The notes below the pieces were generated by a model, which had not been told where the DNA came from, did no database searches, and saw only the letters and a list, made by a program, of their open reading frames with translations. Positions 1 to 64,000 of a stretch of 64,000 bases of DNA are shown one piece after another; position 1 is the first letter of the stretch, and every line of letters begins with the position of its first letter. This DNA comes from Mycobacterium parmense. Lineage in GTDB: Bacteria > Actinomycetota > Actinomycetes > Mycobacteriales > Mycobacteriaceae. The stretch spans positions 5,146,001-5,210,000 of the forward strand of contig NZ_AP022614.1 in assembly GCF_010730575.1 (NCBI RefSeq). The letters run 5' to 3'. The translations under genes were made by a program, and so were the position numbers.

Positions 1-1
1 C

Positions 2-580
2 TTTACGCTGAATATCTTATTGGCCGAATTTGGGGCCGCCGACGTCTCCGGCGCTGGGGCTGCGCTCGGCGCCGTCACTCAACTGGGCCCCCTTGTGACG
101 GTGCTCGTGGTCGCTGGCGCAGGTTCTACTGCGATTTGTGCGGATTTGGGCGCTAGGACTATTCGCGAGGAGATCGATGCGATGGAGGTGTTGGGCATCG
201 ACCCGATTCATCGACTGGTAGTTCCCAGGGTGGTTGCATCGACCATTGTAGCCCTGCTGCTCAATGGCGCGGTGATCAGTATCGGGCTGGTCGGCGGGTT
301 CTTGTTCGGTGTGTATATCCAGAATGTTTCGGCCGGCGCATACGTTTCGACCCTAACCTTGATTACTGGATTGCCCGAGGTGCTGATCTCGATTGTGAAG
401 GCCACCTTATTCGGGCTTATTGCCGGGCTGGTGGGTTGCTACCGCGGGTTGACAGCCGGCGGGGGAGCCAAAGGGGTGGGCACAGCAGTCAACGAAACGT
501 TGGTTCTTGCGGTGGTCGCATTATTTGCGGTCAACGTGGTGCTGACTACCATTGGTGTGCGGTTCGGAACGGGGCGTTGA
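2..580 (+). CDS. yrbEA: YrbE/MlaE-type permease, first subunit (3' part)
   Basis: This is the C-terminal part (about 192 residues) of an integral-membrane permease subunit of an Mce transporter; the 5' end lies outside the window. The family signature EEIDAMEVLGI is visible, followed by hydrophobic segments (VVASTIVALLLNGAVI and LVLAVVALFAVNVVL). By family knowledge, YrbEA and YrbEB form the membrane channel that works with the MceA-F proteins and an ATPase encoded elsewhere to import lipids. Its TGA stop overlaps the TTG start of the next permease gene (TTGA), so the two are translationally coupled. The reading frame is open to the window edge, so the start cannot be placed. Confidence 0.93.
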   Translation, partial: FTLNILLAEFGAADVSGAGAALGAVTQLGPLVTVLVVAGAGSTAICADLGARTIREEIDAMEVLGIDPIHRLVVPRVVASTIVALLLNGAVISIGLVGGFLFGVYIQNVSAGAYVSTLTLITGLPEVLISIVKATLFGLIAGLVGCYRGLTAGGGAKGVGTAVNETLVLAVVALFAVNVVLTTIGVRFGTGR

Positions 581-1452
581 GATTGGCTTCCCCGACGGTC
601 GTGCAATCACGTTTCCCACGCGCTTGGAAGCTAGGCGCCGGATGGGTCGGCGCTCCTGGCCGTGCGCTCGACGCCTCTGGTGATGTCGCGCTGTTCGTCG
701 GCGAAGTGCTCCGTTATCTCGGGTTTACCCTAAAGAATTACCGAAAGGAAGTCTTGCGCCTGATCGCCGAGATCGGCATGGGCACTGGCGCAATGGCCGC
801 CGTCGGCGGCACGGTGGCGATCATCGGCTTTGTGACGCTATCGGCCGGTTCGCTGATTGCGATTCAAGGGTTCGCCTCGCTAGGCAATATCGGCGTTGAG
901 GCGTTCACCGGTTTCTTCGCCGCGCTAGCGAATGTGCGTGTGGTGGCGCCAATCGTAACTGGCACTGCTTTAGCCGCGACCGTCGGGGCCGGTGCTACAG
1001 CGCAATTGGGCGCCATGCGGATCAGCGAGGAGATTGATGCGCTTGAGGTGATGGGAATCAAATCAGTTTCGTATTTGGTATCTACCCGAGTTATTGGCGC
1101 CTTCATCGTCACTATCCCACTATATTCGGTCGCGGTCCTCCTCTCGTTCTTTTCCGCCCAGCTGGTGACAACTTTGTTCTATGCGCAATCAATCGGAACG
1201 TATGACCATTACTTCAACACTTTCCTGAGGGTTAACGACTTCTGGTACTCTCTTGCGGAGACGGTCGCCATTTCGGCAGTCGTGATGTTGAACCACTGCT
1301 ACTACGGATACAACGCCAGCGGCGGTCCGGTTGGAGTCGGCGTGGCAGTCGGGAGATCGATGCGCGCATCGCTAATCGCCATCGTAATGGTCGTGCTAAT
1401 GGCTTCGTTAGCGATTTACGGCGTCAACCCCAACTTCAATCTCACGGTGTAA
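577..1452 (+). CDS. yrbEB: YrbE/MlaE-type permease, second subunit
   Basis: A 291-residue membrane permease subunit. It carries EEIDALEVMGIKSVSYLVS, the MlaE/YrbE signature, plus the conserved EIGMGTGAMAAVGGTVAI and GNIGVEAFTGFFAAL segments, and ends in GVNPNFNLTV as mycobacterial YrbEB proteins do. I chose the TTG at 577 because it overlaps the upstream stop (TTGA) as elsewhere in this operon; a second TTG at 583 is possible. The frame stays open further upstream, but that extension is antisense-like shadow inside yrbEA. By family knowledge it pairs with YrbEA as the inner-membrane channel of the Mce importer. The mceA start follows six bases after the stop. Confidence 0.93.
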   Translation: MRLASPTVVQSRFPRAWKLGAGWVGAPGRALDASGDVALFVGEVLRYLGFTLKNYRKEVLRLIAEIGMGTGAMAAVGGTVAIIGFVTLSAGSLIAIQGFASLGNIGVEAFTGFFAALANVRVVAPIVTGTALAATVGAGATAQLGAMRISEEIDALEVMGIKSVSYLVSTRVIGAFIVTIPLYSVAVLLSFFSAQLVTTLFYAQSIGTYDHYFNTFLRVNDFWYSLAETVAISAVVMLNHCYYGYNASGGPVGVGVAVGRSMRASLIAIVMVVLMASLAIYGVNPNFNLTV

Positions 1453-1458
1453 ATTATT

Positions 1459-2676
1459 ATGGCAACCACAAGCAAGCGGCTACGGCGACTTATTTCGGTC
1501 CGAAAGTTAGCGGGGCTGGCTTTGTGGCTCATCACCGCGGTCGTGCTGATCGTCGTCTGGGTCCAGTTCCGGGGTGGCTTCACACCCAAGATAACCTTAA
1601 CAGCATTGGCTAGCCGGTCGGGTTTGGTCTTGGATCGGGGGGCGAAAGTCACTTACAACGGGGTGGAGATCGGCCGGGTGGGCAGCATCAGCGAGGTGGA
1701 GCGTGACGGAAAGCCGGCGGCCAAGCTGCTGCTGGAAATTGCGCCAAAATACGCCGGGCTGATCGCGCTAAACGTAAATGCCGAAATTACAGCCACCACG
1801 GTGTTTGGCAACAAGTACGTGTCGTTGAGTTCGCCCAAACAACCTGTGGCCCGGAAGGTTACACCGGCTGACATAATTGTGGTGAGGTCGGAAACAACGG
1901 AGTTTAACACGTTGTTCGAGACGGTCATGCAGATTTCAGAGAAGGTGGATCCGGTCAAGGTGAACTTAACGCTTTCGGCGGTGGCTGCAGCGTTAAATGG
2001 GCAAGGCGATAAATTCGGGGCTTCGATCATCAATGGAAACACCATACTCGATGACATCAACCCGCAGATGCCTCAAATCCGCCATGATATTCAACGGTTG
2101 GCGGATTTAGCCGATATCTACGGGGATGCCTCGCCGGATCTTTGGAGCGCCCTCGATAACGCAGTCACCACGGCGCGTACCTTCAACCAGCAAAAGAAGG
2201 ATCTGGACGCCGCACTCTTGGCCGCGGTGGGGGTTGGAAACACCGGTGCCGACATCATTGACCAGAGCAGATCGGACCTGCAGCATGCGGTCAGCGACCT
2301 GGTGCCGGTGACTCAACTGCTTGACACCTACAGTCCGGAGCTTTACTGCCTTTTTCACCATGGCGCTAATGTGCTACCGAAAGTGACGGATGGGGAGAGC
2401 GGCAACGGTTACTCGGTAAGGTTAACAGGCACGATCTTGGGAGGAACAAATGCGTACGTCTATCCTGACAACTTGCCGCGAGTGAATGCTCACGGCGGAC
2501 CGGGCGGGAAACCGGGATGCTGGAAGACCATTACCCGCGATCTGTGGCCTGCTCCGTACTTGGTAACGGATAGCGGTTCCAGCATCGCGCCATACACCCA
2601 CTTTGGAATCCCGCAACCGCAGGCCAATGAATACGTGTGGGGCCGCCAGTGGGGGGAGAACACGATCAACCCATGA
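1459..2676 (+). CDS. mceA: Mce-family protein A
   Basis: A 405-residue Mce protein. One N-terminal membrane segment (about residues 17-36, rich in L, I and V) is followed by the Mce/MlaD domain (about 40-120), with the typical SGLVLDRGAKVTYNGVEIG stretch and then a long helical region. By family knowledge MceA-F form a hexameric, periplasm-spanning tunnel delivering lipids to the YrbE permeases; MceA proteins of pathogens also contact host cells. The length suits the family. Two cysteines in the C-terminal third (YCLF, GCWK) could pair. The ATG start lies six bases after yrbEB, and the stop overlaps the mceB start. No truncation is seen. Confidence 0.93.
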   Translation: MATTSKRLRRLISVRKLAGLALWLITAVVLIVVWVQFRGGFTPKITLTALASRSGLVLDRGAKVTYNGVEIGRVGSISEVERDGKPAAKLLLEIAPKYAGLIALNVNAEITATTVFGNKYVSLSSPKQPVARKVTPADIIVVRSETTEFNTLFETVMQISEKVDPVKVNLTLSAVAAALNGQGDKFGASIINGNTILDDINPQMPQIRHDIQRLADLADIYGDASPDLWSALDNAVTTARTFNQQKKDLDAALLAAVGVGNTGADIIDQSRSDLQHAVSDLVPVTQLLDTYSPELYCLFHHGANVLPKVTDGESGNGYSVRLTGTILGGTNAYVYPDNLPRVNAHGGPGGKPGCWKTITRDLWPAPYLVTDSGSSIAPYTHFGIPQPQANEYVWGRQWGENTINP

Positions 2677-3716
2677 AAAAAATCACCGCTACGGCAGTGA
2701 AGTTTAGTACTGCCGTATTAACTTTAATTGCCGTGACGGTCATCATTGTCGTGGTGTTCGCCCAGTTGCGCTTTAACAAGACCTCCAGCTACACGGCCGA
2801 ATTCAGTACTGCGAGCGGCTTGCGCGCCGGCCAGTTTGTCCGTGCCTCCGGGGTGGAGATCGGCAAAGTAAGCAGCGTACGGATCACGGAGGGCGGTCAT
2901 CGGGTGCGTGTGGACTTCGAAGTAGACCGTTCGGTGCCGCTTTATCAGTCGACGACCGCGTCCATTCGCTATGCCGACCTACTTGGGCAGCGCTACGTAG
3001 AACTTAAGCGCGGCGACGGTGAAGGGATGGATCGGGTGTTGCCGCCGGGTGGGTTTATCCCGCTGTCACGTACGGAGCCAGCCCTGGATTTAGATGCACT
3101 GATCGGTGGTTTCAAGCCGGTGTTTCGCGCGCTCGATCCCGACAAAGTCAATACGATTGCGACCGCGATCGTCACTGTGTTTCAGGGCCAAGGTGGCACG
3201 ATCAACGATATCTTGGACCAGACGGCGCAACTAACCGCGCAGATCGCTGGACGTGACCAGGCAATCGGTGAAGTCATCTCAAACCTTAACGTCGTGCTAG
3301 AGACCACGGTCAAGCATCGCAAGGAATTCGACCAAACGATCGACAACGTCGATAAGTTGATCACCGGGTTGAGCAATCAAGCCGATCCGCTCGCGGCCAA
3401 TGTCGCGCACATCGGTAATGTGGCCGGCACGCTGGCGGATCTGTTGTCAGACAATCGGCCACTGCTGCAGAAGGCCGTTGGCTATGTGCAGAATACCCTC
3501 CAACCGCTAATTGACCGGCTCGACTACGTCGACGGGGTGTTACGGGACGCCCCACAATCTGCGAAGCGTGTCGCGGGTATCGGGGGGCTTTATGGCGACT
3601 TCTTCAATTTCTACGCGTGCGACGTCACGCTGAAGGTTGATGGCCTGCAGCCTGGCGGGCCCGTCCGTACCGTGAAGCTTTGGAGTCAGCCGACGGGGAG
3701 GTGCACTCCGAAGTGA
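2673..3716 (+). CDS. mceB: Mce-family protein B
   Basis: A 347-residue Mce protein. It has a signal-anchor helix at about residues 8-28 (VLTLIAVTVIIVVVFAQL), then an Mce domain with GLRAGQFVRASGVEIGKVSS (about 45-64), then a helical, coiled-coil-prone region and a short cysteine-containing tail (YACDV, GRCTPK). The ATG at 2673 overlaps the mceA stop (ATGA), which decides the start over an upstream in-frame GTG. It is the second tunnel subunit of the Mce importer encoded here. The stop overlaps the GTG of mceC. Nothing unusual was seen. Confidence 0.93.
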   Translation: MKKITATAVKFSTAVLTLIAVTVIIVVVFAQLRFNKTSSYTAEFSTASGLRAGQFVRASGVEIGKVSSVRITEGGHRVRVDFEVDRSVPLYQSTTASIRYADLLGQRYVELKRGDGEGMDRVLPPGGFIPLSRTEPALDLDALIGGFKPVFRALDPDKVNTIATAIVTVFQGQGGTINDILDQTAQLTAQIAGRDQAIGEVISNLNVVLETTVKHRKEFDQTIDNVDKLITGLSNQADPLAANVAHIGNVAGTLADLLSDNRPLLQKAVGYVQNTLQPLIDRLDYVDGVLRDAPQSAKRVAGIGGLYGDFFNFYACDVTLKVDGLQPGGPVRTVKLWSQPTGRCTPK

Positions 3717-5278
3717 GAACCCTTCAAGCAATCAATCCGTATCGGATGGGGGCGATGGGAATCATCGTTGCAGCGGTGGTGACCGGAGTAGGGCAAAGCT
3801 TCACCAGCATTCCGATGTTGTTTGCCCAGGCAACCTATTACGGAGAGTTCAAAGACACAGGCGGGCTGAACAAGGGCGATAAAGTTCGCATCGCTGGGGT
3901 AAATGTCGGCGAAGTGCAGGGATTTACGATCAATGGCAACCATGTAGTCATGAAGTTTTCCATCGGCTCCAATACAATCGGATCTAAAAGCCGTCTTGCG
4001 ATCCGTACCGATACCATCCTGGGGAAGAAAGTGCTCGAGATCGATCCCCAAGGCTCCCGCGTGCTCCAACCAAATGCGACACTCCCGCTTGGGCAAACCA
4101 CCAGCCCGTACCAGATCTACGACGCGTTCTTCGACGTCACGAAGGCGGCTACCGGCTGGGACATCAATACAGTCAAACGCTCCCTGAATGTGCTGTCGCA
4201 GACAGTTGAGCAGACTTACCCGCATCTGAGTGCAGCACTGGATGGTGTGGCCAAGTTCTCTGACACGCTAGGGAAACGCGACGAGCAAATCCAACGGCTG
4301 CTTGCTGACGCTAGGAAGGTGGCAAGCATACTCGGTGATCGCAGCAAGCAAATCGATCGGATTTTGGTTAACACGCAGATCGTTCTGGCGGCGTTCAACG
4401 AGCGCAAGAGTGCCATCGACGGCTTGCTGGGCAATATCGCCGCCGTTTCCGCCCAGTTGAAGGGTTTGATCGATGACAACCCGAATCTGCATAACGTTGT
4501 CGAGCAATTGAGGACGATTAGCGATCTGCTACTCAAACACAAAAAAGATCTCGTCGAGTGGGCGCCTAACGTAAGCTATTATGCGTCGGCTTTGGCGGAG
4601 TCGGTAGCGTCGGGTCCCTACTTTAAGGTGGCTCTGCTGAATCTTGCACCTTTTTGGATGACTCAGCCTTGGGTCGACGCGGCGTTCAAGAAACGTGGGA
4701 TCGACCCTGAACAATTCTGGCGCAGCGCTGGTTTGCCCGCCTACCAGTTCCCCGATCCTAACGGCACCCGGTTTCCCAATGGCGCGCCACCGCCAGCTCC
4801 GCCGGTAAGGGAGGGCACCCCGGACCATCCAGGACCGGCGGTTCCGCCAGGCGCGTCGTGCGCTTACACCCCCGCAGAGGACGGTTTGCCGCGGCCATGG
4901 AACCCGCTTCCCTGCATGGGTTTGGGCGCCGGCCCTTTCGGTGGCCCGTCGACGATCGCGCCGTTTGACGTCCAAACGTCACCTCCCGACCCTAATGGGC
5001 TGCCACCAACACCCGGTATCCCGATTGCCGGACGACCTGACGAGCCCCCGCCGAATGTGCCAGGCACTCCGGTGCGGCTTCCCGTAAAAGCTCCACCAGG
5101 CGCGCGTACCGAGAACCTGGCGCCGGCCGGCCCGACATCACCGCCGTCGACCTTCGCGCCAGGACTCCCCCCGGGACCACCATTCCCGCCGGGCCCGGGC
5201 CCGCAGCTGCCGGGCCCATTCATCACCCCGGGCGGAACAGGAGGCAGCGGCGCTGCGACGGGAGGCAGCCAGAATTGA
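3713..5278 (+). CDS. mceC: Mce-family protein C, proline-rich tail
   Basis: A 521-residue Mce protein. The N-terminal hydrophobic segment (MGIIVAAVVTGVGQSF) and the Mce domain (GLNKGDKVRIAGVNVGEVQG) are followed by a long helical region. The last ~150 residues are very rich in proline and glycine, as in many mycobacterial MceC/MceD proteins; such tails are thought to extend through the cell wall. The GTG at 3713 overlaps the mceB stop (GTGA) and has a GGGGAGG Shine-Dalgarno at about 3695-3701, which decides the start over an in-frame TTG at 3680. It belongs to the same transcript as its neighbours. Confidence 0.92.
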   Translation: MRTLQAINPYRMGAMGIIVAAVVTGVGQSFTSIPMLFAQATYYGEFKDTGGLNKGDKVRIAGVNVGEVQGFTINGNHVVMKFSIGSNTIGSKSRLAIRTDTILGKKVLEIDPQGSRVLQPNATLPLGQTTSPYQIYDAFFDVTKAATGWDINTVKRSLNVLSQTVEQTYPHLSAALDGVAKFSDTLGKRDEQIQRLLADARKVASILGDRSKQIDRILVNTQIVLAAFNERKSAIDGLLGNIAAVSAQLKGLIDDNPNLHNVVEQLRTISDLLLKHKKDLVEWAPNVSYYASALAESVASGPYFKVALLNLAPFWMTQPWVDAAFKKRGIDPEQFWRSAGLPAYQFPDPNGTRFPNGAPPPAPPVREGTPDHPGPAVPPGASCAYTPAEDGLPRPWNPLPCMGLGAGPFGGPSTIAPFDVQTSPPDPNGLPPTPGIPIAGRPDEPPPNVPGTPVRLPVKAPPGARTENLAPAGPTSPPSTFAPGLPPGPPFPPGPGPQLPGPFITPGGTGGSGAATGGSQN

Positions 5279-6789
5279 GTACTGTTTTCGATATACGCAA
5301 AATTCAACTCCCGAAGTTTTCGCGAACTGCAATCATCGTTGGGTCCTTGGTGATACTGCTGGCGTCTATTACGACGCTGGCTGCTCGGGATTTCTACGAA
5401 AAAATGACCAATAACACGGTGGTTGCGTATTTCCCGGAGGCAAACGCGCTTTATGTCGGGGACAAGGTCCAGATAATGGGTGTGCGAGTGGGCGCGATCG
5501 ACAAGGTCGAGCCGTCGGGTGACAAGATGAAGGTGACTTTCCACTACGAGAAAAAATACAAAGTGCCCGCTGACGCCTCTGCGGTGATCCTCAATCCCGC
5601 GCTGGTCGCCTCGCGCGTCATTCAGCTGGAACCGCCCTATGAAGGCGGCCCATCGCTAGGAAATCATGCGGTGATCCCCATCGAACGAACACAGGTGCCG
5701 GTGGAATGGGATCAGTTGCGCAATGGTATCACGGACATTATCTCGAAGCTGGGACCTACGCCCGAGCAGCCCAAGGGGCCTTTCGGCGAAGTCATCGAAT
5801 CTTTCGCGGACGGCTTGGCCGGCAAAGGCAAAGAGATCAACAGTACTTTGACCGGGCTTTCGCAAGCGTTGACCGCGCTAAATGACGGGCGTGCCGATTT
5901 CTTTGCCGTGCTGCGCAGCATGGCCTTATTCGTCAACGCGCTATATAAAGATGATCGGAATTTCGTCGCTTTGAATAAGGACCTCGCCGTATTTACCAGT
6001 TCACTTACCAGCTCAGATCCCGGGCTTGCGAAGGCACTGCAACAGGTAGACGATATGCTTCCCGCATTGCGAAAGCTTCTAGCGGACAATCGTGATGGGC
6101 TAACCCACGACATCAACACCCTCGCCGATGTGACCACCGCGCTGGTTCAACCCGAGCCGCTGAATGCGCTTGAAACGGCGCTGCATGTCTTCCCCCATTT
6201 TGCCGCCAACGCCCTCGCAATCTATGAGCCGGCGCACGGCGCGCTGACAGGTGCAATAGCCCTGCCAAACTTTGCCAACCCATTGCAGTTCATCTGCAGC
6301 GCGATGCAGGCCGGCAGCCGTATGGGATACCAAGAGTCTGCCGAACTGTGCGCACAATACTTGACGCCGGTTTTGGATGCGATCAAGTTCAATGGACCCC
6401 CGGCTGGCATCAACCTGTACCAAACTCCTGCTGTACTGCCCAAACATATCGCATATTCCGAGCCTCGGTTACAGCCTCCGCCGGGGTTCAAGGACACCAC
6501 GGTCCCCGGGATTTGGGCGCCGGACTCGCCGTTGTCACATGGTAACCACGAGCCCGGCTGGGTCGTAGCGCCCGGTGAGCAAGGCCTCACAGTGGGACCG
6601 GCTACCGAAAGCTTGCTGACACCGGACTCGCTCGCTGAGCTGATGGGAGGCCCGGACACGACACCGCCGCCATCAAGGTTTCAGACGCCGCCGGGGCCGC
6701 CCAACGCCTATTCCAATATGGGTCCACCGCCGCCGGGCCCGCCACCCGCCGCTGACGCAGCATCAGTCGCGACAGGATCCGGCCAGTGA
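5275..6789 (+). CDS. mceD: Mce-family protein D
   Basis: A 504-residue Mce protein. It begins at a TTG that overlaps the mceC stop (TTGA). The membrane anchor is at about residues 16-35 (AIIVGSLVILLASITTLAAR), and the Mce domain contains NALYVGDKVQIMGVRVGAI. A helical middle part is followed by a proline-rich C-terminus (PPPSRF, GPPPPGPPPAAD), shorter than that of MceC. It is a tunnel subunit of the importer by family knowledge. The downstream start GTGAGC at 6786 overlaps its stop. No disruption is visible. Confidence 0.92.
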   Translation: MSTVFDIRKIQLPKFSRTAIIVGSLVILLASITTLAARDFYEKMTNNTVVAYFPEANALYVGDKVQIMGVRVGAIDKVEPSGDKMKVTFHYEKKYKVPADASAVILNPALVASRVIQLEPPYEGGPSLGNHAVIPIERTQVPVEWDQLRNGITDIISKLGPTPEQPKGPFGEVIESFADGLAGKGKEINSTLTGLSQALTALNDGRADFFAVLRSMALFVNALYKDDRNFVALNKDLAVFTSSLTSSDPGLAKALQQVDDMLPALRKLLADNRDGLTHDINTLADVTTALVQPEPLNALETALHVFPHFAANALAIYEPAHGALTGAIALPNFANPLQFICSAMQAGSRMGYQESAELCAQYLTPVLDAIKFNGPPAGINLYQTPAVLPKHIAYSEPRLQPPPGFKDTTVPGIWAPDSPLSHGNHEPGWVVAPGEQGLTVGPATESLLTPDSLAELMGGPDTTPPPSRFQTPPGPPNAYSNMGPPPPGPPPAADAASVATGSGQ

Positions 6790-7919
6790 GCATGCGGGCG
6801 GGAATGTCACGGTTCGTGGCGCTATTTGCGGCCGCTACAGTACTTACCTCGTGTGCTAGCTGGCGAGGTATCGCTAATGTGCCACTGCCTGGTGGCCCGG
6901 GAAGCGAATCCGGCTCTTATACGATTTATGTGCAGATGCCGGAAACGCTGGCTTTGAATGCCAATAGTCGGGTACGCGTCGCCGACGTTTTTGTCGGCAG
7001 GGTACGCGCAATCGGCCTGAAAAACTGGATCGCGACGTTGACCTTGGATCTAGAAAAGGGCGTCAAGCTACCGAAGAACGCCACCGCGAAGATCGGGCAG
7101 ACCAGCCTGCTCGGCTCACAGCATGTGGAGCTGGCGTCGCCAGCCAACCCATCACCGCAACTATTGAAGAACGGCGACATCATCCCGCTGCAGAATGCGT
7201 CCGCCTATCCCACCACCGAGCGGGTCCTGGCCAGTTTTGCCGCGGTGCTGCGCGGTGGCGGCATCCCTAACGTCGAAGTGATCGCAAGTGAAGTCCGTAA
7301 CATGCTGACTGGGCGGGCCGATCAGATACATGATTTCCTCAAGAAGCTCGACACCTTCACCGCCCGACTAAACGAGCAACGTGATGACATCACTCGCGCT
7401 ATCGACTCCACAGACCGGCTGTTGACTTATGTAGCCAAGCAATCAGACACCCTGGACCACGTTCTCACCGAGTTTCCCCCATTGGCAAAGCATTTCGCTG
7501 AACAACGACAGCCGTTCCTCGATGCGACCAATGCGTTGGGCCGGTTTAGCGACGTCCTCAATCAGACCTTGACGGCGGCGCGTCCCGACTTGGATAAAGA
7601 CGTGCGCCAACTGCAGCGTCCCCTGAAACAACTCAGCCGGGCTTCGATGGATCTGGTCGAGACGCTAAAGATTGCCTTGACCCTCCCGTTCAGCGCCGAC
7701 GCCATCCCGAAGGTGGTACACGGCGACTCAATGAATGTTTCGATAACCTTGGACCTCACCTTGAGTGCAATCGATAATGCGCTCCTCACCGGAACCGGGT
7801 TCTCCGGCGCACTGCGAGCGCTTGAGCAATCGTGGGGCCGCGATCCGAACACCATGCTTCCCGATGTCAGGTTCGCACCCAACCCCGCCGACGAACCCCC
7901 CGAGCGTGACGAGGAGTAG
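6786..7919 (+). CDS. mceE: Mce-family lipoprotein E
   Basis: A 377-residue Mce protein with a lipoprotein signal peptide. The hydrophobic stretch FVALFAAATV is followed by lipobox LTSC with the acylated Cys at residue 23, as expected for MceE (Lpr-type) subunits. The Mce domain follows (SRVRVADVFVGRVRAIGLK), then a long helical segment and an acidic tail (PPERDEE). It starts at GTG 6786, which overlaps mceD; ATG 6792 is an alternative two codons later. Lipid anchoring would place it on the outer face of the membrane, where it takes part in the Mce tunnel. Confidence 0.93.
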   Translation: MSMRAGMSRFVALFAAATVLTSCASWRGIANVPLPGGPGSESGSYTIYVQMPETLALNANSRVRVADVFVGRVRAIGLKNWIATLTLDLEKGVKLPKNATAKIGQTSLLGSQHVELASPANPSPQLLKNGDIIPLQNASAYPTTERVLASFAAVLRGGGIPNVEVIASEVRNMLTGRADQIHDFLKKLDTFTARLNEQRDDITRAIDSTDRLLTYVAKQSDTLDHVLTEFPPLAKHFAEQRQPFLDATNALGRFSDVLNQTLTAARPDLDKDVRQLQRPLKQLSRASMDLVETLKIALTLPFSADAIPKVVHGDSMNVSITLDLTLSAIDNALLTGTGFSGALRALEQSWGRDPNTMLPDVRFAPNPADEPPERDEE

Positions 7920-7924
7920 GCAGC

Positions 7925-9469
7925 ATGTTGACTCGACGCCTTCGCCTTCAGCTAACCGTGTTCACTATCGTCACGATGCTCGCCATGAGCGTTCTTGGGT
8001 GGCATTATCTGAGGTTGCCGAGCGTCGTTGGGATGGGCCAGTACAGTTTGGAGGTGGATTTACCCACGTCGGGAGGGCTTTATCCCACTGCAAACGTCAC
8101 CTACCGCGGAATCACCGTGGGAAAGGTAACTCGGGTAGAGCCGACCGAACAAGGAGTTCGGGCCACATTGCGTATCAGCGACCAGTACAAAATCCCAATT
8201 GACTCCTCGGCGAACGTGCATTCGGTGTCGGCGGTCGGCGAACAATACATAGACCTAGTATCCGCGCAGAATCCGGCCAAGTATTTCTCGCCCGGCCAGA
8301 CCATCACTAACAGCACGGTGCCTAAACGAATTGGCCCGACCCTGGATACCGTTAACCATACATTGGACGTCCTGCCCAAAGACAAGATCGCCGGACTACT
8401 CGATGAGACAGCTCAAGCGGTCGGCGGCCTGGGCCCAGCCCTGCAGCGGCTAGTCGACTCGACCCAATCGATCGTTGGGGATTTCAAAACAAACCTTAGC
8501 GACGTCAACGATATCGTCCAAAACGCAGCACCGATCATCGACAGCCAGGCCAACTCGCGTGATCCCATCGAGCGGTGGGCGCACAACTTAAATACTCTCG
8601 ACGCGCAGGCCGCGGAAAAGGACAAACAGCTCAAGAGCATCCTGGGCCAGGTTGCGCCGACCGCCGATCAGATTAAAGCCGTGCTCGGCGACGTTCGCGA
8701 AACTTTGCCGCAGACCCTAGCAAATGTTGCGATTGTGGCCGATCTGCTCAAGCGGTACAACAAGAATGTAGAGCAATTGCTGGTCATACTTCCGCAAATT
8801 CCCGCATTCGGTGAGACAGTGACCGCTGCTTACCCACATACGTTTTCTCTTTCGTTCCAAACGCCAATAAATATGACCCCTGCTTGCCTGACGGGGTTCT
8901 TGCCGGCATCGCAATGGCGATCCTTTGTGGACGAGACTCCCGGGCTTTTGACCACGCGATACTGCAAGATTCCGATGGAGGCACAAAACGCGGTCCGCGG
9001 CGCGCGTAATTATCCCTGTGTCGATGTTCCCGGCAAGCGCGCGGCCACGCCGCGCGAATGCCGCAGCAAAGAGCCGTATGTCCCGCTGGGGACCAATCCT
9101 TGGTACGGGGATCCGAACCAGATTCTAAGCTGCCCCGCACCTGCGGCGCGCTGTGATCAGCCGGTGAAACCCGGCTTGGTCATACCGGCTCCGTCGGTCG
9201 ATACCGGCATCAATCCGCTTCCTTCCGACCGGGTGACGGGGACGCCTCCTCCACGAAGCGATCCACTGCAACGGCCAGGTTCTGGGAGCGTCCAGTGCAA
9301 CGGTCAGCAGCCGAACCCGTGCATTTACATTCCTAGCGGTGCTGCAGCTATCTATAGTCCGCAAAGCGGCGAGTTCCTAGGGCCCGATGGCGTCAAATAC
9401 ACCATCGAAGATTCGGCCAAAATAGGAGACGACGGTTGGAAGGAGATGTTAGGACCTCAACCTCGGTGA
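7925..9469 (+). CDS. mceF: Mce-family protein F
   Basis: A 514-residue Mce protein and the last gene of the operon. The N-terminal anchor (LTVFTIVTMLAMSVLGW) is followed by an Mce domain with GLYPTANVTYRGITVGKVTR, a helical region, then a cysteine-containing C-terminal part (ACLTGF, RYCK, NPCIY) and a final motif (YTIEDSAKIGDDGWKEMLG) typical of MceF. The ATG lies five bases after the mceE stop. Its stop at 9467-9469 is immediately followed by an IS3 transposase fragment, so the operon end coincides with a rearrangement point. Any accessory mam-type genes that often follow mceF are absent here. Confidence 0.92.
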   Translation: MLTRRLRLQLTVFTIVTMLAMSVLGWHYLRLPSVVGMGQYSLEVDLPTSGGLYPTANVTYRGITVGKVTRVEPTEQGVRATLRISDQYKIPIDSSANVHSVSAVGEQYIDLVSAQNPAKYFSPGQTITNSTVPKRIGPTLDTVNHTLDVLPKDKIAGLLDETAQAVGGLGPALQRLVDSTQSIVGDFKTNLSDVNDIVQNAAPIIDSQANSRDPIERWAHNLNTLDAQAAEKDKQLKSILGQVAPTADQIKAVLGDVRETLPQTLANVAIVADLLKRYNKNVEQLLVILPQIPAFGETVTAAYPHTFSLSFQTPINMTPACLTGFLPASQWRSFVDETPGLLTTRYCKIPMEAQNAVRGARNYPCVDVPGKRAATPRECRSKEPYVPLGTNPWYGDPNQILSCPAPAARCDQPVKPGLVIPAPSVDTGINPLPSDRVTGTPPPRSDPLQRPGSGSVQCNGQQPNPCIYIPSGAAAIYSPQSGEFLGPDGVKYTIEDSAKIGDDGWKEMLGPQPR

Positions 9470-9645
9470 AGCGGCCGCCCATCGGTGGTGACATCGAACT
9501 GGAAGTCGACCGCCCACACCCGGTTGGCCGCATCGGCGACCGTGGTCGGCGCGGTGGAACTGCCGCGGCGGTTGCGTCGTCACCGCTGCGGTACGCGCAG
9601 TCCTTCTTCACGCCAAAGCGGCTCTTCGTAATTCAGAGTGCGTTG
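9470..9645 (-). pseudogene. IS3-family transposase OrfB fragment
   Basis: Read on the minus strand, this stretch encodes NYEEPLWREEGLRVPQR, an in-frame stop, then NRVWAVDFQFDVTTDGRP. This is the region leading into the first catalytic Asp of IS3-family integrase-type transposases. Only about 55 codons remain and they hold a stop, so the gene is dead. It abuts the mceF stop codon directly, and an ISL3 remnant lies on its other side. The identification rests on motif resemblance recognised by eye. Confidence 0.7.
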
Positions 9646-9683
9646 ACGAGTGAGTGCAGGGCTCCGCTGTGCAGCAGTGAGCG

Positions 9684-10947
9684 TCATCGGTAGTGGGTTA
9701 GGTTTCTGAATCCCAGCGCGTTGCGGCGCAGTGCTTCCAGTCGGCCGTTGATCGCTTCGGTGGGGCCGTTGAGGCGTGGTGGTCGAAGAAGGCCAGGATG
9801 TCGTTGCGGCGGCGCCATAGAGTGCGGCCGAGTTGGGCCAGTTCCTCGAGCTCGTCGGGGACGCCATGGCGCAGGGTGTTGATGATCGTGGTCATCATGG
9901 TTTTGCCGCGGCGGCGGTCGGGGTGGGCGTAGGCGGCGATCAGGCGTTGGTAGAAGCTCCAGCACAGTTGGACCGCGAGGTGGGCCTCATCGGTGAAAAC
10001 GGCTTCCAGTCGGGCTTTTTGGTGCGCATTGAGCAGCGGATAGCGGGTGCGCAACGTGCCCCGCACAAGGTAAGCGGGTCACCCGTGCGGCCGCGGTGCC
10101 CGCATGTCTGTTGTTGGATGCGCTGGCGGCACAGGTCGAGCTTGGCGCCGGCCAGCGCGACGACATGGAAGGGGTCCATGACCGCGGTGGCCTCAGGCAG
10201 CTGATCTGTCGCCGCGGTCTTGTAGCCGCCGAACCCGTCCATCGCCACGACCTGCACCTGTTCGCGAAACGCTTAGCTCTGCTCAGACAGCCAGCTGCTC
10301 AAGGCGGCTGCCGAACGTCCGGGGACCAGGTCGAGCAGCCGCGCACGGCCGGTGCCATCGAGCACGGGAGTCAGGTCGATGATGACGGTGACGTAGCCCT
10401 CTGAGTCGGGTCGACGCACATGTGACCAGCGATGCTCATCAACCCCGATGACCCGCACGCCGTCGAGTCGGCCGGTGTCGTTGGCCACGATCAGCTGGGT
10501 GGCGTCCATGGCGATGGTGTTGACAGTGTCCCAGGACAGGCCGAGCTCGCGGGCGACCGCGGCGACGGTGGCGTGGTCGATCATCAGCCGGTGACAGATG
10601 TAGCGGGCGCATCTGCGGGTGGTCGACCATCCTGGCCGCGCTAGCGCAGAGGTGTTGTGGGCGAACACTTCCCGCTCACAGGCGGTGTCGACACAGCGGT
10701 AGCGCGGCACCCGCAGGCGAAGTGGATGCCCGACCACCGGCACATCAGTCACGTTGCGGATCACAGTGTCACGGTTGACGTCTCGACGGCAGCCCGGACA
10801 ATGCCGCTGGCCATCATCGAGCAAGTTGCAAAACACCACCGTGGCCTCGCCGTCGACAGCAGCATCGGTGATCGTCACCCCAAGTTCGACCGTGCGCACG
10901 ATCGTGTCGGCAACAACAGCAGCAGAACAAGACGTAGGCTCGGACAC
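9684..10947 (-). pseudogene. ISL3-family transposase, degenerate
   Basis: This was a complete ISL3-type transposase of about 420 codons. The N-terminal zinc ribbon survives (RHCPGCRRDV and CVDTACEREV), then the helix-turn-helix (TVAAVARELGLSWDTVN), the first catalytic region (VIGVDEHRWSHV) and the second (VVAMDGFGGYKTA, VMDPFHVVALAG). The C-terminal signature PTEAINGRLEALRRNALGFR is also present. It is broken by an in-frame TAA after codon 224 (near 10273; a CAA-to-TAA change would explain it), by a frameshift near 10080 and by another near 9780. It cannot make an active enzyme. No clear terminal repeats or target duplications were found. Confidence 0.88.
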
Positions 10948-11099
10948 AGGACTCCCCAGAAGGCAGACGACAAAGGTGTAGGAACCTGCATCCTCTGCCC
11001 GCCGCCCGTATTAGCTCACCGACACGACCCAATCAACAAGTCGCCGCAGCGTTTACCTGCACTCCATTTCCGGAAGAGCCGGCAAACGGTTCGCTGACC

Positions 11100-11142
11100 C
11101 CCAGCCGGCACCGACGATCAGAACGGTCGATTGATCGGTCAC
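11100..11142 (-). pseudogene. 5' stump of a flavin monooxygenase gene
   Basis: A GTG at 11142 overlaps the stop of the ferritin-like gene (GTGA) and opens VTDQSTVLIVGAGW, the start of a Rossmann FAD-binding motif. At the other end of the window the paralogous ferritin-like gene is followed in the same way by MSDTTSVLIIGAGFAG. After about 14 codons the similarity stops at roughly 11100, and the frame ends at 11053. So only the first codons of the monooxygenase survive; the rest was removed or displaced at this junction, next to the ISL3 remnant. Confidence 0.75.
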
Positions 11143-12062
11143 TTGGAAACCGGTTCGTATGTCATGTCCCCAGCCCAGGAGGGCAGTTTGCCGAACACCT
11201 GGACGGGGAAATGGTCGACAAGGGTACCTAGCCCCTGGGAAAAGAAATGGAAAGGTTGAGCGCGGTTGATAGTCGCAGACATGTGCGTCCGAAGGATGTG
11301 ATAAGCGGGAATTCGGCGGGTGAACTCGCTTCGATCGCCGATATTCGAGTAGCGTGTGACCGCGTTGTATAGCTTCTCCTCCGAGAGGCCCCACGCAGTG
11401 AGGTTAGCCATCATCCTGGTGAGCAGCGGTATATACATTAGGGAGCCGAGGAGAATTCTCGGATCAATAATGGACCCCACCGTCTCGATCACGTGCACCC
11501 GCACCGGGCTGGCGCCGAGGTCATTGAGAACTTGGAAACCCACTGCAAGATGGCGAGATTCGTCACTATTGACCTTACTGAAGACCTCGCCGCACAACGG
11601 GTCTGCCACCTCGTCTAGAAGGAACTTCAGCAACGCGCCGTCGAGGGCGCATTCCAACGCCGGGATCGCAGAGCTCATCACCGTCAACGGGAGCGCATCG
11701 CTATAGTGGTCGATCCACTCGATCCCCAGCCGAATATTCTTATTCGGCACAGGTGTCTCTCCTGGCTCGAGCATTCCCCAGCGATGCATGAGGGCAAGTT
11801 CGGCATTAGCGTGCCGCTGCTCCTCGGCGTGGAAGTAGTGGTAGATCTCTCTTAACGCCTCGAACGGCGCCTTAGGCGCCATCGCCTCGAAAGCACGCGC
11901 TCCGACATGCTCGATCCACACCACATCTGACATGAATTGTTTGAGGTGGGGCCGTTGCTCGTCGGTAATCAACTCCGCGCCTGGGGCTTCCCAATCGATG
12001 TCGGCAAGCGCCCACTGTCGGTCTTTAATCGTTTGCAGCATATCGCTGTATTCGAACGCCAT
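11139..12062 (-). CDS. Ferritin-like diiron protein (copy 1)
   Basis: A 307-residue protein of the ferritin-like fold. Likely metal-binding motifs are E..H-type: YFHAEEQRHAN (about residue 78) and VNSDESRHLAVGF (about 165), with further acidic residues in IEHVGARAFEAM. It is roughly 80 percent identical by eye to the protein at 63032-63955, with the same length. The exact reaction is unknown; by fold it could be a diiron oxygenase or desaturase. In the intact copy it sits between an SDR and a flavin monooxygenase; here the SDR upstream is degenerate and the monooxygenase downstream is a stump. This gene has stayed open while both neighbours decayed, which suggests recent decay or retained function. 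Confidence 0.8.
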   Translation of the reverse strand: MAFEYSDMLQTIKDRQWALADIDWEAPGAELITDEQRPHLKQFMSDVVWIEHVGARAFEAMAPKAPFEALREIYHYFHAEEQRHANAELALMHRWGMLEPGETPVPNKNIRLGIEWIDHYSDALPLTVMSSAIPALECALDGALLKFLLDEVADPLCGEVFSKVNSDESRHLAVGFQVLNDLGASPVRVHVIETVGSIIDPRILLGSLMYIPLLTRMMANLTAWGLSEEKLYNAVTRYSNIGDRSEFTRRIPAYHILRTHMSATINRAQPFHFFSQGLGTLVDHFPVQVFGKLPSWAGDMTYEPVSK

Positions 12063-12084
12063 TTCCCTACTCCGATCTGGTTCT

Positions 12085-12390
12085 TCAAATCGCCCGGTGG
12101 CTATTTACCGCGCGACCCACTCGATGACACCAAGCCCACCGGTATAGCTCCTGGGCGCCATTCTCTCGGCCTGCCATCACAGGTAATGTCCGAACCTTGA
12201 CCACCAGCTTGGACGACAAGTCCAACGGTCTCCTTAGCCCGTCCCGGATCGATATCGGCGCAGACACCCGCGCACCCCGACGAGCAAGCTCAACGCCAAA
12301 GCCGCGGCCAATGCCGCTGCCAGCTCTCGTGACTACAGCGACAGCACCATGAGTGAGCACATCTGAGCCGCCGAATGGCACCAGCCTCAT
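12085..12390 (-). pseudogene. SDR gene remnant with internal deletion
   Basis: From the ATG at 12390 the minus strand reads MRLVPFGGSD, then VTRAGSGIGRGFGVELARRG, which matches the start of the intact short-chain dehydrogenase at 62177 (MRLLPFGN, ITGAGSGIGRAFAVELARRG). The TGxxxGIG cofactor motif is altered to TRAGSGIG. After about 75 codons the similarity fades, and roughly 200 codons, including the NNAG and YxxxK regions, are missing before the ferritin-like gene begins. An apparent ORF runs through, extended upstream to 12522 and downstream to 12085, but it lacks the catalytic core. Confidence 0.8.
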
Positions 12391-13290
12391 CGGCGACCGC
12401 ACGCGCGGGAGCCAGCAGGATCCGCAACCACAAACTGGTGGCACTGGCCCTAAGTGTGGGCGCATGACACCAGTTTTGTGCCGCTCCGGGCGCCTTGTCA
12501 AGACGCCGCCTGGACTCAGCAAATGCGTGGGTAGACCCGCTCGTCGCGTCAGCTAAGAATGCGCGCGTGCGGCGCACCTGATCAGCCAAGGATAACGCGC
12601 TGGATAGGCCCAGCTGGTGGTACTGAAGGTGAGTCAACGCAAGGTGGTGCTGAGGCGATCGTAACCGCTACGTGGGGACGGACAGGGCCGGCAATGGCCG
12701 GAATCTCGACCAGTTGTGCGCCATCACCGGCTGGCGTCGCAATCACGTGCGTAACGCACTCAAGGACACGCTGCGCCCGAAGGTCGTCACGAAAAGACGG
12801 CCGCAGCCGCCAAAGAATGGGCCGAAGTCCTTGCGGTGCTGACCTTTGCTGGGAATTGTAGGGCATGCTGGCGGCAGACGACTGCCGCCTTATGCTGGGC
12901 GGGTTAGACGGGTATGGGGGGCTGGGGCCTCCGCTCACATGTGAACGTGGGTTGCCGTCAGAAAGTTGGTCCTGGTCGGTAGAGCCACAGTTGTGGGAGG
13001 CCCAAGTGGTAGTTCAGCGGACGAGCCATTCTGACCTGGCGCTCGCCCTCAGGAGATGAAAATTATGCAGTGGTCGCCTGTCGACGCCGTCTAACAACTG
13101 TGGTCCTACGAGGCCGTGCATCGAGCCGGGCGTCGGATGCCGCTGTTGGGCCCTTCACTGTTGCCGCTAGTTGAGCACGAGGATCAGAATCGTTGTCCCC
13201 ATGCGTTATCCGCGGGCGGCCGCACCTTGAGATGAACAGGTGTGAGTGTGCAGTGAGGAGATGATGGCGCGCGGATTCCCCGTTTCGCCG
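12391..13290. other. Gene-poor stretch with decayed sequence
   Basis: No intact gene is seen between the SDR remnant and the IS3 fragment. The only recognisable piece is a possible transposase scrap at about 12680-12840. The ORFs present on both strands are short, have no recognisable motifs and lack convincing Shine-Dalgarno sequences. The stretch looks like eroded insertion-sequence and intergenic DNA. Confidence 0.5.
12676..12842 (+). pseudogene. Possible DDE-transposase scrap
   Basis: The plus strand reads NLDQLCAITGWRRNHVRNAL followed by a basic stretch (RPKVVTKRRPQPPKNGPKSL) and a stop. This resembles the N-terminal DNA-binding part of actinobacterial integrase-core transposases, which have a CAVTGWHRDHARKAL-like motif. 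Only about 55 codons remain. The resemblance was judged from memory, so the family is tentative. Confidence 0.4.
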
Positions 13291-13291
13291 C

Positions 13292-13471
13292 GGCCCGCTG
13301 AACACCCTGTCCGACGTCGAACACGTCACCGCCGACTATGTCGCCTGGTACAACCAGCAGCGGCTCATGCACCGCCTCGGACGAGTCCCACGCGCCGAAG
13401 CCGAAGCCCAGTACTATTCCCAACACGTGACCGACCAACCGGCCGGCTCACAGAACCCCGAGGGTGCATAG
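13292..13471 (+). pseudogene. IS3-family transposase OrfB, C-terminal fragment
   Basis: The plus strand encodes LSDVEHVTADYVAWYNQQRL and then AEAEAQYYSQHVTDQPAG before a TAG at 13469-13471. This is the C-terminal end of an IS3 integrase-type transposase, covering the last catalytic region and tail. The upstream part is missing. It could be the other end of the same element type as the fragment at 9470-9645, but it lies on the opposite strand. Confidence 0.7.
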
Positions 13472-13805
13472 GATGGTTCACTTCGGCCGCACTGCTTGAA
13501 CACAGCGGCTGGAGCGTGCCTCGAGGACGCGACGAGCGGGATAGTGTACAAATTACTGATCGCTGATGCCCCCAACCTCGGCTCCGGCGACATCGGTGCC
13601 CGCGCCCCTGCCAAGCGAGCTAGGAGCGGGCGATATCGTAATGAAAATGACTTTCAATAGGCTCGTGGTGGCGTGGCTGCGCGACGGCCCGAACCTGTTG
13701 CGGCGGGTACAAGCCCTTAAATGGACAGGCTTTTGAAAAGTTGGCGATACCAGCGGTACCGTATCAGTAGCTTTTCTGATGTGAACTTTCGGTAGGAGGC
13801 TGGCG
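13472..13805. other. Upstream region of the AurF-like gene
   Basis: About 330 bases without a gene. The right end holds a strong Shine-Dalgarno (TAGGAGG at about 13793-13799) for the AurF-like gene. No other feature was recognised. Confidence 0.5.
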
Positions 13806-14834
13806 ATGGCCCAGAAGATCGCTCGGACGAGGTTGGTGCGGCGTTGGCGCCGCAACATGGACGTGCTGGACGACGCCGAGTATGCCGACGTGCTGCGCGT
13901 CCTGTCTGAGGGCTCAGTGCGACGCAATTTCAACCCATACATCGACATCGACTGGACCGCACCTGAGTACGCGGTAGTCGACAACGACCCCCGCTGGAAG
14001 TTGCCGGCGACTGACCCGCTGGGCCGGCACCCGTGGTATCAGGCGCAGTCGGAGGAACGCCAAATCAGGATCGGCATGTGGCGTCAGGCCAATGTGGCCA
14101 AGGTGGGGCTGCACTTCGAGTCGGTCCTCATCCGCGGCCTGATGGGGTACGCGTTCTGGGTGCCGAACGGGTCCCCGGAGTACCGGTACTGCCTGCACGA
14201 GGCGGTCGAAGAGTGCAACCACACCATGATGTTTCAGGAGATGGTGAACCACATCGGCGCCGACGTGCCTGGGATGCGGCGGCAGCTGAAGTGGCTTTCG
14301 CCGCTGATCCCGCTGGTCGCTAGCCCTCTGCCGATCCCGTTCTGGTTCGGCATCCTCGCCGGTGAGGAACCCATCGACCACACTCAGAAGAACGTGTTAC
14401 GTGAGGGCAAGGAACTGCACCCGATCATGGAGCGGGTGATGTCCATCCACGTGGCCGAAGAGGCTCGGCACATCTCGTTTGCTCACGAGTATCTGCGTAA
14501 GCGTGTGCCGCACTTACCGCGGCGTAAGCGGTTTTGGCTGTCGTTATACGTGCCGGTGATTATGCGGGTGGCATGCTCGGCGATCGTGGTCCCGCCGAAG
14601 GCCTTCTGGCAGGAATTCGACATCCCGCGCGAGGTCCGCAAGCAGGTGTTCTTCGGGTCCCTGGAGTCGCGCAAGGCGCTGCGTGACATGTTCGGTGACG
14701 TGCGGATGCTGTGCTACGACACCGGGCTGATGAACCCGATCGCGCGAATGGTGTGGCGGATCTGCAAGATCAACGGCAAGCCGTCGCGTTATCGCTGCGA
14801 GCCGCAGCGCCAGCACCTGGTCGCGGTCGCCTAG
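13806..14834 (+). CDS. AurF-like diiron oxygenase
   Basis: A 342-residue protein resembling the AurF family of diiron N-oxygenases (PF11583 type). The metal-ligand pattern is visible in order: a Glu in HFESVLIRG (about residue 102), EAVEECNHTMMFQEM (about 135-149), a Glu in PIMERVMSIH, and VAEEARHISFAHEY (about 219-232). AurF itself oxidises an aryl amine; the mycobacterial members have no assigned substrate to my knowledge, so the role here is open. The start ATG is preceded by a strong AGGAGG site. It stands alone between IS scraps, on the opposite strand to its neighbours, and is the only intact gene between 12.4 and 15 kb. Confidence 0.8.
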   Translation: MAQKIARTRLVRRWRRNMDVLDDAEYADVLRVLSEGSVRRNFNPYIDIDWTAPEYAVVDNDPRWKLPATDPLGRHPWYQAQSEERQIRIGMWRQANVAKVGLHFESVLIRGLMGYAFWVPNGSPEYRYCLHEAVEECNHTMMFQEMVNHIGADVPGMRRQLKWLSPLIPLVASPLPIPFWFGILAGEEPIDHTQKNVLREGKELHPIMERVMSIHVAEEARHISFAHEYLRKRVPHLPRRKRFWLSLYVPVIMRVACSAIVVPPKAFWQEFDIPREVRKQVFFGSLESRKALRDMFGDVRMLCYDTGLMNPIARMVWRICKINGKPSRYRCEPQRQHLVAVA

Positions 14835-14841
14835 CGTTGTG

Positions 14842-14945
14842 AGTCACTAATTTGGAGCAGTAGTTAGCTGATGCTGCCAGGATTTGGTCGGCGGTTCTGA
14901 TCCAGACGTAGGGTCGAGGATTGTCGTTCCAGATGAATCGTCCTG
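14842..14945 (-). pseudogene. IS630-type transposase C-terminal scrap
   Basis: The minus strand reads FIWNDNPRPYVWIRTADQIL and then AASANYC. This resembles the C-terminal end of IS630-family transposases, in which a PFVWTKTADEIL-like motif follows the last catalytic residue. Only about 35 codons are recognisable and no start or catalytic region is present. It lies just after the AurF-like gene, on the other strand. Confidence 0.55.
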
Positions 14946-15046
14946 CAAATCCCGGAGGCTCCTGACCTTGGTAACGAGGATGCAGGTATGCCAACGTTGT
15001 GGCTCCACCAGCAAATCATTTCGCCAGTCGTCAGGGTTGGCTCTTA

Positions 15047-15910
15047 CTACCTGGGCAGGCCGAGGCGTTCGGCGAGTCGACGCCCCGCACCGTAGCGCCC
15101 GGTGCGATAGAACGACGCCATGATGTCCTCGTAGCGAGGGCCGAGGATTCGGGGAATGGCATCGAAAACTCTTGCGTCAGGACCGATCAGCACCCGCGGC
15201 TTATTCTTCTTGACCCCACGCAGTATCGCCCTCGAGGCTGATTCGGGGCTGGTGAACGCGATCCTATGGAAAAGGCGGCTAAGCGTTTCGGGGTCCGAGC
15301 CGTCGGGCAGCCCTCGGGCGTGACCGGCGATGTTGGTCTTCACCCCGCCCGGGTGAACGCAGGTCACACCTACCGGATGCCTGGCGGCCCGGAGTTCTTG
15401 GCGTAGGGCCTCGGTGAAGCCGCGGACGGCGAATTTGGCGGCATTGTAGGCGCTTTGTGACGGAATCCCGACGAACCCGAAAACCGATGACACATTGACG
15501 ATGTGGCCATCGCCGGACGCGATCAGGTGCGGCATGAATGCCTTGGTGCCATGGGCCACCCCCCAAAAGTTGATGCCCATCAGCCACTCGAAGTCGTCCC
15601 AATCCATGTCGGCCACGTCGGCCGAGAGTGCCACACCCGCGTTGTTGAAAACAAGGTTCACTCTGCCGAATTCACTGACGACATTCTTTGCGTGTTCGTA
15701 AACTGCCGGCCGTTGGGCTACATCGAGCTCGAACGGCACCGCCTTAGCTCCGACCTTCTCGCATCGACCAGCGGTATCGGCCAGCGCGCTCGTATCGATG
15801 TCCGACAGCGCCAGCTGCGCCCCCTGTTCAGCCAAGCTCAACGCCAGGTTACGGCCGATACCTGAGCCAGCGCCGGTGATTACTGCCACTTTATTGGTGA
15901 AGTCCTTCAT
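15047..15910 (-). CDS. Short-chain dehydrogenase/reductase
   Basis: A 287-residue SDR. The cofactor motif TGAGSGIG is at residues 12-19, NNAG at about 91, a catalytic Ser in VNVSSVFG at about 141, and YNAAK (the YxxxK pair) at about 157. An aspartate in SDID after the second strand suggests NAD preference by family rules. Such enzymes oxidise or reduce alcohols and ketones; the substrate is unknown. The frame is open much further upstream, to 16354, but the ATG at 15910 gives the standard SDR N-terminus and the extra part is not protein-like. It is divergent from the PF10118 gene at 16456, with a 545-base region between. Confidence 0.9.
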   Translation of the reverse strand: MKDFTNKVAVITGAGSGIGRNLALSLAEQGAQLALSDIDTSALADTAGRCEKVGAKAVPFELDVAQRPAVYEHAKNVVSEFGRVNLVFNNAGVALSADVADMDWDDFEWLMGINFWGVAHGTKAFMPHLIASGDGHIVNVSSVFGFVGIPSQSAYNAAKFAVRGFTEALRQELRAARHPVGVTCVHPGGVKTNIAGHARGLPDGSDPETLSRLFHRIAFTSPESASRAILRGVKKNKPRVLIGPDARVFDAIPRILGPRYEDIMASFYRTGRYGAGRRLAERLGLPR

Positions 15911-16455
15911 AAACTGATCGCCTCCGAATGTATTTGGACTGGCCGACGGCCGGTTCCGCAGATCGTTGACACCGCCCCCATCCTCTTCTGTAACAACCAG
16001 AGTCCACTGCACTACACGGCATGGCGCTGGGTGCCAATCCCGTCCGGGATGTTCACCGTCGCCACAGGCGCCCGTAGAGCAGCTAGAACCGCTAGGTATC
16101 CCGGAACATGAAACGCGAGCCTCCCTGTTACGCGCCGTACGAGTGGTTGCTGAGAGCCTCGATGCCGGTATCCAGCTTGAACGCTCCCTGCTTCCGAGTA
16201 AGCAATTTTCCGAACAAACAGTATACGTAACGACTAGTACTATGTACTGCGGTTTGGGCCGATTGTCAAAACAGTTTAAAGGCAGGAGTCGTGGAGGTGA
16301 CAGCGTACGCGGCGGTGTGATGCGGCTCTCAAACGCAGCGCTTCTACACGTCATTGCGGAGTCTTGCGCGCCCTGTCGATCCGCAGTAACGTCTCACTAA
16401 ACACCTAGTACTGTCGGTATCGGAAACCGGGTGTTCGAGGAAGGGGTATCTTGTT
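15911..16455. promoter_or_regulatory. Divergent intergenic region
   Basis: A 545-base gap between divergent genes probably holds promoters for both. The 7-mer TAGTACT occurs twice, near 16235-16241 and 16407-16413. The first lies inside a small palindrome, AGTAC-TAT-GTACT, at 16236-16248. AT-rich stretches surround them. These could be regulator-binding sites for the PF10118 operon. No transcription factor gene is adjacent, so the assignment is inference only. Confidence 0.4.
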
Positions 16456-17346
16456 ATGACGAGCGACCACATAGTGCAAGAGGCAGCGACCACTGCAAAT
16501 GCGGTGAGTGAGGGGTCTCGGTATCCGACGACCCGGCGGATACGTTTCCCGTTTGCCCAGGGCAGCAAGTATTTCGTTAACGACGACATCATCTTCAGCC
16601 ACTTTCTGGCGAACTTGTCGGGGTCGTTCCCGCCGGGGGAGGAGTTGTTCATTCGGTCGGTGCGCCGGTTTGCCGATGAGATCGCCGACCCTGGGTTGAA
16701 GAAGCGGGTGGCCGGGTTTATCGGTCAGGAATCGGTGCATGGCCAGCAGCATCGGGCGCTCAATGACAAGCTCGTTGACATGGGGTATCCGATTGGGTGG
16801 TGGGATTCCGAAAAGTTTGTTGATTGGGTGAAACGCATCGAGGAGGTGCTGCCGGCCCGGATTCCGCTGGCGGTGACAGCAGCCGCAGAACACTTCACCG
16901 CCGTACTTGCTGAGCGGCTGCTCGGCGATGAGGAGATCCAGGCGATCCCGGGTGATGCGGAGGTGTGGAACCTGCTGAACTGGCATGCGCTGGAGGAACT
17001 TGAGCACAAGTCGGTTGCCTTTGATGTATTCCGCTCGGTGCGGGGTACCGAGCGGGTGCGTCGACGTGTGATGGCGGTAATGATCCCCCTTCTGCTCCTC
17101 CTCATAACCGCCGTACTGGCTTGTTCGGTGGCGCGGGATCCCGAAGCGCGCCGTCAGCCAGTGCGACTGGTGCGTGAGACCTATCGGCTCTACCGCGGCC
17201 CCATTCTTCGTGGCGTGATCCCAGAGCTCAGGCAATACCTGCGACCGGGATTTCATCCCGACGACATCGACACCAACGCGTTGCTGGAGCAATGGCAGGA
17301 GGAACTCTTCGGCACCGAGGGGGCCCTGGTCGGCTACCTGAAGTGA
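16456..17346 (+). CDS. PF10118-type metal-dependent protein (tandem copy a)
   Basis: A 296-residue protein of the family annotated as predicted metal-dependent hydrolase (PF10118), whose pattern looks ferritin-like. Candidate metal ligands are in FPPGEELFIRSVRRFAD (about 57-73), FIGQESVHGQQHRALN (about 84-99), a Glu/His pair in AAAEHFTAVLAER (about 137-149), and WHALEELEHKSVAFDV (about 173-188). A hydrophobic segment (MIPLLLLLITAVLACSVA, about 205-222) may anchor it to the membrane. It is followed after 33 bases by a close paralog, then by a flavin monooxygenase and an SDR on the same strand, which suggests one transcript. The reaction is unknown. Confidence 0.8.
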   Translation: MTSDHIVQEAATTANAVSEGSRYPTTRRIRFPFAQGSKYFVNDDIIFSHFLANLSGSFPPGEELFIRSVRRFADEIADPGLKKRVAGFIGQESVHGQQHRALNDKLVDMGYPIGWWDSEKFVDWVKRIEEVLPARIPLAVTAAAEHFTAVLAERLLGDEEIQAIPGDAEVWNLLNWHALEELEHKSVAFDVFRSVRGTERVRRRVMAVMIPLLLLLITAVLACSVARDPEARRQPVRLVRETYRLYRGPILRGVIPELRQYLRPGFHPDDIDTNALLEQWQEELFGTEGALVGYLK

Positions 17347-17379
17347 CCGACCACCACACTCAAAACAAAGGAGAGTGTC

Positions 17380-18285
17380 ATGGTAGCTAGTCACGCAGCA
17401 GTTGCGAACACAGGAATGGCACCGGAAAGACCAGCAAAAAAGGCGTATCCGAAAACTCGCCGGATTCGGTTCTCATTCGGTGATCCGCAGCCGATGCAGC
17501 GTCACTTCGTTGAGGGCGACATCGTGCTTAGCCACCTTGTGGCGTTGCTGTCGGGCATATTTCCGCCCGGCGAGGAATTATTTATCAGGTCGGTCCGGCG
17601 CTTCGCCGATCGGGTGACCGATCCGGAGTTAAAGAAGCGGGTGGCCGGATTCATTGGTCAGGAGTCGGTGCATGGGCAGGAACACCGCCGGCTCAACGAG
17701 CAATTGGTGGACAGGGGCTATCCCCTGGTCAGTTTTTTCATGTTCGATGCCAATAGTCGGCGGCAGCGGCTGTTGGTGCGGATCGAAAACCTGCTGCCCG
17801 CGCGGGTACCCCTGGCGGTCACTGCAGCGGCTGAACACTTCACTGCCACGCTGGCTGAGCGAATGCTAGGCGAGGAGTTACAGAAGATCCCTGGTGATCC
17901 CGAGGTGCGAAACCTGCTCAACTGGCACGCGGTGGAAGAGCTGGAGCACAAATCGGTTGCCTTCGACGTTTACCGGTCGGTCCGCGGGCCGGAGTGGCTT
18001 CGCATCGGTGTGATGGGGGTTTTATACGTTCTGGCCATCCCGGTGATAACGATCGGCGTGTTGCTGTCCATCGCGACGGACCCTAAAGGGTGGCATCCGA
18101 TCAAAGTGACGCGTCAAGCGCGTGCTGTGTTTCGAGGCCCGCTGCTCAAGGGTTTGATGGCCGACCTGCGCATCTACATGAAACCCGGCTTTCATCCCGA
18201 CGATGTCGACACCCGTGCGCTGCTGAACAAGTGGCAGCAGGAACTGTTCGGGACCCATGGCACCCTTGTGGGTTACCAAAAGTAG
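17380..18285 (+). CDS. PF10118-type metal-dependent protein (tandem copy b)
   Basis: A 301-residue paralog of the preceding gene, with the same motif order: FPPGEELFIRSVRRFADRV, FIGQESVHGQEHRRLNEQL, AAAEHFTATLAERML and WHAVEELEHKSVAFDVYRSV. A hydrophobic segment (VLYVLAIPVITIGVLLSIA) lies at about residues 208-226. A clear AAAGGAG site precedes the ATG. The conservation of both copies suggests they differ in substrate or work as a pair, perhaps as a heterodimer. Its end overlaps the longest open frame of the monooxygenase gene that follows. A third paralog is at 59697-60566 on the other strand. Confidence 0.8.
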   Translation: MVASHAAVANTGMAPERPAKKAYPKTRRIRFSFGDPQPMQRHFVEGDIVLSHLVALLSGIFPPGEELFIRSVRRFADRVTDPELKKRVAGFIGQESVHGQEHRRLNEQLVDRGYPLVSFFMFDANSRRQRLLVRIENLLPARVPLAVTAAAEHFTATLAERMLGEELQKIPGDPEVRNLLNWHAVEELEHKSVAFDVYRSVRGPEWLRIGVMGVLYVLAIPVITIGVLLSIATDPKGWHPIKVTRQARAVFRGPLLKGLMADLRIYMKPGFHPDDVDTRALLNKWQQELFGTHGTLVGYQK

Positions 18286-18307
18286 CAGCAAGTCCGGCGA
18301 GCCCGAA

Positions 18308-19885
18308 TTGAGTACAAAAGTCGAGATTGAACAGTTACCTGCTGCCGAGCGTGTCACTCCTGACCATGACGTCGTCATTGTGGGCGCTGGGTTCGGCGGT
18401 ATCGGCGCCGGTATCGCCTTGCAACGGAGAGGTATTCACGACTTTGTCATCGTCGACAAGTGGGATCGGGTGGGCGGCACCTGGCATGCGAACACATATC
18501 CGGGTGTGGCGGTGGATATTCCGTCGTTTGTCTACAGCTTTTCCTACGAGCAGCGCGGTGATTGGTCGCGGATCTTCGCTCCGGGTGACGAGCTTCGGGA
18601 TTACGCCGATGACGTCGTGGACCAATACGGCCTGCGTGAGAAGCTTCGGTTGAACACCACCGTCGCCTCGGCGGTGTTTGATGAGCACAACAGTCTATGG
18701 CGATTGACCGCCGCCGGCAACCAGGAGATCACGAGCCGATATGTCGTAATGGCGGTCGGCGGCCTGGAACGCCCGAAGATGCCCGATATCCCAGGTTTGG
18801 ACGAGTACGGGGGTGCGCTCGTGCACACCGCGCTATGGGATCACGACGTGGTGCTGGCCGGTAAGCGCGTCGCGGTGATCGGCACGGGCGCCACGGCGCT
18901 CCAGCTTGTCCCGGCCATCGTTGACGAGGTCGAACATCTGACCGTCTTCCAGCGAACGCCGATCTGGGTGTTCCCCAAACCGGATATGGAGATCAAGTCC
19001 GTCGGCCGATGGGTCCTGGGCCGTAAACGAATCCGCTCGGCTATCCGCACGGTGGGCACTGTCGCAACTGAGATCGGGATGGCGGGGATGTGGGTCGGTC
19101 CAGGGTGGCTAGTGAACGGGACTCGCCAGCTGCTCGAGCTAGCTACACGCCGCTGGATGCGTCGGCAAATCGAGGATCCAGTAATTCGGGAGAAGCTGAT
19201 CCCACACTATGGCTTGGGCTGCAAGCGCCCATCGATGTCAAACGACTACCTCCGCACATTCAACCGCGAAGATGTCAGCCTGGTCACCGATGCGATCGAG
19301 TGCATAACCAGGAAGGGGGTGCGGACAGTGGATGGTGTAGAGCACGAGGTCGACGTGTTGATATGCGCGACCGGGTTCAAGCTGTGGGATACGGGTGCAG
19401 TGCCACCCTTTCCCGTCATCGGGCGCGACGGCATCGATCTCGGGCGGTTCTGGTATGAGCAGAGATACCAGTCGTATCAAGGCGTGTCTGTTCCCAAATT
19501 TCCGAACATGTTCTCCATCACTGGGCCTTATGGCTTCGTGCTGGGATCATATCTGTGGATGATCGAAGCGACGTCGGCTCATCTGAGCCGCGCTATAGCC
19601 GAGGCGAAGCGCTGCGGCGCGACGGTCTGCGAGATACGTCAGGAAGTCCACGACGAGTATTTCCGGAAGTGTTTGAAGCGCCAGGAAAAGAACTTTCTGT
19701 TCACTCCGACCTGCGCGGATTCGAATACCTACTATATCAACAGCCAGGGCGATTCACCGTTTCGGCCGTCGACGCATGGCGAAATGTATTGGCAGAACCG
19801 ACATTACAACCTTGATGTCTACCGCTACAGTACGGGCGTTAAGCTTCCGGGTGCGATCGGGGCCATGAGGAAGGAGAACGCGTGA
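18308..19885 (+). CDS. Baeyer-Villiger-type flavin monooxygenase
   Basis: A flavoprotein monooxygenase of about 525 residues. The FAD-binding GxGxxG is seen in VIVGAGFGGIGAG (near the N-terminus), and the NADPH-binding motif is VIGTGATALQ (about residue 195). Between them is YGGALVHTALWD, which fits the Baeyer-Villiger fingerprint FxGxxxHxxxWD with Tyr for Phe. Such enzymes insert oxygen next to ketones using NADPH and O2. I set the start at the TTG at 18308, after the end of the upstream gene; the frame is also open from an ATG at 18257, which would overlap copy b by 29 bases. The stop overlaps the SDR start (GTGA), so the two are coupled. Confidence 0.88.
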   Translation: MSTKVEIEQLPAAERVTPDHDVVIVGAGFGGIGAGIALQRRGIHDFVIVDKWDRVGGTWHANTYPGVAVDIPSFVYSFSYEQRGDWSRIFAPGDELRDYADDVVDQYGLREKLRLNTTVASAVFDEHNSLWRLTAAGNQEITSRYVVMAVGGLERPKMPDIPGLDEYGGALVHTALWDHDVVLAGKRVAVIGTGATALQLVPAIVDEVEHLTVFQRTPIWVFPKPDMEIKSVGRWVLGRKRIRSAIRTVGTVATEIGMAGMWVGPGWLVNGTRQLLELATRRWMRRQIEDPVIREKLIPHYGLGCKRPSMSNDYLRTFNREDVSLVTDAIECITRKGVRTVDGVEHEVDVLICATGFKLWDTGAVPPFPVIGRDGIDLGRFWYEQRYQSYQGVSVPKFPNMFSITGPYGFVLGSYLWMIEATSAHLSRAIAEAKRCGATVCEIRQEVHDEYFRKCLKRQEKNFLFTPTCADSNTYYINSQGDSPFRPSTHGEMYWQNRHYNLDVYRYSTGVKLPGAIGAMRKENA

Positions 19886-20835
19886 AGGTCAATCGGTTGC
19901 GTCCACGCGTGGTGGTGGTCACCGGGGCTGCAAGCGGTATTGGCCGGGCGACAGCGATCAGGTTTGCCAAGCTCGGCGCCCATGTCGTGGTGTCCGACAT
20001 CGATCTGGATGCGGCACAAGCGACCACGGCGATGATCCGTGGTCATGCCCGCAGCGCGTCGGCGGCGCAATTGGATGTTATCGACCCCGATGCCTGGGAG
20101 GCGCTCGCTCGCAGCGTGTTAGCCGATTACGGATACGCCGATGTGCTGGTCAATAACGCAGGAATCTTGGTGGGCGGCCCGTTCTTAGAGCTGCGTCCGT
20201 CGGATTGGGAACGCCAACTCGGTGTGAACCTAATGGGCGTCGTTCATGGGTGCCGTTTCTTCGGCGCCCAGATGGTTGAACACGGCGGTGGCCATATCGT
20301 CAATATCGCCTCGGCGGCGGCATTCACGCCCACCCCGGTTATGTCGCCGTACTCGGTTTCCAAAGCGGGCGTGAAGATGCTGACCGAATGCCTGCGGCTC
20401 GAGCTCGGACCGAAAGGCATCGGCGTCAGCGCGATATGCCCGGGTGTGATCAATACCAATATAGGTGATCGCGCGGTGGTTGTCGGCGTCAACCACGAAC
20501 TGATCGAACAAGGAAAACAGTTCACCAAGAAGCTCCAGGAATTTGGCGAGAAGTTTCCGATCTCACCGATGAGTCCCGACCTCGTCGCTCGCGCCGCCGT
20601 GCGTGCTGTACGGTTTGATCTCGCGGTCGTACCGGTGCGCACCGAGGCCTGGCTGGGCTATTTCATGCTCCGCATTGCCCCCGCTGTCAACCGCCGTATG
20701 ACACAACCATTCTCAGTGGAGGCGTTGCAGCGGCTGGGCACTCGCCTGTTGAGCACCCAGCGCGCCACGAACCAGGACAAACTTGTCCCCCGTCGAGCCG
20801 ATTCGGCGGCGTCGGTCGTCAGCACGGGAAAGTAG
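19882..20835 (+). CDS. Short-chain dehydrogenase/reductase
   Basis: A 317-residue SDR starting at a GTG that overlaps the monooxygenase stop. Motifs: TGAASGIG (about 14-21), NNAG (about 92), Ser in NIASAAAF (about 138), YSVSK (about 152-156) and the PGVINTNIG segment. It probably converts the alcohol or ketone that the upstream Baeyer-Villiger enzyme uses or makes; this is inferred from coupling. The C-terminal ~60 residues extend beyond the usual 250-residue core and may bind membrane or substrate. It ends the operon that begins at 16456. Confidence 0.88.
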   Translation: MKVNRLRPRVVVVTGAASGIGRATAIRFAKLGAHVVVSDIDLDAAQATTAMIRGHARSASAAQLDVIDPDAWEALARSVLADYGYADVLVNNAGILVGGPFLELRPSDWERQLGVNLMGVVHGCRFFGAQMVEHGGGHIVNIASAAAFTPTPVMSPYSVSKAGVKMLTECLRLELGPKGIGVSAICPGVINTNIGDRAVVVGVNHELIEQGKQFTKKLQEFGEKFPISPMSPDLVARAAVRAVRFDLAVVPVRTEAWLGYFMLRIAPAVNRRMTQPFSVEALQRLGTRLLSTQRATNQDKLVPRRADSAASVVSTGK

Positions 20836-21162
20836 TCTGCTGACGATCAATGGCCATTCCGAAGTCGAGTGTTTCCGACATCATCAGTCCTTCCCGCCAA
20901 GCTCACGCCCGGCGTGTCAGACCAAGATCAGATCCACCGTTGTTCAGACAGTCCCAGGTATGGAAAATGACCCCGACGAAATCCTGCCCCACACCCGTAA
21001 ACGGGTTTCAGACGCAGGACCCTAGTAGCGCAGGGCTTCAAGTGCGGCGCGGACCAAGACGCCGGTCGCAGCGACCAGGCCGACGCTTATCCGGCCCGTT
21101 CGAACATCTACGCTCGAGGAGCTTGATGTACGCCATACAGCTTGACGACTTGTCGACGCGCG
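20836..21162. other. Convergent intergenic region
   Basis: About 330 bases between convergent gene ends. No intact gene, IS fragment or clear hairpin terminator was recognised. ORFs on the plus strand through this stretch have no start signal and no recognisable domains. Confidence 0.5.
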
Positions 21163-21570
21163 TCAAACAACCAGCAGGTCAGTACGGCCCTCAGCCCGCA
21201 GCAGCTCCTCGTACCGCGGGAAAAGCTTCTTGGCGACGGGAATAAGCTTCAGGATCTTTGGAACCGGCCCCTTGGCGCGGACCTGGCCTTTGGCCAGCGC
21301 GACAGCGAGATTGAGGTTGCCCTGCCAAAACCGGTTGGCCATGTCAGAGGTCATGAACATCGCTACGGTAGGCTTGATGTCACAGTTCCCGGTGAACACC
21401 TTCTTATTAGGCATGTCGACCGTAACCTGGATATCCGGGTCAGAGCAGTTGAGCTGCAGCACAACACCGGATGCCGCTAGTTGATCGGCGATCGACTCAT
21501 CGTCCACCGCCTCCTCGAAGATCCCGGCAATGTACTTCGTTGCCTCGACGCCGTCTTTGAAAACGCCCAT
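21163..21570 (-). CDS. SCP2-domain protein
   Basis: A 135-residue protein resembling SCP2 (sterol carrier) domains. The pattern is a hydrophobic beta core (VVLQLNCSDPDIQVTVDM), VAMFMTSDMANRFWQGNLN and VALAKGQVRAKGPVPKIL. By family knowledge such domains bind lipids or acyl-CoAs. The ATG at 21570 is preceded by a good GGAG site in CTAGGAG, so an upstream in-frame extension is rejected. It is the last gene of a minus-strand run with a ferredoxin, an orphan protein and a ferritin-like protein, and may carry the hydrophobic substrate for that system. Confidence 0.8.
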   Translation of the reverse strand: MGVFKDGVEATKYIAGIFEEAVDDESIADQLAASGVVLQLNCSDPDIQVTVDMPNKKVFTGNCDIKPTVAMFMTSDMANRFWQGNLNLAVALAKGQVRAKGPVPKILKLIPVAKKLFPRYEELLRAEGRTDLLVV

Positions 21571-21849
21571 GACACAACTCCTAGTCATTTGATGGGGTGG
21601 TGATGGTCGGGACGCCGCGAGGTCTGACCGAAAAACCACGATGATGATGTCGTGATAGATCGGCAAAGCTGACGGCGACGCGGCGGGAGCTCATGCGGCA
21701 GCTGACATTGTGGGTCGAAGCCACAGCTATCGCCTGTCCGAATTTTGGCAGAGAGGTCAGAATCAACCTCCGCGCCAAGCGGCCGCGCGACACGTGGCCC
21801 CGGCCACCAATCTGATGCCAATCCCTCAGCTCCTGGATCTTTTGATGTA

Positions 21850-22137
21850 TCAGCTATCTTTGCGCGCTGCCCAGTCGTATAGCTTTCCGATCTTCGTGTA
21901 GCCATTGTCCGGGACAAATGCCGCCTCGACCCGCCCGTCGTGAATACAATCGACGGGGCACAGCGGGACGCACTTCCCGCAGTCGATGCATTCATCGAGG
22001 TCGATGACGAATCGGCCCAGGAAATCGTCGGCCTTCTTGGATATGGCATCGACCCGTCCCGGGCACGAGTGCTCACACGCTCCGCACCCGATGCACGTGT
22101 CATCGATGTAGAAATGGCCTCGCCGAGTGCCGCTCAT
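21850..22137 (-). CDS. 2[4Fe-4S] ferredoxin
   Basis: A 95-residue ferredoxin with two complete 4Fe-4S motifs: CIGCGACEHSCP (about 16-27) and CIDCGKCVPLCP (about 51-62). The spacing between the motifs includes an insertion (VDAISKKADDFLGRF), and the C-terminal tail is about 30 residues. It would carry electrons, most simply to the ferritin-like protein encoded upstream in the same run. It starts at ATG 22137, 26 bases after the upstream gene ends, and lies about 280 bases upstream of the SCP2 gene. Confidence 0.92.
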   Translation of the reverse strand: MSGTRRGHFYIDDTCIGCGACEHSCPGRVDAISKKADDFLGRFVIDLDECIDCGKCVPLCPVDCIHDGRVEAAFVPDNGYTKIGKLYDWAARKDS

Positions 22138-22163
22138 GCTCTTTCCTTTTCTTCAGCGGCGAC

Positions 22164-22616
22164 TCACAGCCGAGCGCTCTTGTTGATGAAATGCTGCAAA
22201 CTCTGGTTGTAGCGGAAAAACATGTCCTTGCCCAGAGGATCAGATGACCAGACCCGTATCGGCGTCGACGCCATGCTCAAGGCGTTGAGGGTGTGATCGA
22301 GGTCCGGTCGGCCGTCTCCGGCGCGGATGTTGTCCACCATGTCCAGCCACGAATCACGGTCGGTTTCGATGACGAAATCCATCGACTCCAACCCTGTGTC
22401 GCTGATCTCTTTGATCTCGCTCACCTCGAAGCCGTCGAACGTGAGCTGGACAATCAACGCAGACCCATCTGGGCCGCCATCGAAGATGTTGACGGCAAAC
22501 CGGCAGTCGACCTCGCCGAGTTTACGGAACTCGGCGAGGTCAGCCTTACTGACCTCCGCCAGCCTGGTGAACCACTCAACGGTAGGAAGATCTGCGCTCG
22601 TACTTACGCCGTCCAC
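22164..22616 (-). CDS. Unknown protein, possibly SCP2-like
   Basis: A 150-residue protein I cannot assign firmly. The segment LTFDGFEVSEIKEI, followed by MDFVIETDRDSWLDMVDNI, resembles the strand-then-helix pattern of SCP2-like lipid-binding folds, but this is inference. It has no cysteines, no signal peptide and no membrane segment. The start (ATG 22616) overlaps the end of the ferritin-like gene by 13 bases, so the two are probably coupled and may form a complex, for example as a small or regulatory subunit. The ferredoxin gene follows. Confidence 0.7.
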   Translation of the reverse strand: MDGVSTSADLPTVEWFTRLAEVSKADLAEFRKLGEVDCRFAVNIFDGGPDGSALIVQLTFDGFEVSEIKEISDTGLESMDFVIETDRDSWLDMVDNIRAGDGRPDLDHTLNALSMASTPIRVWSSDPLGKDMFFRYNQSLQHFINKSARL

Positions 22617-23788
22617 GGCATCTCCAAGGGGATCGTCACCTTCTCGCGACGGTCAAACCCGGCCCGCTCACAGCGCTGCAGGTACTCCTCAATAATCGTC
22701 CCCCACAGGAACGACACACCCTCCATACCTTCGTCGATCTTGTCCACTCCACCGCCCATAAGAACGGCCAGCGGTTCCAACAGCCCGGGACTGCTCAGTG
22801 CGGTGAGGATGATCTGCTCGCCAAGATCGGCGAAGCGATGCATATCCGAAAGCGCCTTTTCCCGATCAGTCGAGCTGTCGAGGAAGTTCTTCAATTCCAG
22901 GGTCCCGTACGACACGTGACGGGCCTCGTCCTGCATGCAGCGCCGGAAGATCTCCTTGTCGACATGCGTCTTGGACAGGTACTCCCCGGCCCGGAAAATC
23001 GTAAGGACAAGCCCTTCGCCCAGCACGTTCAGCAGGAACGTGCCCTGGGTGTGGCTCGGCGACTCGAGGATCGCCTTCAGTGCCCACTCCAGGGCCGGGC
23101 TGGCGTGCAACAAGCCTCCCCCGCCGGCGAGGGCACGCTTTCGGAACACCTCCATGTGGCGGGCCTCGTCCATCATCTGCGTCACGAGGAAGTTCTTAAC
23201 CTCGTAGAAATCCGGTGAGGTGCGATACACCCACCGCGACGGAAAGTCACCGGCGACGAACTCAACCTCCGTCAAAGAGGTAGCCAGCTGGCACGCCGCC
23301 TTCTCCAGATCCTCACTGGCGGGCTCCAGCTCGTTCCACGGAATATCGCTGGTGGAGTTCCACTGCCGTGCCTTGGCCTCCTCATACAGCGTCATGACGT
23401 TGTCCGCCCAGGCCTCCTTCTTGTCGAGGATGTCATAAGCGTCGATGGTCGGCATCTGGTCAACATAGGGCTCACGCACAGAGCCGCGCGGGGCGAAGTT
23501 GCGCCACGTCGTGTGCTCGGGCAGCGTGCCGTAGGCTGGCGGGCGGTTGATGTCGGTATAGGTCAACCCCCGCGAACTCGGGCGCGCGCGAACACCCCAA
23601 TTGGCCTTGTCGGTGTTCATCCAGTGCAGCGAAAACGAGCCGCGCCCGAGCCGGTCGAGGTTCTCCTGCAACAACTCAGCCCAAATCGTGTTGTCCTCCC
23701 GAAACTTCTTCTCGTAAGCCGCCAACGCCTCGTCTTCGAGCGGAGTTTCACTGGGAAGCGCCTGCATCTGGGTCAGCATCTCGGTCAT
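22604..23788 (-). CDS. Ferritin-like diiron protein, R2-type pattern
   Basis: A protein of about 394 residues with two spaced D/E-E-x-R-H motifs: QMMDEARHMEVFRKRAL (about 208-224) and CMQDEARHVSYGTLEL (about 285-300), plus Glu-rich helices (TSLTEVEFVAGD and VLGEGLVLTIF). This is the hallmark of ferritin-like diiron carboxylate enzymes. I place the start at the ATG near 23788, because AAGGA lies just upstream; a GTG five codons earlier is possible. It leads a minus-strand run with an orphan protein, a ferredoxin and an SCP2 protein, which together look like a multicomponent diiron oxygenase. The substrate is unknown. Confidence 0.82.
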   Translation of the reverse strand: MTEMLTQMQALPSETPLEDEALAAYEKKFREDNTIWAELLQENLDRLGRGSFSLHWMNTDKANWGVRARPSSRGLTYTDINRPPAYGTLPEHTTWRNFAPRGSVREPYVDQMPTIDAYDILDKKEAWADNVMTLYEEAKARQWNSTSDIPWNELEPASEDLEKAACQLATSLTEVEFVAGDFPSRWVYRTSPDFYEVKNFLVTQMMDEARHMEVFRKRALAGGGGLLHASPALEWALKAILESPSHTQGTFLLNVLGEGLVLTIFRAGEYLSKTHVDKEIFRRCMQDEARHVSYGTLELKNFLDSSTDREKALSDMHRFADLGEQIILTALSSPGLLEPLAVLMGGGVDKIDEGMEGVSFLWGTIIEEYLQRCERAGFDRREKVTIPLEMPWTA

Positions 23789-24152
23789 GTGGTGATCCTT
23801 CACATTAGTGACCTAATCCATTCGTAGCGCCAGCGTATGGCGCCGCTCACATCGCGTGTAAGGTCCGGCAGGGTCAACTCTGACCCGAGTGGGCCATCCC
23901 ACTATCGAAACTTTTGGCCCGCCGCCGTAGCGCGAGCCGATAGGCTGAAGCTCAAGCGCTCCGCGCGCAACTACCTGGGCGTCTGGTTCCATTCCCAGGT
24001 GGTGGTGGTAATCAGCAGCTGACGCGACGAACAGCGGTTCAACGTAGGGCTGAACGCCGCTCCCCGCCGAATTACGGGCGAAGCTCTGTCTTTGAATACC
24101 TCGCCCGCGGCAGTTCGCGGCATGTCGGGAACGAGATGCACACAGAATGCGG
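23789..24152. other. Upstream region of the diiron operon
   Basis: About 360 bases between two minus-strand genes. It should contain the promoter of the diiron operon and the end of the carboxylesterase transcript. No gene, mobile-element scrap or strong palindrome was recognised. Confidence 0.45.
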
Positions 24153-25661
24153 TCAGGGGCGGCGGAAGGTAAATCCCTCCCACGCCTGGCGCCGAACCGC
24201 AAGCGGGTCACACTCGACCCGCGATGTCCTGTCGAAGATCATCACCGCATGGTCGGCACTGACGTGGCTGGGCCAACCCGCGCCAGGCACGCCTGTGCGG
24301 GCGAAGGCGCACCACCGCGACTGGACATCCTCGGTAATGCGCAGCGCCGTATATTTGTCGCCTGCCGCGCTGAGCAGCCGACCCAACCGCGTTCTGTAGA
24401 CGTCGAAAACTGCGAGCAATTCGGTAGCATGAGTGGCCCCCAGCCCGGACCATCGCAACGTGCGCGGAGCGTAGTCATAGCGGTACACGTATACCGGAGC
24501 GTGTGCGCTGTGCGCGTCGGCGATCTGCCATACGACCGATGCGAACGTGAAGTCGCCTCCCAATTCAATACAAGCAGCGGCTTTCGGATAAGAGGGGTAC
24601 GCCGCCGTAATCCGCTCACGGTCAGCAGATTCCACAGTCGATAGCAGCAGCTCGATCTTGGGTTCGTTCGTTGGCAGTAGTTTCAGGAAGCGGGTGAACA
24701 GCTTGGCTTCTTCCGCATTGTTACCCACGACGAGAGGCACTCGGTGTGCTTTTCCCAAGCGCAACGAATCCATTGGATCCAGCGGCAGGTAGTCGGTTCC
24801 ATATGTGGGACCGACCGGATATACGCCCGGCGCGTTGCGGCTTTCCTGCATGATCAGATGATCCAAAGTCGCTACGAGGTCGGTCGGCGGCGCGGTCAGC
24901 AAGACCGCGGCAGCGTCTCGCCTCCGAGCTCCGAGAATCGCCGCAAACCTTGCGGCGTATTCTTCAGATTGTTCACGGGAACTAGCCAAACCTCCCGCGG
25001 GGCTCTCAGAAATGGCTTGAGCGAACAGCCCTTTAGCAGCTGGAACAGCCAACAGCGTCGCCACTGCGTGTGCCCCTGCGCTCTCGCCGAATATCGTCAC
25101 AGCGTCGGGATTGCCGCCGAAGCTTGCGATGTTGTCACGCACCCAACGGAGCGCCATAACCAGATCACGCAGATAAAGATTGTCGTCGATGCGGAAGGCG
25201 TCGGTAGACAGAGACGAGAGGTCAACTGCTCCAAGCGCGCCCAGCCGGTAATTAACTGACACGAACACGCACCCCTTGCGAGCCAACGATGCCCCGTCAT
25301 ATACCGGTGTCGCGGAGCTGCCGAGGAAGTATGCGCCGCCATGGATGAACACCATCACAGGTAACGGCCGCTCGTATCTGGTGTCGGGCGCGACGACGTT
25401 CAGCGTCAGGCAGTCTTCGCTCATCGGCTGATATTTGCCGAGGCCAACAAAAGTGTATTTGCGCGGCTGTGGTGCACAGTACCTGAAACGGTGACACGGC
25501 AAGACTCCCTCCCACGGCTCGATTGGCCGGGGGGCTCTTAGGCGCAACGCCCCGACGGGCGGCTCGGCGTAGGGGATGGATCGCCACCTGGTCACGCCGT
25601 CTCGGGAGAAACCCTCGACCAAGCCGGAAGTTACTGTGGTGCAGACGGTACGAAGGTGCAT
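24153..25661 (-). CDS. Type-B carboxylesterase
   Basis: A protein of about 502 residues of the carboxylesterase type-B family (PF00135; LipT/PnbA-like). Visible landmarks are the N-terminal SIPYAEPPVGALR, the EDCLTLNV motif, the oxyanion-hole HGGAYFLGS, and the nucleophile elbow GESAG with Ser at about residue 194; ATHATEL supplies a candidate His. It hydrolyses ester bonds of small acyl or aryl esters by family knowledge. I prefer the ATG at 25661, which gives the usual short N-terminus; a frame from 25685 adds eight residues. It has no signal peptide, so a cytosolic enzyme is expected. Its transcript is separate from the hydrolase that precedes it. Confidence 0.88.
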   Translation of the reverse strand: MHLRTVCTTVTSGLVEGFSRDGVTRWRSIPYAEPPVGALRLRAPRPIEPWEGVLPCHRFRYCAPQPRKYTFVGLGKYQPMSEDCLTLNVVAPDTRYERPLPVMVFIHGGAYFLGSSATPVYDGASLARKGCVFVSVNYRLGALGAVDLSSLSTDAFRIDDNLYLRDLVMALRWVRDNIASFGGNPDAVTIFGESAGAHAVATLLAVPAAKGLFAQAISESPAGGLASSREQSEEYAARFAAILGARRRDAAAVLLTAPPTDLVATLDHLIMQESRNAPGVYPVGPTYGTDYLPLDPMDSLRLGKAHRVPLVVGNNAEEAKLFTRFLKLLPTNEPKIELLLSTVESADRERITAAYPSYPKAAACIELGGDFTFASVVWQIADAHSAHAPVYVYRYDYAPRTLRWSGLGATHATELLAVFDVYRTRLGRLLSAAGDKYTALRITEDVQSRWCAFARTGVPGAGWPSHVSADHAVMIFDRTSRVECDPLAVRRQAWEGFTFRRP

Positions 25662-25793
25662 CGCTCGACTGTAGCTAATGGCCATTCACATCCTGCTTAA
25701 GTGGATGGATGTCACGCATATCTTGGTTTTGGTAGCTGTCGGCTGCCCTTAACTATGGCCAGCTTTGGGCTGCGCCACACAGCTCAGAGGTTC

Positions 25794-26690
25794 TCAGGCC
25801 GAATTGGCTATCGTGCGGTCGAGAAATCCGGCGACTGCTGCAGTGAAGGCGTCGTTGTCGTCGCCGGCCACCATGTGACCTGTGCCGGAAACGTCCACCG
25901 CTTCGGCGTGCGGGACAACCTGGAGGAATTCATCGACCGACTGCTGCGATGTCACATCCGAGAGGACGCCGCGCACCAGAAGCGTTGGTGCCTGCACGCG
26001 ACGGGCCCCCTCAACAAGCAGTTCGCTGATCGCGTCGAACTGTTCGGCACCAGTGGCGGGGTCACCTTGCAGGAACTGAAAATTAGAGGTGATGAAAGCC
26101 GGATCCCATCGCCAAATCCACCTGCCATCGTCGCGTTGGCGCAACACTTTTCGCAGTCCGTCCAGGCTTTCGGGACGAGCGCGGTGCGGATTGTATTGGG
26201 CGATGACGTCGGCCGCGTCGTCGAGCGTGCCGAATCCGTCGGGATGGGCGGCCATAAATGACACGACGCGGCGTGCACCGTGGAACTCCATTCGCGGGGT
26301 GATGTCGACAAGAACGACTGCTGACCACAAATCGGCTGGTGCCAGCAGATGGGTTCCCAAAATGGTCATGCCACCCAACGACGCACCAACGACCACCGGC
26401 GGGCGGTCGTCACTCGCATGTTCGCGCACAGCCAGCAGATCGGATGTGAGTCCTGCGAGTTCGTATCGCCCAGTCGGGTCCCACCCGCTATCGCCGTGGC
26501 CTCGGGCATCGTAGGCGACGACGGTGTAACCGCGCGCATGCAACCGGCGCGCCGTGGTGGTCCAAGCGTGGCGATTTTGACCACCACCATGCAGGAGAAG
26601 TACGACGGCGCGGGCGGTGTCGTGCCGGTAGAAATCCGCCGTGAGGGTGACGCCGTCTTCGGTGCGGATTCGCTCGCAGGTAACAGTCAT
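25794..26690 (-). CDS. Alpha/beta hydrolase (block copy 1)
   Basis: A 298-residue alpha/beta hydrolase. It shows [13 protein letters not shown] (oxyanion region), [10 protein letters not shown], the nucleophile motif GASLGG with Ser at about residue 103, and a C-terminal His in [11 protein letters not shown]. The substrate is unknown; esters or lactones are likely. It has 27 differences from the paralog at 52289-53185 by my count (about 91 percent identity), with the same length. It sits in a minus-strand run with a thioesterase and a TetR gene, which faces a thiolase. Confidence 0.87.
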   Translation of the reverse strand: MTVTCERIRTEDGVTLTADFYRHDTARAVVLLLHGGGQNRHAWTTTARRLHARGYTVVAYDARGHGDSGWDPTGRYELAGLTSDLLAVREHASDDRPPVVVGASLGGMTILGTHLLAPADLWSAVVLVDITPRMEFHGARRVVSFMAAHPDGFGTLDDAADVIAQYNPHRARPESLDGLRKVLRQRDDGRWIWRWDPAFITSNFQFLQGDPATGAEQFDAISELLVEGARRVQAPTLLVRGVLSDVTSQQSVDEFLQVVPHAEAVDVSGTGHMVAGDDNDAFTAAVAGFLDRTIANSA

Positions 26691-26742
26691 TTGATTAGGC
26701 CGCGATAGCCAATTCGGACGGCACTCGTGCTCAGTCTCGCCA

Positions 26743-27183
26743 TCAACCGGAATACCCCCTCGGGCTAACCACCGTCACGGTTCCCTGCGCCGCGCATACC
26801 GCGCGCCCCGCGTTGGAGACATCGATTCTGGCGACACCGCTACGCTTGCCCAGCGCGATGATCTCGGTGACCGCAACGCACACTCCGCTCGACACGGGCT
26901 GCAGCAGATTTAGCTTGAATTCCGTTGTGGCCACCCATGATCCCGCTGGGATAACCGGATAGAACACCACGCCCAGACAGTGGTCTACCATCGCCGACAA
27001 GCATCCGCCGTGCAGGTTGCCGAACGGCGTCATCAGGTCGTCCCGAGCATCCATCTCCACAACCAGACGTCCCGCGGCGAATTCGGTGTGCCGAAATCCC
27101 AAGTAGCTGGACAGCCCACCCGCGGTTGCCGCCGCATTCTGCAACTCGTCGGCAATCTCTTGGCTGAACTGCTCGAACTTCAT
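26743..27183 (-). CDS. PaaI-type hotdog thioesterase (block copy 1)
   Basis: A 146-residue hotdog-fold protein. The PaaI/YbgC-type signature is NLHGGCLSAMVDHCLGVV, followed by the beta-strand region TTEFKLNLLQPVSSGV. Such proteins hydrolyse acyl-CoA or aryl-CoA thioesters. It is 15 residues different from the copy at 51796-52236 by my count. It lies between the hydrolase and the TetR gene, in one minus-strand run, and may release CoA from the product of the facing thiolase; that link is inferred. Confidence 0.87.
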   Translation of the reverse strand: MKFEQFSQEIADELQNAAATAGGLSSYLGFRHTEFAAGRLVVEMDARDDLMTPFGNLHGGCLSAMVDHCLGVVFYPVIPAGSWVATTEFKLNLLQPVSSGVCVAVTEIIALGKRSGVARIDVSNAGRAVCAAQGTVTVVSPRGYSG

Positions 27184-27231
27184 GTCTAGAGCCCCTCGTC
27201 GTTCACCGATACTGCTGCCACTAACGAGACA

Positions 27232-27879
27232 TTACTCCGTACTTGTTGCATCAGCGCAAGACCGGGTGGTGGTGAGCAGAGGAGGAAGCAGGAATCTTCG
27301 TAGAAAAGCATCGAGGCCCTCCGGGCTGCGCTGCCTTGGGCCTTCGACCGTGAGTAGGCTGAGGATAGCCCGCAGTATCCACTCGGATGCATCGTCGACC
27401 GACACCCCACGCTCAAGTTGATCCCAGTGCGCGGCGAAGACAGGGCGAAGGAACTCGGCGACGAGTTCGAACAAAGCCACCGACGTACCCTTGGCCAGCC
27501 CTACGCCGGCGAGTTCGTCGTCACTGCCGAATAGCAATCCGATTATGGGTTCACGGTGGGCCGCACGGAGTGTAACCTCGACGAAATCCAGTATCGCCGA
27601 GCCTAAATCGGCATGCGCTGCGATCCGCGCACTAATGCGGCGGAGGTAGCGTTCGGCTGACCGCAAGATAACACCGGAAATGACGGATTCACGACTCGGA
27701 AAGTAGCGATACACCGTGGCGCGGGACACCCCGGCCTGCCTGGCGATGTCCTCCATCGTGGTGCCCGGTAGCCCCTTGTTCTCGAGGGACGTTGCGGCGG
27801 CATCGAGCAGATGGTCTCGGGCGATGTCGCGGCTCGCGGCGGTCGCCGTGCCCCATCGCAACGATTTTTTCGTCACCAT
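27232..27879 (-). CDS. TetR-family regulator (block copy 1)
   Basis: A 215-residue TetR regulator. The N-terminal DNA-binding domain contains TTMEDIARQAGVSRATVYRYF (helix-turn-helix, about 41-61), and a variable ligand-binding domain follows. It lies divergent to the thiolase. The intergenic region holds a TGTGACA-N12-TGTCGCA sequence that is conserved in the second block copy, so it probably represses both directions. The start is ATG 27879 or the adjacent GTG. The ligand is unknown; an acyl-CoA or lipid is likely from its neighbours. Confidence 0.9.
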   Translation of the reverse strand: MVTKKSLRWGTATAASRDIARDHLLDAAATSLENKGLPGTTMEDIARQAGVSRATVYRYFPSRESVISGVILRSAERYLRRISARIAAHADLGSAILDFVEVTLRAAHREPIIGLLFGSDDELAGVGLAKGTSVALFELVAEFLRPVFAAHWDQLERGVSVDDASEWILRAILSLLTVEGPRQRSPEGLDAFLRRFLLPPLLTTTRSCADATSTE

Positions 27880-27943
27880 TCAAGTATGCCGTCCCGTGCC
27901 GTTCGTGGGCTGACGATCGAAGCAGTTGTCGTATAGCACCTTA

Positions 27944-27969
27944 TGTGACAATATCGCAGATATGTCGCA
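27944..27969. promoter_or_regulatory. Conserved TetR operator candidate
   Basis: Arms TGTGACA and TGTCGCA, 12 bases apart, form an imperfect palindrome in the TetR/thiolase divergent region. The same 26-base sequence recurs at 51009-51034 with only one change, although flanking bases differ more. This conservation supports a binding site for the paired TetR protein. Confidence 0.6.
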
Positions 27970-27999
27970 AAGGCGTCGACGATGACCGCGGCCTGACCG

Positions 28000-29493
28000 T
28001 TGCCGATTCCACGCCGCACTCCGGTCGTCGTCGCAGTTGGTGAGATCACGCACCGCGACGACGGTGTCGTTGACCCCATCGATTTGGCTTCCGAGGCCGT
28101 GCGTCGAGCATTGCAGGACTCGGGCGCTGCTATCGGGCATCGAATCGATATGGTGGCGACGCCCGGAATCTTGATGATTCCGCGTGACAATCCTGCGACG
28201 AGGATTGCCGAAGCGGCTGGGCTGGCGCCAATACGGCGCATCAGTTGTCCGGTTGGCGGTAATACGCCTCAGTACCTCGTTGAGGTGCTCGGCGCCCGCA
28301 TCGCGCGCGGTGTCAGCGACGCGGTGTTAGTCGTCGGAGCGGAGAGCGGCGCGTCAGCTCGTAGGGTTGGATCGGGTCAGGTGCGACGAGACCCGAAACC
28401 CGTTGAGGGCCGGGATGAGTCACTTGGCGATACTCGCCCCGGTCTGAGCGCGGCCGAGATGTGTGCTGGACTGCGTTGGCCGCACCAGGTGTACCCGGTC
28501 TTCGAATCGGCGATTGCGGCTCGATCGGGCCGGACCTTCGATGAGCAGCGTCGCTGGCTGGGAAACCTGATGGCCCCCTTCACGCTCGAAGCATCGAGGC
28601 ATCCCGGCCAGGCATGGTTTCCGCGCGCGCGCACTGCCAGTGAGCTCAGCTCGGTCTCGCCAACTAACCGGATGGTGTGCGAGCCATATCCCAAGATGCT
28701 CAACAGCATTATCACCGTCGATATGGCAGCCGCCTTCGTCATGATGGCTGCCGAAGTCGCCGACGAAATCGGTGTTCCTCGTGACCGATGGGTTTTCCCA
28801 TGGTGCGCGGCCACTTGCAACGACGTGTACTTTCCGGTTCAGCGGCCCGATCTCAGTCGGTCCGCGGGAATTCGCGCTGTCGGACGGGCGCTCCTAGCTG
28901 CCTGCGACCTTTCCGCCGATGACATCGGATGGTTCGATTTGTACTCCTGCTTCCCTTCCGCGGTCGAAGTTGCGATCGAGGCGCTCGATCTCGATCCAGC
29001 GGATCCACGCGGGTTCACGGTGACCGGTGGATTGCCCTACCACGGAGGACCGGGTAACAACTATGTCAGCCACTCGATTGTGGAGATGGTTCGACGCTGC
29101 CGAAGCGAACCGGACGCCCTAGGACTGGTTTCCGGATTAGGTTGGTACATCACGAAGCACTCGTTGGGCCTATGGTCGGCGACGCCGCCGCCGACTGGGT
29201 GGCAGACACCGGACATGGCGGAAGCGCAGGCCGCGATTGATGCGACTGCGGTTCCAGTCGCTTCTGCCGCCGACACATCCGGTAGGGCAACGATCGACGG
29301 CTACACGGTGGTACACGACCGCGACGTTGGCCCTTCGTGGGTGCCTGTTCTCGCGCGTCTACCCGACGGCCGGCGCGTCGCGGCTCGCAACGACGATGCG
29401 AAGGTGGCGAAGGAAATGTCAAAAGAGATGATGGTCGGACGTCAGGTAACTGTGCGGCCCGCTGATCAGCGCGTCGAATTCGAACTGCCATGA
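28000..29493 (+). CDS. Thiolase-family acetyl-CoA acetyltransferase
   Basis: A 497-residue thiolase-superfamily protein, similar in layout to mycobacterial acetyl-CoA acetyltransferases with a C-terminal OB-like extension. The catalytic-domain features include DIGWFDLYSCFPSAVEVAIE and TGGLPYHGGPGNNYVSHSI; the classic active-site Cys is not in its usual context, as in several SCP-x-like members. The TTG start is used in both block copies (TTGCCG here, TTGGCG in the other), which supports it. The last ~100 residues (GYTVVHDRDVGPSWVPVLAR) look like an extra domain. The stop overlaps the dehydrogenase start (ATGA). It probably acts on an acyl-CoA intermediate. Confidence 0.83.
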   Translation: MPIPRRTPVVVAVGEITHRDDGVVDPIDLASEAVRRALQDSGAAIGHRIDMVATPGILMIPRDNPATRIAEAAGLAPIRRISCPVGGNTPQYLVEVLGARIARGVSDAVLVVGAESGASARRVGSGQVRRDPKPVEGRDESLGDTRPGLSAAEMCAGLRWPHQVYPVFESAIAARSGRTFDEQRRWLGNLMAPFTLEASRHPGQAWFPRARTASELSSVSPTNRMVCEPYPKMLNSIITVDMAAAFVMMAAEVADEIGVPRDRWVFPWCAATCNDVYFPVQRPDLSRSAGIRAVGRALLAACDLSADDIGWFDLYSCFPSAVEVAIEALDLDPADPRGFTVTGGLPYHGGPGNNYVSHSIVEMVRRCRSEPDALGLVSGLGWYITKHSLGLWSATPPPTGWQTPDMAEAQAAIDATAVPVASAADTSGRATIDGYTVVHDRDVGPSWVPVLARLPDGRRVAARNDDAKVAKEMSKEMMVGRQVTVRPADQRVEFELP

Positions 29494-30587
29494 AGGCCGA
29501 TGCGCTCGTGCTGACCAAGCCGCGCGCCCTCGAGCGGCGCACTCTTGCGGTACCGCCCGTCGACGGCCACTCCGGAGTCCTTCGGATCGAGGCGTGCGGG
29601 CTCTGCGGAACCGATCACGAGCAGTACAGCGGTCACCTACCAGCGGGCTTCGCCTTCGTCCCGGGACATGAAATCGTCGGTGTCGTTGAGGCAGTCGGTG
29701 ACGCCGCAAGCGCGCGTTGGGGTGTGTCGGCAGGTGATCGGGTTGCGGTCGAGGTTTTTCGATCGTGCCGGGAGTGCGACGCGTGCCGCCGAGGTGAGTA
29801 TCGCAGGTGCTCGCGCAACGGACTGGCCACGATGTTCGGCTTCGTCGACGTAAACATCGATCCCGGCCTGTGGGGAGGGTACGCAACGCACCTGCATCTG
29901 CCCTTCGATTCCATGCTGTTGTCGATTCCAGACAGACTCGACCCGATTGTCGCTACGTTGTTCAACCCGCTGGGCGCGGGAATCAAATGGGCTGCCACGC
30001 TGCCGGAGACCGCGTCAGGCGACGTCGTCGCAGTCCTGGGGCCAGGCATCCGCGGCATCTGCTCGGCCGTAGCAGCGAAGGAATCCGGAGCGGCATTCGT
30101 CGCTATGACCGGACTCGGACCACGCGATCGACCACGGTTAGCCGCAGCGTCCAAGTTCGGCGTGGACCTGACCATTGACGTGACCCGTGAAGACCCGGTC
30201 AAGGCCCTGCAACGAGCGACCGGTCAACTCGCAGACGTCGTCGTCGACGTCACCGCCAAAGCGCCAGGTGCATTCGCTGACGCCGTCGCACTTGCTCGAC
30301 CAGGCGGACGCGTGGTGATCGCCGGCACCCGCGGCGGCGGCGGAGCACCAGGCTTCGAGCCAGACCTCCTCGTTTTCAAAGAACTACGCGTCCTCGGCTC
30401 GCTGGGGGTCGATTACCCCGCCTATCAGAGCGCGATCGAATTGCTCGTCTCTGGGCGTTGGCCCTTCGATGAACTATCCCGGGACGTCGCCGGTTTCGCG
30501 GGCCTACCACGATTACTCGACGTCTTAGCCGATGGCGAGCCGGGCACGATTCCGGCCTTGCACAACGTCTTCGTACCGATGGCCTGA
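29490..30587 (+). CDS. Zinc-type alcohol dehydrogenase
   Basis: A 365-residue medium-chain dehydrogenase. The catalytic zinc ligand region is CGLCGTDHEQYSGH, with GHEIVG at about residue 60. The structural zinc cysteines are in CRECDACRRGEYRRC (about 93-107). The Rossmann part is AVLGPGIRGICSAVAAKE with GPG in place of the usual GxGxxG. It oxidises an alcohol or reduces an aldehyde with NAD(P). It is coupled to the thiolase by an ATGA overlap and is the last gene before the IS110 insertion, so the native operon may once have continued to 32085. Confidence 0.87.
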   Translation: MKADALVLTKPRALERRTLAVPPVDGHSGVLRIEACGLCGTDHEQYSGHLPAGFAFVPGHEIVGVVEAVGDAASARWGVSAGDRVAVEVFRSCRECDACRRGEYRRCSRNGLATMFGFVDVNIDPGLWGGYATHLHLPFDSMLLSIPDRLDPIVATLFNPLGAGIKWAATLPETASGDVVAVLGPGIRGICSAVAAKESGAAFVAMTGLGPRDRPRLAAASKFGVDLTIDVTREDPVKALQRATGQLADVVVDVTAKAPGAFADAVALARPGGRVVIAGTRGGGGAPGFEPDLLVFKELRVLGSLGVDYPAYQSAIELLVSGRWPFDELSRDVAGFAGLPRLLDVLADGEPGTIPALHNVFVPMA

Positions 30588-30629
30588 CGTGCCAGCAGTG
30601 CCCAACTGAAAGGACTCTCAATGACGATG

Positions 30630-31838
30630 TCAAGCCGCCGACTGAGTGATCGGGGGTGAGTCGGGTTGCCAGGTGCGGTTGTCGCGGATGAGTGCGTAGA
30701 GGACGTTGGTGCGGCGTCGGGCCAGGCAGATGGTGGCTGGGATGGGTCGTTTGCCTTGGTTTCGTTTGCGTTGGTAGTAGGCGCGGGAGGCCGGGTCGCA
30801 GCGGATGGCGGTCAGTGCGGACATGTACATCACCCGGCGCAGCCGGCGGCTGTAGCGCTTGGGGGTGTGCAGTCGTCCGGTGCGTTTTCCCGAATCTCGA
30901 GATACCGGTGCGAGCCCGGCCCAGGCGGCGAGCTGGTCGGCCGAGCCGATCAGTTCGGGATCGCCGACGGCGGCCAGGAATTCAGCACCGAGCCGAAATC
31001 CCATGCCTGGGATGCTGGTGATCACTTCGGCCAGTGGATGGCGGCGAAATCGGTCCTCGATGTCGGCATCGGTGGTCTTGATGCGGTCATCGAGGGCAAT
31101 CACCCCCTGCGCCAGATCAGCGATCAGTCCGGCGGCCACTTGTTCGCCGGGCAGTCGGACCGTTTGAGTTTTGGCGGCCGCCACCGCAGCCGCCGCAATG
31201 GCCGCGGCATTACGCACTCCGGCGTCGGCCAGGATCCGGGTCAGCCGCGAAATACCGGTCTGGCGGATGGCTTTGGGGCGCTGGTAGCGCGCCAGCAGCA
31301 CTACCCAGCCCCGGTCAGCGCTGAGCTGGGCGGCCCGCTCCAGCGCCGGACACACCGCAACGAGTTGTTGGCGCAGTCGGTTGATCGTGCGGGTGCGGTC
31401 AGCGACCAGGTCGGCGCGATGAGCGGTGAGCAGCCGCAGTTCGGTGATCAGATCGTCGTCGGGATGCAGCAGTGGCAAGTCATCGCCGCGCATCCGCGAC
31501 TGATCAGCGATCACCCGGGCGTCTTTGGCGTCGGTCTTGGCTTCACCACCTCGATAGACCGCCGAGGCTTGCCAGACCGCACGGCCCGCCAGGTAGCGCA
31601 CCGACTTGCCGGCATCAGCCAACACGGTCAACAACAGGGCGGCATACACCGTGGTCAGGTCCACCGTCCAGGCAACCTGATCAGCCAACGAGTCAATCTC
31701 GCCGATCAGCGCACGGATCGGTTGCTCCTCGTTGCCGAGTCTGCGCGACAACACCACCGTGCCGCTGTTGTCGACCACGCACACCCAGTGATGTTCCTTG
31801 CCGACATCAACCCCAGCCCACAACTGGCCCGCTGCCAT
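30630..31838 (-). CDS. IS110-family transposase
   Basis: A 402-residue DEDD transposase of the IS110/IS116/IS902 family. The N-terminal RuvC-like domain has WAGVDVGKEHHWVCV, ending with AKTDAKDARVIADQSRMRGD; the C-terminal part has ITSIPGMGFRLGAEFLAA and AWAGLAPVSRDSGKRTG. The frame is complete and shows no damage, so the element may still be active. IS110 elements use a structured guide RNA in the flanks; the 250 bases upstream of the start would be the place to look. It inserted between the dehydrogenase and the CMD-family gene. Confidence 0.93.
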   Translation of the reverse strand: MAAGQLWAGVDVGKEHHWVCVVDNSGTVVLSRRLGNEEQPIRALIGEIDSLADQVAWTVDLTTVYAALLLTVLADAGKSVRYLAGRAVWQASAVYRGGEAKTDAKDARVIADQSRMRGDDLPLLHPDDDLITELRLLTAHRADLVADRTRTINRLRQQLVAVCPALERAAQLSADRGWVVLLARYQRPKAIRQTGISRLTRILADAGVRNAAAIAAAAVAAAKTQTVRLPGEQVAAGLIADLAQGVIALDDRIKTTDADIEDRFRRHPLAEVITSIPGMGFRLGAEFLAAVGDPELIGSADQLAAWAGLAPVSRDSGKRTGRLHTPKRYSRRLRRVMYMSALTAIRCDPASRAYYQRKRNQGKRPIPATICLARRRTNVLYALIRDNRTWQPDSPPITQSAA

Positions 31839-32084
31839 CGATCTCCTATCCGCTTGTCTGCCAACACGATCCCCACGGACAACCCCGCCAGCATTTCCTT
31901 AAACAAGCGATCACGTCGCAGATCTCAATCAGCGGCCCGAGGAAGTCCAGGAAGGCCGGGCGGCCAGTCCTTTCAAGCCGCACCACCAGGCCGGCAACCG
32001 ACATGCCGCCTCACCCGACCCACCCGGGTCACAGCACAACGTAACAACACGAAGTAACTGCACCTACGAACTTAAGGACCGACT
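31839..32084. mobile_element. Presumed IS110 non-coding flank
   Basis: The 246 bases between the transposase start and the CMD gene probably include the upstream end of the IS110 element. In this family that region can encode a bridge RNA. I could not fold it or define the ends. A TTAAGGA Shine-Dalgarno for the CMD gene lies just before 32085, so the element ends before about 32070. Confidence 0.4.
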
Positions 32085-32654
32085 GTGGGCAGTGGAAACC
32101 GCGTCGAAATGCTCGGCCTGACAGACGCGCGCCGGCGCGCTGCTCAATGTGGCATCCCCGAAGCCATAGCGGAGTTGTCGATATTCCGAATCGCGCTTCA
32201 CCAGCCTAGTGTGGCAATGGCCTTGAACGGACTGCTGGAGGCGTTGCTGTGGACCGGGGACCTCGACGCGCGGCTGCGAGAGCTGATCATCATGCGAATC
32301 GGCTGGGTCACCGGCTCGGTCTATGAATGGACGCAACATTGGCGACTCGCACGAATGCTCGACGTGTCCGAGCGTGACCTGCTCGCGGTGCGAGATTGGC
32401 AGAATGCTAACCACTTTGGCGATGCCGAACGTGCTGTACTTGCGGCGACCGATGAGACACTGCGTGACGGCACCATCTCGGATGGCACGTGGGCTGTGTG
32501 CCGAGATGCGTTGCAAGCAGACCCGGGGCTCCTTGTAGAACTTGTCGCGGCGATTGGCAACTGGCGACTCTTTTCTGCGCTCCTGCGATCTCTGGATGTG
32601 CCGCTCGAAGACGGCGTCGACGAATGGCCCCCTGACGGTGTTCGACCATCGTGA
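32085..32654 (+). CDS. Carboxymuconolactone decarboxylase-family protein
   Basis: A 189-residue protein of the CMD/AhpD superfamily. The core helix pattern RELIIMRIGWVTGSVYEWTQ with HWRLARMLDVSERDL matches the family. The CxxC pair of true AhpD peroxidases is absent (YEWTQH instead), so it is probably not a peroxidase; its reaction is unknown. It starts at GTG 32085 with an AAGGA site seven bases upstream. It may belong to the thiolase/dehydrogenase operon now split by the IS110 element. Confidence 0.78.
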   Translation: MGSGNRVEMLGLTDARRRAAQCGIPEAIAELSIFRIALHQPSVAMALNGLLEALLWTGDLDARLRELIIMRIGWVTGSVYEWTQHWRLARMLDVSERDLLAVRDWQNANHFGDAERAVLAATDETLRDGTISDGTWAVCRDALQADPGLLVELVAAIGNWRLFSALLRSLDVPLEDGVDEWPPDGVRPS

Positions 32655-32807
32655 CGCAGCGTGTCCAAAATGCCTGCGGTACCGTGCTAACGGTATCGCG
32701 CCGAAGCGGACCGTACTGGCGCTTGGATCGCCCGGCGCGGCTCGCCGTGACCATGAGCTGCACTTTGCCAGGTCGGCATACGCCAAGTTGCTGCGTTCGG
32801 CACCTTA

Positions 32808-33411
32808 ATGCGGGATTTCTCGTCGTTTAAGGCCGCAATGGCCGAAGTTATCGAACACGTCCAACCGGAAACGAGGCCGCAACCTTGGATGCTCCAAATT
32901 CAACTGAACCGCAACGCCTGCCGTCACACACGCCTACCTGTATGGGTTGCGGGACCCGAGAATTCCAGTGGCCTGCAGCTAGAGGTCTATCGTCTGGACG
33001 ATGAGGTATATGCCGATGTGGCATTCGATGAGCGTCATATCGGTGCGCCCGGCTTGGCGCACGGCGGGGCTATCGCGGCGGCGTGCGACGACCTTTTGGG
33101 CTTCACCCTGTGGATCGCCGGCACGCCTGCGGTCACGCGCAATCTCGCGATCGAGTATCTAGCGCCGGTTCCGCTACACCAGCCCCACCGCATTAGCGCA
33201 CGTATCAGCGTGCGGCAAGGACGTGCCTTACACTGGCGAGGGGGTCGGTGAAGATGGCGTCATTCGTTTCACCGCAACAGCGGTTTTCATCACGGTAGAA
33301 CCCGAACACTTCGCCGCCCACGGCGACATCGCCGGTTTCGGAGAGCTTCTTGACCAGCTCGTCCGCTTCGCTGGACCCAACACCGCTCATGACTCAGATG
33401 AAGGTGCGTAA
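32808..33411 (+). pseudogene. Hotdog thioesterase, frameshifted
   Basis: The first frame (32808-33251) encodes a hotdog thioesterase with GAPGLAHGGAIAAACDDLLG and ends in ISVRQGRALHWRGGR. A second frame then supplies TGEGVGEDGVIRFTATAV and FITVEPEHFAAHGD, the expected C-terminus. The break lies near 33230 at CACTGGCGAG. A lost copy of ACTGG (from CACTGGACTGGCGAG) would explain it, which is inference. Without the C-terminal strand the protein is unlikely to fold. A sequencing error is possible. Confidence 0.75.
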
Positions 33412-33442
33412 TCGTCGGTATTTTAGTCAAAATGCAAGAGTT

Positions 33443-35950
33443 TCAAGCGTCCTCACGTTTACGTTGCGGCCACCAGCTGGTCTCACGGAGCAATGTGGCG
33501 ATCGCGGGAACCGTGAGAGTGCGGACAACAAAGGTGTCGAGTAGTAGGCCACAGCCGATGATGAGCCCGGCTTGGATCATGATCGCGACCGAACCGACCA
33601 TAAGGCCGAACATGCTGGCCGCGTAGATGAGCCCGGCGGAAGTGATGACTGAGCCGGTGTTTGCGACCGTGCGCAGTACGCCGACGCGGATGTTGTGAGC
33701 GGATTCCTCGCGTAACCGCGAGATCAGCAGCATGTTGTAGTCGGCGCCCACCGCGATCAAGATGATGAACGCCAAAAGCGGTACCAGCCAAGCGATTTTC
33801 TTACCGAGGCCGTATTGGAAAACGAGCGTCCCGATGCCCAGTGCGGCTGCGTAGTTGAGCACGACCGTACCGAGCAGGTAGAGCGGGGCCACCAAGGCGC
33901 GCAGGAGAACGACGAGGATCAGTCCGACGATGACGAGCGTGGCAATGGCCAGCAGATGGAAGTCGGCCGACAGAAGGCGCTGGATATCGGAGTTGACGGC
34001 GGGGAATCCGGCCATCGATATTTTGGCGTTGGCCAAGGAGGTGTTGGGCGTGCAGCATCGGCAACTTGGGTGATCTTCTGAGCGAGATCCATCGCTTCGC
34101 TGCTGTAGGGGTTGTAGCTGGATTCGATGGCGAAGCGTGCGGTCTTGCCGTCAGCGGACAGGAAGTGCTTTGCCACATCGGAGAACTGGCGATTCTCGAA
34201 GGCGTTAGCCGGGAGGCAAAAGCCGCTGGAGTTGTCCGAACCGGCGCTGGACCGCGCGGAATTCTGTAGTTGGGTGGCGATCTGACTCATGCCGGACAAC
34301 ATTTCGATGTTGCTGTCGGCAAGGGTATGCACACCGGTGGCTAGGGCTTGTGCGCCCGATGCGAGCTGGCTGATGCCGTTTTGGAGGCGGCGGATGTTGC
34401 CGGCCATGTCGGCGGGGTCGCCGAGCGCTCCGAACGCCTTGTTCAGCGAGGTGACCGTGTTCTGCAGGTCTGCCATGGTGCCCCCCGCAGTATCGCCGCC
34501 CGGCTGGTACATGTCGCCGAGGTTGGCGAGCTGGCTGAAAAAGCCGCCATCGCGCAAGGTCACCAGAATCCGTACCTGGTCGCGGATCTGGGTGCACTCG
34601 GGTGTGGAGGCAAACCAGGGGGAGGTGTTGAGCGCACCGACCAGCGGGTCGATCGTGGCGATCGCATTCTGAGCTTGTTGAGCTTCTTGACGTAGCCCAG
34701 GTCCGGCTCGGATAGCTTGGTCGATGGTCGGTGTGGTAGTCGAAAGTTGCTGCAGCAGAGGGCGAAAGCGCTGAAATTGCGAGCCGCTGGACTGGGCTTG
34801 GTTAAGGATACCGGTCAGCGGAGTCAACGCTGTGCGAAGGGTGGTGTCAAGTTGCGCCAGGCCGCTGGCGAGTTGGTCGGCACCGCCGGTGAGTTTGGTG
34901 AGATCGGTCTTGTGGGCGTCTCCTTTGGCGACGGCATCGGCCATCTTGTTGCCGATCTGGACGTTTTGCCAAGAGAGCTGTGCCTGATCGAGTCGTGCCC
35001 CGGTGGGCCGGGTGACGCCGGATACTTTGGTGACGCCCGGCAATTGCGACACGCGAGACGCCATCTCATCCAGGTCGGCCAGGCCTTTACCGGTGTGCAT
35101 ATCGGTCCGTGATTCCACGACCATGAACTGGGTGATGACGATATCTTTGCGAAAGTGCCTGTCCAGCAGGTGATAACCTTCGTTGCTGGCGGTTGTGTCC
35201 GGCTCTCCTTGGCGGTCGTCGTAGCTCATGCGCATGGTCAGCGCGACAGCCGCTAGCCCTAATACAAGGGCCAGGCTGGCGGCCAGCAGTGGGGTGGGTC
35301 GGCGGACTACGGCCACGGCGATCCAGTTCCAGTAGCGGCGTGTGCGGTCGGCTTTGGGTTCGCCAATGCCGCCGTTTGGCGGCCAGCGCCAATACCGGAG
35401 GGAACAATGTCACGGTGGCCGCGACTCCGACGAAGACGGCTATCGCGCACGCTGGGCCCAGCGCGCCAAAAACGCTCAGCTTTGCAAAGAACCATGGCCA
35501 GAAATGCAAACGCCACAGTCGCGGCGGAGGCCAGGATCACCCGGCCGATGGTGGCGGTTGCGTTGATCACCGCGAGGTCAGCCGAGACGTCCTGGCGGCG
35601 CTGCTCGTGATACCGGCTGATCAAAAATGCCGAATAATCGGTGCCGGCGCCCAACAGAATCGCCGTCATGAACGCGATGGTGAATCGCGACACCGGCATT
35701 CCCGCTTCGCCCAGCGCCGAGAGCACTCCGCGCCCTACCGCAAGGCTGACCCCGATAACCAACAGAGGCAGCAACGCGGTAAACAGTGACCTGTAGATGA
35801 CCAGCAAGATCAGCGCTATCAGCCCGGCGGTCACGACGGAGATGACAATCAAATCCTGCTCAGCCGAATCGATTTGATCGCTGAACGTCGCGGGAGGGCC
35901 GGTTACGCGGACCGTCGTGGATGTGCCGCTAAAGGACTGGGCGGCGATAG
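33443..35950 (-). pseudogene. MmpL transporter, truncated and frameshifted
   Basis: This is the second of two adjacent MmpL genes. It lacks its N-terminus: it begins right behind the stop of the other MmpL, in the same frame, inside the first large loop. Membrane motifs remain (LLGAGTDYSAFLISRYHEQR and VGADYNMLLISRLREES, the GxDY signatures of the two halves). The frame breaks near 35490, near 35315 and near 34035, so four pieces would be needed. The second loop, with helical repeats, is intact in the middle piece (33919-35316). By family knowledge MmpL proteins export lipids; this one cannot be functional as it stands. Confidence 0.88.
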
Positions 35951-35960
35951 CGGTGATGGC

Positions 35961-38888
35961 TTAGTAGTGCGGTGAGGCCGCCGGGAACCGGTCGGTGGTC
36001 GCCGACTGCGGGTCATCTTGCCGGGGCAGCAGGTAGGCGCGAACCGCCGAACGTGGCCCGTAGGGCCGAAGTAGCTGGCTGGCCGGGCGAGTGCGTACCT
36101 GCTGCGGCCACCAGAACCAGCGCCCCAGCAGCGCGGCGACGGACGGCATCATGAATGAGCGCACGATCAGGGTGTCGAACAGCAGACCCAGGCCGATGGT
36201 GGTGCCGACCTGCCCGACGACTTTCAAATCGCTGAATATGAACGAGGCCATGGTGGCGGCGAAGACCAGGCCCGCAGACGTCACCACCGCACCGGTGCCG
36301 GCCATCGAGCGGATGATTCCGGTTTTCAAACCGGCACCGATTTCTTCTTTGAAACGGGACACCAGCAGCAGGTTGTAGTCGGATCCGACGGCCAGCATCA
36401 AGATGATGGACATCGCCAGCACCATCCAGTGCAGTTTGAAGCCGATGATGTCCTGCCACACCAGCACGGACAGTCCGAACGAGGCGCCCAACGAGATCAG
36501 CACCGTGCCCACGATGGTGACCGCGGCGACCAGGCTTCGGGTGATGATCAGCATGATGATCAAAATCAGGCTGGCCGCAGCTATTGCCGCGATCATCAGG
36601 TCGTATTTGGAGCCGTCGCGCATGTCCTTGTAGACCGCGGCGGTGCCGGCAAGGTAGATCTTGGCGCCCTCCAGCGGAGTTCCCTTGATGGCTTCCTTGG
36701 CTGCGTTCTTGATCGGCTCGACGTGCGAAATGCCTTCCGGGGTCGCGGGATCCCCTTCATGGGAGATGATGAAGCGGGCCGCGTGCCCGTCCGGCGACAG
36801 GAACATCTTCAGACCGCGCTTGAAGTCGGGGTTGTCGAAGACTTCCGGCGGGATGTAGAACGAGTCGTCGTTCTTGGCGGCGTCGAAGGCCTGGCCCATG
36901 GCGGTCGAGTTTTGGCTCATCACGTCCATCTGGTCATACAGCGACGACATCGAGCTGTGCATGGTCAGCATCATTTGCTTCATGGTCGTCATGGTGGCGA
37001 TCATGGGCGGCATCTGCGCCAGCATCTGCGGCATCAAGGCGTCCAGCTGAGATATGTCGCCGGCAAGATAGGTGAATTTTTCGGTGATCTGATCCAGACC
37101 GTCGAGCGCGTCGAAGAGGGATCGCAGCGACCAGCAGCCCGGGATGTCGAAGCAGTGCTTTTCCCAGTAGAAGTAGCTGCGAATCGGCCGGAAGAAATCA
37201 TCGAAGTTGGCGATGTTGTCGCGCAATGTGTTTGTGACATCCAACATTTCATGCGTGAGGCCGTCCATGTGGTGGGTGACCGCGGCCATCTGCGAGGTGA
37301 TGTTGTACATGCGCTGCATGGTGTCGATGGACTGTTGCATCGCGTCGGCCTGCTTGAGCATGTCGTCCATGCGCTGGTGCATGTACTGCTGGTTTTCGAC
37401 CTGCGTGGTGTTTTGCATGCTGATCTGGAACGGGATTGAGGTGTGCTCGATCGGCGTTCCCAGCGGCCGGGTGATCGCCTGGACGCGCGCGACACCCGGA
37501 TGTGGAAGACCCCTGGCGATCCGGTCCAACACCAGCATGCCCGCCGGGTTGCGCATGTCGTGATCGGTCTCGATCATCAACAATTCCGGATTCATCCGGG
37601 ACGCGGGGAAATGCCGTTCGGCGGCGGCGTAGCCGATATTCGCGGGGACGCTCGGGGGTAAATACAGCCGGTTGTCGTAATTGGTTTGATAACCGGGTAG
37701 GGCGAGTAGACCGATGAGGGCGATCGCGACTGACACCGCGAGAATTGGCCCGGGCCAGCGCACGATCGCGGTGCCCACCCGTCGCCATCCCGGGTCCGCA
37801 TCTTGCGCTTAGGATCGAACAGCTTGAAGAAACTGCCGACGGTCAGGACCGCCGGACCCAAGGTCAGCGCGGCAGCAACGGCGACCAGCATCCCGACCGC
37901 ACAAGGGATACCCATAGTCTGGAAATACGGAAGCCGGGTAAAGCTCAGGCAATACATCGCACCGGCAATAGTCAGGCCAGAGCCAAGGACGACGTGCGCG
38001 GTTCCGTGGAACATGGTGTAGAAGGCTTTTTCGCGGTCCTCGCCTAGGCCGCGCGCCTCTTGATATCGGCCGAGAATAAAGATCGCATAGTCTGTCCCAG
38101 CGGCGATGGCCAACAGCACCAAAATATTAACCGCGAAGGTCGACAATCCCATGATGTTGTTGTAGGCCAGGAAAGCGACAACCCCCCGAGCCGCCATCAC
38201 CTCGATCACCACCATGAACAACGTGCTGAACACGGTGATAATCGAGCGGTATACCCACAGCAACATCACGATGATCACCACGAAGGTGATGATCGTGACC
38301 TTCTGGAGGCTCTTTGTCCGGCCGAGTGCTGATCGGCGATCAACGCCCCAGCGCCGGTCACATAGGCCTTGACCCCGACGGCGCAGGCACGCTGTCCACG
38401 ATCTTGCGGACCGCCGCGACAGACTCGCTGGCCAGGCTCTCGCCCTGGTTACCAGCAAGATACGCCTGCACATAGGCGGCCTTGCCGTCGGAGCTTTGCG
38501 AACCGGCGGCCGTCAGCGGATCCCCCCAGAAGTCCTGGACGTGCTGGACGTGTTTCGTGTCAGCCTCGAGTTTGCGGACGATCTGGTCGTAGAAATGGTG
38601 GGCCTCATCGCCCAGCGGCTTGTCACCTTCCAGCACGATCATGACCGCACTGTCACTGTTGAATTCGTTGAATACTTTGCCGATGTGCTTCATCGCTTGC
38701 ATCGACGGCGCGTCCTTGGGGCTCATCGACACGGTGTGTTCTTCGGCGACCGCGTCCAGCGATGGAACCAAGACGCTGAGGACGACGACAAGCCCCACCC
38801 AGGCAAAGACGACGGGCACCGCGAGTTTGTGGACCGTTCGCGCGAAAACCGGCATATGCGGCAGCCCTGCGGCCCGGTCATCGGTCAT
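35961..38888 (-). pseudogene. MmpL transporter, frameshifted
   Basis: A near-full-length MmpL (about 970 codons) spread over several frames. Piece 1 (38888 to ~38375) holds the first membrane helix and loop; piece 2 (~38320 to ~37795) holds [20 protein letters not shown]; piece 3 (~37795 to 35961) holds the second loop and [19 protein letters not shown] short segment between pieces 1 and 2 ([19 protein letters not shown]) reads in the third frame, so at least three frameshifts are needed. Its start overlaps the MmpS stop, the normal arrangement. A functional protein is not expected unless the shifts are sequencing errors. Confidence 0.88.
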
Positions 38889-39304
38889 GCGGACTTCACT
38901 ATGCAGAACGTTTGCGCATTCATACCCTGACTCGACCTTTCGTCCTTGACCACCTCGTCCACGATGATCCGGCAGCCGATTTGGTTGCTGTCGCCCTGCG
39001 CGACGATGTTGACGCTCACCGAGGGCAGCGTCGAGGTAACCGAGAGCGTCCAGGGCAAAGGCACGTTGCTAGCTTTCTGGGGCTGGGCATTGATGTCCAA
39101 GTAGTTGATGTTGGCCACCGTCCCCGGGGGACCATAAACCTGGTAAACCACGCGCTTGGGATTGAACGGCTTGATCTCATCGGCGATGCCGCTGGTCATC
39201 GTCTGATCGTCGTGGACGCCGAAAAAGGTGCGAAGCCGCAGTACGCAGAAGCCCGCTACCGCCACCACCGCCACGATGACCAGGACGATCCACATTTTCT
39301 TCAT
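38885..39304 (-). CDS. mmpS: MmpS-family membrane protein
   Basis: A 139-residue MmpS protein. One N-terminal membrane helix ([19 protein letters not shown]) is followed by a periplasmic beta domain with [20 protein letters not shown] and cysteines in IGCRI and FCIV that could pair. By family knowledge MmpS proteins work as partners of MmpL exporters, often encoded just upstream and overlapping, as here (overlap of four bases with the MmpL start). It remains intact although both MmpL genes are broken. The symbol is given at family level only. Confidence 0.88.
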
Positions 39305-39408
39305 CGCAGCGCCAACGTGAATCCTCCCCAGCCAACCATCTCCCGCTAGTTGGGCGCCCCACCGCCCATTCGACTGGATCGGTCACAGCCAATTGGACCG
39401 CAGCGCGG

Positions 39409-40602
39409 CTAGTTCGCCGACCAGGAGATCGGCAACGACAAATAGCCTCGGATCGGGCCCGACCGCAGGCGCTGCGCGCGGCCCAAGTCGACTTCCCAGT
39501 TGGGCACGCGGGCCAGCAAGGCGCGCAACGCGATCCGGGCCTCCATCCGGGCCAAGGACGCACCGAGACAGAAGTGAATGCCTCGGCCGAATGCCACTTG
39601 GTGTTCGGGTTTGCGCCCGATGTCAAACACGTCGGGATCAGCGAACACGCGTTCGTCACGATTAGCCGAGCCGAACAACAACAGCACCGAATCACCCGCC
39701 GACATTGTGACGCCATGCACTGTCACGTCGCGGGTCAACGTTCGCGAAAGTCCTTGAGCCGGTGAGTCATACCGCAGCAGCTCCTCAACAGCTGCCCCGA
39801 GCAAGCTCTCATCGCCAGCCAGCCGGTGGCGGGTGTCGCGATAGTCGGCCAGTACCACCGCGGCGTTGGCCAGCAGATTCGACGTCGTCTCATGACCGGC
39901 GATCAGCAGCAGCAGGCAAAAGCCAAGCAGTTCGTCGTCACTAAGGTGCTTTCCGTCGATCTCGGCACACACCAACGCTGACATCAAATCGTCGCGCGGT
40001 TGGCCGCGGCGGTCGGCGAGGAAATCGGTGAAGTAGCCATAGATCGCGGCCGCGGCTGCCAAAGCCTCGCCGGTCTCGCCGTGGGTGGGATTGGACTGCA
40101 CCAACGCGTTCGACCATCGCCGAAATTGTGTACGGTCCTCGCGCGGCACACCGAGCAAATCAGCGATCACCATCGCTGGTAGTACAGCTGCGAAGTCGGC
40201 GACGAAATCGGCCGAACTGGCTTCCTGGATCAGGCCGGCCGTCAACTGATCAGCGAGGTCCTCGATCGCGCACGTCAGCGCCGCGATTCGTCGCGGGGTG
40301 AAGGCCTTGCTAACCAATGCCCGCAGCTGATCGTGTCGCGGGGGATCCATCAAAATCATCATCGGCAGCAGCGATTCGCGAAAAGTCGAGCCCGGTGGAG
40401 TCGGAAATACTCCGTCGACCGACGAGTAGCTGTGATGGTCAAGCAGCGCGCTGATGACATCCGCGTGGCGACTAAGTACCCAGGTGTTGGTATCGGCGGC
40501 GTGATAGACCGGTGCCGCGTCGCGTAGCTGCCGGTAGACGGGGTAGGGGTCGTCCTGAATTTCCGCGTCAAAGGGATCGTAGCGAAGTTGTACCGTCGAC
40601 AT
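39409..40602 (-). CDS. Cytochrome P450
   Basis: A 397-residue P450. The I-helix motif is AGHETT (about 238-243), the ExxR pair is EELLRYDSP, and the heme-binding loop is FGRGIHFCLGASLARME with the ligand Cys at about residue 345. It inserts oxygen into a hydrophobic substrate and needs ferredoxin electrons; no ferredoxin gene is adjacent. The ATG at 40602 has an AGGAGA site five bases upstream and is preferred to the in-frame start at 40617. It is divergent from a TetR gene, with a palindrome between, so it is probably controlled by that regulator. Confidence 0.93.
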   Translation of the reverse strand: MSTVQLRYDPFDAEIQDDPYPVYRQLRDAAPVYHAADTNTWVLSRHADVISALLDHHSYSSVDGVFPTPPGSTFRESLLPMMILMDPPRHDQLRALVSKAFTPRRIAALTCAIEDLADQLTAGLIQEASSADFVADFAAVLPAMVIADLLGVPREDRTQFRRWSNALVQSNPTHGETGEALAAAAAIYGYFTDFLADRRGQPRDDLMSALVCAEIDGKHLSDDELLGFCLLLLIAGHETTSNLLANAAVVLADYRDTRHRLAGDESLLGAAVEELLRYDSPAQGLSRTLTRDVTVHGVTMSAGDSVLLLFGSANRDERVFADPDVFDIGRKPEHQVAFGRGIHFCLGASLARMEARIALRALLARVPNWEVDLGRAQRLRSGPIRGYLSLPISWSAN

Positions 40603-40629
40603 AGCGTCTCCTGCCACATTGCAGAACGT

Positions 40630-40654
40630 CGGTTTAGACTGAGAGTTTAAACCG
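40630..40654. promoter_or_regulatory. Palindromic operator between P450 and TetR
   Basis: Arms CGGTTTA (40630-40636) and TAAACCG (40648-40654) are perfect inverted repeats, 11 bases apart, inside the short divergent gap. The position and symmetry fit binding of the adjacent TetR dimer, which would control both genes. Confidence 0.65.
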
Positions 40655-40667
40655 AGGGGAGGACTTT

Positions 40668-41249
40668 ATGCGGAAGATTCCCGCTCAGATTGCCGACCGG
40701 TTGCCTGCCGCGGCCGAACTCTTCGCCGAGCGCGGGCTCAACGACACAAAGATCGAAGACGTCGCCGCGACCACGGGCATCGCCAAGGCCACGCTCTACT
40801 ACTACTTCGCCGGCAAAGAAGAAATACTCGCCTTCCTCCTCGAAGACGCCCTACAACACGTCGCGCACGAGGTCACCGCGATCGTCGAGGCAGACGGCGC
40901 CGCCGCCCAACGCCTGCACGACGTCATCAGTGCCCAACTGCGCGTGATGGCCCAGCGGCCCGCTGTCTGTCGCGCCCTCATAGGAGAACTGGGCCGCGCC
41001 GCCCGCATGCCCGTCATCGCCAACATGATCAGCACTGCCTACTTCGAACCCGTCGAGACCTTGCTTCGCGCGGGCGCTAACGACCGTTCACTCGAGGCTC
41101 TCGACAACCCCAGAGCTGCCGCCATCGCGCTATTCGGTGCAGTCACCACCAGCGCACTGACCTACCTAATCACCGACGATACGCTCGACGAAGATCTAAT
41201 CGCACGAACAATTCACGACGTCGTGTTTACCGGCATACGGCCACGCTAG
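40668..41249 (+). CDS. TetR-family regulator
   Basis: A 193-residue TetR regulator. The helix-turn-helix is in TKIEDVAATTGIAKATLYYY (about 26-45), followed by FAGKEEILAFLLED. The ligand-binding half is typical in length. It starts at ATG 40668 after a strong AGGGGAGGA site and is divergent from a P450 gene across a perfect 7-base palindrome. It likely represses itself and the P450, responding to the P450 substrate; this is inferred. Confidence 0.92.
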   Translation: MRKIPAQIADRLPAAAELFAERGLNDTKIEDVAATTGIAKATLYYYFAGKEEILAFLLEDALQHVAHEVTAIVEADGAAAQRLHDVISAQLRVMAQRPAVCRALIGELGRAARMPVIANMISTAYFEPVETLLRAGANDRSLEALDNPRAAAIALFGAVTTSALTYLITDDTLDEDLIARTIHDVVFTGIRPR

Positions 41250-41894
41250 CTCCCCCCGCAGACCAATCTGCGACCACGCGTGTGCTCGATAGTCAACGAC
41301 TTTGAGCATTTCTGAACATCTCCTACCGCAACAGCTCACCCCCAGAACGCCCGCGTCCGATGGAGGTTCGCGGCCGGCGAGATCCGGGCACCTGACCAGT
41401 GCAGCCAGAACGTCGGACCCGAAAACCGCTAGCCCACCACGGCAATACCGCAGGTTTCGAATACGACCACTCCACCAGCACAGTGCCAACACACGACTTA
41501 CACACCGCCCCTTGGTGTTTCGTGCACTGTGCAAAGTCTCGATGGTCGTCGCACACCAACCATGCGCCCGCACACGACGGGTCAAGTAGCCCGTGGCCGC
41601 GGGCAAAATTAGCGTCAGACGGGGGACTTGCCAGGGCTACGGAGGCGTGGCACAGCCTCGAAGCATCCAGGTCTCGAATGGCTCCGCCGGGCGGCGGCCG
41701 CAATAGTCAGATATGGCCAATCCGACCCGCGTCTCGGCAACGTGGGATGTCCACATCGCGATATTCGGTATCGCCGGTGGATCCTCACCCGAAGGCTGTC
41801 CCCGACGGCCTTCCGTTGTGTGGGCCACAGCCGCGAACCTCCGCGACCGGGCTTCCTTGGAGGCGCCGGGGGAGACCTCGACGTGATGGACGCT
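41250..41894. other. Intergenic region without recognised gene
   Basis: About 645 bases between a TetR gene and a convergent unknown gene. ORFs on both strands have no recognised motifs or ribosome sites. No IS scrap or palindrome was identified. Confidence 0.45.
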
Positions 41895-42503
41895 CTACGT
41901 CTTGACGTCGGGATCGTCTGTGTCACGCTGCGGGTTGGAAAGTCCTGGCGCGGGTGTATTTGATTGAGCTGCTGGCGGATTCGCCCCAGTCGTGCCAGTA
42001 CCAGCAGTGCCAGGCGCCTTTTTCGTAGTGGTGTCTGCTTCGGGTTCAATCGGGTCGCGCAGATCGATCATTTCGGTGCCAGCCTGGGGAGATATGGTCT
42101 TGGTCGTCCAGGTGGACTTGACCCTCGACGATTTGCCTTTGTGTTCGACGTGTACCTCGATGGCATCGGTTGCACTCGCCCCGCTGGTGAGTGTGAAGTA
42201 GACGCGAATCTTGGCTTTGCCGCCATCGAAGTTGATTGGCCCGGCACCAGTTTTGGAACGTCCGATTAATGGCAGCTTGGTGTTGGTGCCAGCTGCCATG
42301 AGTTCAACCGAATCGACTTGCGCGGCCCCGCTTCCCTCCTTGGCGAGGACGACTTCCACGAACCCGGTCTTGTCGAATTCGCTTGTCACCGTGATGTTGG
42401 CGCGGTTCTGACGGATGTAGAGGACGACCGGCACGCCGATTGCGGCCCCCAACGTGGCGGCGGCAATGATGACGCCCCAAATAATCCAGTCGATGCCGAA
42501 CAT
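41895..42503 (-). CDS. Unknown membrane-anchored protein
   Basis: A 202-residue protein I do not recognise. It has one N-terminal membrane helix (IIWGVIIAAATLGAAIGVPVV, about 6-26), a beta-rich middle domain of about 110 residues (VTSEFDKTGFVEVVLAKEG, KAKIRVYFTLTSG), and a disordered tail rich in Thr, Pro, Gly and Asp. The ATG at 42503 overlaps the upstream stop (TGATG), so it is coupled to the 42503-43186 gene. The topology suggests an extracytoplasmic beta domain if the helix is a signal anchor. No function is proposed. Confidence 0.65.
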   Translation of the reverse strand: MFGIDWIIWGVIIAAATLGAAIGVPVVLYIRQNRANITVTSEFDKTGFVEVVLAKEGSGAAQVDSVELMAAGTNTKLPLIGRSKTGAGPINFDGGKAKIRVYFTLTSGASATDAIEVHVEHKGKSSRVKSTWTTKTISPQAGTEMIDLRDPIEPEADTTTKKAPGTAGTGTTGANPPAAQSNTPAPGLSNPQRDTDDPDVKT

Positions 42504-43114
42504 CAGGGACACCCGCACGGAAATGACTGTGCGCCCGTTATGGGGTCCACCTCGATGCCTCTATGACACACCTCGCTGCACCCGACCACCTTGCATTGCA
42601 AGAGGCCGTTGAAGAATCGTCTGAGATGGCAGCGGTCGTCGTTGTCCTCCCACACGACCTCATACGGGCCCCTCGACGCAGTGCCCACGCGAAAATCGAT
42701 CGCACCCTCGTCGTCATTGCGCGTGGCTCGATAGAACGACACCGCTTCAGGGTGACCCGGATCCGGGGTCAACAGGTAGTCACCGTTGACCAGCGGAACC
42801 GCCGTGTGCCAGATGGCCGCGATGCGCTCGCCCTGACCCCGCTCAACGATGCCCAGACCTGAGCGCGCCTGAGCCCACGATTCTGCGGTGAAAGACAATA
42901 CGGTAGGGGTGTGGAGCGACGGATGATCCGCATCCGAGAACACGATATCTTGTAGCGAGGGTTCTTCCGCTAGACGCTGCGCGAGCTCGACACTCTCTTC
43001 GTCTTGAGCCAATTCATTTCGCACTCTTGGATCTAGCGGTGGCACGATCCCGGCGAGTTCGAGCACGAATGCTGCCATTGTTGCCGGCCACGCCGGCATG
43101 CCTACCCCCGTCAT
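42503..43114 (-). CDS. Unknown protein with Cys-rich C-terminus
   Basis: A protein of about 203 residues (ATG at 43114; the frame is open to 43186) that I do not recognise. The C-terminus has clustered cysteines (CKVVGCSEVCHRG, then FPCGCP), which could bind metal or form disulfides. The middle part (YEVVWEDNDDRCHLRRFFNG) is charged. Its stop overlaps the start of the next gene, so the two form a pair. Codon use looks normal for the window. Nothing indicates a transposon origin. Confidence 0.6.
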   Translation of the reverse strand: MTGVGMPAWPATMAAFVLELAGIVPPLDPRVRNELAQDEESVELAQRLAEEPSLQDIVFSDADHPSLHTPTVLSFTAESWAQARSGLGIVERGQGERIAAIWHTAVPLVNGDYLLTPDPGHPEAVSFYRATRNDDEGAIDFRVGTASRGPYEVVWEDNDDRCHLRRFFNGLLQCKVVGCSEVCHRGIEVDPITGAQSFPCGCP

Positions 43115-43186
43115 GGCACAAACGATAGGGCGATCGCCGCAGCATGGGGCGCATTTCGGCATTTTCGCAGCGGTGGTCAATTTCAT

Positions 43187-43783
43187 TGATCAACGCTGCG
43201 CCCCTCGCGGTCCGCGGTGTCGGCGGACGGTGGCTACGGTCTCCACCTTGTCGTAGGGAGACGTTCCCAGGTCGCTGCTTCGACGAGGCCCACCGTGATG
43301 AGGAAGGGCACGAACATGCGTTGTTGGGCTTCGGGTTGGCGGGCCAAAGCAGGCTCCAATCCCCCGGCGGGGGAGCGGCTGCGCAGTAGGACCACAGGCA
43401 GGAGCGTTTGCTGGAAACGCCCGCCCGCTCGACCGCTCGCCCGGTTATCGGCCCTAGGAATTGACTCATCGAGTGAATCACAATGCGTTAGTGCCACACT
43501 CGCTGCATCACGTCGAAACCGGTTGCAAGAGCGTGCGATGCGTATGGCGGCGGATTATCGGGAATGTATAGTGGCGCTCGACTACGTTGAAGTACAACCG
43601 ATTGCGCTATATGCGGTAGTTAACCAACAGTCGACGGGTTCCTGAGCCACCGAGTGGTGTGCGCCAGCCCGTCGAGTGCCTGGACCAGCTGTTGTGGGCG
43701 TGTCCCTGCTGCAAAACCCGCGAATGAAGTGGCATCATCTTTGCCGACTGGATAACTGATCAGCTGATGATTCTTCACTGTGG
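43187..43783. other. Region upstream of the recombinase trio
   Basis: About 600 bases without a recognised gene. A 10-base palindrome, ATCAGCTGAT, lies near 43760, shortly before the recombinase gene. It could be part of an integration or promoter site, but no repeat partner was found at the other end of the trio. Confidence 0.4.
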
Positions 43784-44880
43784 GTGAAGTTGAGGAGGCG
43801 TGGGTTGGCTCTGGCTGTCGTGCGGGACCTGAGGGAGCAGCGGGCACCGGCGACCGAGGATGAGCTCGCCGGCTTCGAGACCGATGTGCTGGCCGGATTC
43901 GTCCTTGCCCGGGCATCGGCCGGGTTGGTCGACTCGACCATCCGCAACGACGTGAATCACCTTGAGCTGATCCGGGACTGGTTCGGTCGGCCGCTGTGGG
44001 AGATCCAGCCTGCTGACGCCGACACCTACTTCGGCAAGGTGCTGCGTGATGCCCGGGCGTCGACTCGGACCGGGCGGGCGGCCGCGCTGACGGTGTACTT
44101 TCAGTTCCTCGAACTGCGTCACAAGGTCGAGTTGCACAATCTCAGCGGCCGGGTCATCGAGTGCCCGCTCGATGAGATCAACCGACCGCGGGCGTGGGTG
44201 GATCCGCAGCTGCGCATCCCGCCGACCGCCGACGAGGTGGAGCAGCTGTTCGCGGGTGGCGCGGGGAGCTGGTCACCTGCCGCAAGTTCGCCCCGACCGC
44301 CCGAAACTACGCCGTGGCTCGCCTGGTGGCCGATGTCGGATTGCGGATCAACGAGGCGCGGATGCTCGACCTGGATGACGTGCGCTGGGAGCTGGGCCGG
44401 TTCGGCAAGCTGAACGTCCGTCATGGCAAGGGATCTCGTCGCAAAGGTCCCAAGCCGCGGGTAGTGCCACTGATCAACGGCGCCGACCGCAGCCTGCAGT
44501 GGTTCATCGAAGACGTGCTGGGCCTGTTCGATGTCGACCCGAAAAACCATGCTGCGCCGCTGTTTCCGTCCGAACGCAAGAACATCGACGGGACGTGTAT
44601 GCGCGCGACCGCCGACGTCTATCGCCGCGCCCTGGCCGAGGCCACCGACCGATATCTGCCGAGGTGGTCGGGGAAGCTGACACCGCATGTGCTGCGGCAT
44701 TTCTGCGCATCCCAGCTTTATCTGGCCGGTATGAACCTATTCGCGATCCAGGAACTATTAGGTCACGCCTGGACGGGCACAACGGCTCGGTATATCCACG
44801 TGCACGCCACCCACGTCGAAGATGCCTGGGTCACCGGGCAACGCCGGGTCGCCGATCGATGGAAAGGACTCGCTCGATGA
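43784..44880 (+). pseudogene. Tyrosine recombinase 1, frameshifted
   Basis: A tyrosine recombinase of about 365 codons. The N-terminal SAM-like domain (LAGFVLARASAGLVDSTI) is in the first frame. Near 44262 the frame slips; adding one G in GCGGGTGGCGCGG restores WRGELVTCRKFAPTARNYAV. The catalytic domain then shows Arg in VGLRINEARMLDL, HVLRHFCASQLYLAG (HxxR), LLGHAWTG and the Tyr in TARYIHVH. One lost base in a G-rich run could be a sequencing error, in which case the enzyme would be whole. A start at GTG 43784 or TTG 43805 (GAGGAGG upstream) is possible. The stop overlaps the next gene. Confidence 0.83.
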
Positions 44881-45200
44881 AATGGAACCTGCGATTGGCC
44901 GCGGCCAATCGCGGCATCTGGAAGGCCAGCGAACTCCAGCGGATGCTCGCCGACCGCGGTCTGGTCATCAGCGCCGGCAAGATGTCGGGCCTGTGGTCGG
45001 GCAACCCCAACGCCATCAAACTGAACGACCTGGACGTCATCTGCGCCGTCCTCGGCTGCGGGGTCGACGAGTTGCTGATTCCCGAACCCGAAACCGTGGC
45101 AGCGGCCACGCCCGTCACCGACGACGAGTCAGCGGCGGTCGGTGAGGCCCGGTCGGTCACGCCGCGCACTCGCGCCGGCAGGTCGCTGCCGCCGCGATGA
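44877..45200 (+). CDS. Small XRE-type helix-turn-helix protein
   Basis: A 107-residue DNA-binding protein. The N-terminal HTH of Cro/CI type is seen in ELQRMLADRGLVISAGKMSG with LNDLDVICAVLGCGVDELL, as in short XRE-like regulators. The C-terminal ~35 residues are disordered. The ATG overlaps the upstream recombinase stop (ATGA), and its own stop overlaps the ATG of the next gene, so all three are coupled. It probably controls or directs the recombinases on either side. Confidence 0.82.
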   Translation: MKWNLRLAAANRGIWKASELQRMLADRGLVISAGKMSGLWSGNPNAIKLNDLDVICAVLGCGVDELLIPEPETVAAATPVTDDESAAVGEARSVTPRTRAGRSLPPR

Positions 45201-46467
45201 ACTGCCTGCACTGCGGGACTGCGCTGCCTGCCAACAGTCGCCGCGACCAAAAATACTGCGGCAGAAGCTGTTCAAGAAGAGCGTCCTACCAACGCAGAAA
45301 GGCGGGACTGCCTCCTCGCCCGCCCCGGCGGCATCCAGCCTTGGAATCCGACGACCCCGTGCTCGCGGCCGCCGCGATACACGCCCGGGAACTCGGTGCC
45401 GCCCACGATTGGTGCGGTGAGACCACAAACCGATGCCTCGACGCCCTGCTCACCCTTCTGGCCGGTCGGCCCACCGGTGATCGCGTGCCGCTCACCGAGG
45501 TTCGAACCCGGCCGCATCGGCTCGCGTCCCGTCGCAGGCTCGTCGAAATCCTATCCCACTTCGACCTGCTGAAAGACGACACCGAACCTCCGATCCGTGC
45601 CTGGATCGACCGCGTCACCGCGGAACTTCCGCCAGGATTCGCCGAGCCGGCCCACCACTGGCTCCTTACCCTGTTGGTCGGCGGCGCACGTGCTCGCCCA
45701 CGATCACCGAGGACGCTCTACAGCTACTTCGGCTCGGTCAAGCCCTTCTCGCGCACTGGTCCACCTCCTACGAGCATCTCAGGGAGGTCACCAGGGCCGA
45801 CGTCGACGCGGCGCTGCGGCCGTTTCAGGGAAACCAGCGCCACAATCTGATCAAGGCGCTGCGGTCGCTGTTCCGGCACGCCAAGAAGAATGCTCTGGTC
45901 TTCAGCAACCCAACAGCGGGTTTGAAGAGCCAACCAGTAGACCAGGACCTCCTGCCCATCACCGATGACGAGGTGCGCTCGATCGAACAGCTCGCCAGCG
46001 AACCGCTTGAACGCCTCGTCGTGGCGCTGAGCGTCGAACATGCCTGCCGCACAGCCGTTATACGCAAACTGGTGCTCGACGACATCGACCTGCCGAACCG
46101 GCGGATCACCCTTGCCGGACACAACCAACGGCTCGGCGAGCTCACCCACAGAGCGCTGAACACATGGCTCGACCACCGCCGGGACAGATGGCCCCACACT
46201 CCGAACCGGCACGTTCTACTCACGACGAAAACTGCATTGCGCACAACGCCGGTCAGTCAAAAATCGGTGAAACAATCGTTGAGCGACAATGGATTCACGA
46301 TCGAACGCATCCGTGCCGACCGAATCCTTCACGAAGCGCTGACCGCAGGCCCGGACCCACTGCACCTGTCTCTCGTCTTCGGCATCTCCCACAACACCGC
46401 ACGGCGCTACACCACCGTGGCCGAACGGCTGCTCAGCGACGAACTCGAGCAGCCGGTAGAACCGTAG
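45197..46467 (+). pseudogene. Recombinase-like protein with Zn-finger, frameshifted
   Basis: The third gene of the trio, about 423 codons. The N-terminus carries MNCLHCGTALPANSRRDQKY followed by CGRSCSRRA, a CxxC...CxxxC-type zinc finger. Helical DNA-binding parts follow. At about 45695 the frame shifts; the other frame continues with TEDALQLLRLGQALLAHWST and LVFSNPTAGLKSQPVDQDLL. The C-terminal half (LVVALSVEHACRTAVIRKLV, DDIDLPNRRITLAGHN) has the outline of a tyrosine-recombinase catalytic fold, but I do not see a full RHRY set. Such proteins accompany recombinase/XRE pairs in actinobacteria. One frameshift separates it from an intact gene. Confidence 0.75.
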
Positions 46468-46633
46468 TGCCACCCAACGCCGCCAGACTCAGGGCCCGCG
46501 AACCCGCCGCAGTTATGAACCTTCACAGCCGAAAGGCCGTGGGTTCCAACTGAAATCGCTTCAATCCGGCTGAACTCACGGGAAACTCACTGGTAACCCG
46601 CCATATTCGATTCGGTCGTATTGCCGCTTGACA

Positions 46634-48025
46634 GTGTCGGCGTCGTCTGAAAACTGACCCCGTGTCGACGCGGTGGTTTCTAGGTGCGGTCGCAACACTT
46701 CTCTAGATTCTGGAGGTTGTGTTGGCATCGTCGCGTCGGGTGAAGAAGGGGCCGGGACGTCGTCCGCAGTCGGCCAAGCGTCAGCGGTTCATGGAGTTGC
46801 GGGCTCGCGGGTGGAGCGTGCGGGCCGCGGCCCGCGAAGTCGGTGTGTCCCGGTCCGCTGCGACGAACTGGACACGCGGTTACAAGACCTACCGCAACGG
46901 CGTCGCGGTCGGGTTCGTCCCGCCGCTAGATCGACTAGCGGTCCGCCAGATCAGCACGCGATACCTGTCCCAGGACGAGCGCATCGAGATCGCCGATCTG
47001 CATCACTCAGGGCTGAGGGTGCGGACGATCGCCACCCGACTCGGTCGAGCGCCGTCGACGATTTCGAGGGAGCTACGGCGCAACGCACCAGCCGGCCGCG
47101 GATATCAGCCCTTCGATGCCCACCGGCGAGCCACCGCGCGACGAGCACGTCACCACCGCCGTCGGGTCGACACCAACGACCAGCTCGGTAACGCGGTCGC
47201 CGAGCTGCTTCTTCAGCGTTGGAGCCCCCAACAGATCAGCCGTCACCTCCGCCACCGCTTCCCCGATGATTCATCGATGTGGTTATGCCACGAAAGCATC
47301 TATCAAGCTGTCTATCAACCGAATTCACGTTTCATGCGGCCCTCGCGATTAGCGCCGCACCGACGCTCACCGCTGCGCACCGGTCGAGATCACCGCCGAG
47401 CGCATCACCGCCAGAGTTGCCGGCGGCCGCGGTTCCAGCAGCCGATGCTCACCATCCACGACCGGTCCTTCTCGGCTGTCGACCGGTCTGAAGCCGGCCA
47501 CTGGGAAGGCGACCTTATCATCGGTAATAACCACCTCTCGGCGATCGGCACTCTGGTCGAACGCCAGACCCGGATGCTGCGGTTGGTGCATCTGCCTCGC
47601 AGTGACGCCGACTCCCTGCACGCGGCCTTGGTGGCCCGCATGAAGGATCTGCCACCCACGCTGATGCGGTCGATCACCTGGGACCAGGGCACCGAGATGG
47701 CGCGCCACCTTGCCACCACCGACAAGCTCGGCGCGCCCGTCTACTTCTGCGACTCCAGATCACCCTGGCAACGCGGCACGAACGAGAACACCAACGGACT
47801 GCTGCGCGACTACTTCCCGAAGGGCGTCACCCTCATCAGCCACCCGCCGGAGCAGTTGTTGGCCGTCGAACACGAACTCAACCATCGCCCCCGCATGGTC
47901 CTCCAAGACCGTTGCCCCGCCGATCTATTCGCTGCCCTGTTAGTCTCGAGTGATCCGTCGGTGTTGCGACGTTGAGTAGAACCCACCCCGTCGAAAAGGG
48001 GTCAATTTTCGGCCGCCGTTGACAG
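46634..48025 (+). mobile_element. IS30-family element
   Basis: The transposase gene at 46719-47975 is bracketed by imperfect inverted repeats of about 40 bases. Left end: GAAAACTGACCCCGTGTCGA near 46650-46669. Right end, reversed: GAAAATTGACCCCTTTTCGA near 47990-48009. The match is strong within this core and weaker outward. No target duplication was identified. The element looks whole. Confidence 0.75.
46719..47975 (+). CDS. IS30-family transposase
   Basis: A 418-residue IS30-type DDE transposase. Two N-terminal HTH regions are seen (VRAAAREVGVSRSAATNW and TIATRLGRAPSTISRELRRN), then the DDE catalytic domain with GHWEGDLIIGNNH (first Asp), ITWDQGTEMARH (second Asp) and RGTNENTNGLLRDYFPKG (Glu). 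The frame is intact and the inverted repeats are recognisable, so it may be active. The start at TTG 46719 is the longest option; later starts within the N-terminal basic region are possible. Confidence 0.93.
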   Translation: MLASSRRVKKGPGRRPQSAKRQRFMELRARGWSVRAAAREVGVSRSAATNWTRGYKTYRNGVAVGFVPPLDRLAVRQISTRYLSQDERIEIADLHHSGLRVRTIATRLGRAPSTISRELRRNAPAGRGYQPFDAHRRATARRARHHRRRVDTNDQLGNAVAELLLQRWSPQQISRHLRHRFPDDSSMWLCHESIYQAVYQPNSRFMRPSRLAPHRRSPLRTGRDHRRAHHRQSCRRPRFQQPMLTIHDRSFSAVDRSEAGHWEGDLIIGNNHLSAIGTLVERQTRMLRLVHLPRSDADSLHAALVARMKDLPPTLMRSITWDQGTEMARHLATTDKLGAPVYFCDSRSPWQRGTNENTNGLLRDYFPKGVTLISHPPEQLLAVEHELNHRPRMVLQDRCPADLFAALLVSSDPSVLRR

Positions 48026-48061
48026 CGGTTGTGCTAAGTAGTTGGGTGAGGGCGAATCGCT

Positions 48062-48268
48062 CTACACCCGAGTCGATTCCAGCCAATCTTTGACGTCATC
48101 CAGTAACCATCGACGGTGCCGATCGCTAAGCCTGAGGTGATGTGGACCAGGCGCATCAATCCCACGTTCCCGCCTGGCCGCCCATTCATGCAGCGTTGAG
48201 ACCGGAACTCCGGTCATCGCTCGAACTTCATGAGCGGTGAGCATGACCGACGCATTTTCTATCGTCAT
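48062..48268 (-). CDS. Excisionase-like small HTH protein
   Basis: A 68-residue DNA-binding protein. LTAHEVRAMTGVPVSTLHEW (about 10-29) is a MerR/excisionase-type helix-turn-helix, and RWLLDDVKDWL forms the last helix. The length suits excisionases or helix-turn-helix adaptor proteins of integrative elements. The ATG at 48268 is one of several in-frame starts; the longer frame to 48601 runs antisense into the IS1081-like transposase gene and is rejected. It sits alone between two insertion sequences and may be a relic of the recombinase-carrying element to its left. Confidence 0.65.
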   Translation of the reverse strand: MTIENASVMLTAHEVRAMTGVPVSTLHEWAARRERGIDAPGPHHLRLSDRHRRWLLDDVKDWLESTRV

Positions 48269-48355
48269 CGTCTCCAACCCCAGTTGCGTCCAGCAGAGTG
48301 GTGTACGAGCCGGTGATGACCGGCGTGTCGTAGCCGGATGAATGAAGGTCATCGC

Positions 48356-48367
48356 GTGATTCTTCGA
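48356..48367 (+). repeat. Left terminal repeat of the IS1081-like element
   Basis: GTGATTCTTCGA here is repeated in inverse form as TCGAAGAATCAC at 49652-49663, on the other side of the transposase gene. The pair probably marks or lies close to the element ends. Confidence 0.65.
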
Positions 48368-48406
48368 GGGACCGACCAAAGTCACTCGAGCAAAGGAATC
48401 AACGCG

Positions 48407-49642
48407 ATGACCATTGCCCACGATATCGACCTGTCTGCCGTGCTGGCCGAACGACTCACCACCACGCACCCTGATGTGCTGCGCGAGTTGTTGGCCGCCT
48501 TCATTCACGCCCTGATGGGCGCCGAAGCCGACGCGGTGTGCGGTGCCGGCTACGGCCAGCGCAGCAGCGAGCGCACCAATTCCCGCAACGGGTATCGGCA
48601 CCGCGAGTTTGACACCCGCGCAGGCACATTGGATCTGGCGATTCCCAAGCTAAGGCAAGGTTCGTACTTCCCGGACTGGCTGCTGGAACGGCGCAAACGC
48701 GCCGAGCGGGCCCTGACCACGGTGGTGGCTACCTGCTACCTGCTGGGCGTTTCGACGCGGCGGATGGACAAACTCGTCGAGACTCTGGGCATCACCAGCT
48801 TGTCGAAGTCCCAGGTCAGCGTGATGGCCAAAGAGCTCGACGCCGCGGTCGAGGCGTTCCGGACCCGGCCACTGGATGCAGGCCCGTACACGTTCATGGC
48901 TGCTGACGCCCTGGTGCTCAAGGTTCGCGAAGCAGGCCGGGTGGTCAACGTGCACGCGCTGATCGCCACCGGGGTCAACGCCGAGGGCTACCGCGAAATC
49001 CTGGGCATCGACGTCACCACCGCCGAGGACGGGGCCGGCTGGCTGACCTTCCTGCGGTCGCTGACCGCCCGCGGCCTATCAGGGGTCCGTCTGGTCACTT
49101 CCGACGCCCACGCCGGTCTGGTGGCCGCGATCGGCGCCACCCTGCCTGGGGCATCGTGGCAACGGTGTCGCACCCACTACGCCACCAACCTGATGGCCAT
49201 CACTCCGAAATCATCGTGGCCGTGGGTACGCACACTACTGCATTCGGTCTTCGATCAACCTGACGCCGGTTCCGTTGCAGCCCAATATGACCGCATCATC
49301 GACGCACTGGCCGACAAGCTCCCCAAGGTCGCCGACCACCTCGAAGACGCCCGCGCCGACCTGCTCGCCTTCACCGCCTTCCCCAAACAAATTTGGCGGC
49401 AGATCTGGTCCAACAACCCACAAGAACGACTCAACAAGGAAATCCGCCGGCGCACCGACGTCGTCGGAATCTTCCCCGACCGCAACGCCCTAATCCGCCT
49501 CGTCGGCGCGGTGCTGGCCGAACAACACGACGAATGGGCCGAATCCCGCCGCTACCTCGGCCTCGACGTCCTCAGCAAATCCCGCGCCGACCACACGCCA
49601 TCAACAGAACAGGAGGACACCCCGGCGGCACTGACCGCCTAA
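48407..49642 (+). CDS. IS256-family transposase, IS1081-like
   Basis: A 411-residue mutator-type (IS256) transposase closely resembling the IS1081 transposase as I remember it: IPKLRQGSYFPDWLLERRKR, VVATCYLLGVSTRRM, SDAHAGLVAAIGATLPGASW and QIWRQIWSNNPQERLNKE. The catalytic Asp/Asp/Glu set fits AADALVLK, SDAHAG and NNPQERLNKEIRRR. The ATG at 48407 has AAAGGA upstream and is preferred to an in-frame start at 48338. Inverted repeats flank the gene. The frame is intact, so the element is probably recent. Confidence 0.93.
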   Translation: MTIAHDIDLSAVLAERLTTTHPDVLRELLAAFIHALMGAEADAVCGAGYGQRSSERTNSRNGYRHREFDTRAGTLDLAIPKLRQGSYFPDWLLERRKRAERALTTVVATCYLLGVSTRRMDKLVETLGITSLSKSQVSVMAKELDAAVEAFRTRPLDAGPYTFMAADALVLKVREAGRVVNVHALIATGVNAEGYREILGIDVTTAEDGAGWLTFLRSLTARGLSGVRLVTSDAHAGLVAAIGATLPGASWQRCRTHYATNLMAITPKSSWPWVRTLLHSVFDQPDAGSVAAQYDRIIDALADKLPKVADHLEDARADLLAFTAFPKQIWRQIWSNNPQERLNKEIRRRTDVVGIFPDRNALIRLVGAVLAEQHDEWAESRRYLGLDVLSKSRADHTPSTEQEDTPAALTA

Positions 49643-49651
49643 ACCACCAAG

Positions 49652-49663
49652 TCGAAGAATCAC
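49652..49663 (-). repeat. Right terminal repeat of the IS1081-like element
   Basis: TCGAAGAATCAC is the inverse of the 12-base repeat at 48356-48367. Together they bracket the transposase gene by 10-50 bases on each side. Confidence 0.65.
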
Positions 49664-50175
49664 ACGACGACGTCGTACACCACGTCCCTGGACTTGACCC
49701 CAACCCCGTCTCCCGCCGTTGGTACTGGCCGGCAGGTCATACCGAGATCATGAGGCATAGTTTTCGATTCCCGCTACCAGCAGTGCGACATTCGATCGGA
49801 AATGCACCGTCGAGTGCGGTCAGGGGGTCGAATCTGCGAGACCGGCTTTAGGAGAGCGGTCAAGCCCTTCTGGTTGAGGTCCAGAAGGGGTGTCTGAGCT
49901 GGTCATATAGCGCCATCGCACACCAAGCGAAACCACCGCGTGCCGACCAGTGCAGATAGCGGGTTTCAGGCTGCTGTGGTACGGGTCTCGTTGGCATAAG
50001 TGTGTCGTAGCGCGTGAACGAGCGCACCCGACCGTTTCCCGGATCGGACAGGTGGTTGTGGTGAGTGGTGCGGATCGGTGCGGATGTGTTGCATTGGTAG
50101 GCAGTCGATTTGGCGACAAAGGGTGCGGACAAATGGGGACACAGATGATGTTGGTCAGGATGGTAGAGCACGACG
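49664..50175. other. Intergenic region with one perfect hairpin
   Basis: About 510 bases without a recognised gene. CCCTTCTGG (49865-49873) and CCAGAAGGG (49881-49889) form a perfect 9-base-pair stem with a seven-base loop, not followed by a T-run, so a terminator is uncertain. The rest shows no motif. Confidence 0.45.
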
Positions 50176-50506
50176 ATGGGTGCGTCCTATGGTTCCCACG
50201 TGGTGAACATCAATTCGAAATCGGCAGCGCGCAAGCGTGTCCGGGAGGCGCAGAACAAGGCCAACGAGGCACGTCTGGAGCGTGAGCGTCAAAATGTCGA
50301 TGACGCTGCGTCGTTCCTCGTCGAGCTTGGGCGGCTGGCCGCCGTCGACGAGTGGGAGCGCAACCGTATCCTCGAGATACACGCAGAGGGAGAGCGGCGC
50401 CGTCACGAACACCGCCAGGCCGGCGCGACAGCGTTGGCCCGGATGCAAGGCCGCGGTGAAAGCCTCACTGCGATCGCTGAACTGGCGGGAGTCAAAGTCG
50501 GTGAGG
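50176..50506 (+). pseudogene. Small coiled-coil/HTH protein, C-terminus replaced
   Basis: About 110 codons of a protein with a helical, basic middle (AARKRVREAQNKANEARLER) and a C-terminal HTH-like stretch (RGESLTAIAELAGVKVGEV). I recall similar ~120-residue proteins from mycobacteria but know no function. At about 50506 the natural sequence ends, and the frame continues for 30 codons through antisense thiolase DNA to 50598. So the last residues are foreign. ATG 50176 is the likely start. The breakpoint is shared with the truncated thiolase. Confidence 0.6.
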
Positions 50507-50507
50507 T

Positions 50508-50975
50508 AGCACACATCTCGGCTGGGCTCAATCCGGGACGTGTGTCGCCAAGTGACTCATCCTGTGCATCAACGGGTTTCGGATCGCGGAGCGCATGACC
50601 CGATTTGACTCTGCGGGCGGACTCGCCGGTCTCGGCTCCGACGACCAGCACCGCATCGCTGATACCGCGCACAATGTCCCCACCAAGGACCTCGACGAGG
50701 TATTGCGGTGTATTGCCGCCAATCGGGCAGCTGATGCGACGCCGGGGCGCCAGCCCAACCGCTTCGGCAATTCTCGACGCGGGATTGTCACGCGGAATCA
50801 TCAGAATGCCCGGTGTCGCCACCGTATCGATCCGATGCCCGATCGCAGCGCCCGCGTCTTGCAATGCTCGACGCGCGGCTTCGCAAGCCAAATCGATGGG
50901 ATCGACGACGCTGTCGCCGCGGTGCGTGATCTCACCGACCGCGACGACAACGGGAGTGCGGGGCGGAATCGCCAA
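50508..50975 (-). pseudogene. Thiolase gene, 5' third only
   Basis: From TTG 50975 the minus strand encodes 156 codons matching the thiolase at 28000 without gaps (RTPVVVAVGEITH, DTVATPGILMIPRDNPASRI, PGLSPAEMCA). It then changes abruptly to antisense of the neighbouring small gene and stops at 50403. The catalytic core and the C-terminal domain are missing, so it is inactive. The divergent promoter and the operator toward the TetR gene are kept. Confidence 0.9.
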
Positions 50976-51008
50976 CGGTCAGGTCACGTTCATCGTCGGC
51001 ACCTTTGT

Positions 51009-51034
51009 TGCGACATATTTGCGATATTGTCACA
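51009..51034. promoter_or_regulatory. Conserved TetR operator candidate (copy 2)
   Basis: TGCGACA and TGTCACA, 12 bases apart, form the reverse complement of the site at 27944-27969 with a single base change. It lies between the TetR start and the truncated thiolase start, as in copy 1. Confidence 0.6.
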
Positions 51035-51101
51035 TAAGTAGCCATGCGACAACCGGTTGGGTCGTTAATTCACGATCGGTCCGAGGCTGCATACTTGCTT
51101 C

Positions 51102-51746
51102 GTGACGAAGAAATCGTTGCGCTGGGGCACGGCACCTCCCACGACCCGCGACGTCGCCCGAGACCTCCTGCTCGATGCCGCCGAAGCGTGCCTGGAGGGC
51201 AAGGGGCTGCCGGGCACCACCATGGAGGACATCGCCAGACAGGCGGGGGTGTCGCGCGCCACGGTGTACCGCTACTTTCCAAGTCGTGAATCCGTCGTTT
51301 CCGGTGTCATCCTGCGTGCGGCCGAACGCTACCTAGACCGCATGCGTCGACGGATCGCAGTACATCGCGATTTGGGCACGGCAATACTCGATTTCGTCGA
51401 GGTCACGGTACGCGCCGCTCATCGCGAGCCGACAATCGGATTGCTGTTCGGCAGTGACGAGGAACTCGCCGGCGTGGGGTTGGCCAAGGGAACGTCGGTG
51501 GCTTTGTTTGAACTCGTGGCCGAGTTCCTTCGACCTGTCTTCGCTGCGCACTGGGACCAACTCGAGCCCGGGGTGTCGGTCGACGATGCCGCCGAATGGA
51601 TCCTGCGAACCGTCCTCAGCCTGCTGTCGGTCCGCGGCCCCAGACACCGCAGCCCCGAAGGCCTCGATGCCTTTTTACGCCGATTCCTGCTTCCAGCTCT
51701 GCTCACCAACACCCAGCCTTGCGTCGATGCAACAAGTGCAGAGTAG
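51102..51746 (+). CDS. TetR-family regulator (block copy 2)
   Basis: A 214-residue TetR regulator, closely related to the one at 27232-27879. The helix-turn-helix TTMEDIARQAGVSRATVYRY is identical. The N-terminal MTKKSLRWGT starts at GTG 51102. The ligand-binding half is also very similar (IGLLFGSDEELAGVGLAKGT), so both copies probably sense the same ligand and bind the same operators, allowing cross-talk between the two blocks. Confidence 0.9.
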   Translation: MTKKSLRWGTAPPTTRDVARDLLLDAAEACLEGKGLPGTTMEDIARQAGVSRATVYRYFPSRESVVSGVILRAAERYLDRMRRRIAVHRDLGTAILDFVEVTVRAAHREPTIGLLFGSDEELAGVGLAKGTSVALFELVAEFLRPVFAAHWDQLEPGVSVDDAAEWILRTVLSLLSVRGPRHRSPEGLDAFLRRFLLPALLTNTQPCVDATSAE

Positions 51747-51795
51747 TGTCTCAAACCATCGCATCGATATCCGTGGATGAGAAGGGGCGCTAACC

Positions 51796-52236
51796 ATGGA
51801 GTTCGCGCAGTTCAATCAGCAGATCGCCAAGGAATTGCAGAACGCGGCGGCAACCACGGGAGGACTCTCCAAATACCTGGATTTTCGCCACACCGAGTTC
51901 GCCGCCGGGCGGCTGGTTGTGCAGATGGATGCTCGGGACGACCTTTTGACTCCGTTCGGCAATCTGCACGGCGGATGCCTGTCAGCAATGGTCGACCACT
52001 GCTTGGGCGTGGTGTTTTACCCGGTGATCCCCGCTGGATCGTGGGTCGCCACAACCGAATTCAAGCTGAACTTGCTGCAGCCCGTGTCAAGCGGAGTATG
52101 CGTCGCCGTCACCGAGATCATCGCGCTGGGCAAGCGCAGCGGTGTCGCCAGAATCGACATCACCAACGACGGGCGCGCGGTATGTGCCGCCCAAGGAACA
52201 GTGACCGTCGTTAGCCCTAGGGGGAATTCCTCGTGA
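51796..52236 (+). CDS. PaaI-type hotdog thioesterase (block copy 2)
   Basis: A 146-residue copy of the thioesterase at 26743-27183, with 15 differences by my count, nearly all in the first 50 and last 25 residues. The NLHGGCLSAMVDHCLGVV core is unchanged. It follows the TetR gene by 49 bases and precedes the hydrolase by 52 bases, the same arrangement as in copy 1. The conserved active-site region argues that it is functional. Confidence 0.87.
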   Translation: MEFAQFNQQIAKELQNAAATTGGLSKYLDFRHTEFAAGRLVVQMDARDDLLTPFGNLHGGCLSAMVDHCLGVVFYPVIPAGSWVATTEFKLNLLQPVSSGVCVAVTEIIALGKRSGVARIDITNDGRAVCAAQGTVTVVSPRGNSS

Positions 52237-52288
52237 TGAAAAGGACCGATGGTATTGTCGTCCGACTTCACAACGGCGAGCGCACCCG

Positions 52289-53185
52289 ATGACCGTTACG
52301 CTCGAGCGATTCCGCACCACAGACGGCGTCACCCTCACGGCGGATTGCTACCGGCACGACGCTGCCCGCGCCGTTGTGCTGCTCCTGCACGGCGGTGGTC
52401 AAAACCGACACGCCTGGGCGACCACAGCGCGCCGCTTGCACGCTCGTGGGTACACGGTCGTCGCGTATGACGCCCGAGGTCACGGCGACAGCGCGTGGGA
52501 CCCTACCGGAAGATACGACCTCGGACGGCTAGCGTCCGATCTGCTGGCCGTGCGTGAACACGCGAGCACCGACCGCCCGCCGGCCGTCGTCGGCGCATCC
52601 TTGGGCGGCATGACCGTCCTGGGCACGCACTTGCTGGCGCCCGCCGACCTGTGGGGAGCCGTCGTCCTGGTCGACATCACTCCGCGAATGGAGTTTCACG
52701 GAGCACGCCGCGTCGTGTCGTTCATGGCCGCCCATCCTGACGGGTTCAGCACGCTCGACGACGCCGCGGACGTCATTGCCGAATACAACAGACATCGCAC
52801 TCGGCCCAAGAACCCGGACGGACTCCGTAAAGTCTTGCGGCAACGCGACGATGGTCGGTGGATCTGGCGATGGGATCCGGCCTTCATCACTTCCAACTTC
52901 CAGTTTCTGCAAGGTGACCCCGCGACTGGTGCCGAAAAGTTCGACGCGATCAGCGAACTGCTTGTTGAAGGGGCCCGCCGCGTGCAGGCACCCACTCTTC
53001 TGGTGCGCGGCGTCCTTTCAGATGTGACATCGCAGCAGTCGGTCGACGAATTCCTCAAGGTCGTACCGCACGCCCAAGCGGTGGACGTCTCCGGCACCGG
53101 CCACATGGTCGCAGGCGACGACAACGATGCCTTCACCGCAGCCGTCGCCGGATTTCTCGACCGCACGATAAGCACTTCAGCGTGA
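52289..53185 (+). CDS. Alpha/beta hydrolase (block copy 2)
   Basis: A 298-residue copy of the hydrolase at 25794-26690. All catalytic motifs are kept: [29 protein letters not shown] and [11 protein letters not shown]. Differences (27 by count) are spread over the surface regions. The gene ends just before an IS3-family transposase fragment begins. It is probably transcribed with the TetR and thioesterase genes. Confidence 0.87.
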
Positions 53186-53204
53186 AAAGCTCTGGGCTAT
53201 CTGG

Positions 53205-53373
53205 CGCAGCCCGGGCTGGCCGCGCCAAAATCATGGCCGAGCTCGGCATCAAGGGGATCAGTCCGCGGAGGTTTAAGACCACCACGGTGGTCGATCCGGC
53301 CTCGTTTCCGCCGGATCTGATCGGCCAGCGCTTTGATAAGGGCCGACTCGACGCGGTGTGGTCCTCGGATATC
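53205..53373 (+). pseudogene. IS3-family transposase OrfB, 5' exon
   Basis: The frame encodes [20 protein letters not shown] followed by [11 protein letters not shown], the region just before and including the first catalytic Asp of an IS3-type (IS150 group) transposase. The coding sequence continues after the group II intron at 55534 with TYLGCGEGDMFLCAIRDEHS, in register. The upstream half of OrfB and OrfA are missing. Confidence 0.85.
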
Positions 53374-53977
53374 GAGCGCCGTGAGGCGCTGTTCAACCGA
53401 ACGGAGGTGAGAGACCACCGTCGCCGAGCCATCGCAGTGGCCCGGTAGAAGCTGGGGGCAGCCTGATCTAAAGAGACTTTGGTGAGGGTGGGAAGCAGCC
53501 CCGACAACGCCGGGACGGCCTGGTACTGCCAGACGGGTCGGGTCCGGCTAGCGAGACGGGAAGGTGTACGCGAGGAACCAGCGGCTGAACGCCTCTTAAG
53601 AGAAGACCACCAGCTCCAACCTGGCGGATGCGGGCTGGGCAGCGACGCGCACCCGCCCTGAGGGCGGGGAACTCGTGGGCCGGTTGATGTCGCCGGTTCG
53701 GGAGGTCACGGTGAAGGACTGCGGCGTAGCCGTGACGAGGTCGCAGGGGCATAGCTGGACACCTCACCCGTCAAACGGTTGACAGTGAACACGGGAACCA
53801 CCGCGCCGGTCCCCGGTCAGATCCGGCAGCCAGCCGGGCTGGAGGGGTAGGCAGTCGTCGGCTGATGCCGGTGTGGTGGGGCGGAGGAGCCGTAGTAGTC
53901 CGAGGCCGGGAAAGCCGGTCGCATGGCAAAGGGCTCCAGCGGGTTCGCGGCGAGTACGCAGACTGTGGAGGTCACTT

Positions 53978-55426
53978 GTGAATACGAGTGCTTTGTGGCC
54001 CGACCCGGACACGGCCGAGCTGCGGGTACGCAGGATGCAACGCAAACTGCACCATTGGGCGGTTGATGAAAGCGACCGCTGTTTCGATGATTTGTACAAC
54101 CTCGTTTATGACCCCGCATTCCTCACCCTCGCGTGGGAGCGGGTGCGGACGAACAAGGGTGCGCGCTCAGCCGGTGCCGATGGGACCGCACCGCGGTCTG
54201 TCGGTGCGGCAGAGGCGGTCGGACTGCTTCAGCGGCTCCGCGAGGAACTCAAGGAGCGGATATTCCGGCCGGATCCGGTGCGGGAGGTGATGATCCCGAA
54301 GGCGAACGGCAAGCTCCGCCGCCTGGGTATCGCGACCGTCGCCGACCGGGTCGTGCAAGCTTCGCTGAAGCTGGTGCTGGAGCCCATTTTCGAGGCGGAC
54401 TTTCATCCGTGCGCATATGGGTTCCGGCCGGGCAGGCGAGCCCAGGACGCCATCGCTGAGATCCATCACCTCGCCAGCGGCTCACGGGCCTATCACTGGG
54501 TTTTCGAGGGAGACATCACGGCGTGCTTCGATGAAATCTCGCATTCGGCCCTTATGGGCCGGGTGCGGCGACGTGTCGGGGACAAACGCGTTCTGGCCCT
54601 GGTGAAGTCGTTCCTCAAAGCCGGGATTCTCTCGAAAGATCTCGGCTACCGGGACACCATCACCGGCACTCCGCAAGGCGGAATCCTCTCACCACTGCTC
54701 AGCAATGTCGCCCTGTCCGTTCTCGACGAGCACTTCGCCGCGAAGTGGAAGGCGCTCGGCCCGGAATGGACACGTGCCAAGCATCGACGCGCCGGAGTTC
54801 CGACCATGAAAATCGTCCGCTACGCAGACGATTTCTGTGTCATGGTCCACGGCACTCGCGCTGATGCCGAAGCGCTTTGGGACGAGATCGCAGCAGTGCT
54901 CGCGCCGATGGGCCTGCGCCTGTCGGTCGAGAAGAGCAGGATCTGCCACGTCGACGAGGGGTTCGAGTTCCTCGGCTTCCGCATCCAACGGCAGATCAAA
55001 AGGGGCACGACCAAGCACTACGTCTACACCTGGCCGTCGAAGAAGGCACTTATGTCCATCACCGACAAAGTCAGGAATCTGACGCGGCGACACAAACATC
55101 GAACGCTCGCTGATCTGCTGCGCCAACTCAACCCCGTCCTGCGGGGATGGTGCAATTACTTCCAGCACGGGGTGTCCAAACGCACCTTCGACTACCTCGA
55201 CCACTTCACATGGTGGCGGGTGGTGACTTGGATGCGCAAACGGCACCACGGGCTGGCGTGGGGCGTCTTCCATCGACGGTTCCTGCCCAATTGGCAAATC
55301 CGCGAAGGCAAGACGGCGATGTTTCGGCCGCAGAAGGTAGAGGTCACCCGATACCGCTACCGGGGCACGAAAATCATCACCCCTTGGACAGCGAGGCCGA
55401 CGGACATCACTGCACCAGTGGCCTGA
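53978..55426 (+). CDS. ltrA: Group II intron reverse transcriptase/maturase
   Basis: A 482-residue intron-encoded protein. RT motifs include IPKANGKLRRLGIATVADRV, HPCAYGFRPGRRAQDAI, GDITACFDEISH, TGTPQGGILSPLLSN and the catalytic RYADDFCVMVH (YADD at about 282-285). The maturase (domain X) part follows (ADLLRQLNPVLRGWCNYF, DHFTWWRVVTWMRKRH). I see no HNH endonuclease Cys pairs at the C-terminus. The GTG at 53978 has GGAGG six bases upstream and is preferred to the longer frame from 53873. It assists splicing and mobility of the surrounding intron. Confidence 0.92.
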   Translation: MNTSALWPDPDTAELRVRRMQRKLHHWAVDESDRCFDDLYNLVYDPAFLTLAWERVRTNKGARSAGADGTAPRSVGAAEAVGLLQRLREELKERIFRPDPVREVMIPKANGKLRRLGIATVADRVVQASLKLVLEPIFEADFHPCAYGFRPGRRAQDAIAEIHHLASGSRAYHWVFEGDITACFDEISHSALMGRVRRRVGDKRVLALVKSFLKAGILSKDLGYRDTITGTPQGGILSPLLSNVALSVLDEHFAAKWKALGPEWTRAKHRRAGVPTMKIVRYADDFCVMVHGTRADAEALWDEIAAVLAPMGLRLSVEKSRICHVDEGFEFLGFRIQRQIKRGTTKHYVYTWPSKKALMSITDKVRNLTRRHKHRTLADLLRQLNPVLRGWCNYFQHGVSKRTFDYLDHFTWWRVVTWMRKRHHGLAWGVFHRRFLPNWQIREGKTAMFRPQKVEVTRYRYRGTKIITPWTARPTDITAPVA

Positions 55427-55435
55427 ATCCGTGGA

Positions 55436-55469
55436 GAGCCCGTTGCGGAGAAATTCGCTCGGCGGGTTC
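55436..55469 (+). ncRNA. Group II intron domain V
   Basis: A 34-base hairpin. The lower stem pairs GAGCCCG with CGGGTTC (one G-U), the upper stem pairs GCGGA with TTCGC (one G-U) around a GAAA tetraloop. The AGC triad lies in the first strand. Size and layout match domain V, the catalytic core of group II introns. Confidence 0.88.
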
Positions 55470-55533
55470 GGAGGGCGGGCCGGGGAAACGGATCGGTAGA
55501 AATGCCGACACCGCGCCCCGGTCCGACCCCTAC

Positions 55534-55930
55534 ACCTATCTGGGCTGCGGGGAGGGCGACATGTTCTTGTGCGCGATCCGCGACGAGCACTCGCGGCGGG
55601 CACTGGGTTGGGCTGTGGATGATCACATGCGCACCGAGTTGGTCACCGTGGCCGTGCAGCGGGGGGTGTTCGCGCGCGGTGGGCGCTGCGCGGGTAATGC
55701 TGGGACAACGTCGGCGCCGAGTCGCTGTGGTCGAGTTTCAAACAGGAATGCTACTACCGGCACACCCTACGCGACCAAAGCGGAATTGATTGCAGGAGTT
55801 GACAATTGGATGAACTTCTACAATAATCAACCAAGGCATTAAGCGATCGGGACGCGCTCACCTATCGACTACGAGCGGACGCTGAACCCTGTCGCGGAAG
55901 CAAGTTATCCGTGTCCATTTTTTCAGGGGA
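55534..55930 (+). pseudogene. IS3-family transposase OrfB, 3' exon
   Basis: The exon resumes with TYLGCGEGDMFLCAIRDEHS and RRALGWAVDDHM. After FARGG a deletion removes the second catalytic Asp region, and frames shift; fragments AESLWSSFKQECYYRHT and VDNWMNFYNNQPRH follow, then SPIDYERTL. The element end is probably near 55925-55935 (TTTTTTCAGGGGAACCCC). Multiple lesions show that the transposase is dead, apart from the intron insertion. Confidence 0.8.
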
Positions 55931-56133
55931 ACCCCAGACTTCGATCGCGACGTTGGCATCAGCTCGAAGCGTGGCGGTCGCCAAGCCGATGTCGCGAGTT
56001 CCACCGGATGATGACAGTGCCATGGTGAGAAGTAGCGGAACCCGGACAGCCAAACCGGCGAAGTGCATTGTTGTCGGCGTGGTCCTCGATAGCCCCGACG
56101 GAACACTTGTGCAAGACGCATATCCTGCTCACC

Positions 56134-56763
56134 ATGCCAACAGAGTCCGTTCGCCTCTCGTTTCGCCGGCATATGCGTGAGCAAGTCTTGAGGGCTGCCC
56201 GGACCCTCACTATCGAGAAGGGCTGGGATCGCGTTCGCATGGGTGAAGTCGCAGAGCTTGTCGGCGTGTCCCGCCCGACGCTCTACAAGGAGTTCACCGA
56301 TAAGCAGGGACTGGGCGACGCGCTGGTTGTGGCCGAAGGCGAACGCTTCTTGAATGGCATTCACGCAGTTTTGGCACAACACGCCGGAGACGTCGGCGGG
56401 GGCATCACCGCTGCGGTGTCGTACACACTGAAGGAAGCGGAAGCGAGCCCGCTCTTGAAGGCGGTGCTGACATCGAACCGGCCTACGGACAGGACGGTCG
56501 CTGAGTCAACCGGTATGTTGCCGCTCCTGCCGACCTCTGCGTCGCTACTGGAGCTGTCCTCGGCAGCCCTCGTGACCTGGTTCAACGAGCACTTTTCAGG
56601 CCTGGACGCCAATGACGTCAATGATGTCGCCGATGCACTGGTAAGGCTGACGGTGAGTCACGTCGTGCTTCCGACCGCCGACGCCGAGACGACCGGGGAG
56701 CGCATCTCGCGGATCGCACTTCGCTATTTGGGCGTTCATTCCTCCGCAGGCGAGGCGCGTTAA
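56134..56763 (+). CDS. TetR-family regulator
   Basis: A 209-residue TetR regulator. The helix-turn-helix is VRMGEVAELVGVSRPTLYKE (about 33-52), followed by FTDKQGLGDALVV. The ATG at 56134 gives the expected short lead (MPTESVRLSFRRHMREQ); the open frame to 56068 is rejected. It lies 87 bases upstream of a P450 gene on the same strand and probably controls the P450 / ferredoxin / LLM genes that follow. Confidence 0.88.
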   Translation: MPTESVRLSFRRHMREQVLRAARTLTIEKGWDRVRMGEVAELVGVSRPTLYKEFTDKQGLGDALVVAEGERFLNGIHAVLAQHAGDVGGGITAAVSYTLKEAEASPLLKAVLTSNRPTDRTVAESTGMLPLLPTSASLLELSSAALVTWFNEHFSGLDANDVNDVADALVRLTVSHVVLPTADAETTGERISRIALRYLGVHSSAGEAR

Positions 56764-56850
56764 CACTAAGGATTTTATGTTCAAATGTTGACTCTGAAGG
56801 AATAATTGTAAACACTTGGAGTGGGGCCGCACGAACCTTAGGAGATTCTC

Positions 56851-58152
56851 ATGATTGCCAGCACGACGTCCGCACTGAAAACGTCGGCGGAGCGGCGTTC
56901 AGCACGTCCATATGATTCTGCCGACTTGTCCTCGACTGCATTTTGGGCCGGCACCGCCGCCGACCGGGAGAAGACATACGCCGAACTGCGCAAACGTGCT
57001 CCCATCAGCTGGCACCCGCGAGTCGAGCACACCATGATCGACGACGGGAACGACCGGGGCTTTTGGGCTGTGGTTACGCATCCGTTGCTTGTCGAGGCGA
57101 CCCGGCGACACGACGATTTCCTGTCAGGTCAGGGCATTGTCATGGAGTCGATCCCGCAGGAATTGCTCGACACCGCTCAAGGCTTCATTGCGATGGATCC
57201 GCCGCGTCATACCAAGATTCGACGATTGCTGGCATCCGCATTCACGCCGAAGCAGATGCGACTGATCCACCATCAGATCGAGGCCAACGCGAAGCGCGTC
57301 GTCGACGACCTGGCTCCACAGGGCAAGGCCGACTTCGTCGACGAATGCGCGGCGTTGCTGCCGATGCACAACATCTTCGACATGATGGGCGTGCCGGACT
57401 CGATGCGCCGCGACATCGCGTGGGAATCACGGTATGCCGGTGGGTGGAGCGACCCCGAGGTGATGGGCGACGACCCAGTCATACCTCGCCTTTTCCAAGC
57501 GATGGGATTCCTAGGCGACGGCGCCCGCGAAATCATCGCTGCACGTCGCCGGCAGCCCGAAGACGACCTCATGACGAACCTCGTTCAGGCTGAAGTGGAC
57601 GGTGAAAAACTCACCGAAGATGAGATCGTCTCGTTTTTCATACTTCTCACGATCGCTGGGAACGACACCACGCGCCAAAGCACCAGTCATGCGATGAAAG
57701 CCTTGACCGACTTTCCCGATCAACGAGCGTGGCTGATGGAGGATTTCGACGGACGAATCAAAGGAGCGGTCGAAGAGTTCGTCCGGTGGGCCACCCCGAT
57801 CATGACCTTCCGCCGAACGGCAGCTCGCGACTGCGACCTGGGCGGACAACAGATCACCGAAGGTGACAAGGTCGTACTTTTTTACAGCTCGGCCAACTGG
57901 GACACCACAGTGTTCACCAACCCGGAAAAGTTCGATTTGTCACGGGACCCCAACCCGCACGTGAGCTTCGGAGGTGGAGGTATCCACCACTGCTTGGGCA
58001 ATCAGCTGGCGCGGCAGCAACTCGCCGCGCTCTTCCGGGAATTGCTGCACCGCCTGCCTGATATTGAAGTCTGCGGGCCACCCAGCTATACCGTTAGCAC
58101 TTTCTTCCACGGGGTGAATCATCTTCCCGTCCGCTTCACCCCGACTACGTGA
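56851..58152 (+). CDS. Cytochrome P450
   Basis: A 433-residue P450. It has AGNDTT in the I-helix (Asn and Asp where most have His and Glu), the ExxR pair in EEFVRWATP, and the heme loop FGGGGIHHCLGNQLARQQ with the ligand Cys at about residue 380. The long N-terminus (~30 residues before AFWAGTAADREKTY) is usual for mycobacterial sterol- and fatty-acid-type P450s. An AGGAG site precedes the ATG. The stop overlaps the GTG upstream of the ferredoxin. It is probably reduced by that ferredoxin. Confidence 0.93.
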   Translation: MIASTTSALKTSAERRSARPYDSADLSSTAFWAGTAADREKTYAELRKRAPISWHPRVEHTMIDDGNDRGFWAVVTHPLLVEATRRHDDFLSGQGIVMESIPQELLDTAQGFIAMDPPRHTKIRRLLASAFTPKQMRLIHHQIEANAKRVVDDLAPQGKADFVDECAALLPMHNIFDMMGVPDSMRRDIAWESRYAGGWSDPEVMGDDPVIPRLFQAMGFLGDGAREIIAARRRQPEDDLMTNLVQAEVDGEKLTEDEIVSFFILLTIAGNDTTRQSTSHAMKALTDFPDQRAWLMEDFDGRIKGAVEEFVRWATPIMTFRRTAARDCDLGGQQITEGDKVVLFYSSANWDTTVFTNPEKFDLSRDPNPHVSFGGGGIHHCLGNQLARQQLAALFRELLHRLPDIEVCGPPSYTVSTFFHGVNHLPVRFTPTT

Positions 58153-58163
58153 GGCAGCGTGGC

Positions 58164-58355
58164 ATGAAAATCACAGTCGACCGCGATCGATGCTCGTCAA
58201 TCGGGATGTGTGAAGGCCTGGCTCCCGACTTCTTCGAGGTCAGTAACGATGGGAAACTCCACATCCTGAATCCTGGGCCACCCGAATGTCACAGGGCACT
58301 GATCGAAGATGCCGTGGCGAGTTGCCCCACAGGCGCGCTCGCGTTGCACGATTGA
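58164..58355 (+). CDS. 3Fe-4S ferredoxin
   Basis: A 63-residue ferredoxin of the P450-associated type. Cluster cysteines are in DRCSSIGMCEGL (C-x5-C) and SCPTGAL; the position between, where a fourth Cys could be, is not Cys, so a 3Fe-4S cluster is expected. The ATG at 58164 is preferred; a GTG at 58149 overlaps the P450 stop. It would pass electrons to the P450 upstream. Confidence 0.9.
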   Translation: MKITVDRDRCSSIGMCEGLAPDFFEVSNDGKLHILNPGPPECHRALIEDAVASCPTGALALHD

Positions 58356-58487
58356 CAGACTGGCAGCAGCGAGATCCGGTGCAGCTGTTCGGCACTGGCT
58401 TCCGGCCGGTCCACGATGACTGCTCCTCGTCCAACGGGCTCGCCGACATCGCTCAGGAGCACAACACAACGCAATGGAGCCGCAGTA

Positions 58488-59504
58488 GTGAGTACCTTTG
58501 GACTCTCTGTCCTAGCCCCTGACCTTGCCGCGATGAAGGTCACCGCCACCGCGGCCGACCAGGCCGGGTTCGACGCGGTGTGGGCATCGGAGTTCTATAC
58601 CCGGTCGGGATCCATCTCGATGGCGGCAATGGCCACCTCGACTGACAGGTGTCGCATCGGGTCGTCGATTCTCTACGGCGTCGGACGCAGCCCGCTGGTC
58701 TTGGCGACCGAGGCGCGCGATCTCGACGAACTGTCCGGCGGTCGCATCGTGCTCGGCATCGGCAACGGCACCAAACGGATGATGAGCAACTGGCACAGCG
58801 TCGCCGATACCAGCGCCCCCGCCCTGCGCGTCGAGGAACTCGTACCCCTTATTCGGCGCATCTGGAACCTGCACGAGGGACCAGTCCGCCACGAAGGCCG
58901 CTTCTACCAGATGAATCTCATCCCCAGCGGCCCGGTAGACCCGCCTGCGCGCGATATTCCGATCATCACCGCCGCGGTGCGCCCGCGGATGTGCGAAGCC
59001 GCCGGCCGGGTCGCTGACGGGCTGGCCGGGCATCCGCTCTTCACGACCGCCTACGTGGAGGAAGTCGTGCGGCCCGCGGTGGCCAAGGGCGCCGCACGCA
59101 CCGGGCGCGATCCCGACGACGTCGAGATTGTGTCAATGGTCATGTGCTCCATCCACGACGACCCGGAAATCGCCCGTCGCGAGGTCGCGCAACAGATCGC
59201 GTTCTACGCATCAGTCAGAACCTACCAACCGCTGCTCGACTTCTGCGGATTCGCCAAACAGGGTGCCGTTATCCGAGAAGCCTTCGCACGCGGTGACTTT
59301 GCGGCCATGTTCGACGCGGTGACGGACGACATGATCGACGTGATGGGCGTCGCTGGCACCGCCAGCGAGGTGCGCGCCGGGCTGCGCCGCTACGAGGGGG
59401 TACTCGACCACATCATGCTCTACCCGCCGTCGGTGGGTATCGCACCTGAGCGGGTCGGCCAAAACCTCGGTGAGATGATCAAGCACTGCGCCCCCGGCCA
59501 GTAA
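58488..59504 (+). CDS. LLM-class flavin-dependent oxidoreductase
   Basis: A 338-residue luciferase-like monooxygenase/reductase (F420 or FMN type). Typical segments are FGLSVLAPDLAAMKVTATAA, AGFDAVWASEFY, CRIGSSILYGVGRSPLVLAT, ELSGGRIVLGIGNG and IPIITAAVRPRMCEAAGRVA. The GTG at 58488 gives the usual N-terminus directly at the first strand; longer starts are not protein-like. It follows the ferredoxin by 132 bases on the same strand, so it likely belongs to the P450 pathway. The cofactor cannot be decided. Confidence 0.87.
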   Translation: MSTFGLSVLAPDLAAMKVTATAADQAGFDAVWASEFYTRSGSISMAAMATSTDRCRIGSSILYGVGRSPLVLATEARDLDELSGGRIVLGIGNGTKRMMSNWHSVADTSAPALRVEELVPLIRRIWNLHEGPVRHEGRFYQMNLIPSGPVDPPARDIPIITAAVRPRMCEAAGRVADGLAGHPLFTTAYVEEVVRPAVAKGAARTGRDPDDVEIVSMVMCSIHDDPEIARREVAQQIAFYASVRTYQPLLDFCGFAKQGAVIREAFARGDFAAMFDAVTDDMIDVMGVAGTASEVRAGLRRYEGVLDHIMLYPPSVGIAPERVGQNLGEMIKHCAPGQ

Positions 59505-59696
59505 CATCCCGGTTCATGTAGGTGCGCCAGCGTCTGTGTCGACGACAACCCGCGGCGGTGAATGAGTCTCCCGTCTAATTCGAAATGACCGGTTCATCGA
59601 CGGTGTGCTCCTGCCGGTACCGTAGGGATCGCCTTCGACGACGAGTTCGTAAGCCACCTAGTGCCAGTGCTTCTCTGCTCGCGCTCACCGTTGATG

Positions 59697-60566
59697 CTAG
59701 ACGCGGCTCCCGATTCGCTGGGCGCCATCGGAGTCGAAGAGTTCTTTGGCCCAGCGTTCGAGGACTTCGGTGCTGTCCCAGTCGTCGGGGTGGAAGCCGG
59801 CGCGGGTGTAGGAACGGAAGCGCTGCACCGCGTCCGGGCTGAACAGTGGGGAACGACGGAAGGCTCGAAGGCTGCGCAGTAAGCGCAGTGGGTTGTAGGC
59901 TGCGCGGTCACCCGCCAGAGAGCGAGTGGTCTGGATGACCAACTCGGTGAACAAGATGACTGTGGCAATCCGCATTCCCCAGACCCTGGTGCGTTCGGTT
60001 CCACCGACCGTCTCGAAGACGTCGAAAGCGACGGCCTTGTGCTCGGATTCTTCTAAAGCGTGCCAGAGCAGAATCGGCCGGACCTCGGTGTCGCCGATCA
60101 GCTCTTGTGCCTCGTCGCTGGTCAGAATGATTTCGGCGAACGTCGCCGTGTAGTGCTCAAGGGCAGCCGTCACGGCCAGGCGCATCTTCGGAGAGAATCG
60201 CTTCTCGAGCCGGTCAACCAACTTCTTGATGTGCCGATCGATCCCGTCGGTCGGATAGCCCATCGCTTGGAGCCGCTCGTTAAGCAGCCGATGCTGGTGC
60301 CGGTGGGTGGCCTCCTGCGCGATGAATCCCTTGACCGCCTCTTGGAGGTCGGGGTCGCTGACCTGGTCACGGTACTGGCGCACCGATCGGATGAAGAAGT
60401 CTTCGCCCTCGGGGAACGTTGCCGACAAGGTAGAGACAAAGTGGCTCATCACCAAGTCGCCGTCGACGAAGTGCTGGCGACTGGTCCCAGCAGGCATTGC
60501 GAAACGGACACGGCGAGCCTTTGGCAGCACCCTCTTTGCTGGCCGTGTGGGCGACTCACTGGTCAT
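59697..60566 (-). CDS. PF10118-type metal-dependent protein (third copy)
   Basis: A 289-residue paralog of the proteins at 16456 and 17380. Motifs in order: FPEGEDFFIRSVRQYRDQV, FIAQEATHRHQHRLLNERL, AALEHYTATFAEIIL and WHALEESEHKAVAFDVFETV. The hydrophobic segment (MRIATVILFTELVIQTT) is present. It has diverged from the tandem pair but keeps every candidate metal ligand. It is divergent from the TetR gene at 60643 with a perfect 8-base palindrome between. In mirror order it corresponds to the left-hand pair. Confidence 0.82.
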   Translation of the reverse strand: MTSESPTRPAKRVLPKARRVRFAMPAGTSRQHFVDGDLVMSHFVSTLSATFPEGEDFFIRSVRQYRDQVSDPDLQEAVKGFIAQEATHRHQHRLLNERLQAMGYPTDGIDRHIKKLVDRLEKRFSPKMRLAVTAALEHYTATFAEIILTSDEAQELIGDTEVRPILLWHALEESEHKAVAFDVFETVGGTERTRVWGMRIATVILFTELVIQTTRSLAGDRAAYNPLRLLRSLRAFRRSPLFSPDAVQRFRSYTRAGFHPDDWDSTEVLERWAKELFDSDGAQRIGSRV

Positions 60567-60598
60567 GTGCTACTCCCATCTCCAAGCGGACCTCAATA

Positions 60599-60622
60599 AT
60601 CTGACTTTATACCTAGTCAGAT
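60599..60622. promoter_or_regulatory. Perfect palindrome between PF10118 and TetR genes
   Basis: ATCTGACT (60599-60606) and AGTCAGAT (60615-60622) are exact inverted repeats with an eight-base spacer, TTATACCT. It lies 20 bases before the TetR start and 32 bases from the PF10118 start. It is the likely TetR operator, controlling both genes. Confidence 0.7.
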
Positions 60623-60642
60623 TTAGATGACAAACTGTGTCT

Positions 60643-61347
60643 ATGCGTTCAGTCCGGGTGTATCGCGGAGTGTCTGCAGAGCAGCGCCATCAGCACCGGC
60701 GTACACGTCTCATCGACGCCGCTATCGAGCTGATCGGTACCCGAGGCGTGGCCGCCACCACCGTGACTGCCGTCTGCGCCGAGTCACGTGTCACCTCGCG
60801 TTACTTCTACCAGCATTTCTCCGACCGCGACGCGCTCTTGCGGGCCGTCTACCAGCAGCTCTATGCCACCTTCCAAGACGTAATAGTCCAAGCGATCCCA
60901 GACGCCGGCGCGCCACCCGACGTGTTGGCGTATGCCCCCATCCGCGCACTGGTCAACATGATCGAAGACGATCCTCGGCTGGCCCGCATTTTGTTCGTTG
61001 AATCCGCAACGGAGCCACTCCTTCGCGAGTTGCGGAGCCAATTGATGGCCGGTTTCGCCGACCTCGTGCTGCGCGAGGCCAGACTTCACCTGGATATCGC
61101 CGACTCTGCGGTGGGCGTCGCGCATCTGGCTTCAACCCTCGGTGTCGGAGGACTCTTCGAGGTTCTGCGCCGCTGGCTGGACGGCGAACTGGACTTCAGT
61201 ACTGATGAACTCGTCCAACACTGCGCAGGTTTCCTGGGCAGCCTCGGCACCTACGTGCTGCTGCAGAACATAGGCGAGGCGCCGGTTCCTGAATCCGGGG
61301 CATCGGCAAACGCTCTATCGGCTCGCGGCCACGCCCGGCGATGCTGA
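60643..61347 (+). CDS. TetR-family regulator
   Basis: A 234-residue TetR regulator. VAATTVTAVCAESRVTSRYF holds the helix-turn-helix (about 35-54), followed by YQHFSDRDALLRAVYQQ. The ATG at 60643 is preferred to a GTG two codons earlier. It is divergent from the PF10118 gene across a perfect palindrome, so it probably represses that gene and itself. It converges on another TetR gene. Confidence 0.9.
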   Translation: MRSVRVYRGVSAEQRHQHRRTRLIDAAIELIGTRGVAATTVTAVCAESRVTSRYFYQHFSDRDALLRAVYQQLYATFQDVIVQAIPDAGAPPDVLAYAPIRALVNMIEDDPRLARILFVESATEPLLRELRSQLMAGFADLVLREARLHLDIADSAVGVAHLASTLGVGGLFEVLRRWLDGELDFSTDELVQHCAGFLGSLGTYVLLQNIGEAPVPESGASANALSARGHARRC

Positions 61348-61373
61348 GTGCGTGTCCGGTTTGACGCCCACGA

Positions 61374-62042
61374 TCAGGACGGTAGCGTCCCGGGCACGTC
61401 ATCGACGCTGAGCGCGTGCACCAGATAACGTTCAGCTAGGGTTTCGGCGAGCCGACTGGTGTGTTCGACGATCTCCTCCTGACTTACGTCGAGCAAGCCG
61501 GCATGCCAGGCGGTGATCAGCTCGACGAAGCCCCCAACCGCCACCAAGGTGTCCATGCGGAGCGCGGTTTCATCGGCATCCGGTCTCAGATGGGGCTTGC
61601 TCGCCGCGACCACGAGGTGCGTCGCCTCTTGCAGGGCAACAGCGCGCCGGTCTTGCAGCGGTGAGCTGCCCACGTGCTGGGTCAGCAAGATCTTTGCCCT
61701 GCCGGGATCTTGTGTGATGCGGTCGACCACCATAGAGATGGTCATGCGAATAGTCTCGAGGGGCGGCTGCCCGACGCGTTCTGCGAGGGTCGCGGAAACC
61801 TCACCGAGCATCTCGTTCCGTACCCCGTCCCAGGCGGCAACCAGCAACTCGTCGCGGGTCTTGAAGTCTTCATAGAAGTAGCGGTCGTTCAGGCTGGTCC
61901 GGGAGCAAACGCCCCTCATGGTGACTGCGGCCCAACCGCTTTCGCTCCAGATCTCGGTCGCGGCATCGATCAGACGCTGCCGACGTTCCGCGCGGCGTTC
62001 CGCGCCGGTACGCCCGCCCCATCGTTTCGCCTTCGTCCGCAC
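61374..62042 (-). CDS. TetR-family regulator
   Basis: A 222-residue TetR regulator. The DNA-binding part is AAVTMRGVCSRTSLNDRYFY (helix-turn-helix) with EDFKTRDELLVAAWDG after it. The GTG at 62042 gives MRTKAKRWGGRTGAERRAE as a basic lead; an in-frame TTG at 62063 is possible. It is divergent from the SDR / ferritin-like / monooxygenase operon starting at 62177 and may control it. No strong palindrome was seen in the 134-base gap. Confidence 0.88.
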   Translation of the reverse strand: MRTKAKRWGGRTGAERRAERRQRLIDAATEIWSESGWAAVTMRGVCSRTSLNDRYFYEDFKTRDELLVAAWDGVRNEMLGEVSATLAERVGQPPLETIRMTISMVVDRITQDPGRAKILLTQHVGSSPLQDRRAVALQEATHLVVAASKPHLRPDADETALRMDTLVAVGGFVELITAWHAGLLDVSQEEIVEHTSRLAETLAERYLVHALSVDDVPGTLPS

Positions 62043-62176
62043 ATTTCCATCTTGACAAAGCAACGTAGGTCACACCAAACTGACGGCATGTGCCCACAAT
62101 GGTGGCTGGTGCCACCAGTTGCTTTCGAGGCAGCGACGGAATCAACCGTCAGATCGCAGCAACGGCGGATACTCCG

Positions 62177-63013
62177 ATGAGGCTGCTGCCGTTTGGGAAT
62201 CCCCCCCGCCGGAGTGACCGTGCCGACGCGGTGATCACCGGTGCAGGCAGCGGCATTGGCCGCGCATTTGCCGTCGAGCTGGCGCGCCGGGGCGGCCGTG
62301 TGGTGTGCGCCGACATCGACGGCATTCGCGCCAAGGAGACAGCGGACCTGATCTCCAAGCTGGGCGGTCATGGCATCGGCGTTGTTTGCGACGTCTCAGA
62401 CGAGCATCAGGTCCGGGATCTTGCCGATTCGGCCGAGAAGTGGTTCGGCGGCGCTCCCGGACTGGTGATCAACAATGCCGGAATTGGCGCTGGAGGCAAC
62501 GTCGTCGGTGCGACATCCACGAGCGATTGGTCCGCGACGTTGTCGGTCAATCTGTGGGGAGTCATCCACGGCTGCGAAGTCTTTGTCCCGCGGCTCCGGG
62601 AACGTGGATTCGGAGGGCTCATCAACGTCGCGTCGGCGGCAAGCTTCGGTGCGGCCCCCCGCATGGCCGCCTACAACGTGAGCAAAGCGGGCGTACTCGC
62701 GCTGTCCGAAACCTTGGCAGCCGAGCTCAGCGGAACCGGCGTCACGGTGACCGTCCTATGCCCCACCTTCGTCAAAACAAATATCGTCGACAATCCACGC
62801 ATCGAGGAATCGGCGGCCACGCTAGCCGCCAACTTGATGAAGTGGACCGGCGTATCACCAGAGTCGGTAGCACGAACCACCCTGGATGCGCACGACCGCG
62901 GCCAGCTATACGTCCTGCCGCAACTCGACGCCAAAATCCTCTGGCAGCTCAAGAGAACCATGCCGGGTACCTTCACCCACGCGATGGGACTCATCCAGCG
63001 AATAACGCGTTGA
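62177..63013 (+). CDS. Short-chain dehydrogenase/reductase
   Basis: A 278-residue SDR. Motifs: TGAGSGIG (about 21-28), ADID after the second strand (NAD-type acid), NNAG (about 99), Ser in NVASAASF (about 148) and YNVSK (about 161-165), then CPTFVKTNIVD. The ATG at 62177 matches the start of the decayed copy at 12390 (MRLLPFG versus MRLVPFG), which supports it over the longer open frame. It is followed after 18 bases by the ferritin-like gene, with which it forms an operon. Confidence 0.9.
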   Translation: MRLLPFGNPPRRSDRADAVITGAGSGIGRAFAVELARRGGRVVCADIDGIRAKETADLISKLGGHGIGVVCDVSDEHQVRDLADSAEKWFGGAPGLVINNAGIGAGGNVVGATSTSDWSATLSVNLWGVIHGCEVFVPRLRERGFGGLINVASAASFGAAPRMAAYNVSKAGVLALSETLAAELSGTGVTVTVLCPTFVKTNIVDNPRIEESAATLAANLMKWTGVSPESVARTTLDAHDRGQLYVLPQLDAKILWQLKRTMPGTFTHAMGLIQRITR

Positions 63014-63031
63014 CACAACCTAGGAGGAGAC

Positions 63032-63955
63032 ATGGCTTTCGAATACGGCGATATGCTGCAGACGATTAAAGACCGCCAGTGGGCGCTGGCCGACATCGAC
63101 TGGGACGCACCGGGTGCCGAGTTGATCACCGACGAACAGCGCCCCAGCCTGAAACAGTTCATGTCAGACGTGGTATGGATCGAGCATGTCGGTGCCCGCG
63201 CTTTCGCGGCCATGGCCCCCAAGGCGCCGTTCGACGCGTTGGGTGAGATTTACAGGTATTTCCACGCCGAAGAGCAGCGGCACGCCAACGTGGAGCTCGC
63301 TCTCATGCATCGCTGGGGGATGCTCGAGGAGGGCGAGACTCCGGTGCCGAACAAGAACATCCGGCTGGTCATCGAATGGCTGGACCGATACGCCGAAGCA
63401 CTTCCGTTGACGGTGATCGGTGCTGCCATACCGGCTTTAGAAACCGCTCTGGACGGAGCACTGTTGAAGTTTTTGGTGGACGAGGTGTCAGATCCCGTGT
63501 GCGGCGAAGTTTTCGCCAAGGTCAACAGCGACGAGTCTCGCCACCTGGCGGTGGGTTTTCAGGTGCTCAACGACCTGGGCGCCAGCCCAATGAGGATCCA
63601 TGCGATTCAGACGGTGGGAGCTCTTATCGACCCGAGGGTACTTACCGGTGCGTTGCTTTACATCCCGCTGCTGACCCGGATGCTGATAAACCTGAACGCC
63701 TGGGGCCTGTCCGAGGAAAGGCTGTACAACGCAGTCACCCGCTACTCGAACGTCGGCGATCGCAGCGAGCACACCCGCCGTGTTCCCCCCTATCACATCC
63801 TCAAGGCCCATATGTCTGCCACGATCAAGCACTCCCAACCGCTGCACTTCATCTCGCAGCGCCTCGGTAGGGTGATCGACCACTTCCCCACGCAAGTGCT
63901 CGGCAAGACGCCGTCATGGACTGATGAGCTGACCTATGAACCGGTGGCCAGATGA
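63032..63955 (+). CDS. Ferritin-like diiron protein (copy 2)
   Basis: A 307-residue ferritin-like protein, about 80 percent identical by eye to the one at 11139-12062. YFHAEEQRHANVELALMHRW and VNSDESRHLAVGFQVL hold the likely metal ligands. A strong AGGAGGAG site precedes the ATG. It stands between an SDR and a flavin monooxygenase (start overlapping, ATGA), so it probably acts with them in one oxidation route. The exact reaction is unknown. It is a complete gene in an apparently intact operon. Confidence 0.82.
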   Translation: MAFEYGDMLQTIKDRQWALADIDWDAPGAELITDEQRPSLKQFMSDVVWIEHVGARAFAAMAPKAPFDALGEIYRYFHAEEQRHANVELALMHRWGMLEEGETPVPNKNIRLVIEWLDRYAEALPLTVIGAAIPALETALDGALLKFLVDEVSDPVCGEVFAKVNSDESRHLAVGFQVLNDLGASPMRIHAIQTVGALIDPRVLTGALLYIPLLTRMLINLNAWGLSEERLYNAVTRYSNVGDRSEHTRRVPPYHILKAHMSATIKHSQPLHFISQRLGRVIDHFPTQVLGKTPSWTDELTYEPVAR

Positions 63956-64000
63956 GCGACACGACCAGTGTTCTGATCATCGGAGCCGGCTTTGCCGGAC
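63952..64000 (+). CDS. Flavin monooxygenase, 5' end only
   Basis: The ATG at 63952 overlaps the ferritin-like stop and opens MSDTTSVLIIGAGFAG, a Rossmann FAD-binding motif (GxGxxG). The window ends after 16 codons. By comparison with the truncated stump at 11100-11142, this is the gene normally linked to the ferritin-like protein. A Baeyer-Villiger or similar FAD monooxygenase is likely. Confidence 0.78.
   Translation, partial: MSDTTSVLIIGAGFAG

What the first reader, a model, noticed from the sequence alone, without database searches (positions are those of the whole stretch)
11100..64000. Two diverged copies of one gene island lie in mirror-image order
Three related blocks appear in reverse order and opposite orientation. 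Left, outside to inside: monooxygenase stump / ferritin-like / SDR on minus (11.1-12.4 kb), PF10118 pair on plus (16.5-18.3 kb), hydrolase-thioesterase-TetR on minus with thiolase on plus (25.8-28.5 kb). Right, inside to outside: truncated thiolase on minus with TetR-thioesterase-hydrolase on plus (50.5-53.2 kb), PF10118 on minus (59.7 kb), SDR / ferritin-like / monooxygenase on plus (62.2 kb on). Identity is about 90 percent for the inner block and about 80 percent for the outer one. This looks like an ancient head-to-head duplication, later filled with different genes and IS elements, with opposite edges decayed in each copy.
Basis: partly seen in the sequence, partly recalled or inferred. 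Interest (0 to 1): 0.75.

Follow-up and report, generated by a model that had tools for sequence, protein, structure and literature searches.

The report
Mirrored gene clusters in mobile element
The mirror-image genes are two related gene clusters of mixed age carried inside a giant, probably transferable piece of DNA, about 316,000 bases long, that sits at one tRNA gene and is almost letter-for-letter the same in several different Mycobacterium species.

Summary
The inverted pairs are real: C (hydrolase-thioesterase-TetR-thiolase) 25.8-28.5 vs 53.2-50.5 kb, 82.7% nt; A (SDR remnant, AurF-like, monooxygenase stump) 11.1-12.4 vs 64.0-62.2 kb, 77% nt. The third pair is misassigned: PF10118 at 59.7 kb is only 44-45% identical (aa) to the 16.5-18.3 kb pair, whose inverted partner (B', 82% nt over 4.4 kb) lies beyond the window at +83.9-88.3 kb. 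Two shuffled versions of one cluster exist (a relative has most duplicated cargo blocks within 34 kb), but no single head-to-head duplication made them: dS is 1.32 for A, 0.54-0.60 for B/C, 0.13 for another block; A's copies have different sister species (AU p=3e-4). B's copies are sisters; C is unresolved. Nested inverted pairs are expected by chance here. The larger finding: the window is cargo of a ~316-kb putative integrative and conjugative element at tRNA-Phe(GAA), with a 50-bp att repeat, integrase, TrwC relaxase and type VII (ESX) locus. Its cargo is ~100% identical in 6 of 248 genomes searched (own included; four host lineages 84-87% alike at the right flank); two relatives show the empty site. 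Closest report: ICEMyc226; the passages I read name no tRNA-Phe site.

The parts
1..64000 (.). Whole window: internal cargo of a ~315.8-kb putative integrative and conjugative element; attL (3' end of tRNA-Phe) lies at window position -162127..-162076, attR at +153690..+153739, both outside the window
436..9469 (+). mce-type lipid uptake operon (MlaE-type permease plus six Mce/MlaD-domain proteins), cargo of the same element
11101..11142 (-). Block A left: stump of the flavin monooxygenase (about 14 codons)
11139..12062 (-). Block A left: AurF/ferritin-like protein (307 aa), 80% aa identical to the right copy; sister to the G214 copy
12176..12396 (-). Block A left: remnant of the SDR gene
13806..14834 (+). 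AurF-type N-oxygenase family protein (PF11583) between the left A and B blocks
16456..18285 (+). Block B left: tandem PF10118 pair (57% aa to each other); inverted partner at +86.4-88.3 kb, outside the window
18257..20835 (+). Block B left: flavin monooxygenase and SDR; inverted partner at +83.9-86.4 kb, outside the window
25757..28467 (-). Block C left: alpha/beta hydrolase, hotdog thioesterase, TetR (minus) and the start of the thiolase (plus)
28000..29493 (+). Block C left: full-length thiolase-like protein (acetyl-CoA acetyltransferase model NF006104)
29490..30587 (+). Zn-dependent alcohol dehydrogenase next to the thiolase; adjacent to block C also in M. colombiense and M. tusciae
50176..50598 (+). 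Copy of an element-backbone gene (94.6% aa over 111 residues to the gene at -157206..-156640) at the cut end of the thiolase: junction of the right cluster
50508..50975 (-). Block C right: truncated thiolase (156 of 497 aa)
51102..53185 (+). Block C right: TetR, thioesterase, hydrolase
56076..59504 (+). P450 and luciferase-like genes; direct repeat of the block at -24.9..-21.5 kb (86% nt)
59697..60566 (-). PF10118 protein of a different subfamily (44-45% aa to the 16.5-18.3 kb pair): not their mirror partner
62090..63955 (+). Block A right: SDR and AurF-like protein; the monooxygenase follows at 63952-65598, running past the window end

Best explanation
The mirror is a local view of a rearranged, partly duplicated oxidation/lipid gene cluster that is cargo of a giant mycobacterial integrative and conjugative element (ICE). 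A tyrosine-type integrase would recombine a 50-bp site at the 3' end of tRNA-Phe(GAA); a TrwC relaxase, an AAA_10 (VirB4-like, by my reading) ATPase and a type VII (ESX) secretion locus would move the excised circle between cells. The cargo gathered two versions of an ancestral cluster (A, B, C and further blocks) at different times, at least for A from different relatives, and IS elements and recombination eroded and inverted them. Shown: att repeats, empty site, near-identical copies in several species, unequal ages and trees of the pairs. Inferred: excision, conjugative transfer, and the order of events.
For: ICE: 50-bp repeat of the tRNA-Phe 3' end at both ends; in 5 of 5 other carriers examined the ~100% identity runs to 8-39 bp past that repeat and stops, with no mismatch in the 2,190 bases inside it in 4 of 4 of them re-checked, and unrelated DNA outside between lineages; two empty-site relatives with one att in the stretch read, alignment stopping at the tRNA end and resuming at +171.8 kb; integrase 3 kb from attL; TrwC relaxase, EccA/C/D/E, AAA_10; a 6.9-kb piece of the conjugation module ~100% in 5 of 6 carriers, own included, and module contiguous with cargo in G100; cargo 99.97% against flanks of 83-84% between G000 and G230. 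Mixed ages: dS 0.13, 0.47-0.60, 0.84, 1.07-1.32; A trees and AU tests; C-left with M. colombiense; compact cluster in G214.
Against: B copies are sisters and B, C, P450/luciferase-like and 44/98 kb share dS 0.47-0.60, so one old duplication of that subset is not excluded. G230 lacks the conjugation-module piece. The left end (-162.6 to -160.7 kb, tRNA genes included) is 95-98% alike between carriers rather than 100%. In G165 and G120 attR differs from the 50-mer by one base. No excision or transfer was observed; a coupling protein and oriT were not identified in this genome.
Confidence: 0.82

Rival explanations
1. One ancient head-to-head (inverted) duplication of a whole island, later eroded and filled with other genes.
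For: A, B and C pairs are all inverted; B copies are sisters; B and C have the same dS; C-left + M. colombiense + C-right as one clade is in the best tree of the AU set, though weakly supported (48/38).
Against: A is about twice as diverged (dS 1.32) and its copies have different sister taxa (AU p=3e-4 and 0.005); the 67-73 kb block pair is far younger (dS 0.13); other duplicated blocks are direct repeats; no common mirror axis.
Confidence: 0.12
2. The near-identical islands came by chromosomal (distributive) conjugal transfer and homologous recombination across the flanks rather than by site-specific integration.
For: Such transfer is known in mycobacteria (recalled, no call); both flanks are syntenic in G000 and G230.
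Against: Identity stops within 8-39 bp of the att repeat in 5 of 5 other carriers, right flanks are 84-87% alike between lineages, and the empty site is cut at the tRNA end in both relatives read.
Confidence: 0.08
3. The identity reflects cross-contamination or shared assembly artefacts.
For: Two draft assemblies have contigs of exactly 46,910 bp.
Against: G000 and G230 hold it in chromosome contigs of 5.95 and 6.02 Mb with their own flanks and differing insertions; the sequence outside attR is unrelated between lineages.
Confidence: 0.02

Closest known systems
ICEMyc226 of Mycolicibacterium sp. CBMA 226 (PMC7478629; 12 of 18 matching passages seen)
   Same: Large (388 kb), T4SS-type genes, relaxase, two T7SS loci and xenobiotic-degradation genes; called there the first T4SS-mediated ICE in the family.
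   Different: In the passages seen it is a single contig predicted circular, with a DDE-type integrase/transposase, and no tRNA target is named; here there is a PF00589 integrase, a tRNA-Phe att site, an empty site, and near-identical copies in several species. No sequence comparison was made.
Mycobacterial plasmids with ESX and relaxase genes, e.g. M. lentiflavum ATCC 51985 plasmid NZ_CP092424 (224.7 kb)
   Same: Backbone from relaxase through the AAA_10 ATPase to the ESX genes largely collinear, mostly 80-89% nt.
   Different: That record is a circular plasmid; of its 50-200 kb stretch no alignment longer than 700 bp falls in the A/B/C cargo (the other 75 kb was not read). It has integrase genes of its own.
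   Same: Homologues of A, C, part of B, P450/luciferase-like, the 59.7-kb PF10118, mce and the 67-73 kb block on one contig.
   Different: Most of these occur once there (a gene like that at 67-68 kb occurs twice); alignments are 65-83% nt; no match to the MMPL, 44/98 kb or recombinase pairs was listed; the contig is too short to say whether it is mobile.

Membership tests
Integrative and conjugative element (ICE) | Integrated at a specific site, bounded by direct att repeats | tested here: met
   50-bp repeat of the tRNA-Phe 3' end at both ends; empty site in G058 and G080
Integrative and conjugative element (ICE) | Own site-specific recombinase near an end | tested here: met
   PF00589 integrase at -159112..-158021, 3 kb from attL
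Integrative and conjugative element (ICE) | Relaxase | tested here: met
   TrwC domain in a 1951-aa protein
Integrative and conjugative element (ICE) | T4SS-type ATPase and coupling protein | tested here: inconclusive
   AAA_10 ATPase found (VirB4-like is my reading); a coupling-type protein was seen only as an annotated gene on the related plasmid
Integrative and conjugative element (ICE) | Excision and transfer between cells | not testable with these tools
   Only indirect: near-identical copies in four host lineages
ESX-bearing conjugation backbone | Ecc core genes with EspC/PPE/WXG100-type genes beside a relaxase and a T4SS-type ATPase | tested here: met
   EccA, EccC, EccD, EccE, EspC, PPE, WXG100 (at its cut-off) by Pfam; EccB not tested here by profile but annotated on the collinear plasmid
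Single inverted segmental duplication | All pairs equally diverged | tested here: not met
   dS 0.13 to 1.32 over 8 block pairs
Single inverted segmental duplication | The two copies are each other's closest relatives for every block | tested here: not met
   Met for B, unresolved for C, rejected for A; other blocks had no tree

The most novel reading that the evidence does not exclude
A self-transmissible ~316-kb mycobacterial ICE, moved by a combined relaxase/T4SS/type VII machinery and targeting tRNA-Phe, has recently entered at least four lineages of Mycobacterium, and acts as a collecting vessel in which homologous versions of one oxidation/lipid cluster from different species are gathered, inverted and recombined.
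Probability: 0.5. Interest if true: 0.8.

Novelty: new variant of a known kind. Interest (0 to 1): 0.66.

Why it matters
Large conjugative elements integrated in mycobacterial chromosomes look little documented: one mobilome survey says that integrated actinomycete ICEs would be unlikely to be found by its approach, which used contigs under 1 Mb (PMC8190616, passage seen). An element of this size, nearly unchanged across hosts that are 84-87% alike at its right flank, points to recent large-scale gene flow among mycobacterial species and gives an exact site, tRNA-Phe(GAA), at which to look for it. It also explains how paralogue pairs of unequal age came to lie side by side in this window.

Tried and rejected
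PF10118 at 59.7 kb as partner of the 16.5-18.3 kb pair: rejected (44-45% aa). Cargo on known plasmids: megablast of window 11-31 kb against PLSDB matched 7 records, each over at most 2% of the query (three of them name an IS110 transposase); the rest of the cargo was not searched there. Mirror as a statistical signal: with 12 duplicated blocks that I listed by hand (IS copies and the >99% MMPL copy left out), random placement gives at least two nested inverted pairs in 94% and three mutually nested in 51% of 20,000 trials. Baeyer-Villiger fingerprint (motif recalled) matched only one of three monooxygenases, so that chemistry is not claimed. Promoter/terminator scan at the thiolase junction uninformative. 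A paper with tRNA-Phe in M. cosmeticum gave only a tRNA table in the passages seen. Tree samples: before building I dropped near-identical island carriers and near-duplicate rows, and for C and B kept only rows with all genes used (A tree 25 rows; C tree 29; B tree 24; AU sets 19 and 24 rows). The loci behind the trees are the best matches of capped lists, so closer relatives may exist.

Literature searched for this element: (open-licence PMC library only; listings seen). I saw no report of it in those listings; four papers were looked into by passages.
Full report
1. The observation. Self-blastn of the window gives two inverted pairs: 25757-28467 with 53221-50508 (82.7% nt over 2716 bp) and 11103-12065 with 63991-63029 (76.8%), plus 12195-12347 with 62373-62220 (74.5%). 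I call them C and A. Protein identities are 91, 90 and 83% for hydrolase, thioesterase and TetR and 80% for the AurF-like protein. The right thiolase matches only 156 of 497 residues and ends at 50508; the left SDR is a remnant and the left monooxygenase a stump of about 14 codons. The PF10118 pairing fails: 59697-60566 is 44-45% identical (aa) to either member of the 16.5-18.3 kb pair. That pair with the monooxygenase and SDR behind it (block B, 16456-20835) has its inverted partner outside the window at +83898-88286 (81.9% nt over 4.4 kb). The order is therefore A, B, C then C', A', B'.

2. More than the window. The window is G000:C1:5146001-5210000 of a 5.95-Mb single-contig genome. In a second genome, G230, window coordinates -90314 to +153739 are matched at a mean of 99.97% over 219,615 of 244,054 bases (hits of at least 98% only), while the flanks align at 83.8% over 57,874 of 137,301 bases (left) and 83.3% over 72,511 of 190,645 (right). 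The C-left block is ~100% identical in 6 of 248 genomes of the genus, own included (in G100 it is split); A-right in 6 of 246; block B in 6 of 246, two of them partial. Among named genomes both C copies occur in six: M. helveticum, M. scrofulaceum, M. gordonae, M. nebraskense, M. parascrofulaceum and Mycobacterium sp. WUMAC-067. From contig lengths I infer that G165, G062, G120 and G100 are M. helveticum, M. scrofulaceum, M. gordonae and M. parascrofulaceum. The species of G000 and G230 were not named by any search.

3. The element. The left flank ends in a tRNA-Lys/Glu/Asp/Phe group. The last 50-52 bases of tRNA-Phe(GAA) recur at +153.7 and +161.7 kb and, with one mismatch over 47 bases, at +167.5 kb. 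With the G000 junction as query, the ~100% identity ends 8-39 bp past the first of these in 5 of 5 other carriers. The 2,190 bases inside show no mismatch in G062, G100, G165 and G120, where attR has 0, 0, 1 and 1 mismatches; for G230 the last 1.9 kb is 99.9% identical. Up to 800 bp outside are 45-52% alike between lineages, that is unrelated, and 96% between G062 and G100 (read for G000, G230, G062, G100). Two relatives, G058 and G080, have one att in the stretch read: their alignment to G000 stops at the tRNA-Phe 3' end and resumes at window +171.80 kb. From attL to attR the element is 315.8 kb. An integrase lies 3 kb inside attL. Between -141 and -90 kb lie EccA, EccC, EccD, EccE, EspC, PPE and WXG100 genes, an AAA_10 ATPase that I read as VirB4-like, and a 1951-aa TrwC relaxase. 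A 6.9-kb piece of this module is ~100% identical in G062, G100, G165 and G120 and has no match in G230 (5 of 6 genomes with own); a 2-kb relaxase piece is ~100% in 5 of 244 genomes. In G100 module and cargo are contiguous (56,956 bp at 99.99%). At the right chromosomal flank the carriers form four lineages: G000; G062 with G100 (95.1%); G165 with G230 (94.9%); G120; 83.9-87.0% between lineages. The left end (-162.6 to -160.7 kb, tRNA genes included) is 95-98% alike between carriers, not 100%, which I cannot explain. The backbone resembles the M. lentiflavum plasmid NZ_CP092424, mostly at 80-89%.

4. The paired blocks. A 34-kb contig of G214 holds homologues of A, C, part of B (second PF10118 gene and SDR), the 59.7-kb PF10118, P450/luciferase-like, the 67-73 kb block and mce, so I read the element as carrying two shuffled versions of one cluster; MMPL, 44/98 kb and recombinase pairs have no listed match there. 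The ages differ: dS 0.13 (67-73 kb block), 0.47 (P450/luciferase-like), 0.51 (44/98 kb), 0.54 (B), 0.60 (C), 0.84 (MMPL), 1.07 (70/118 kb), 1.32 (A; 95% bootstrap 1.00-2.05). In trees A-left joins G214 (100/100) and A-right joins M. tusciae, G002 and G079 (98/99); the pair as a clade is rejected (p=3e-4; p=0.005 with G214 allowed). C-left joins M. colombiense (100/100) and C-right is unresolved; {L,R} alone is rejected (p=1e-44), {L, M. colombiense, R} is not (support 48/38), and C-right with the 12 other rows tested is not rejected either (p=0.48). B-left and B-right are sisters (100/100), which speaks for a duplication of B, and perhaps of C with it. M. hippocampi itself has two C-type loci, so more than one copy is not unique to the element. 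At the cut end of the right thiolase lies a copy of a backbone gene from the element's left end (94.6% aa over 111 residues), beside a Mutator-family transposase whose protein occurs in four identical copies in the element: a sign, not proof, that the right cluster was joined through mobile DNA.

5. Function. The cargo combines an mce uptake operon, MMPL transporters, flavin monooxygenases, P450s, AurF/PF10118 proteins, SDRs, an alcohol dehydrogenase, a thiolase, thioesterase and hydrolase. The most likely role is uptake and stepwise oxidation of a hydrophobic substrate ending in CoA-dependent cleavage (inference, about 0.4); the substrate is unknown.

6. Known work. ICEMyc226 (PMC7478629, 12 of 18 matching passages) is the closest description. 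PMC8190616 (8 passages) reports one AICE-like contig and notes that integrated AICEs would be unlikely to be found by its approach; PMC11877719 (11 passages) treats plasmids. The listings of searches showed no report of this element; the library holds open-licence papers only.

Noticed in passing
window 53873-55426: Group II intron-type reverse transcriptase/maturase between the right C block and the P450 gene.
   Followed up: no
window 48338-49642: Mutator-family transposase with identical protein copies at -160769, +101725 and +148695 in the element.
   Followed up: partly
window 35956-39381 and -56344..-52913: MMPL-region copies 99.8% identical, beside a stretch (33457-35948 / -61286..-58796) that is only 83% identical: perhaps a recent copying or conversion.
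   Followed up: partly
window +153.7 to +171.8 kb (outside the window): Two further att-like repeats at +161.7 and +167.5 kb suggest smaller elements stacked at the same tRNA-Phe site.
   Followed up: partly
window -87.9..-69 kb and +103..+115 kb (outside the window): Two related sets of genes in the same order, with tyrosine-recombinase matches in both.
   Followed up: no
L233 (NZ_CP092424): The M. lentiflavum plasmid is typed non-mobilizable in PLSDB although its annotation includes a mobF relaxase and conjugation genes.
   Followed up: no
L263 (G007:C270): Another genome carries fragments 92-97% identical to parts of the cargo (35.9-39.3, 15.0-17.3, -14.1..-11.5 kb): perhaps a related element.
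   Followed up: no
G062:C159, G100:C120, G007:C184: A second relaxase, 81% identical to the element's, in two carriers and in G007.
   Followed up: no
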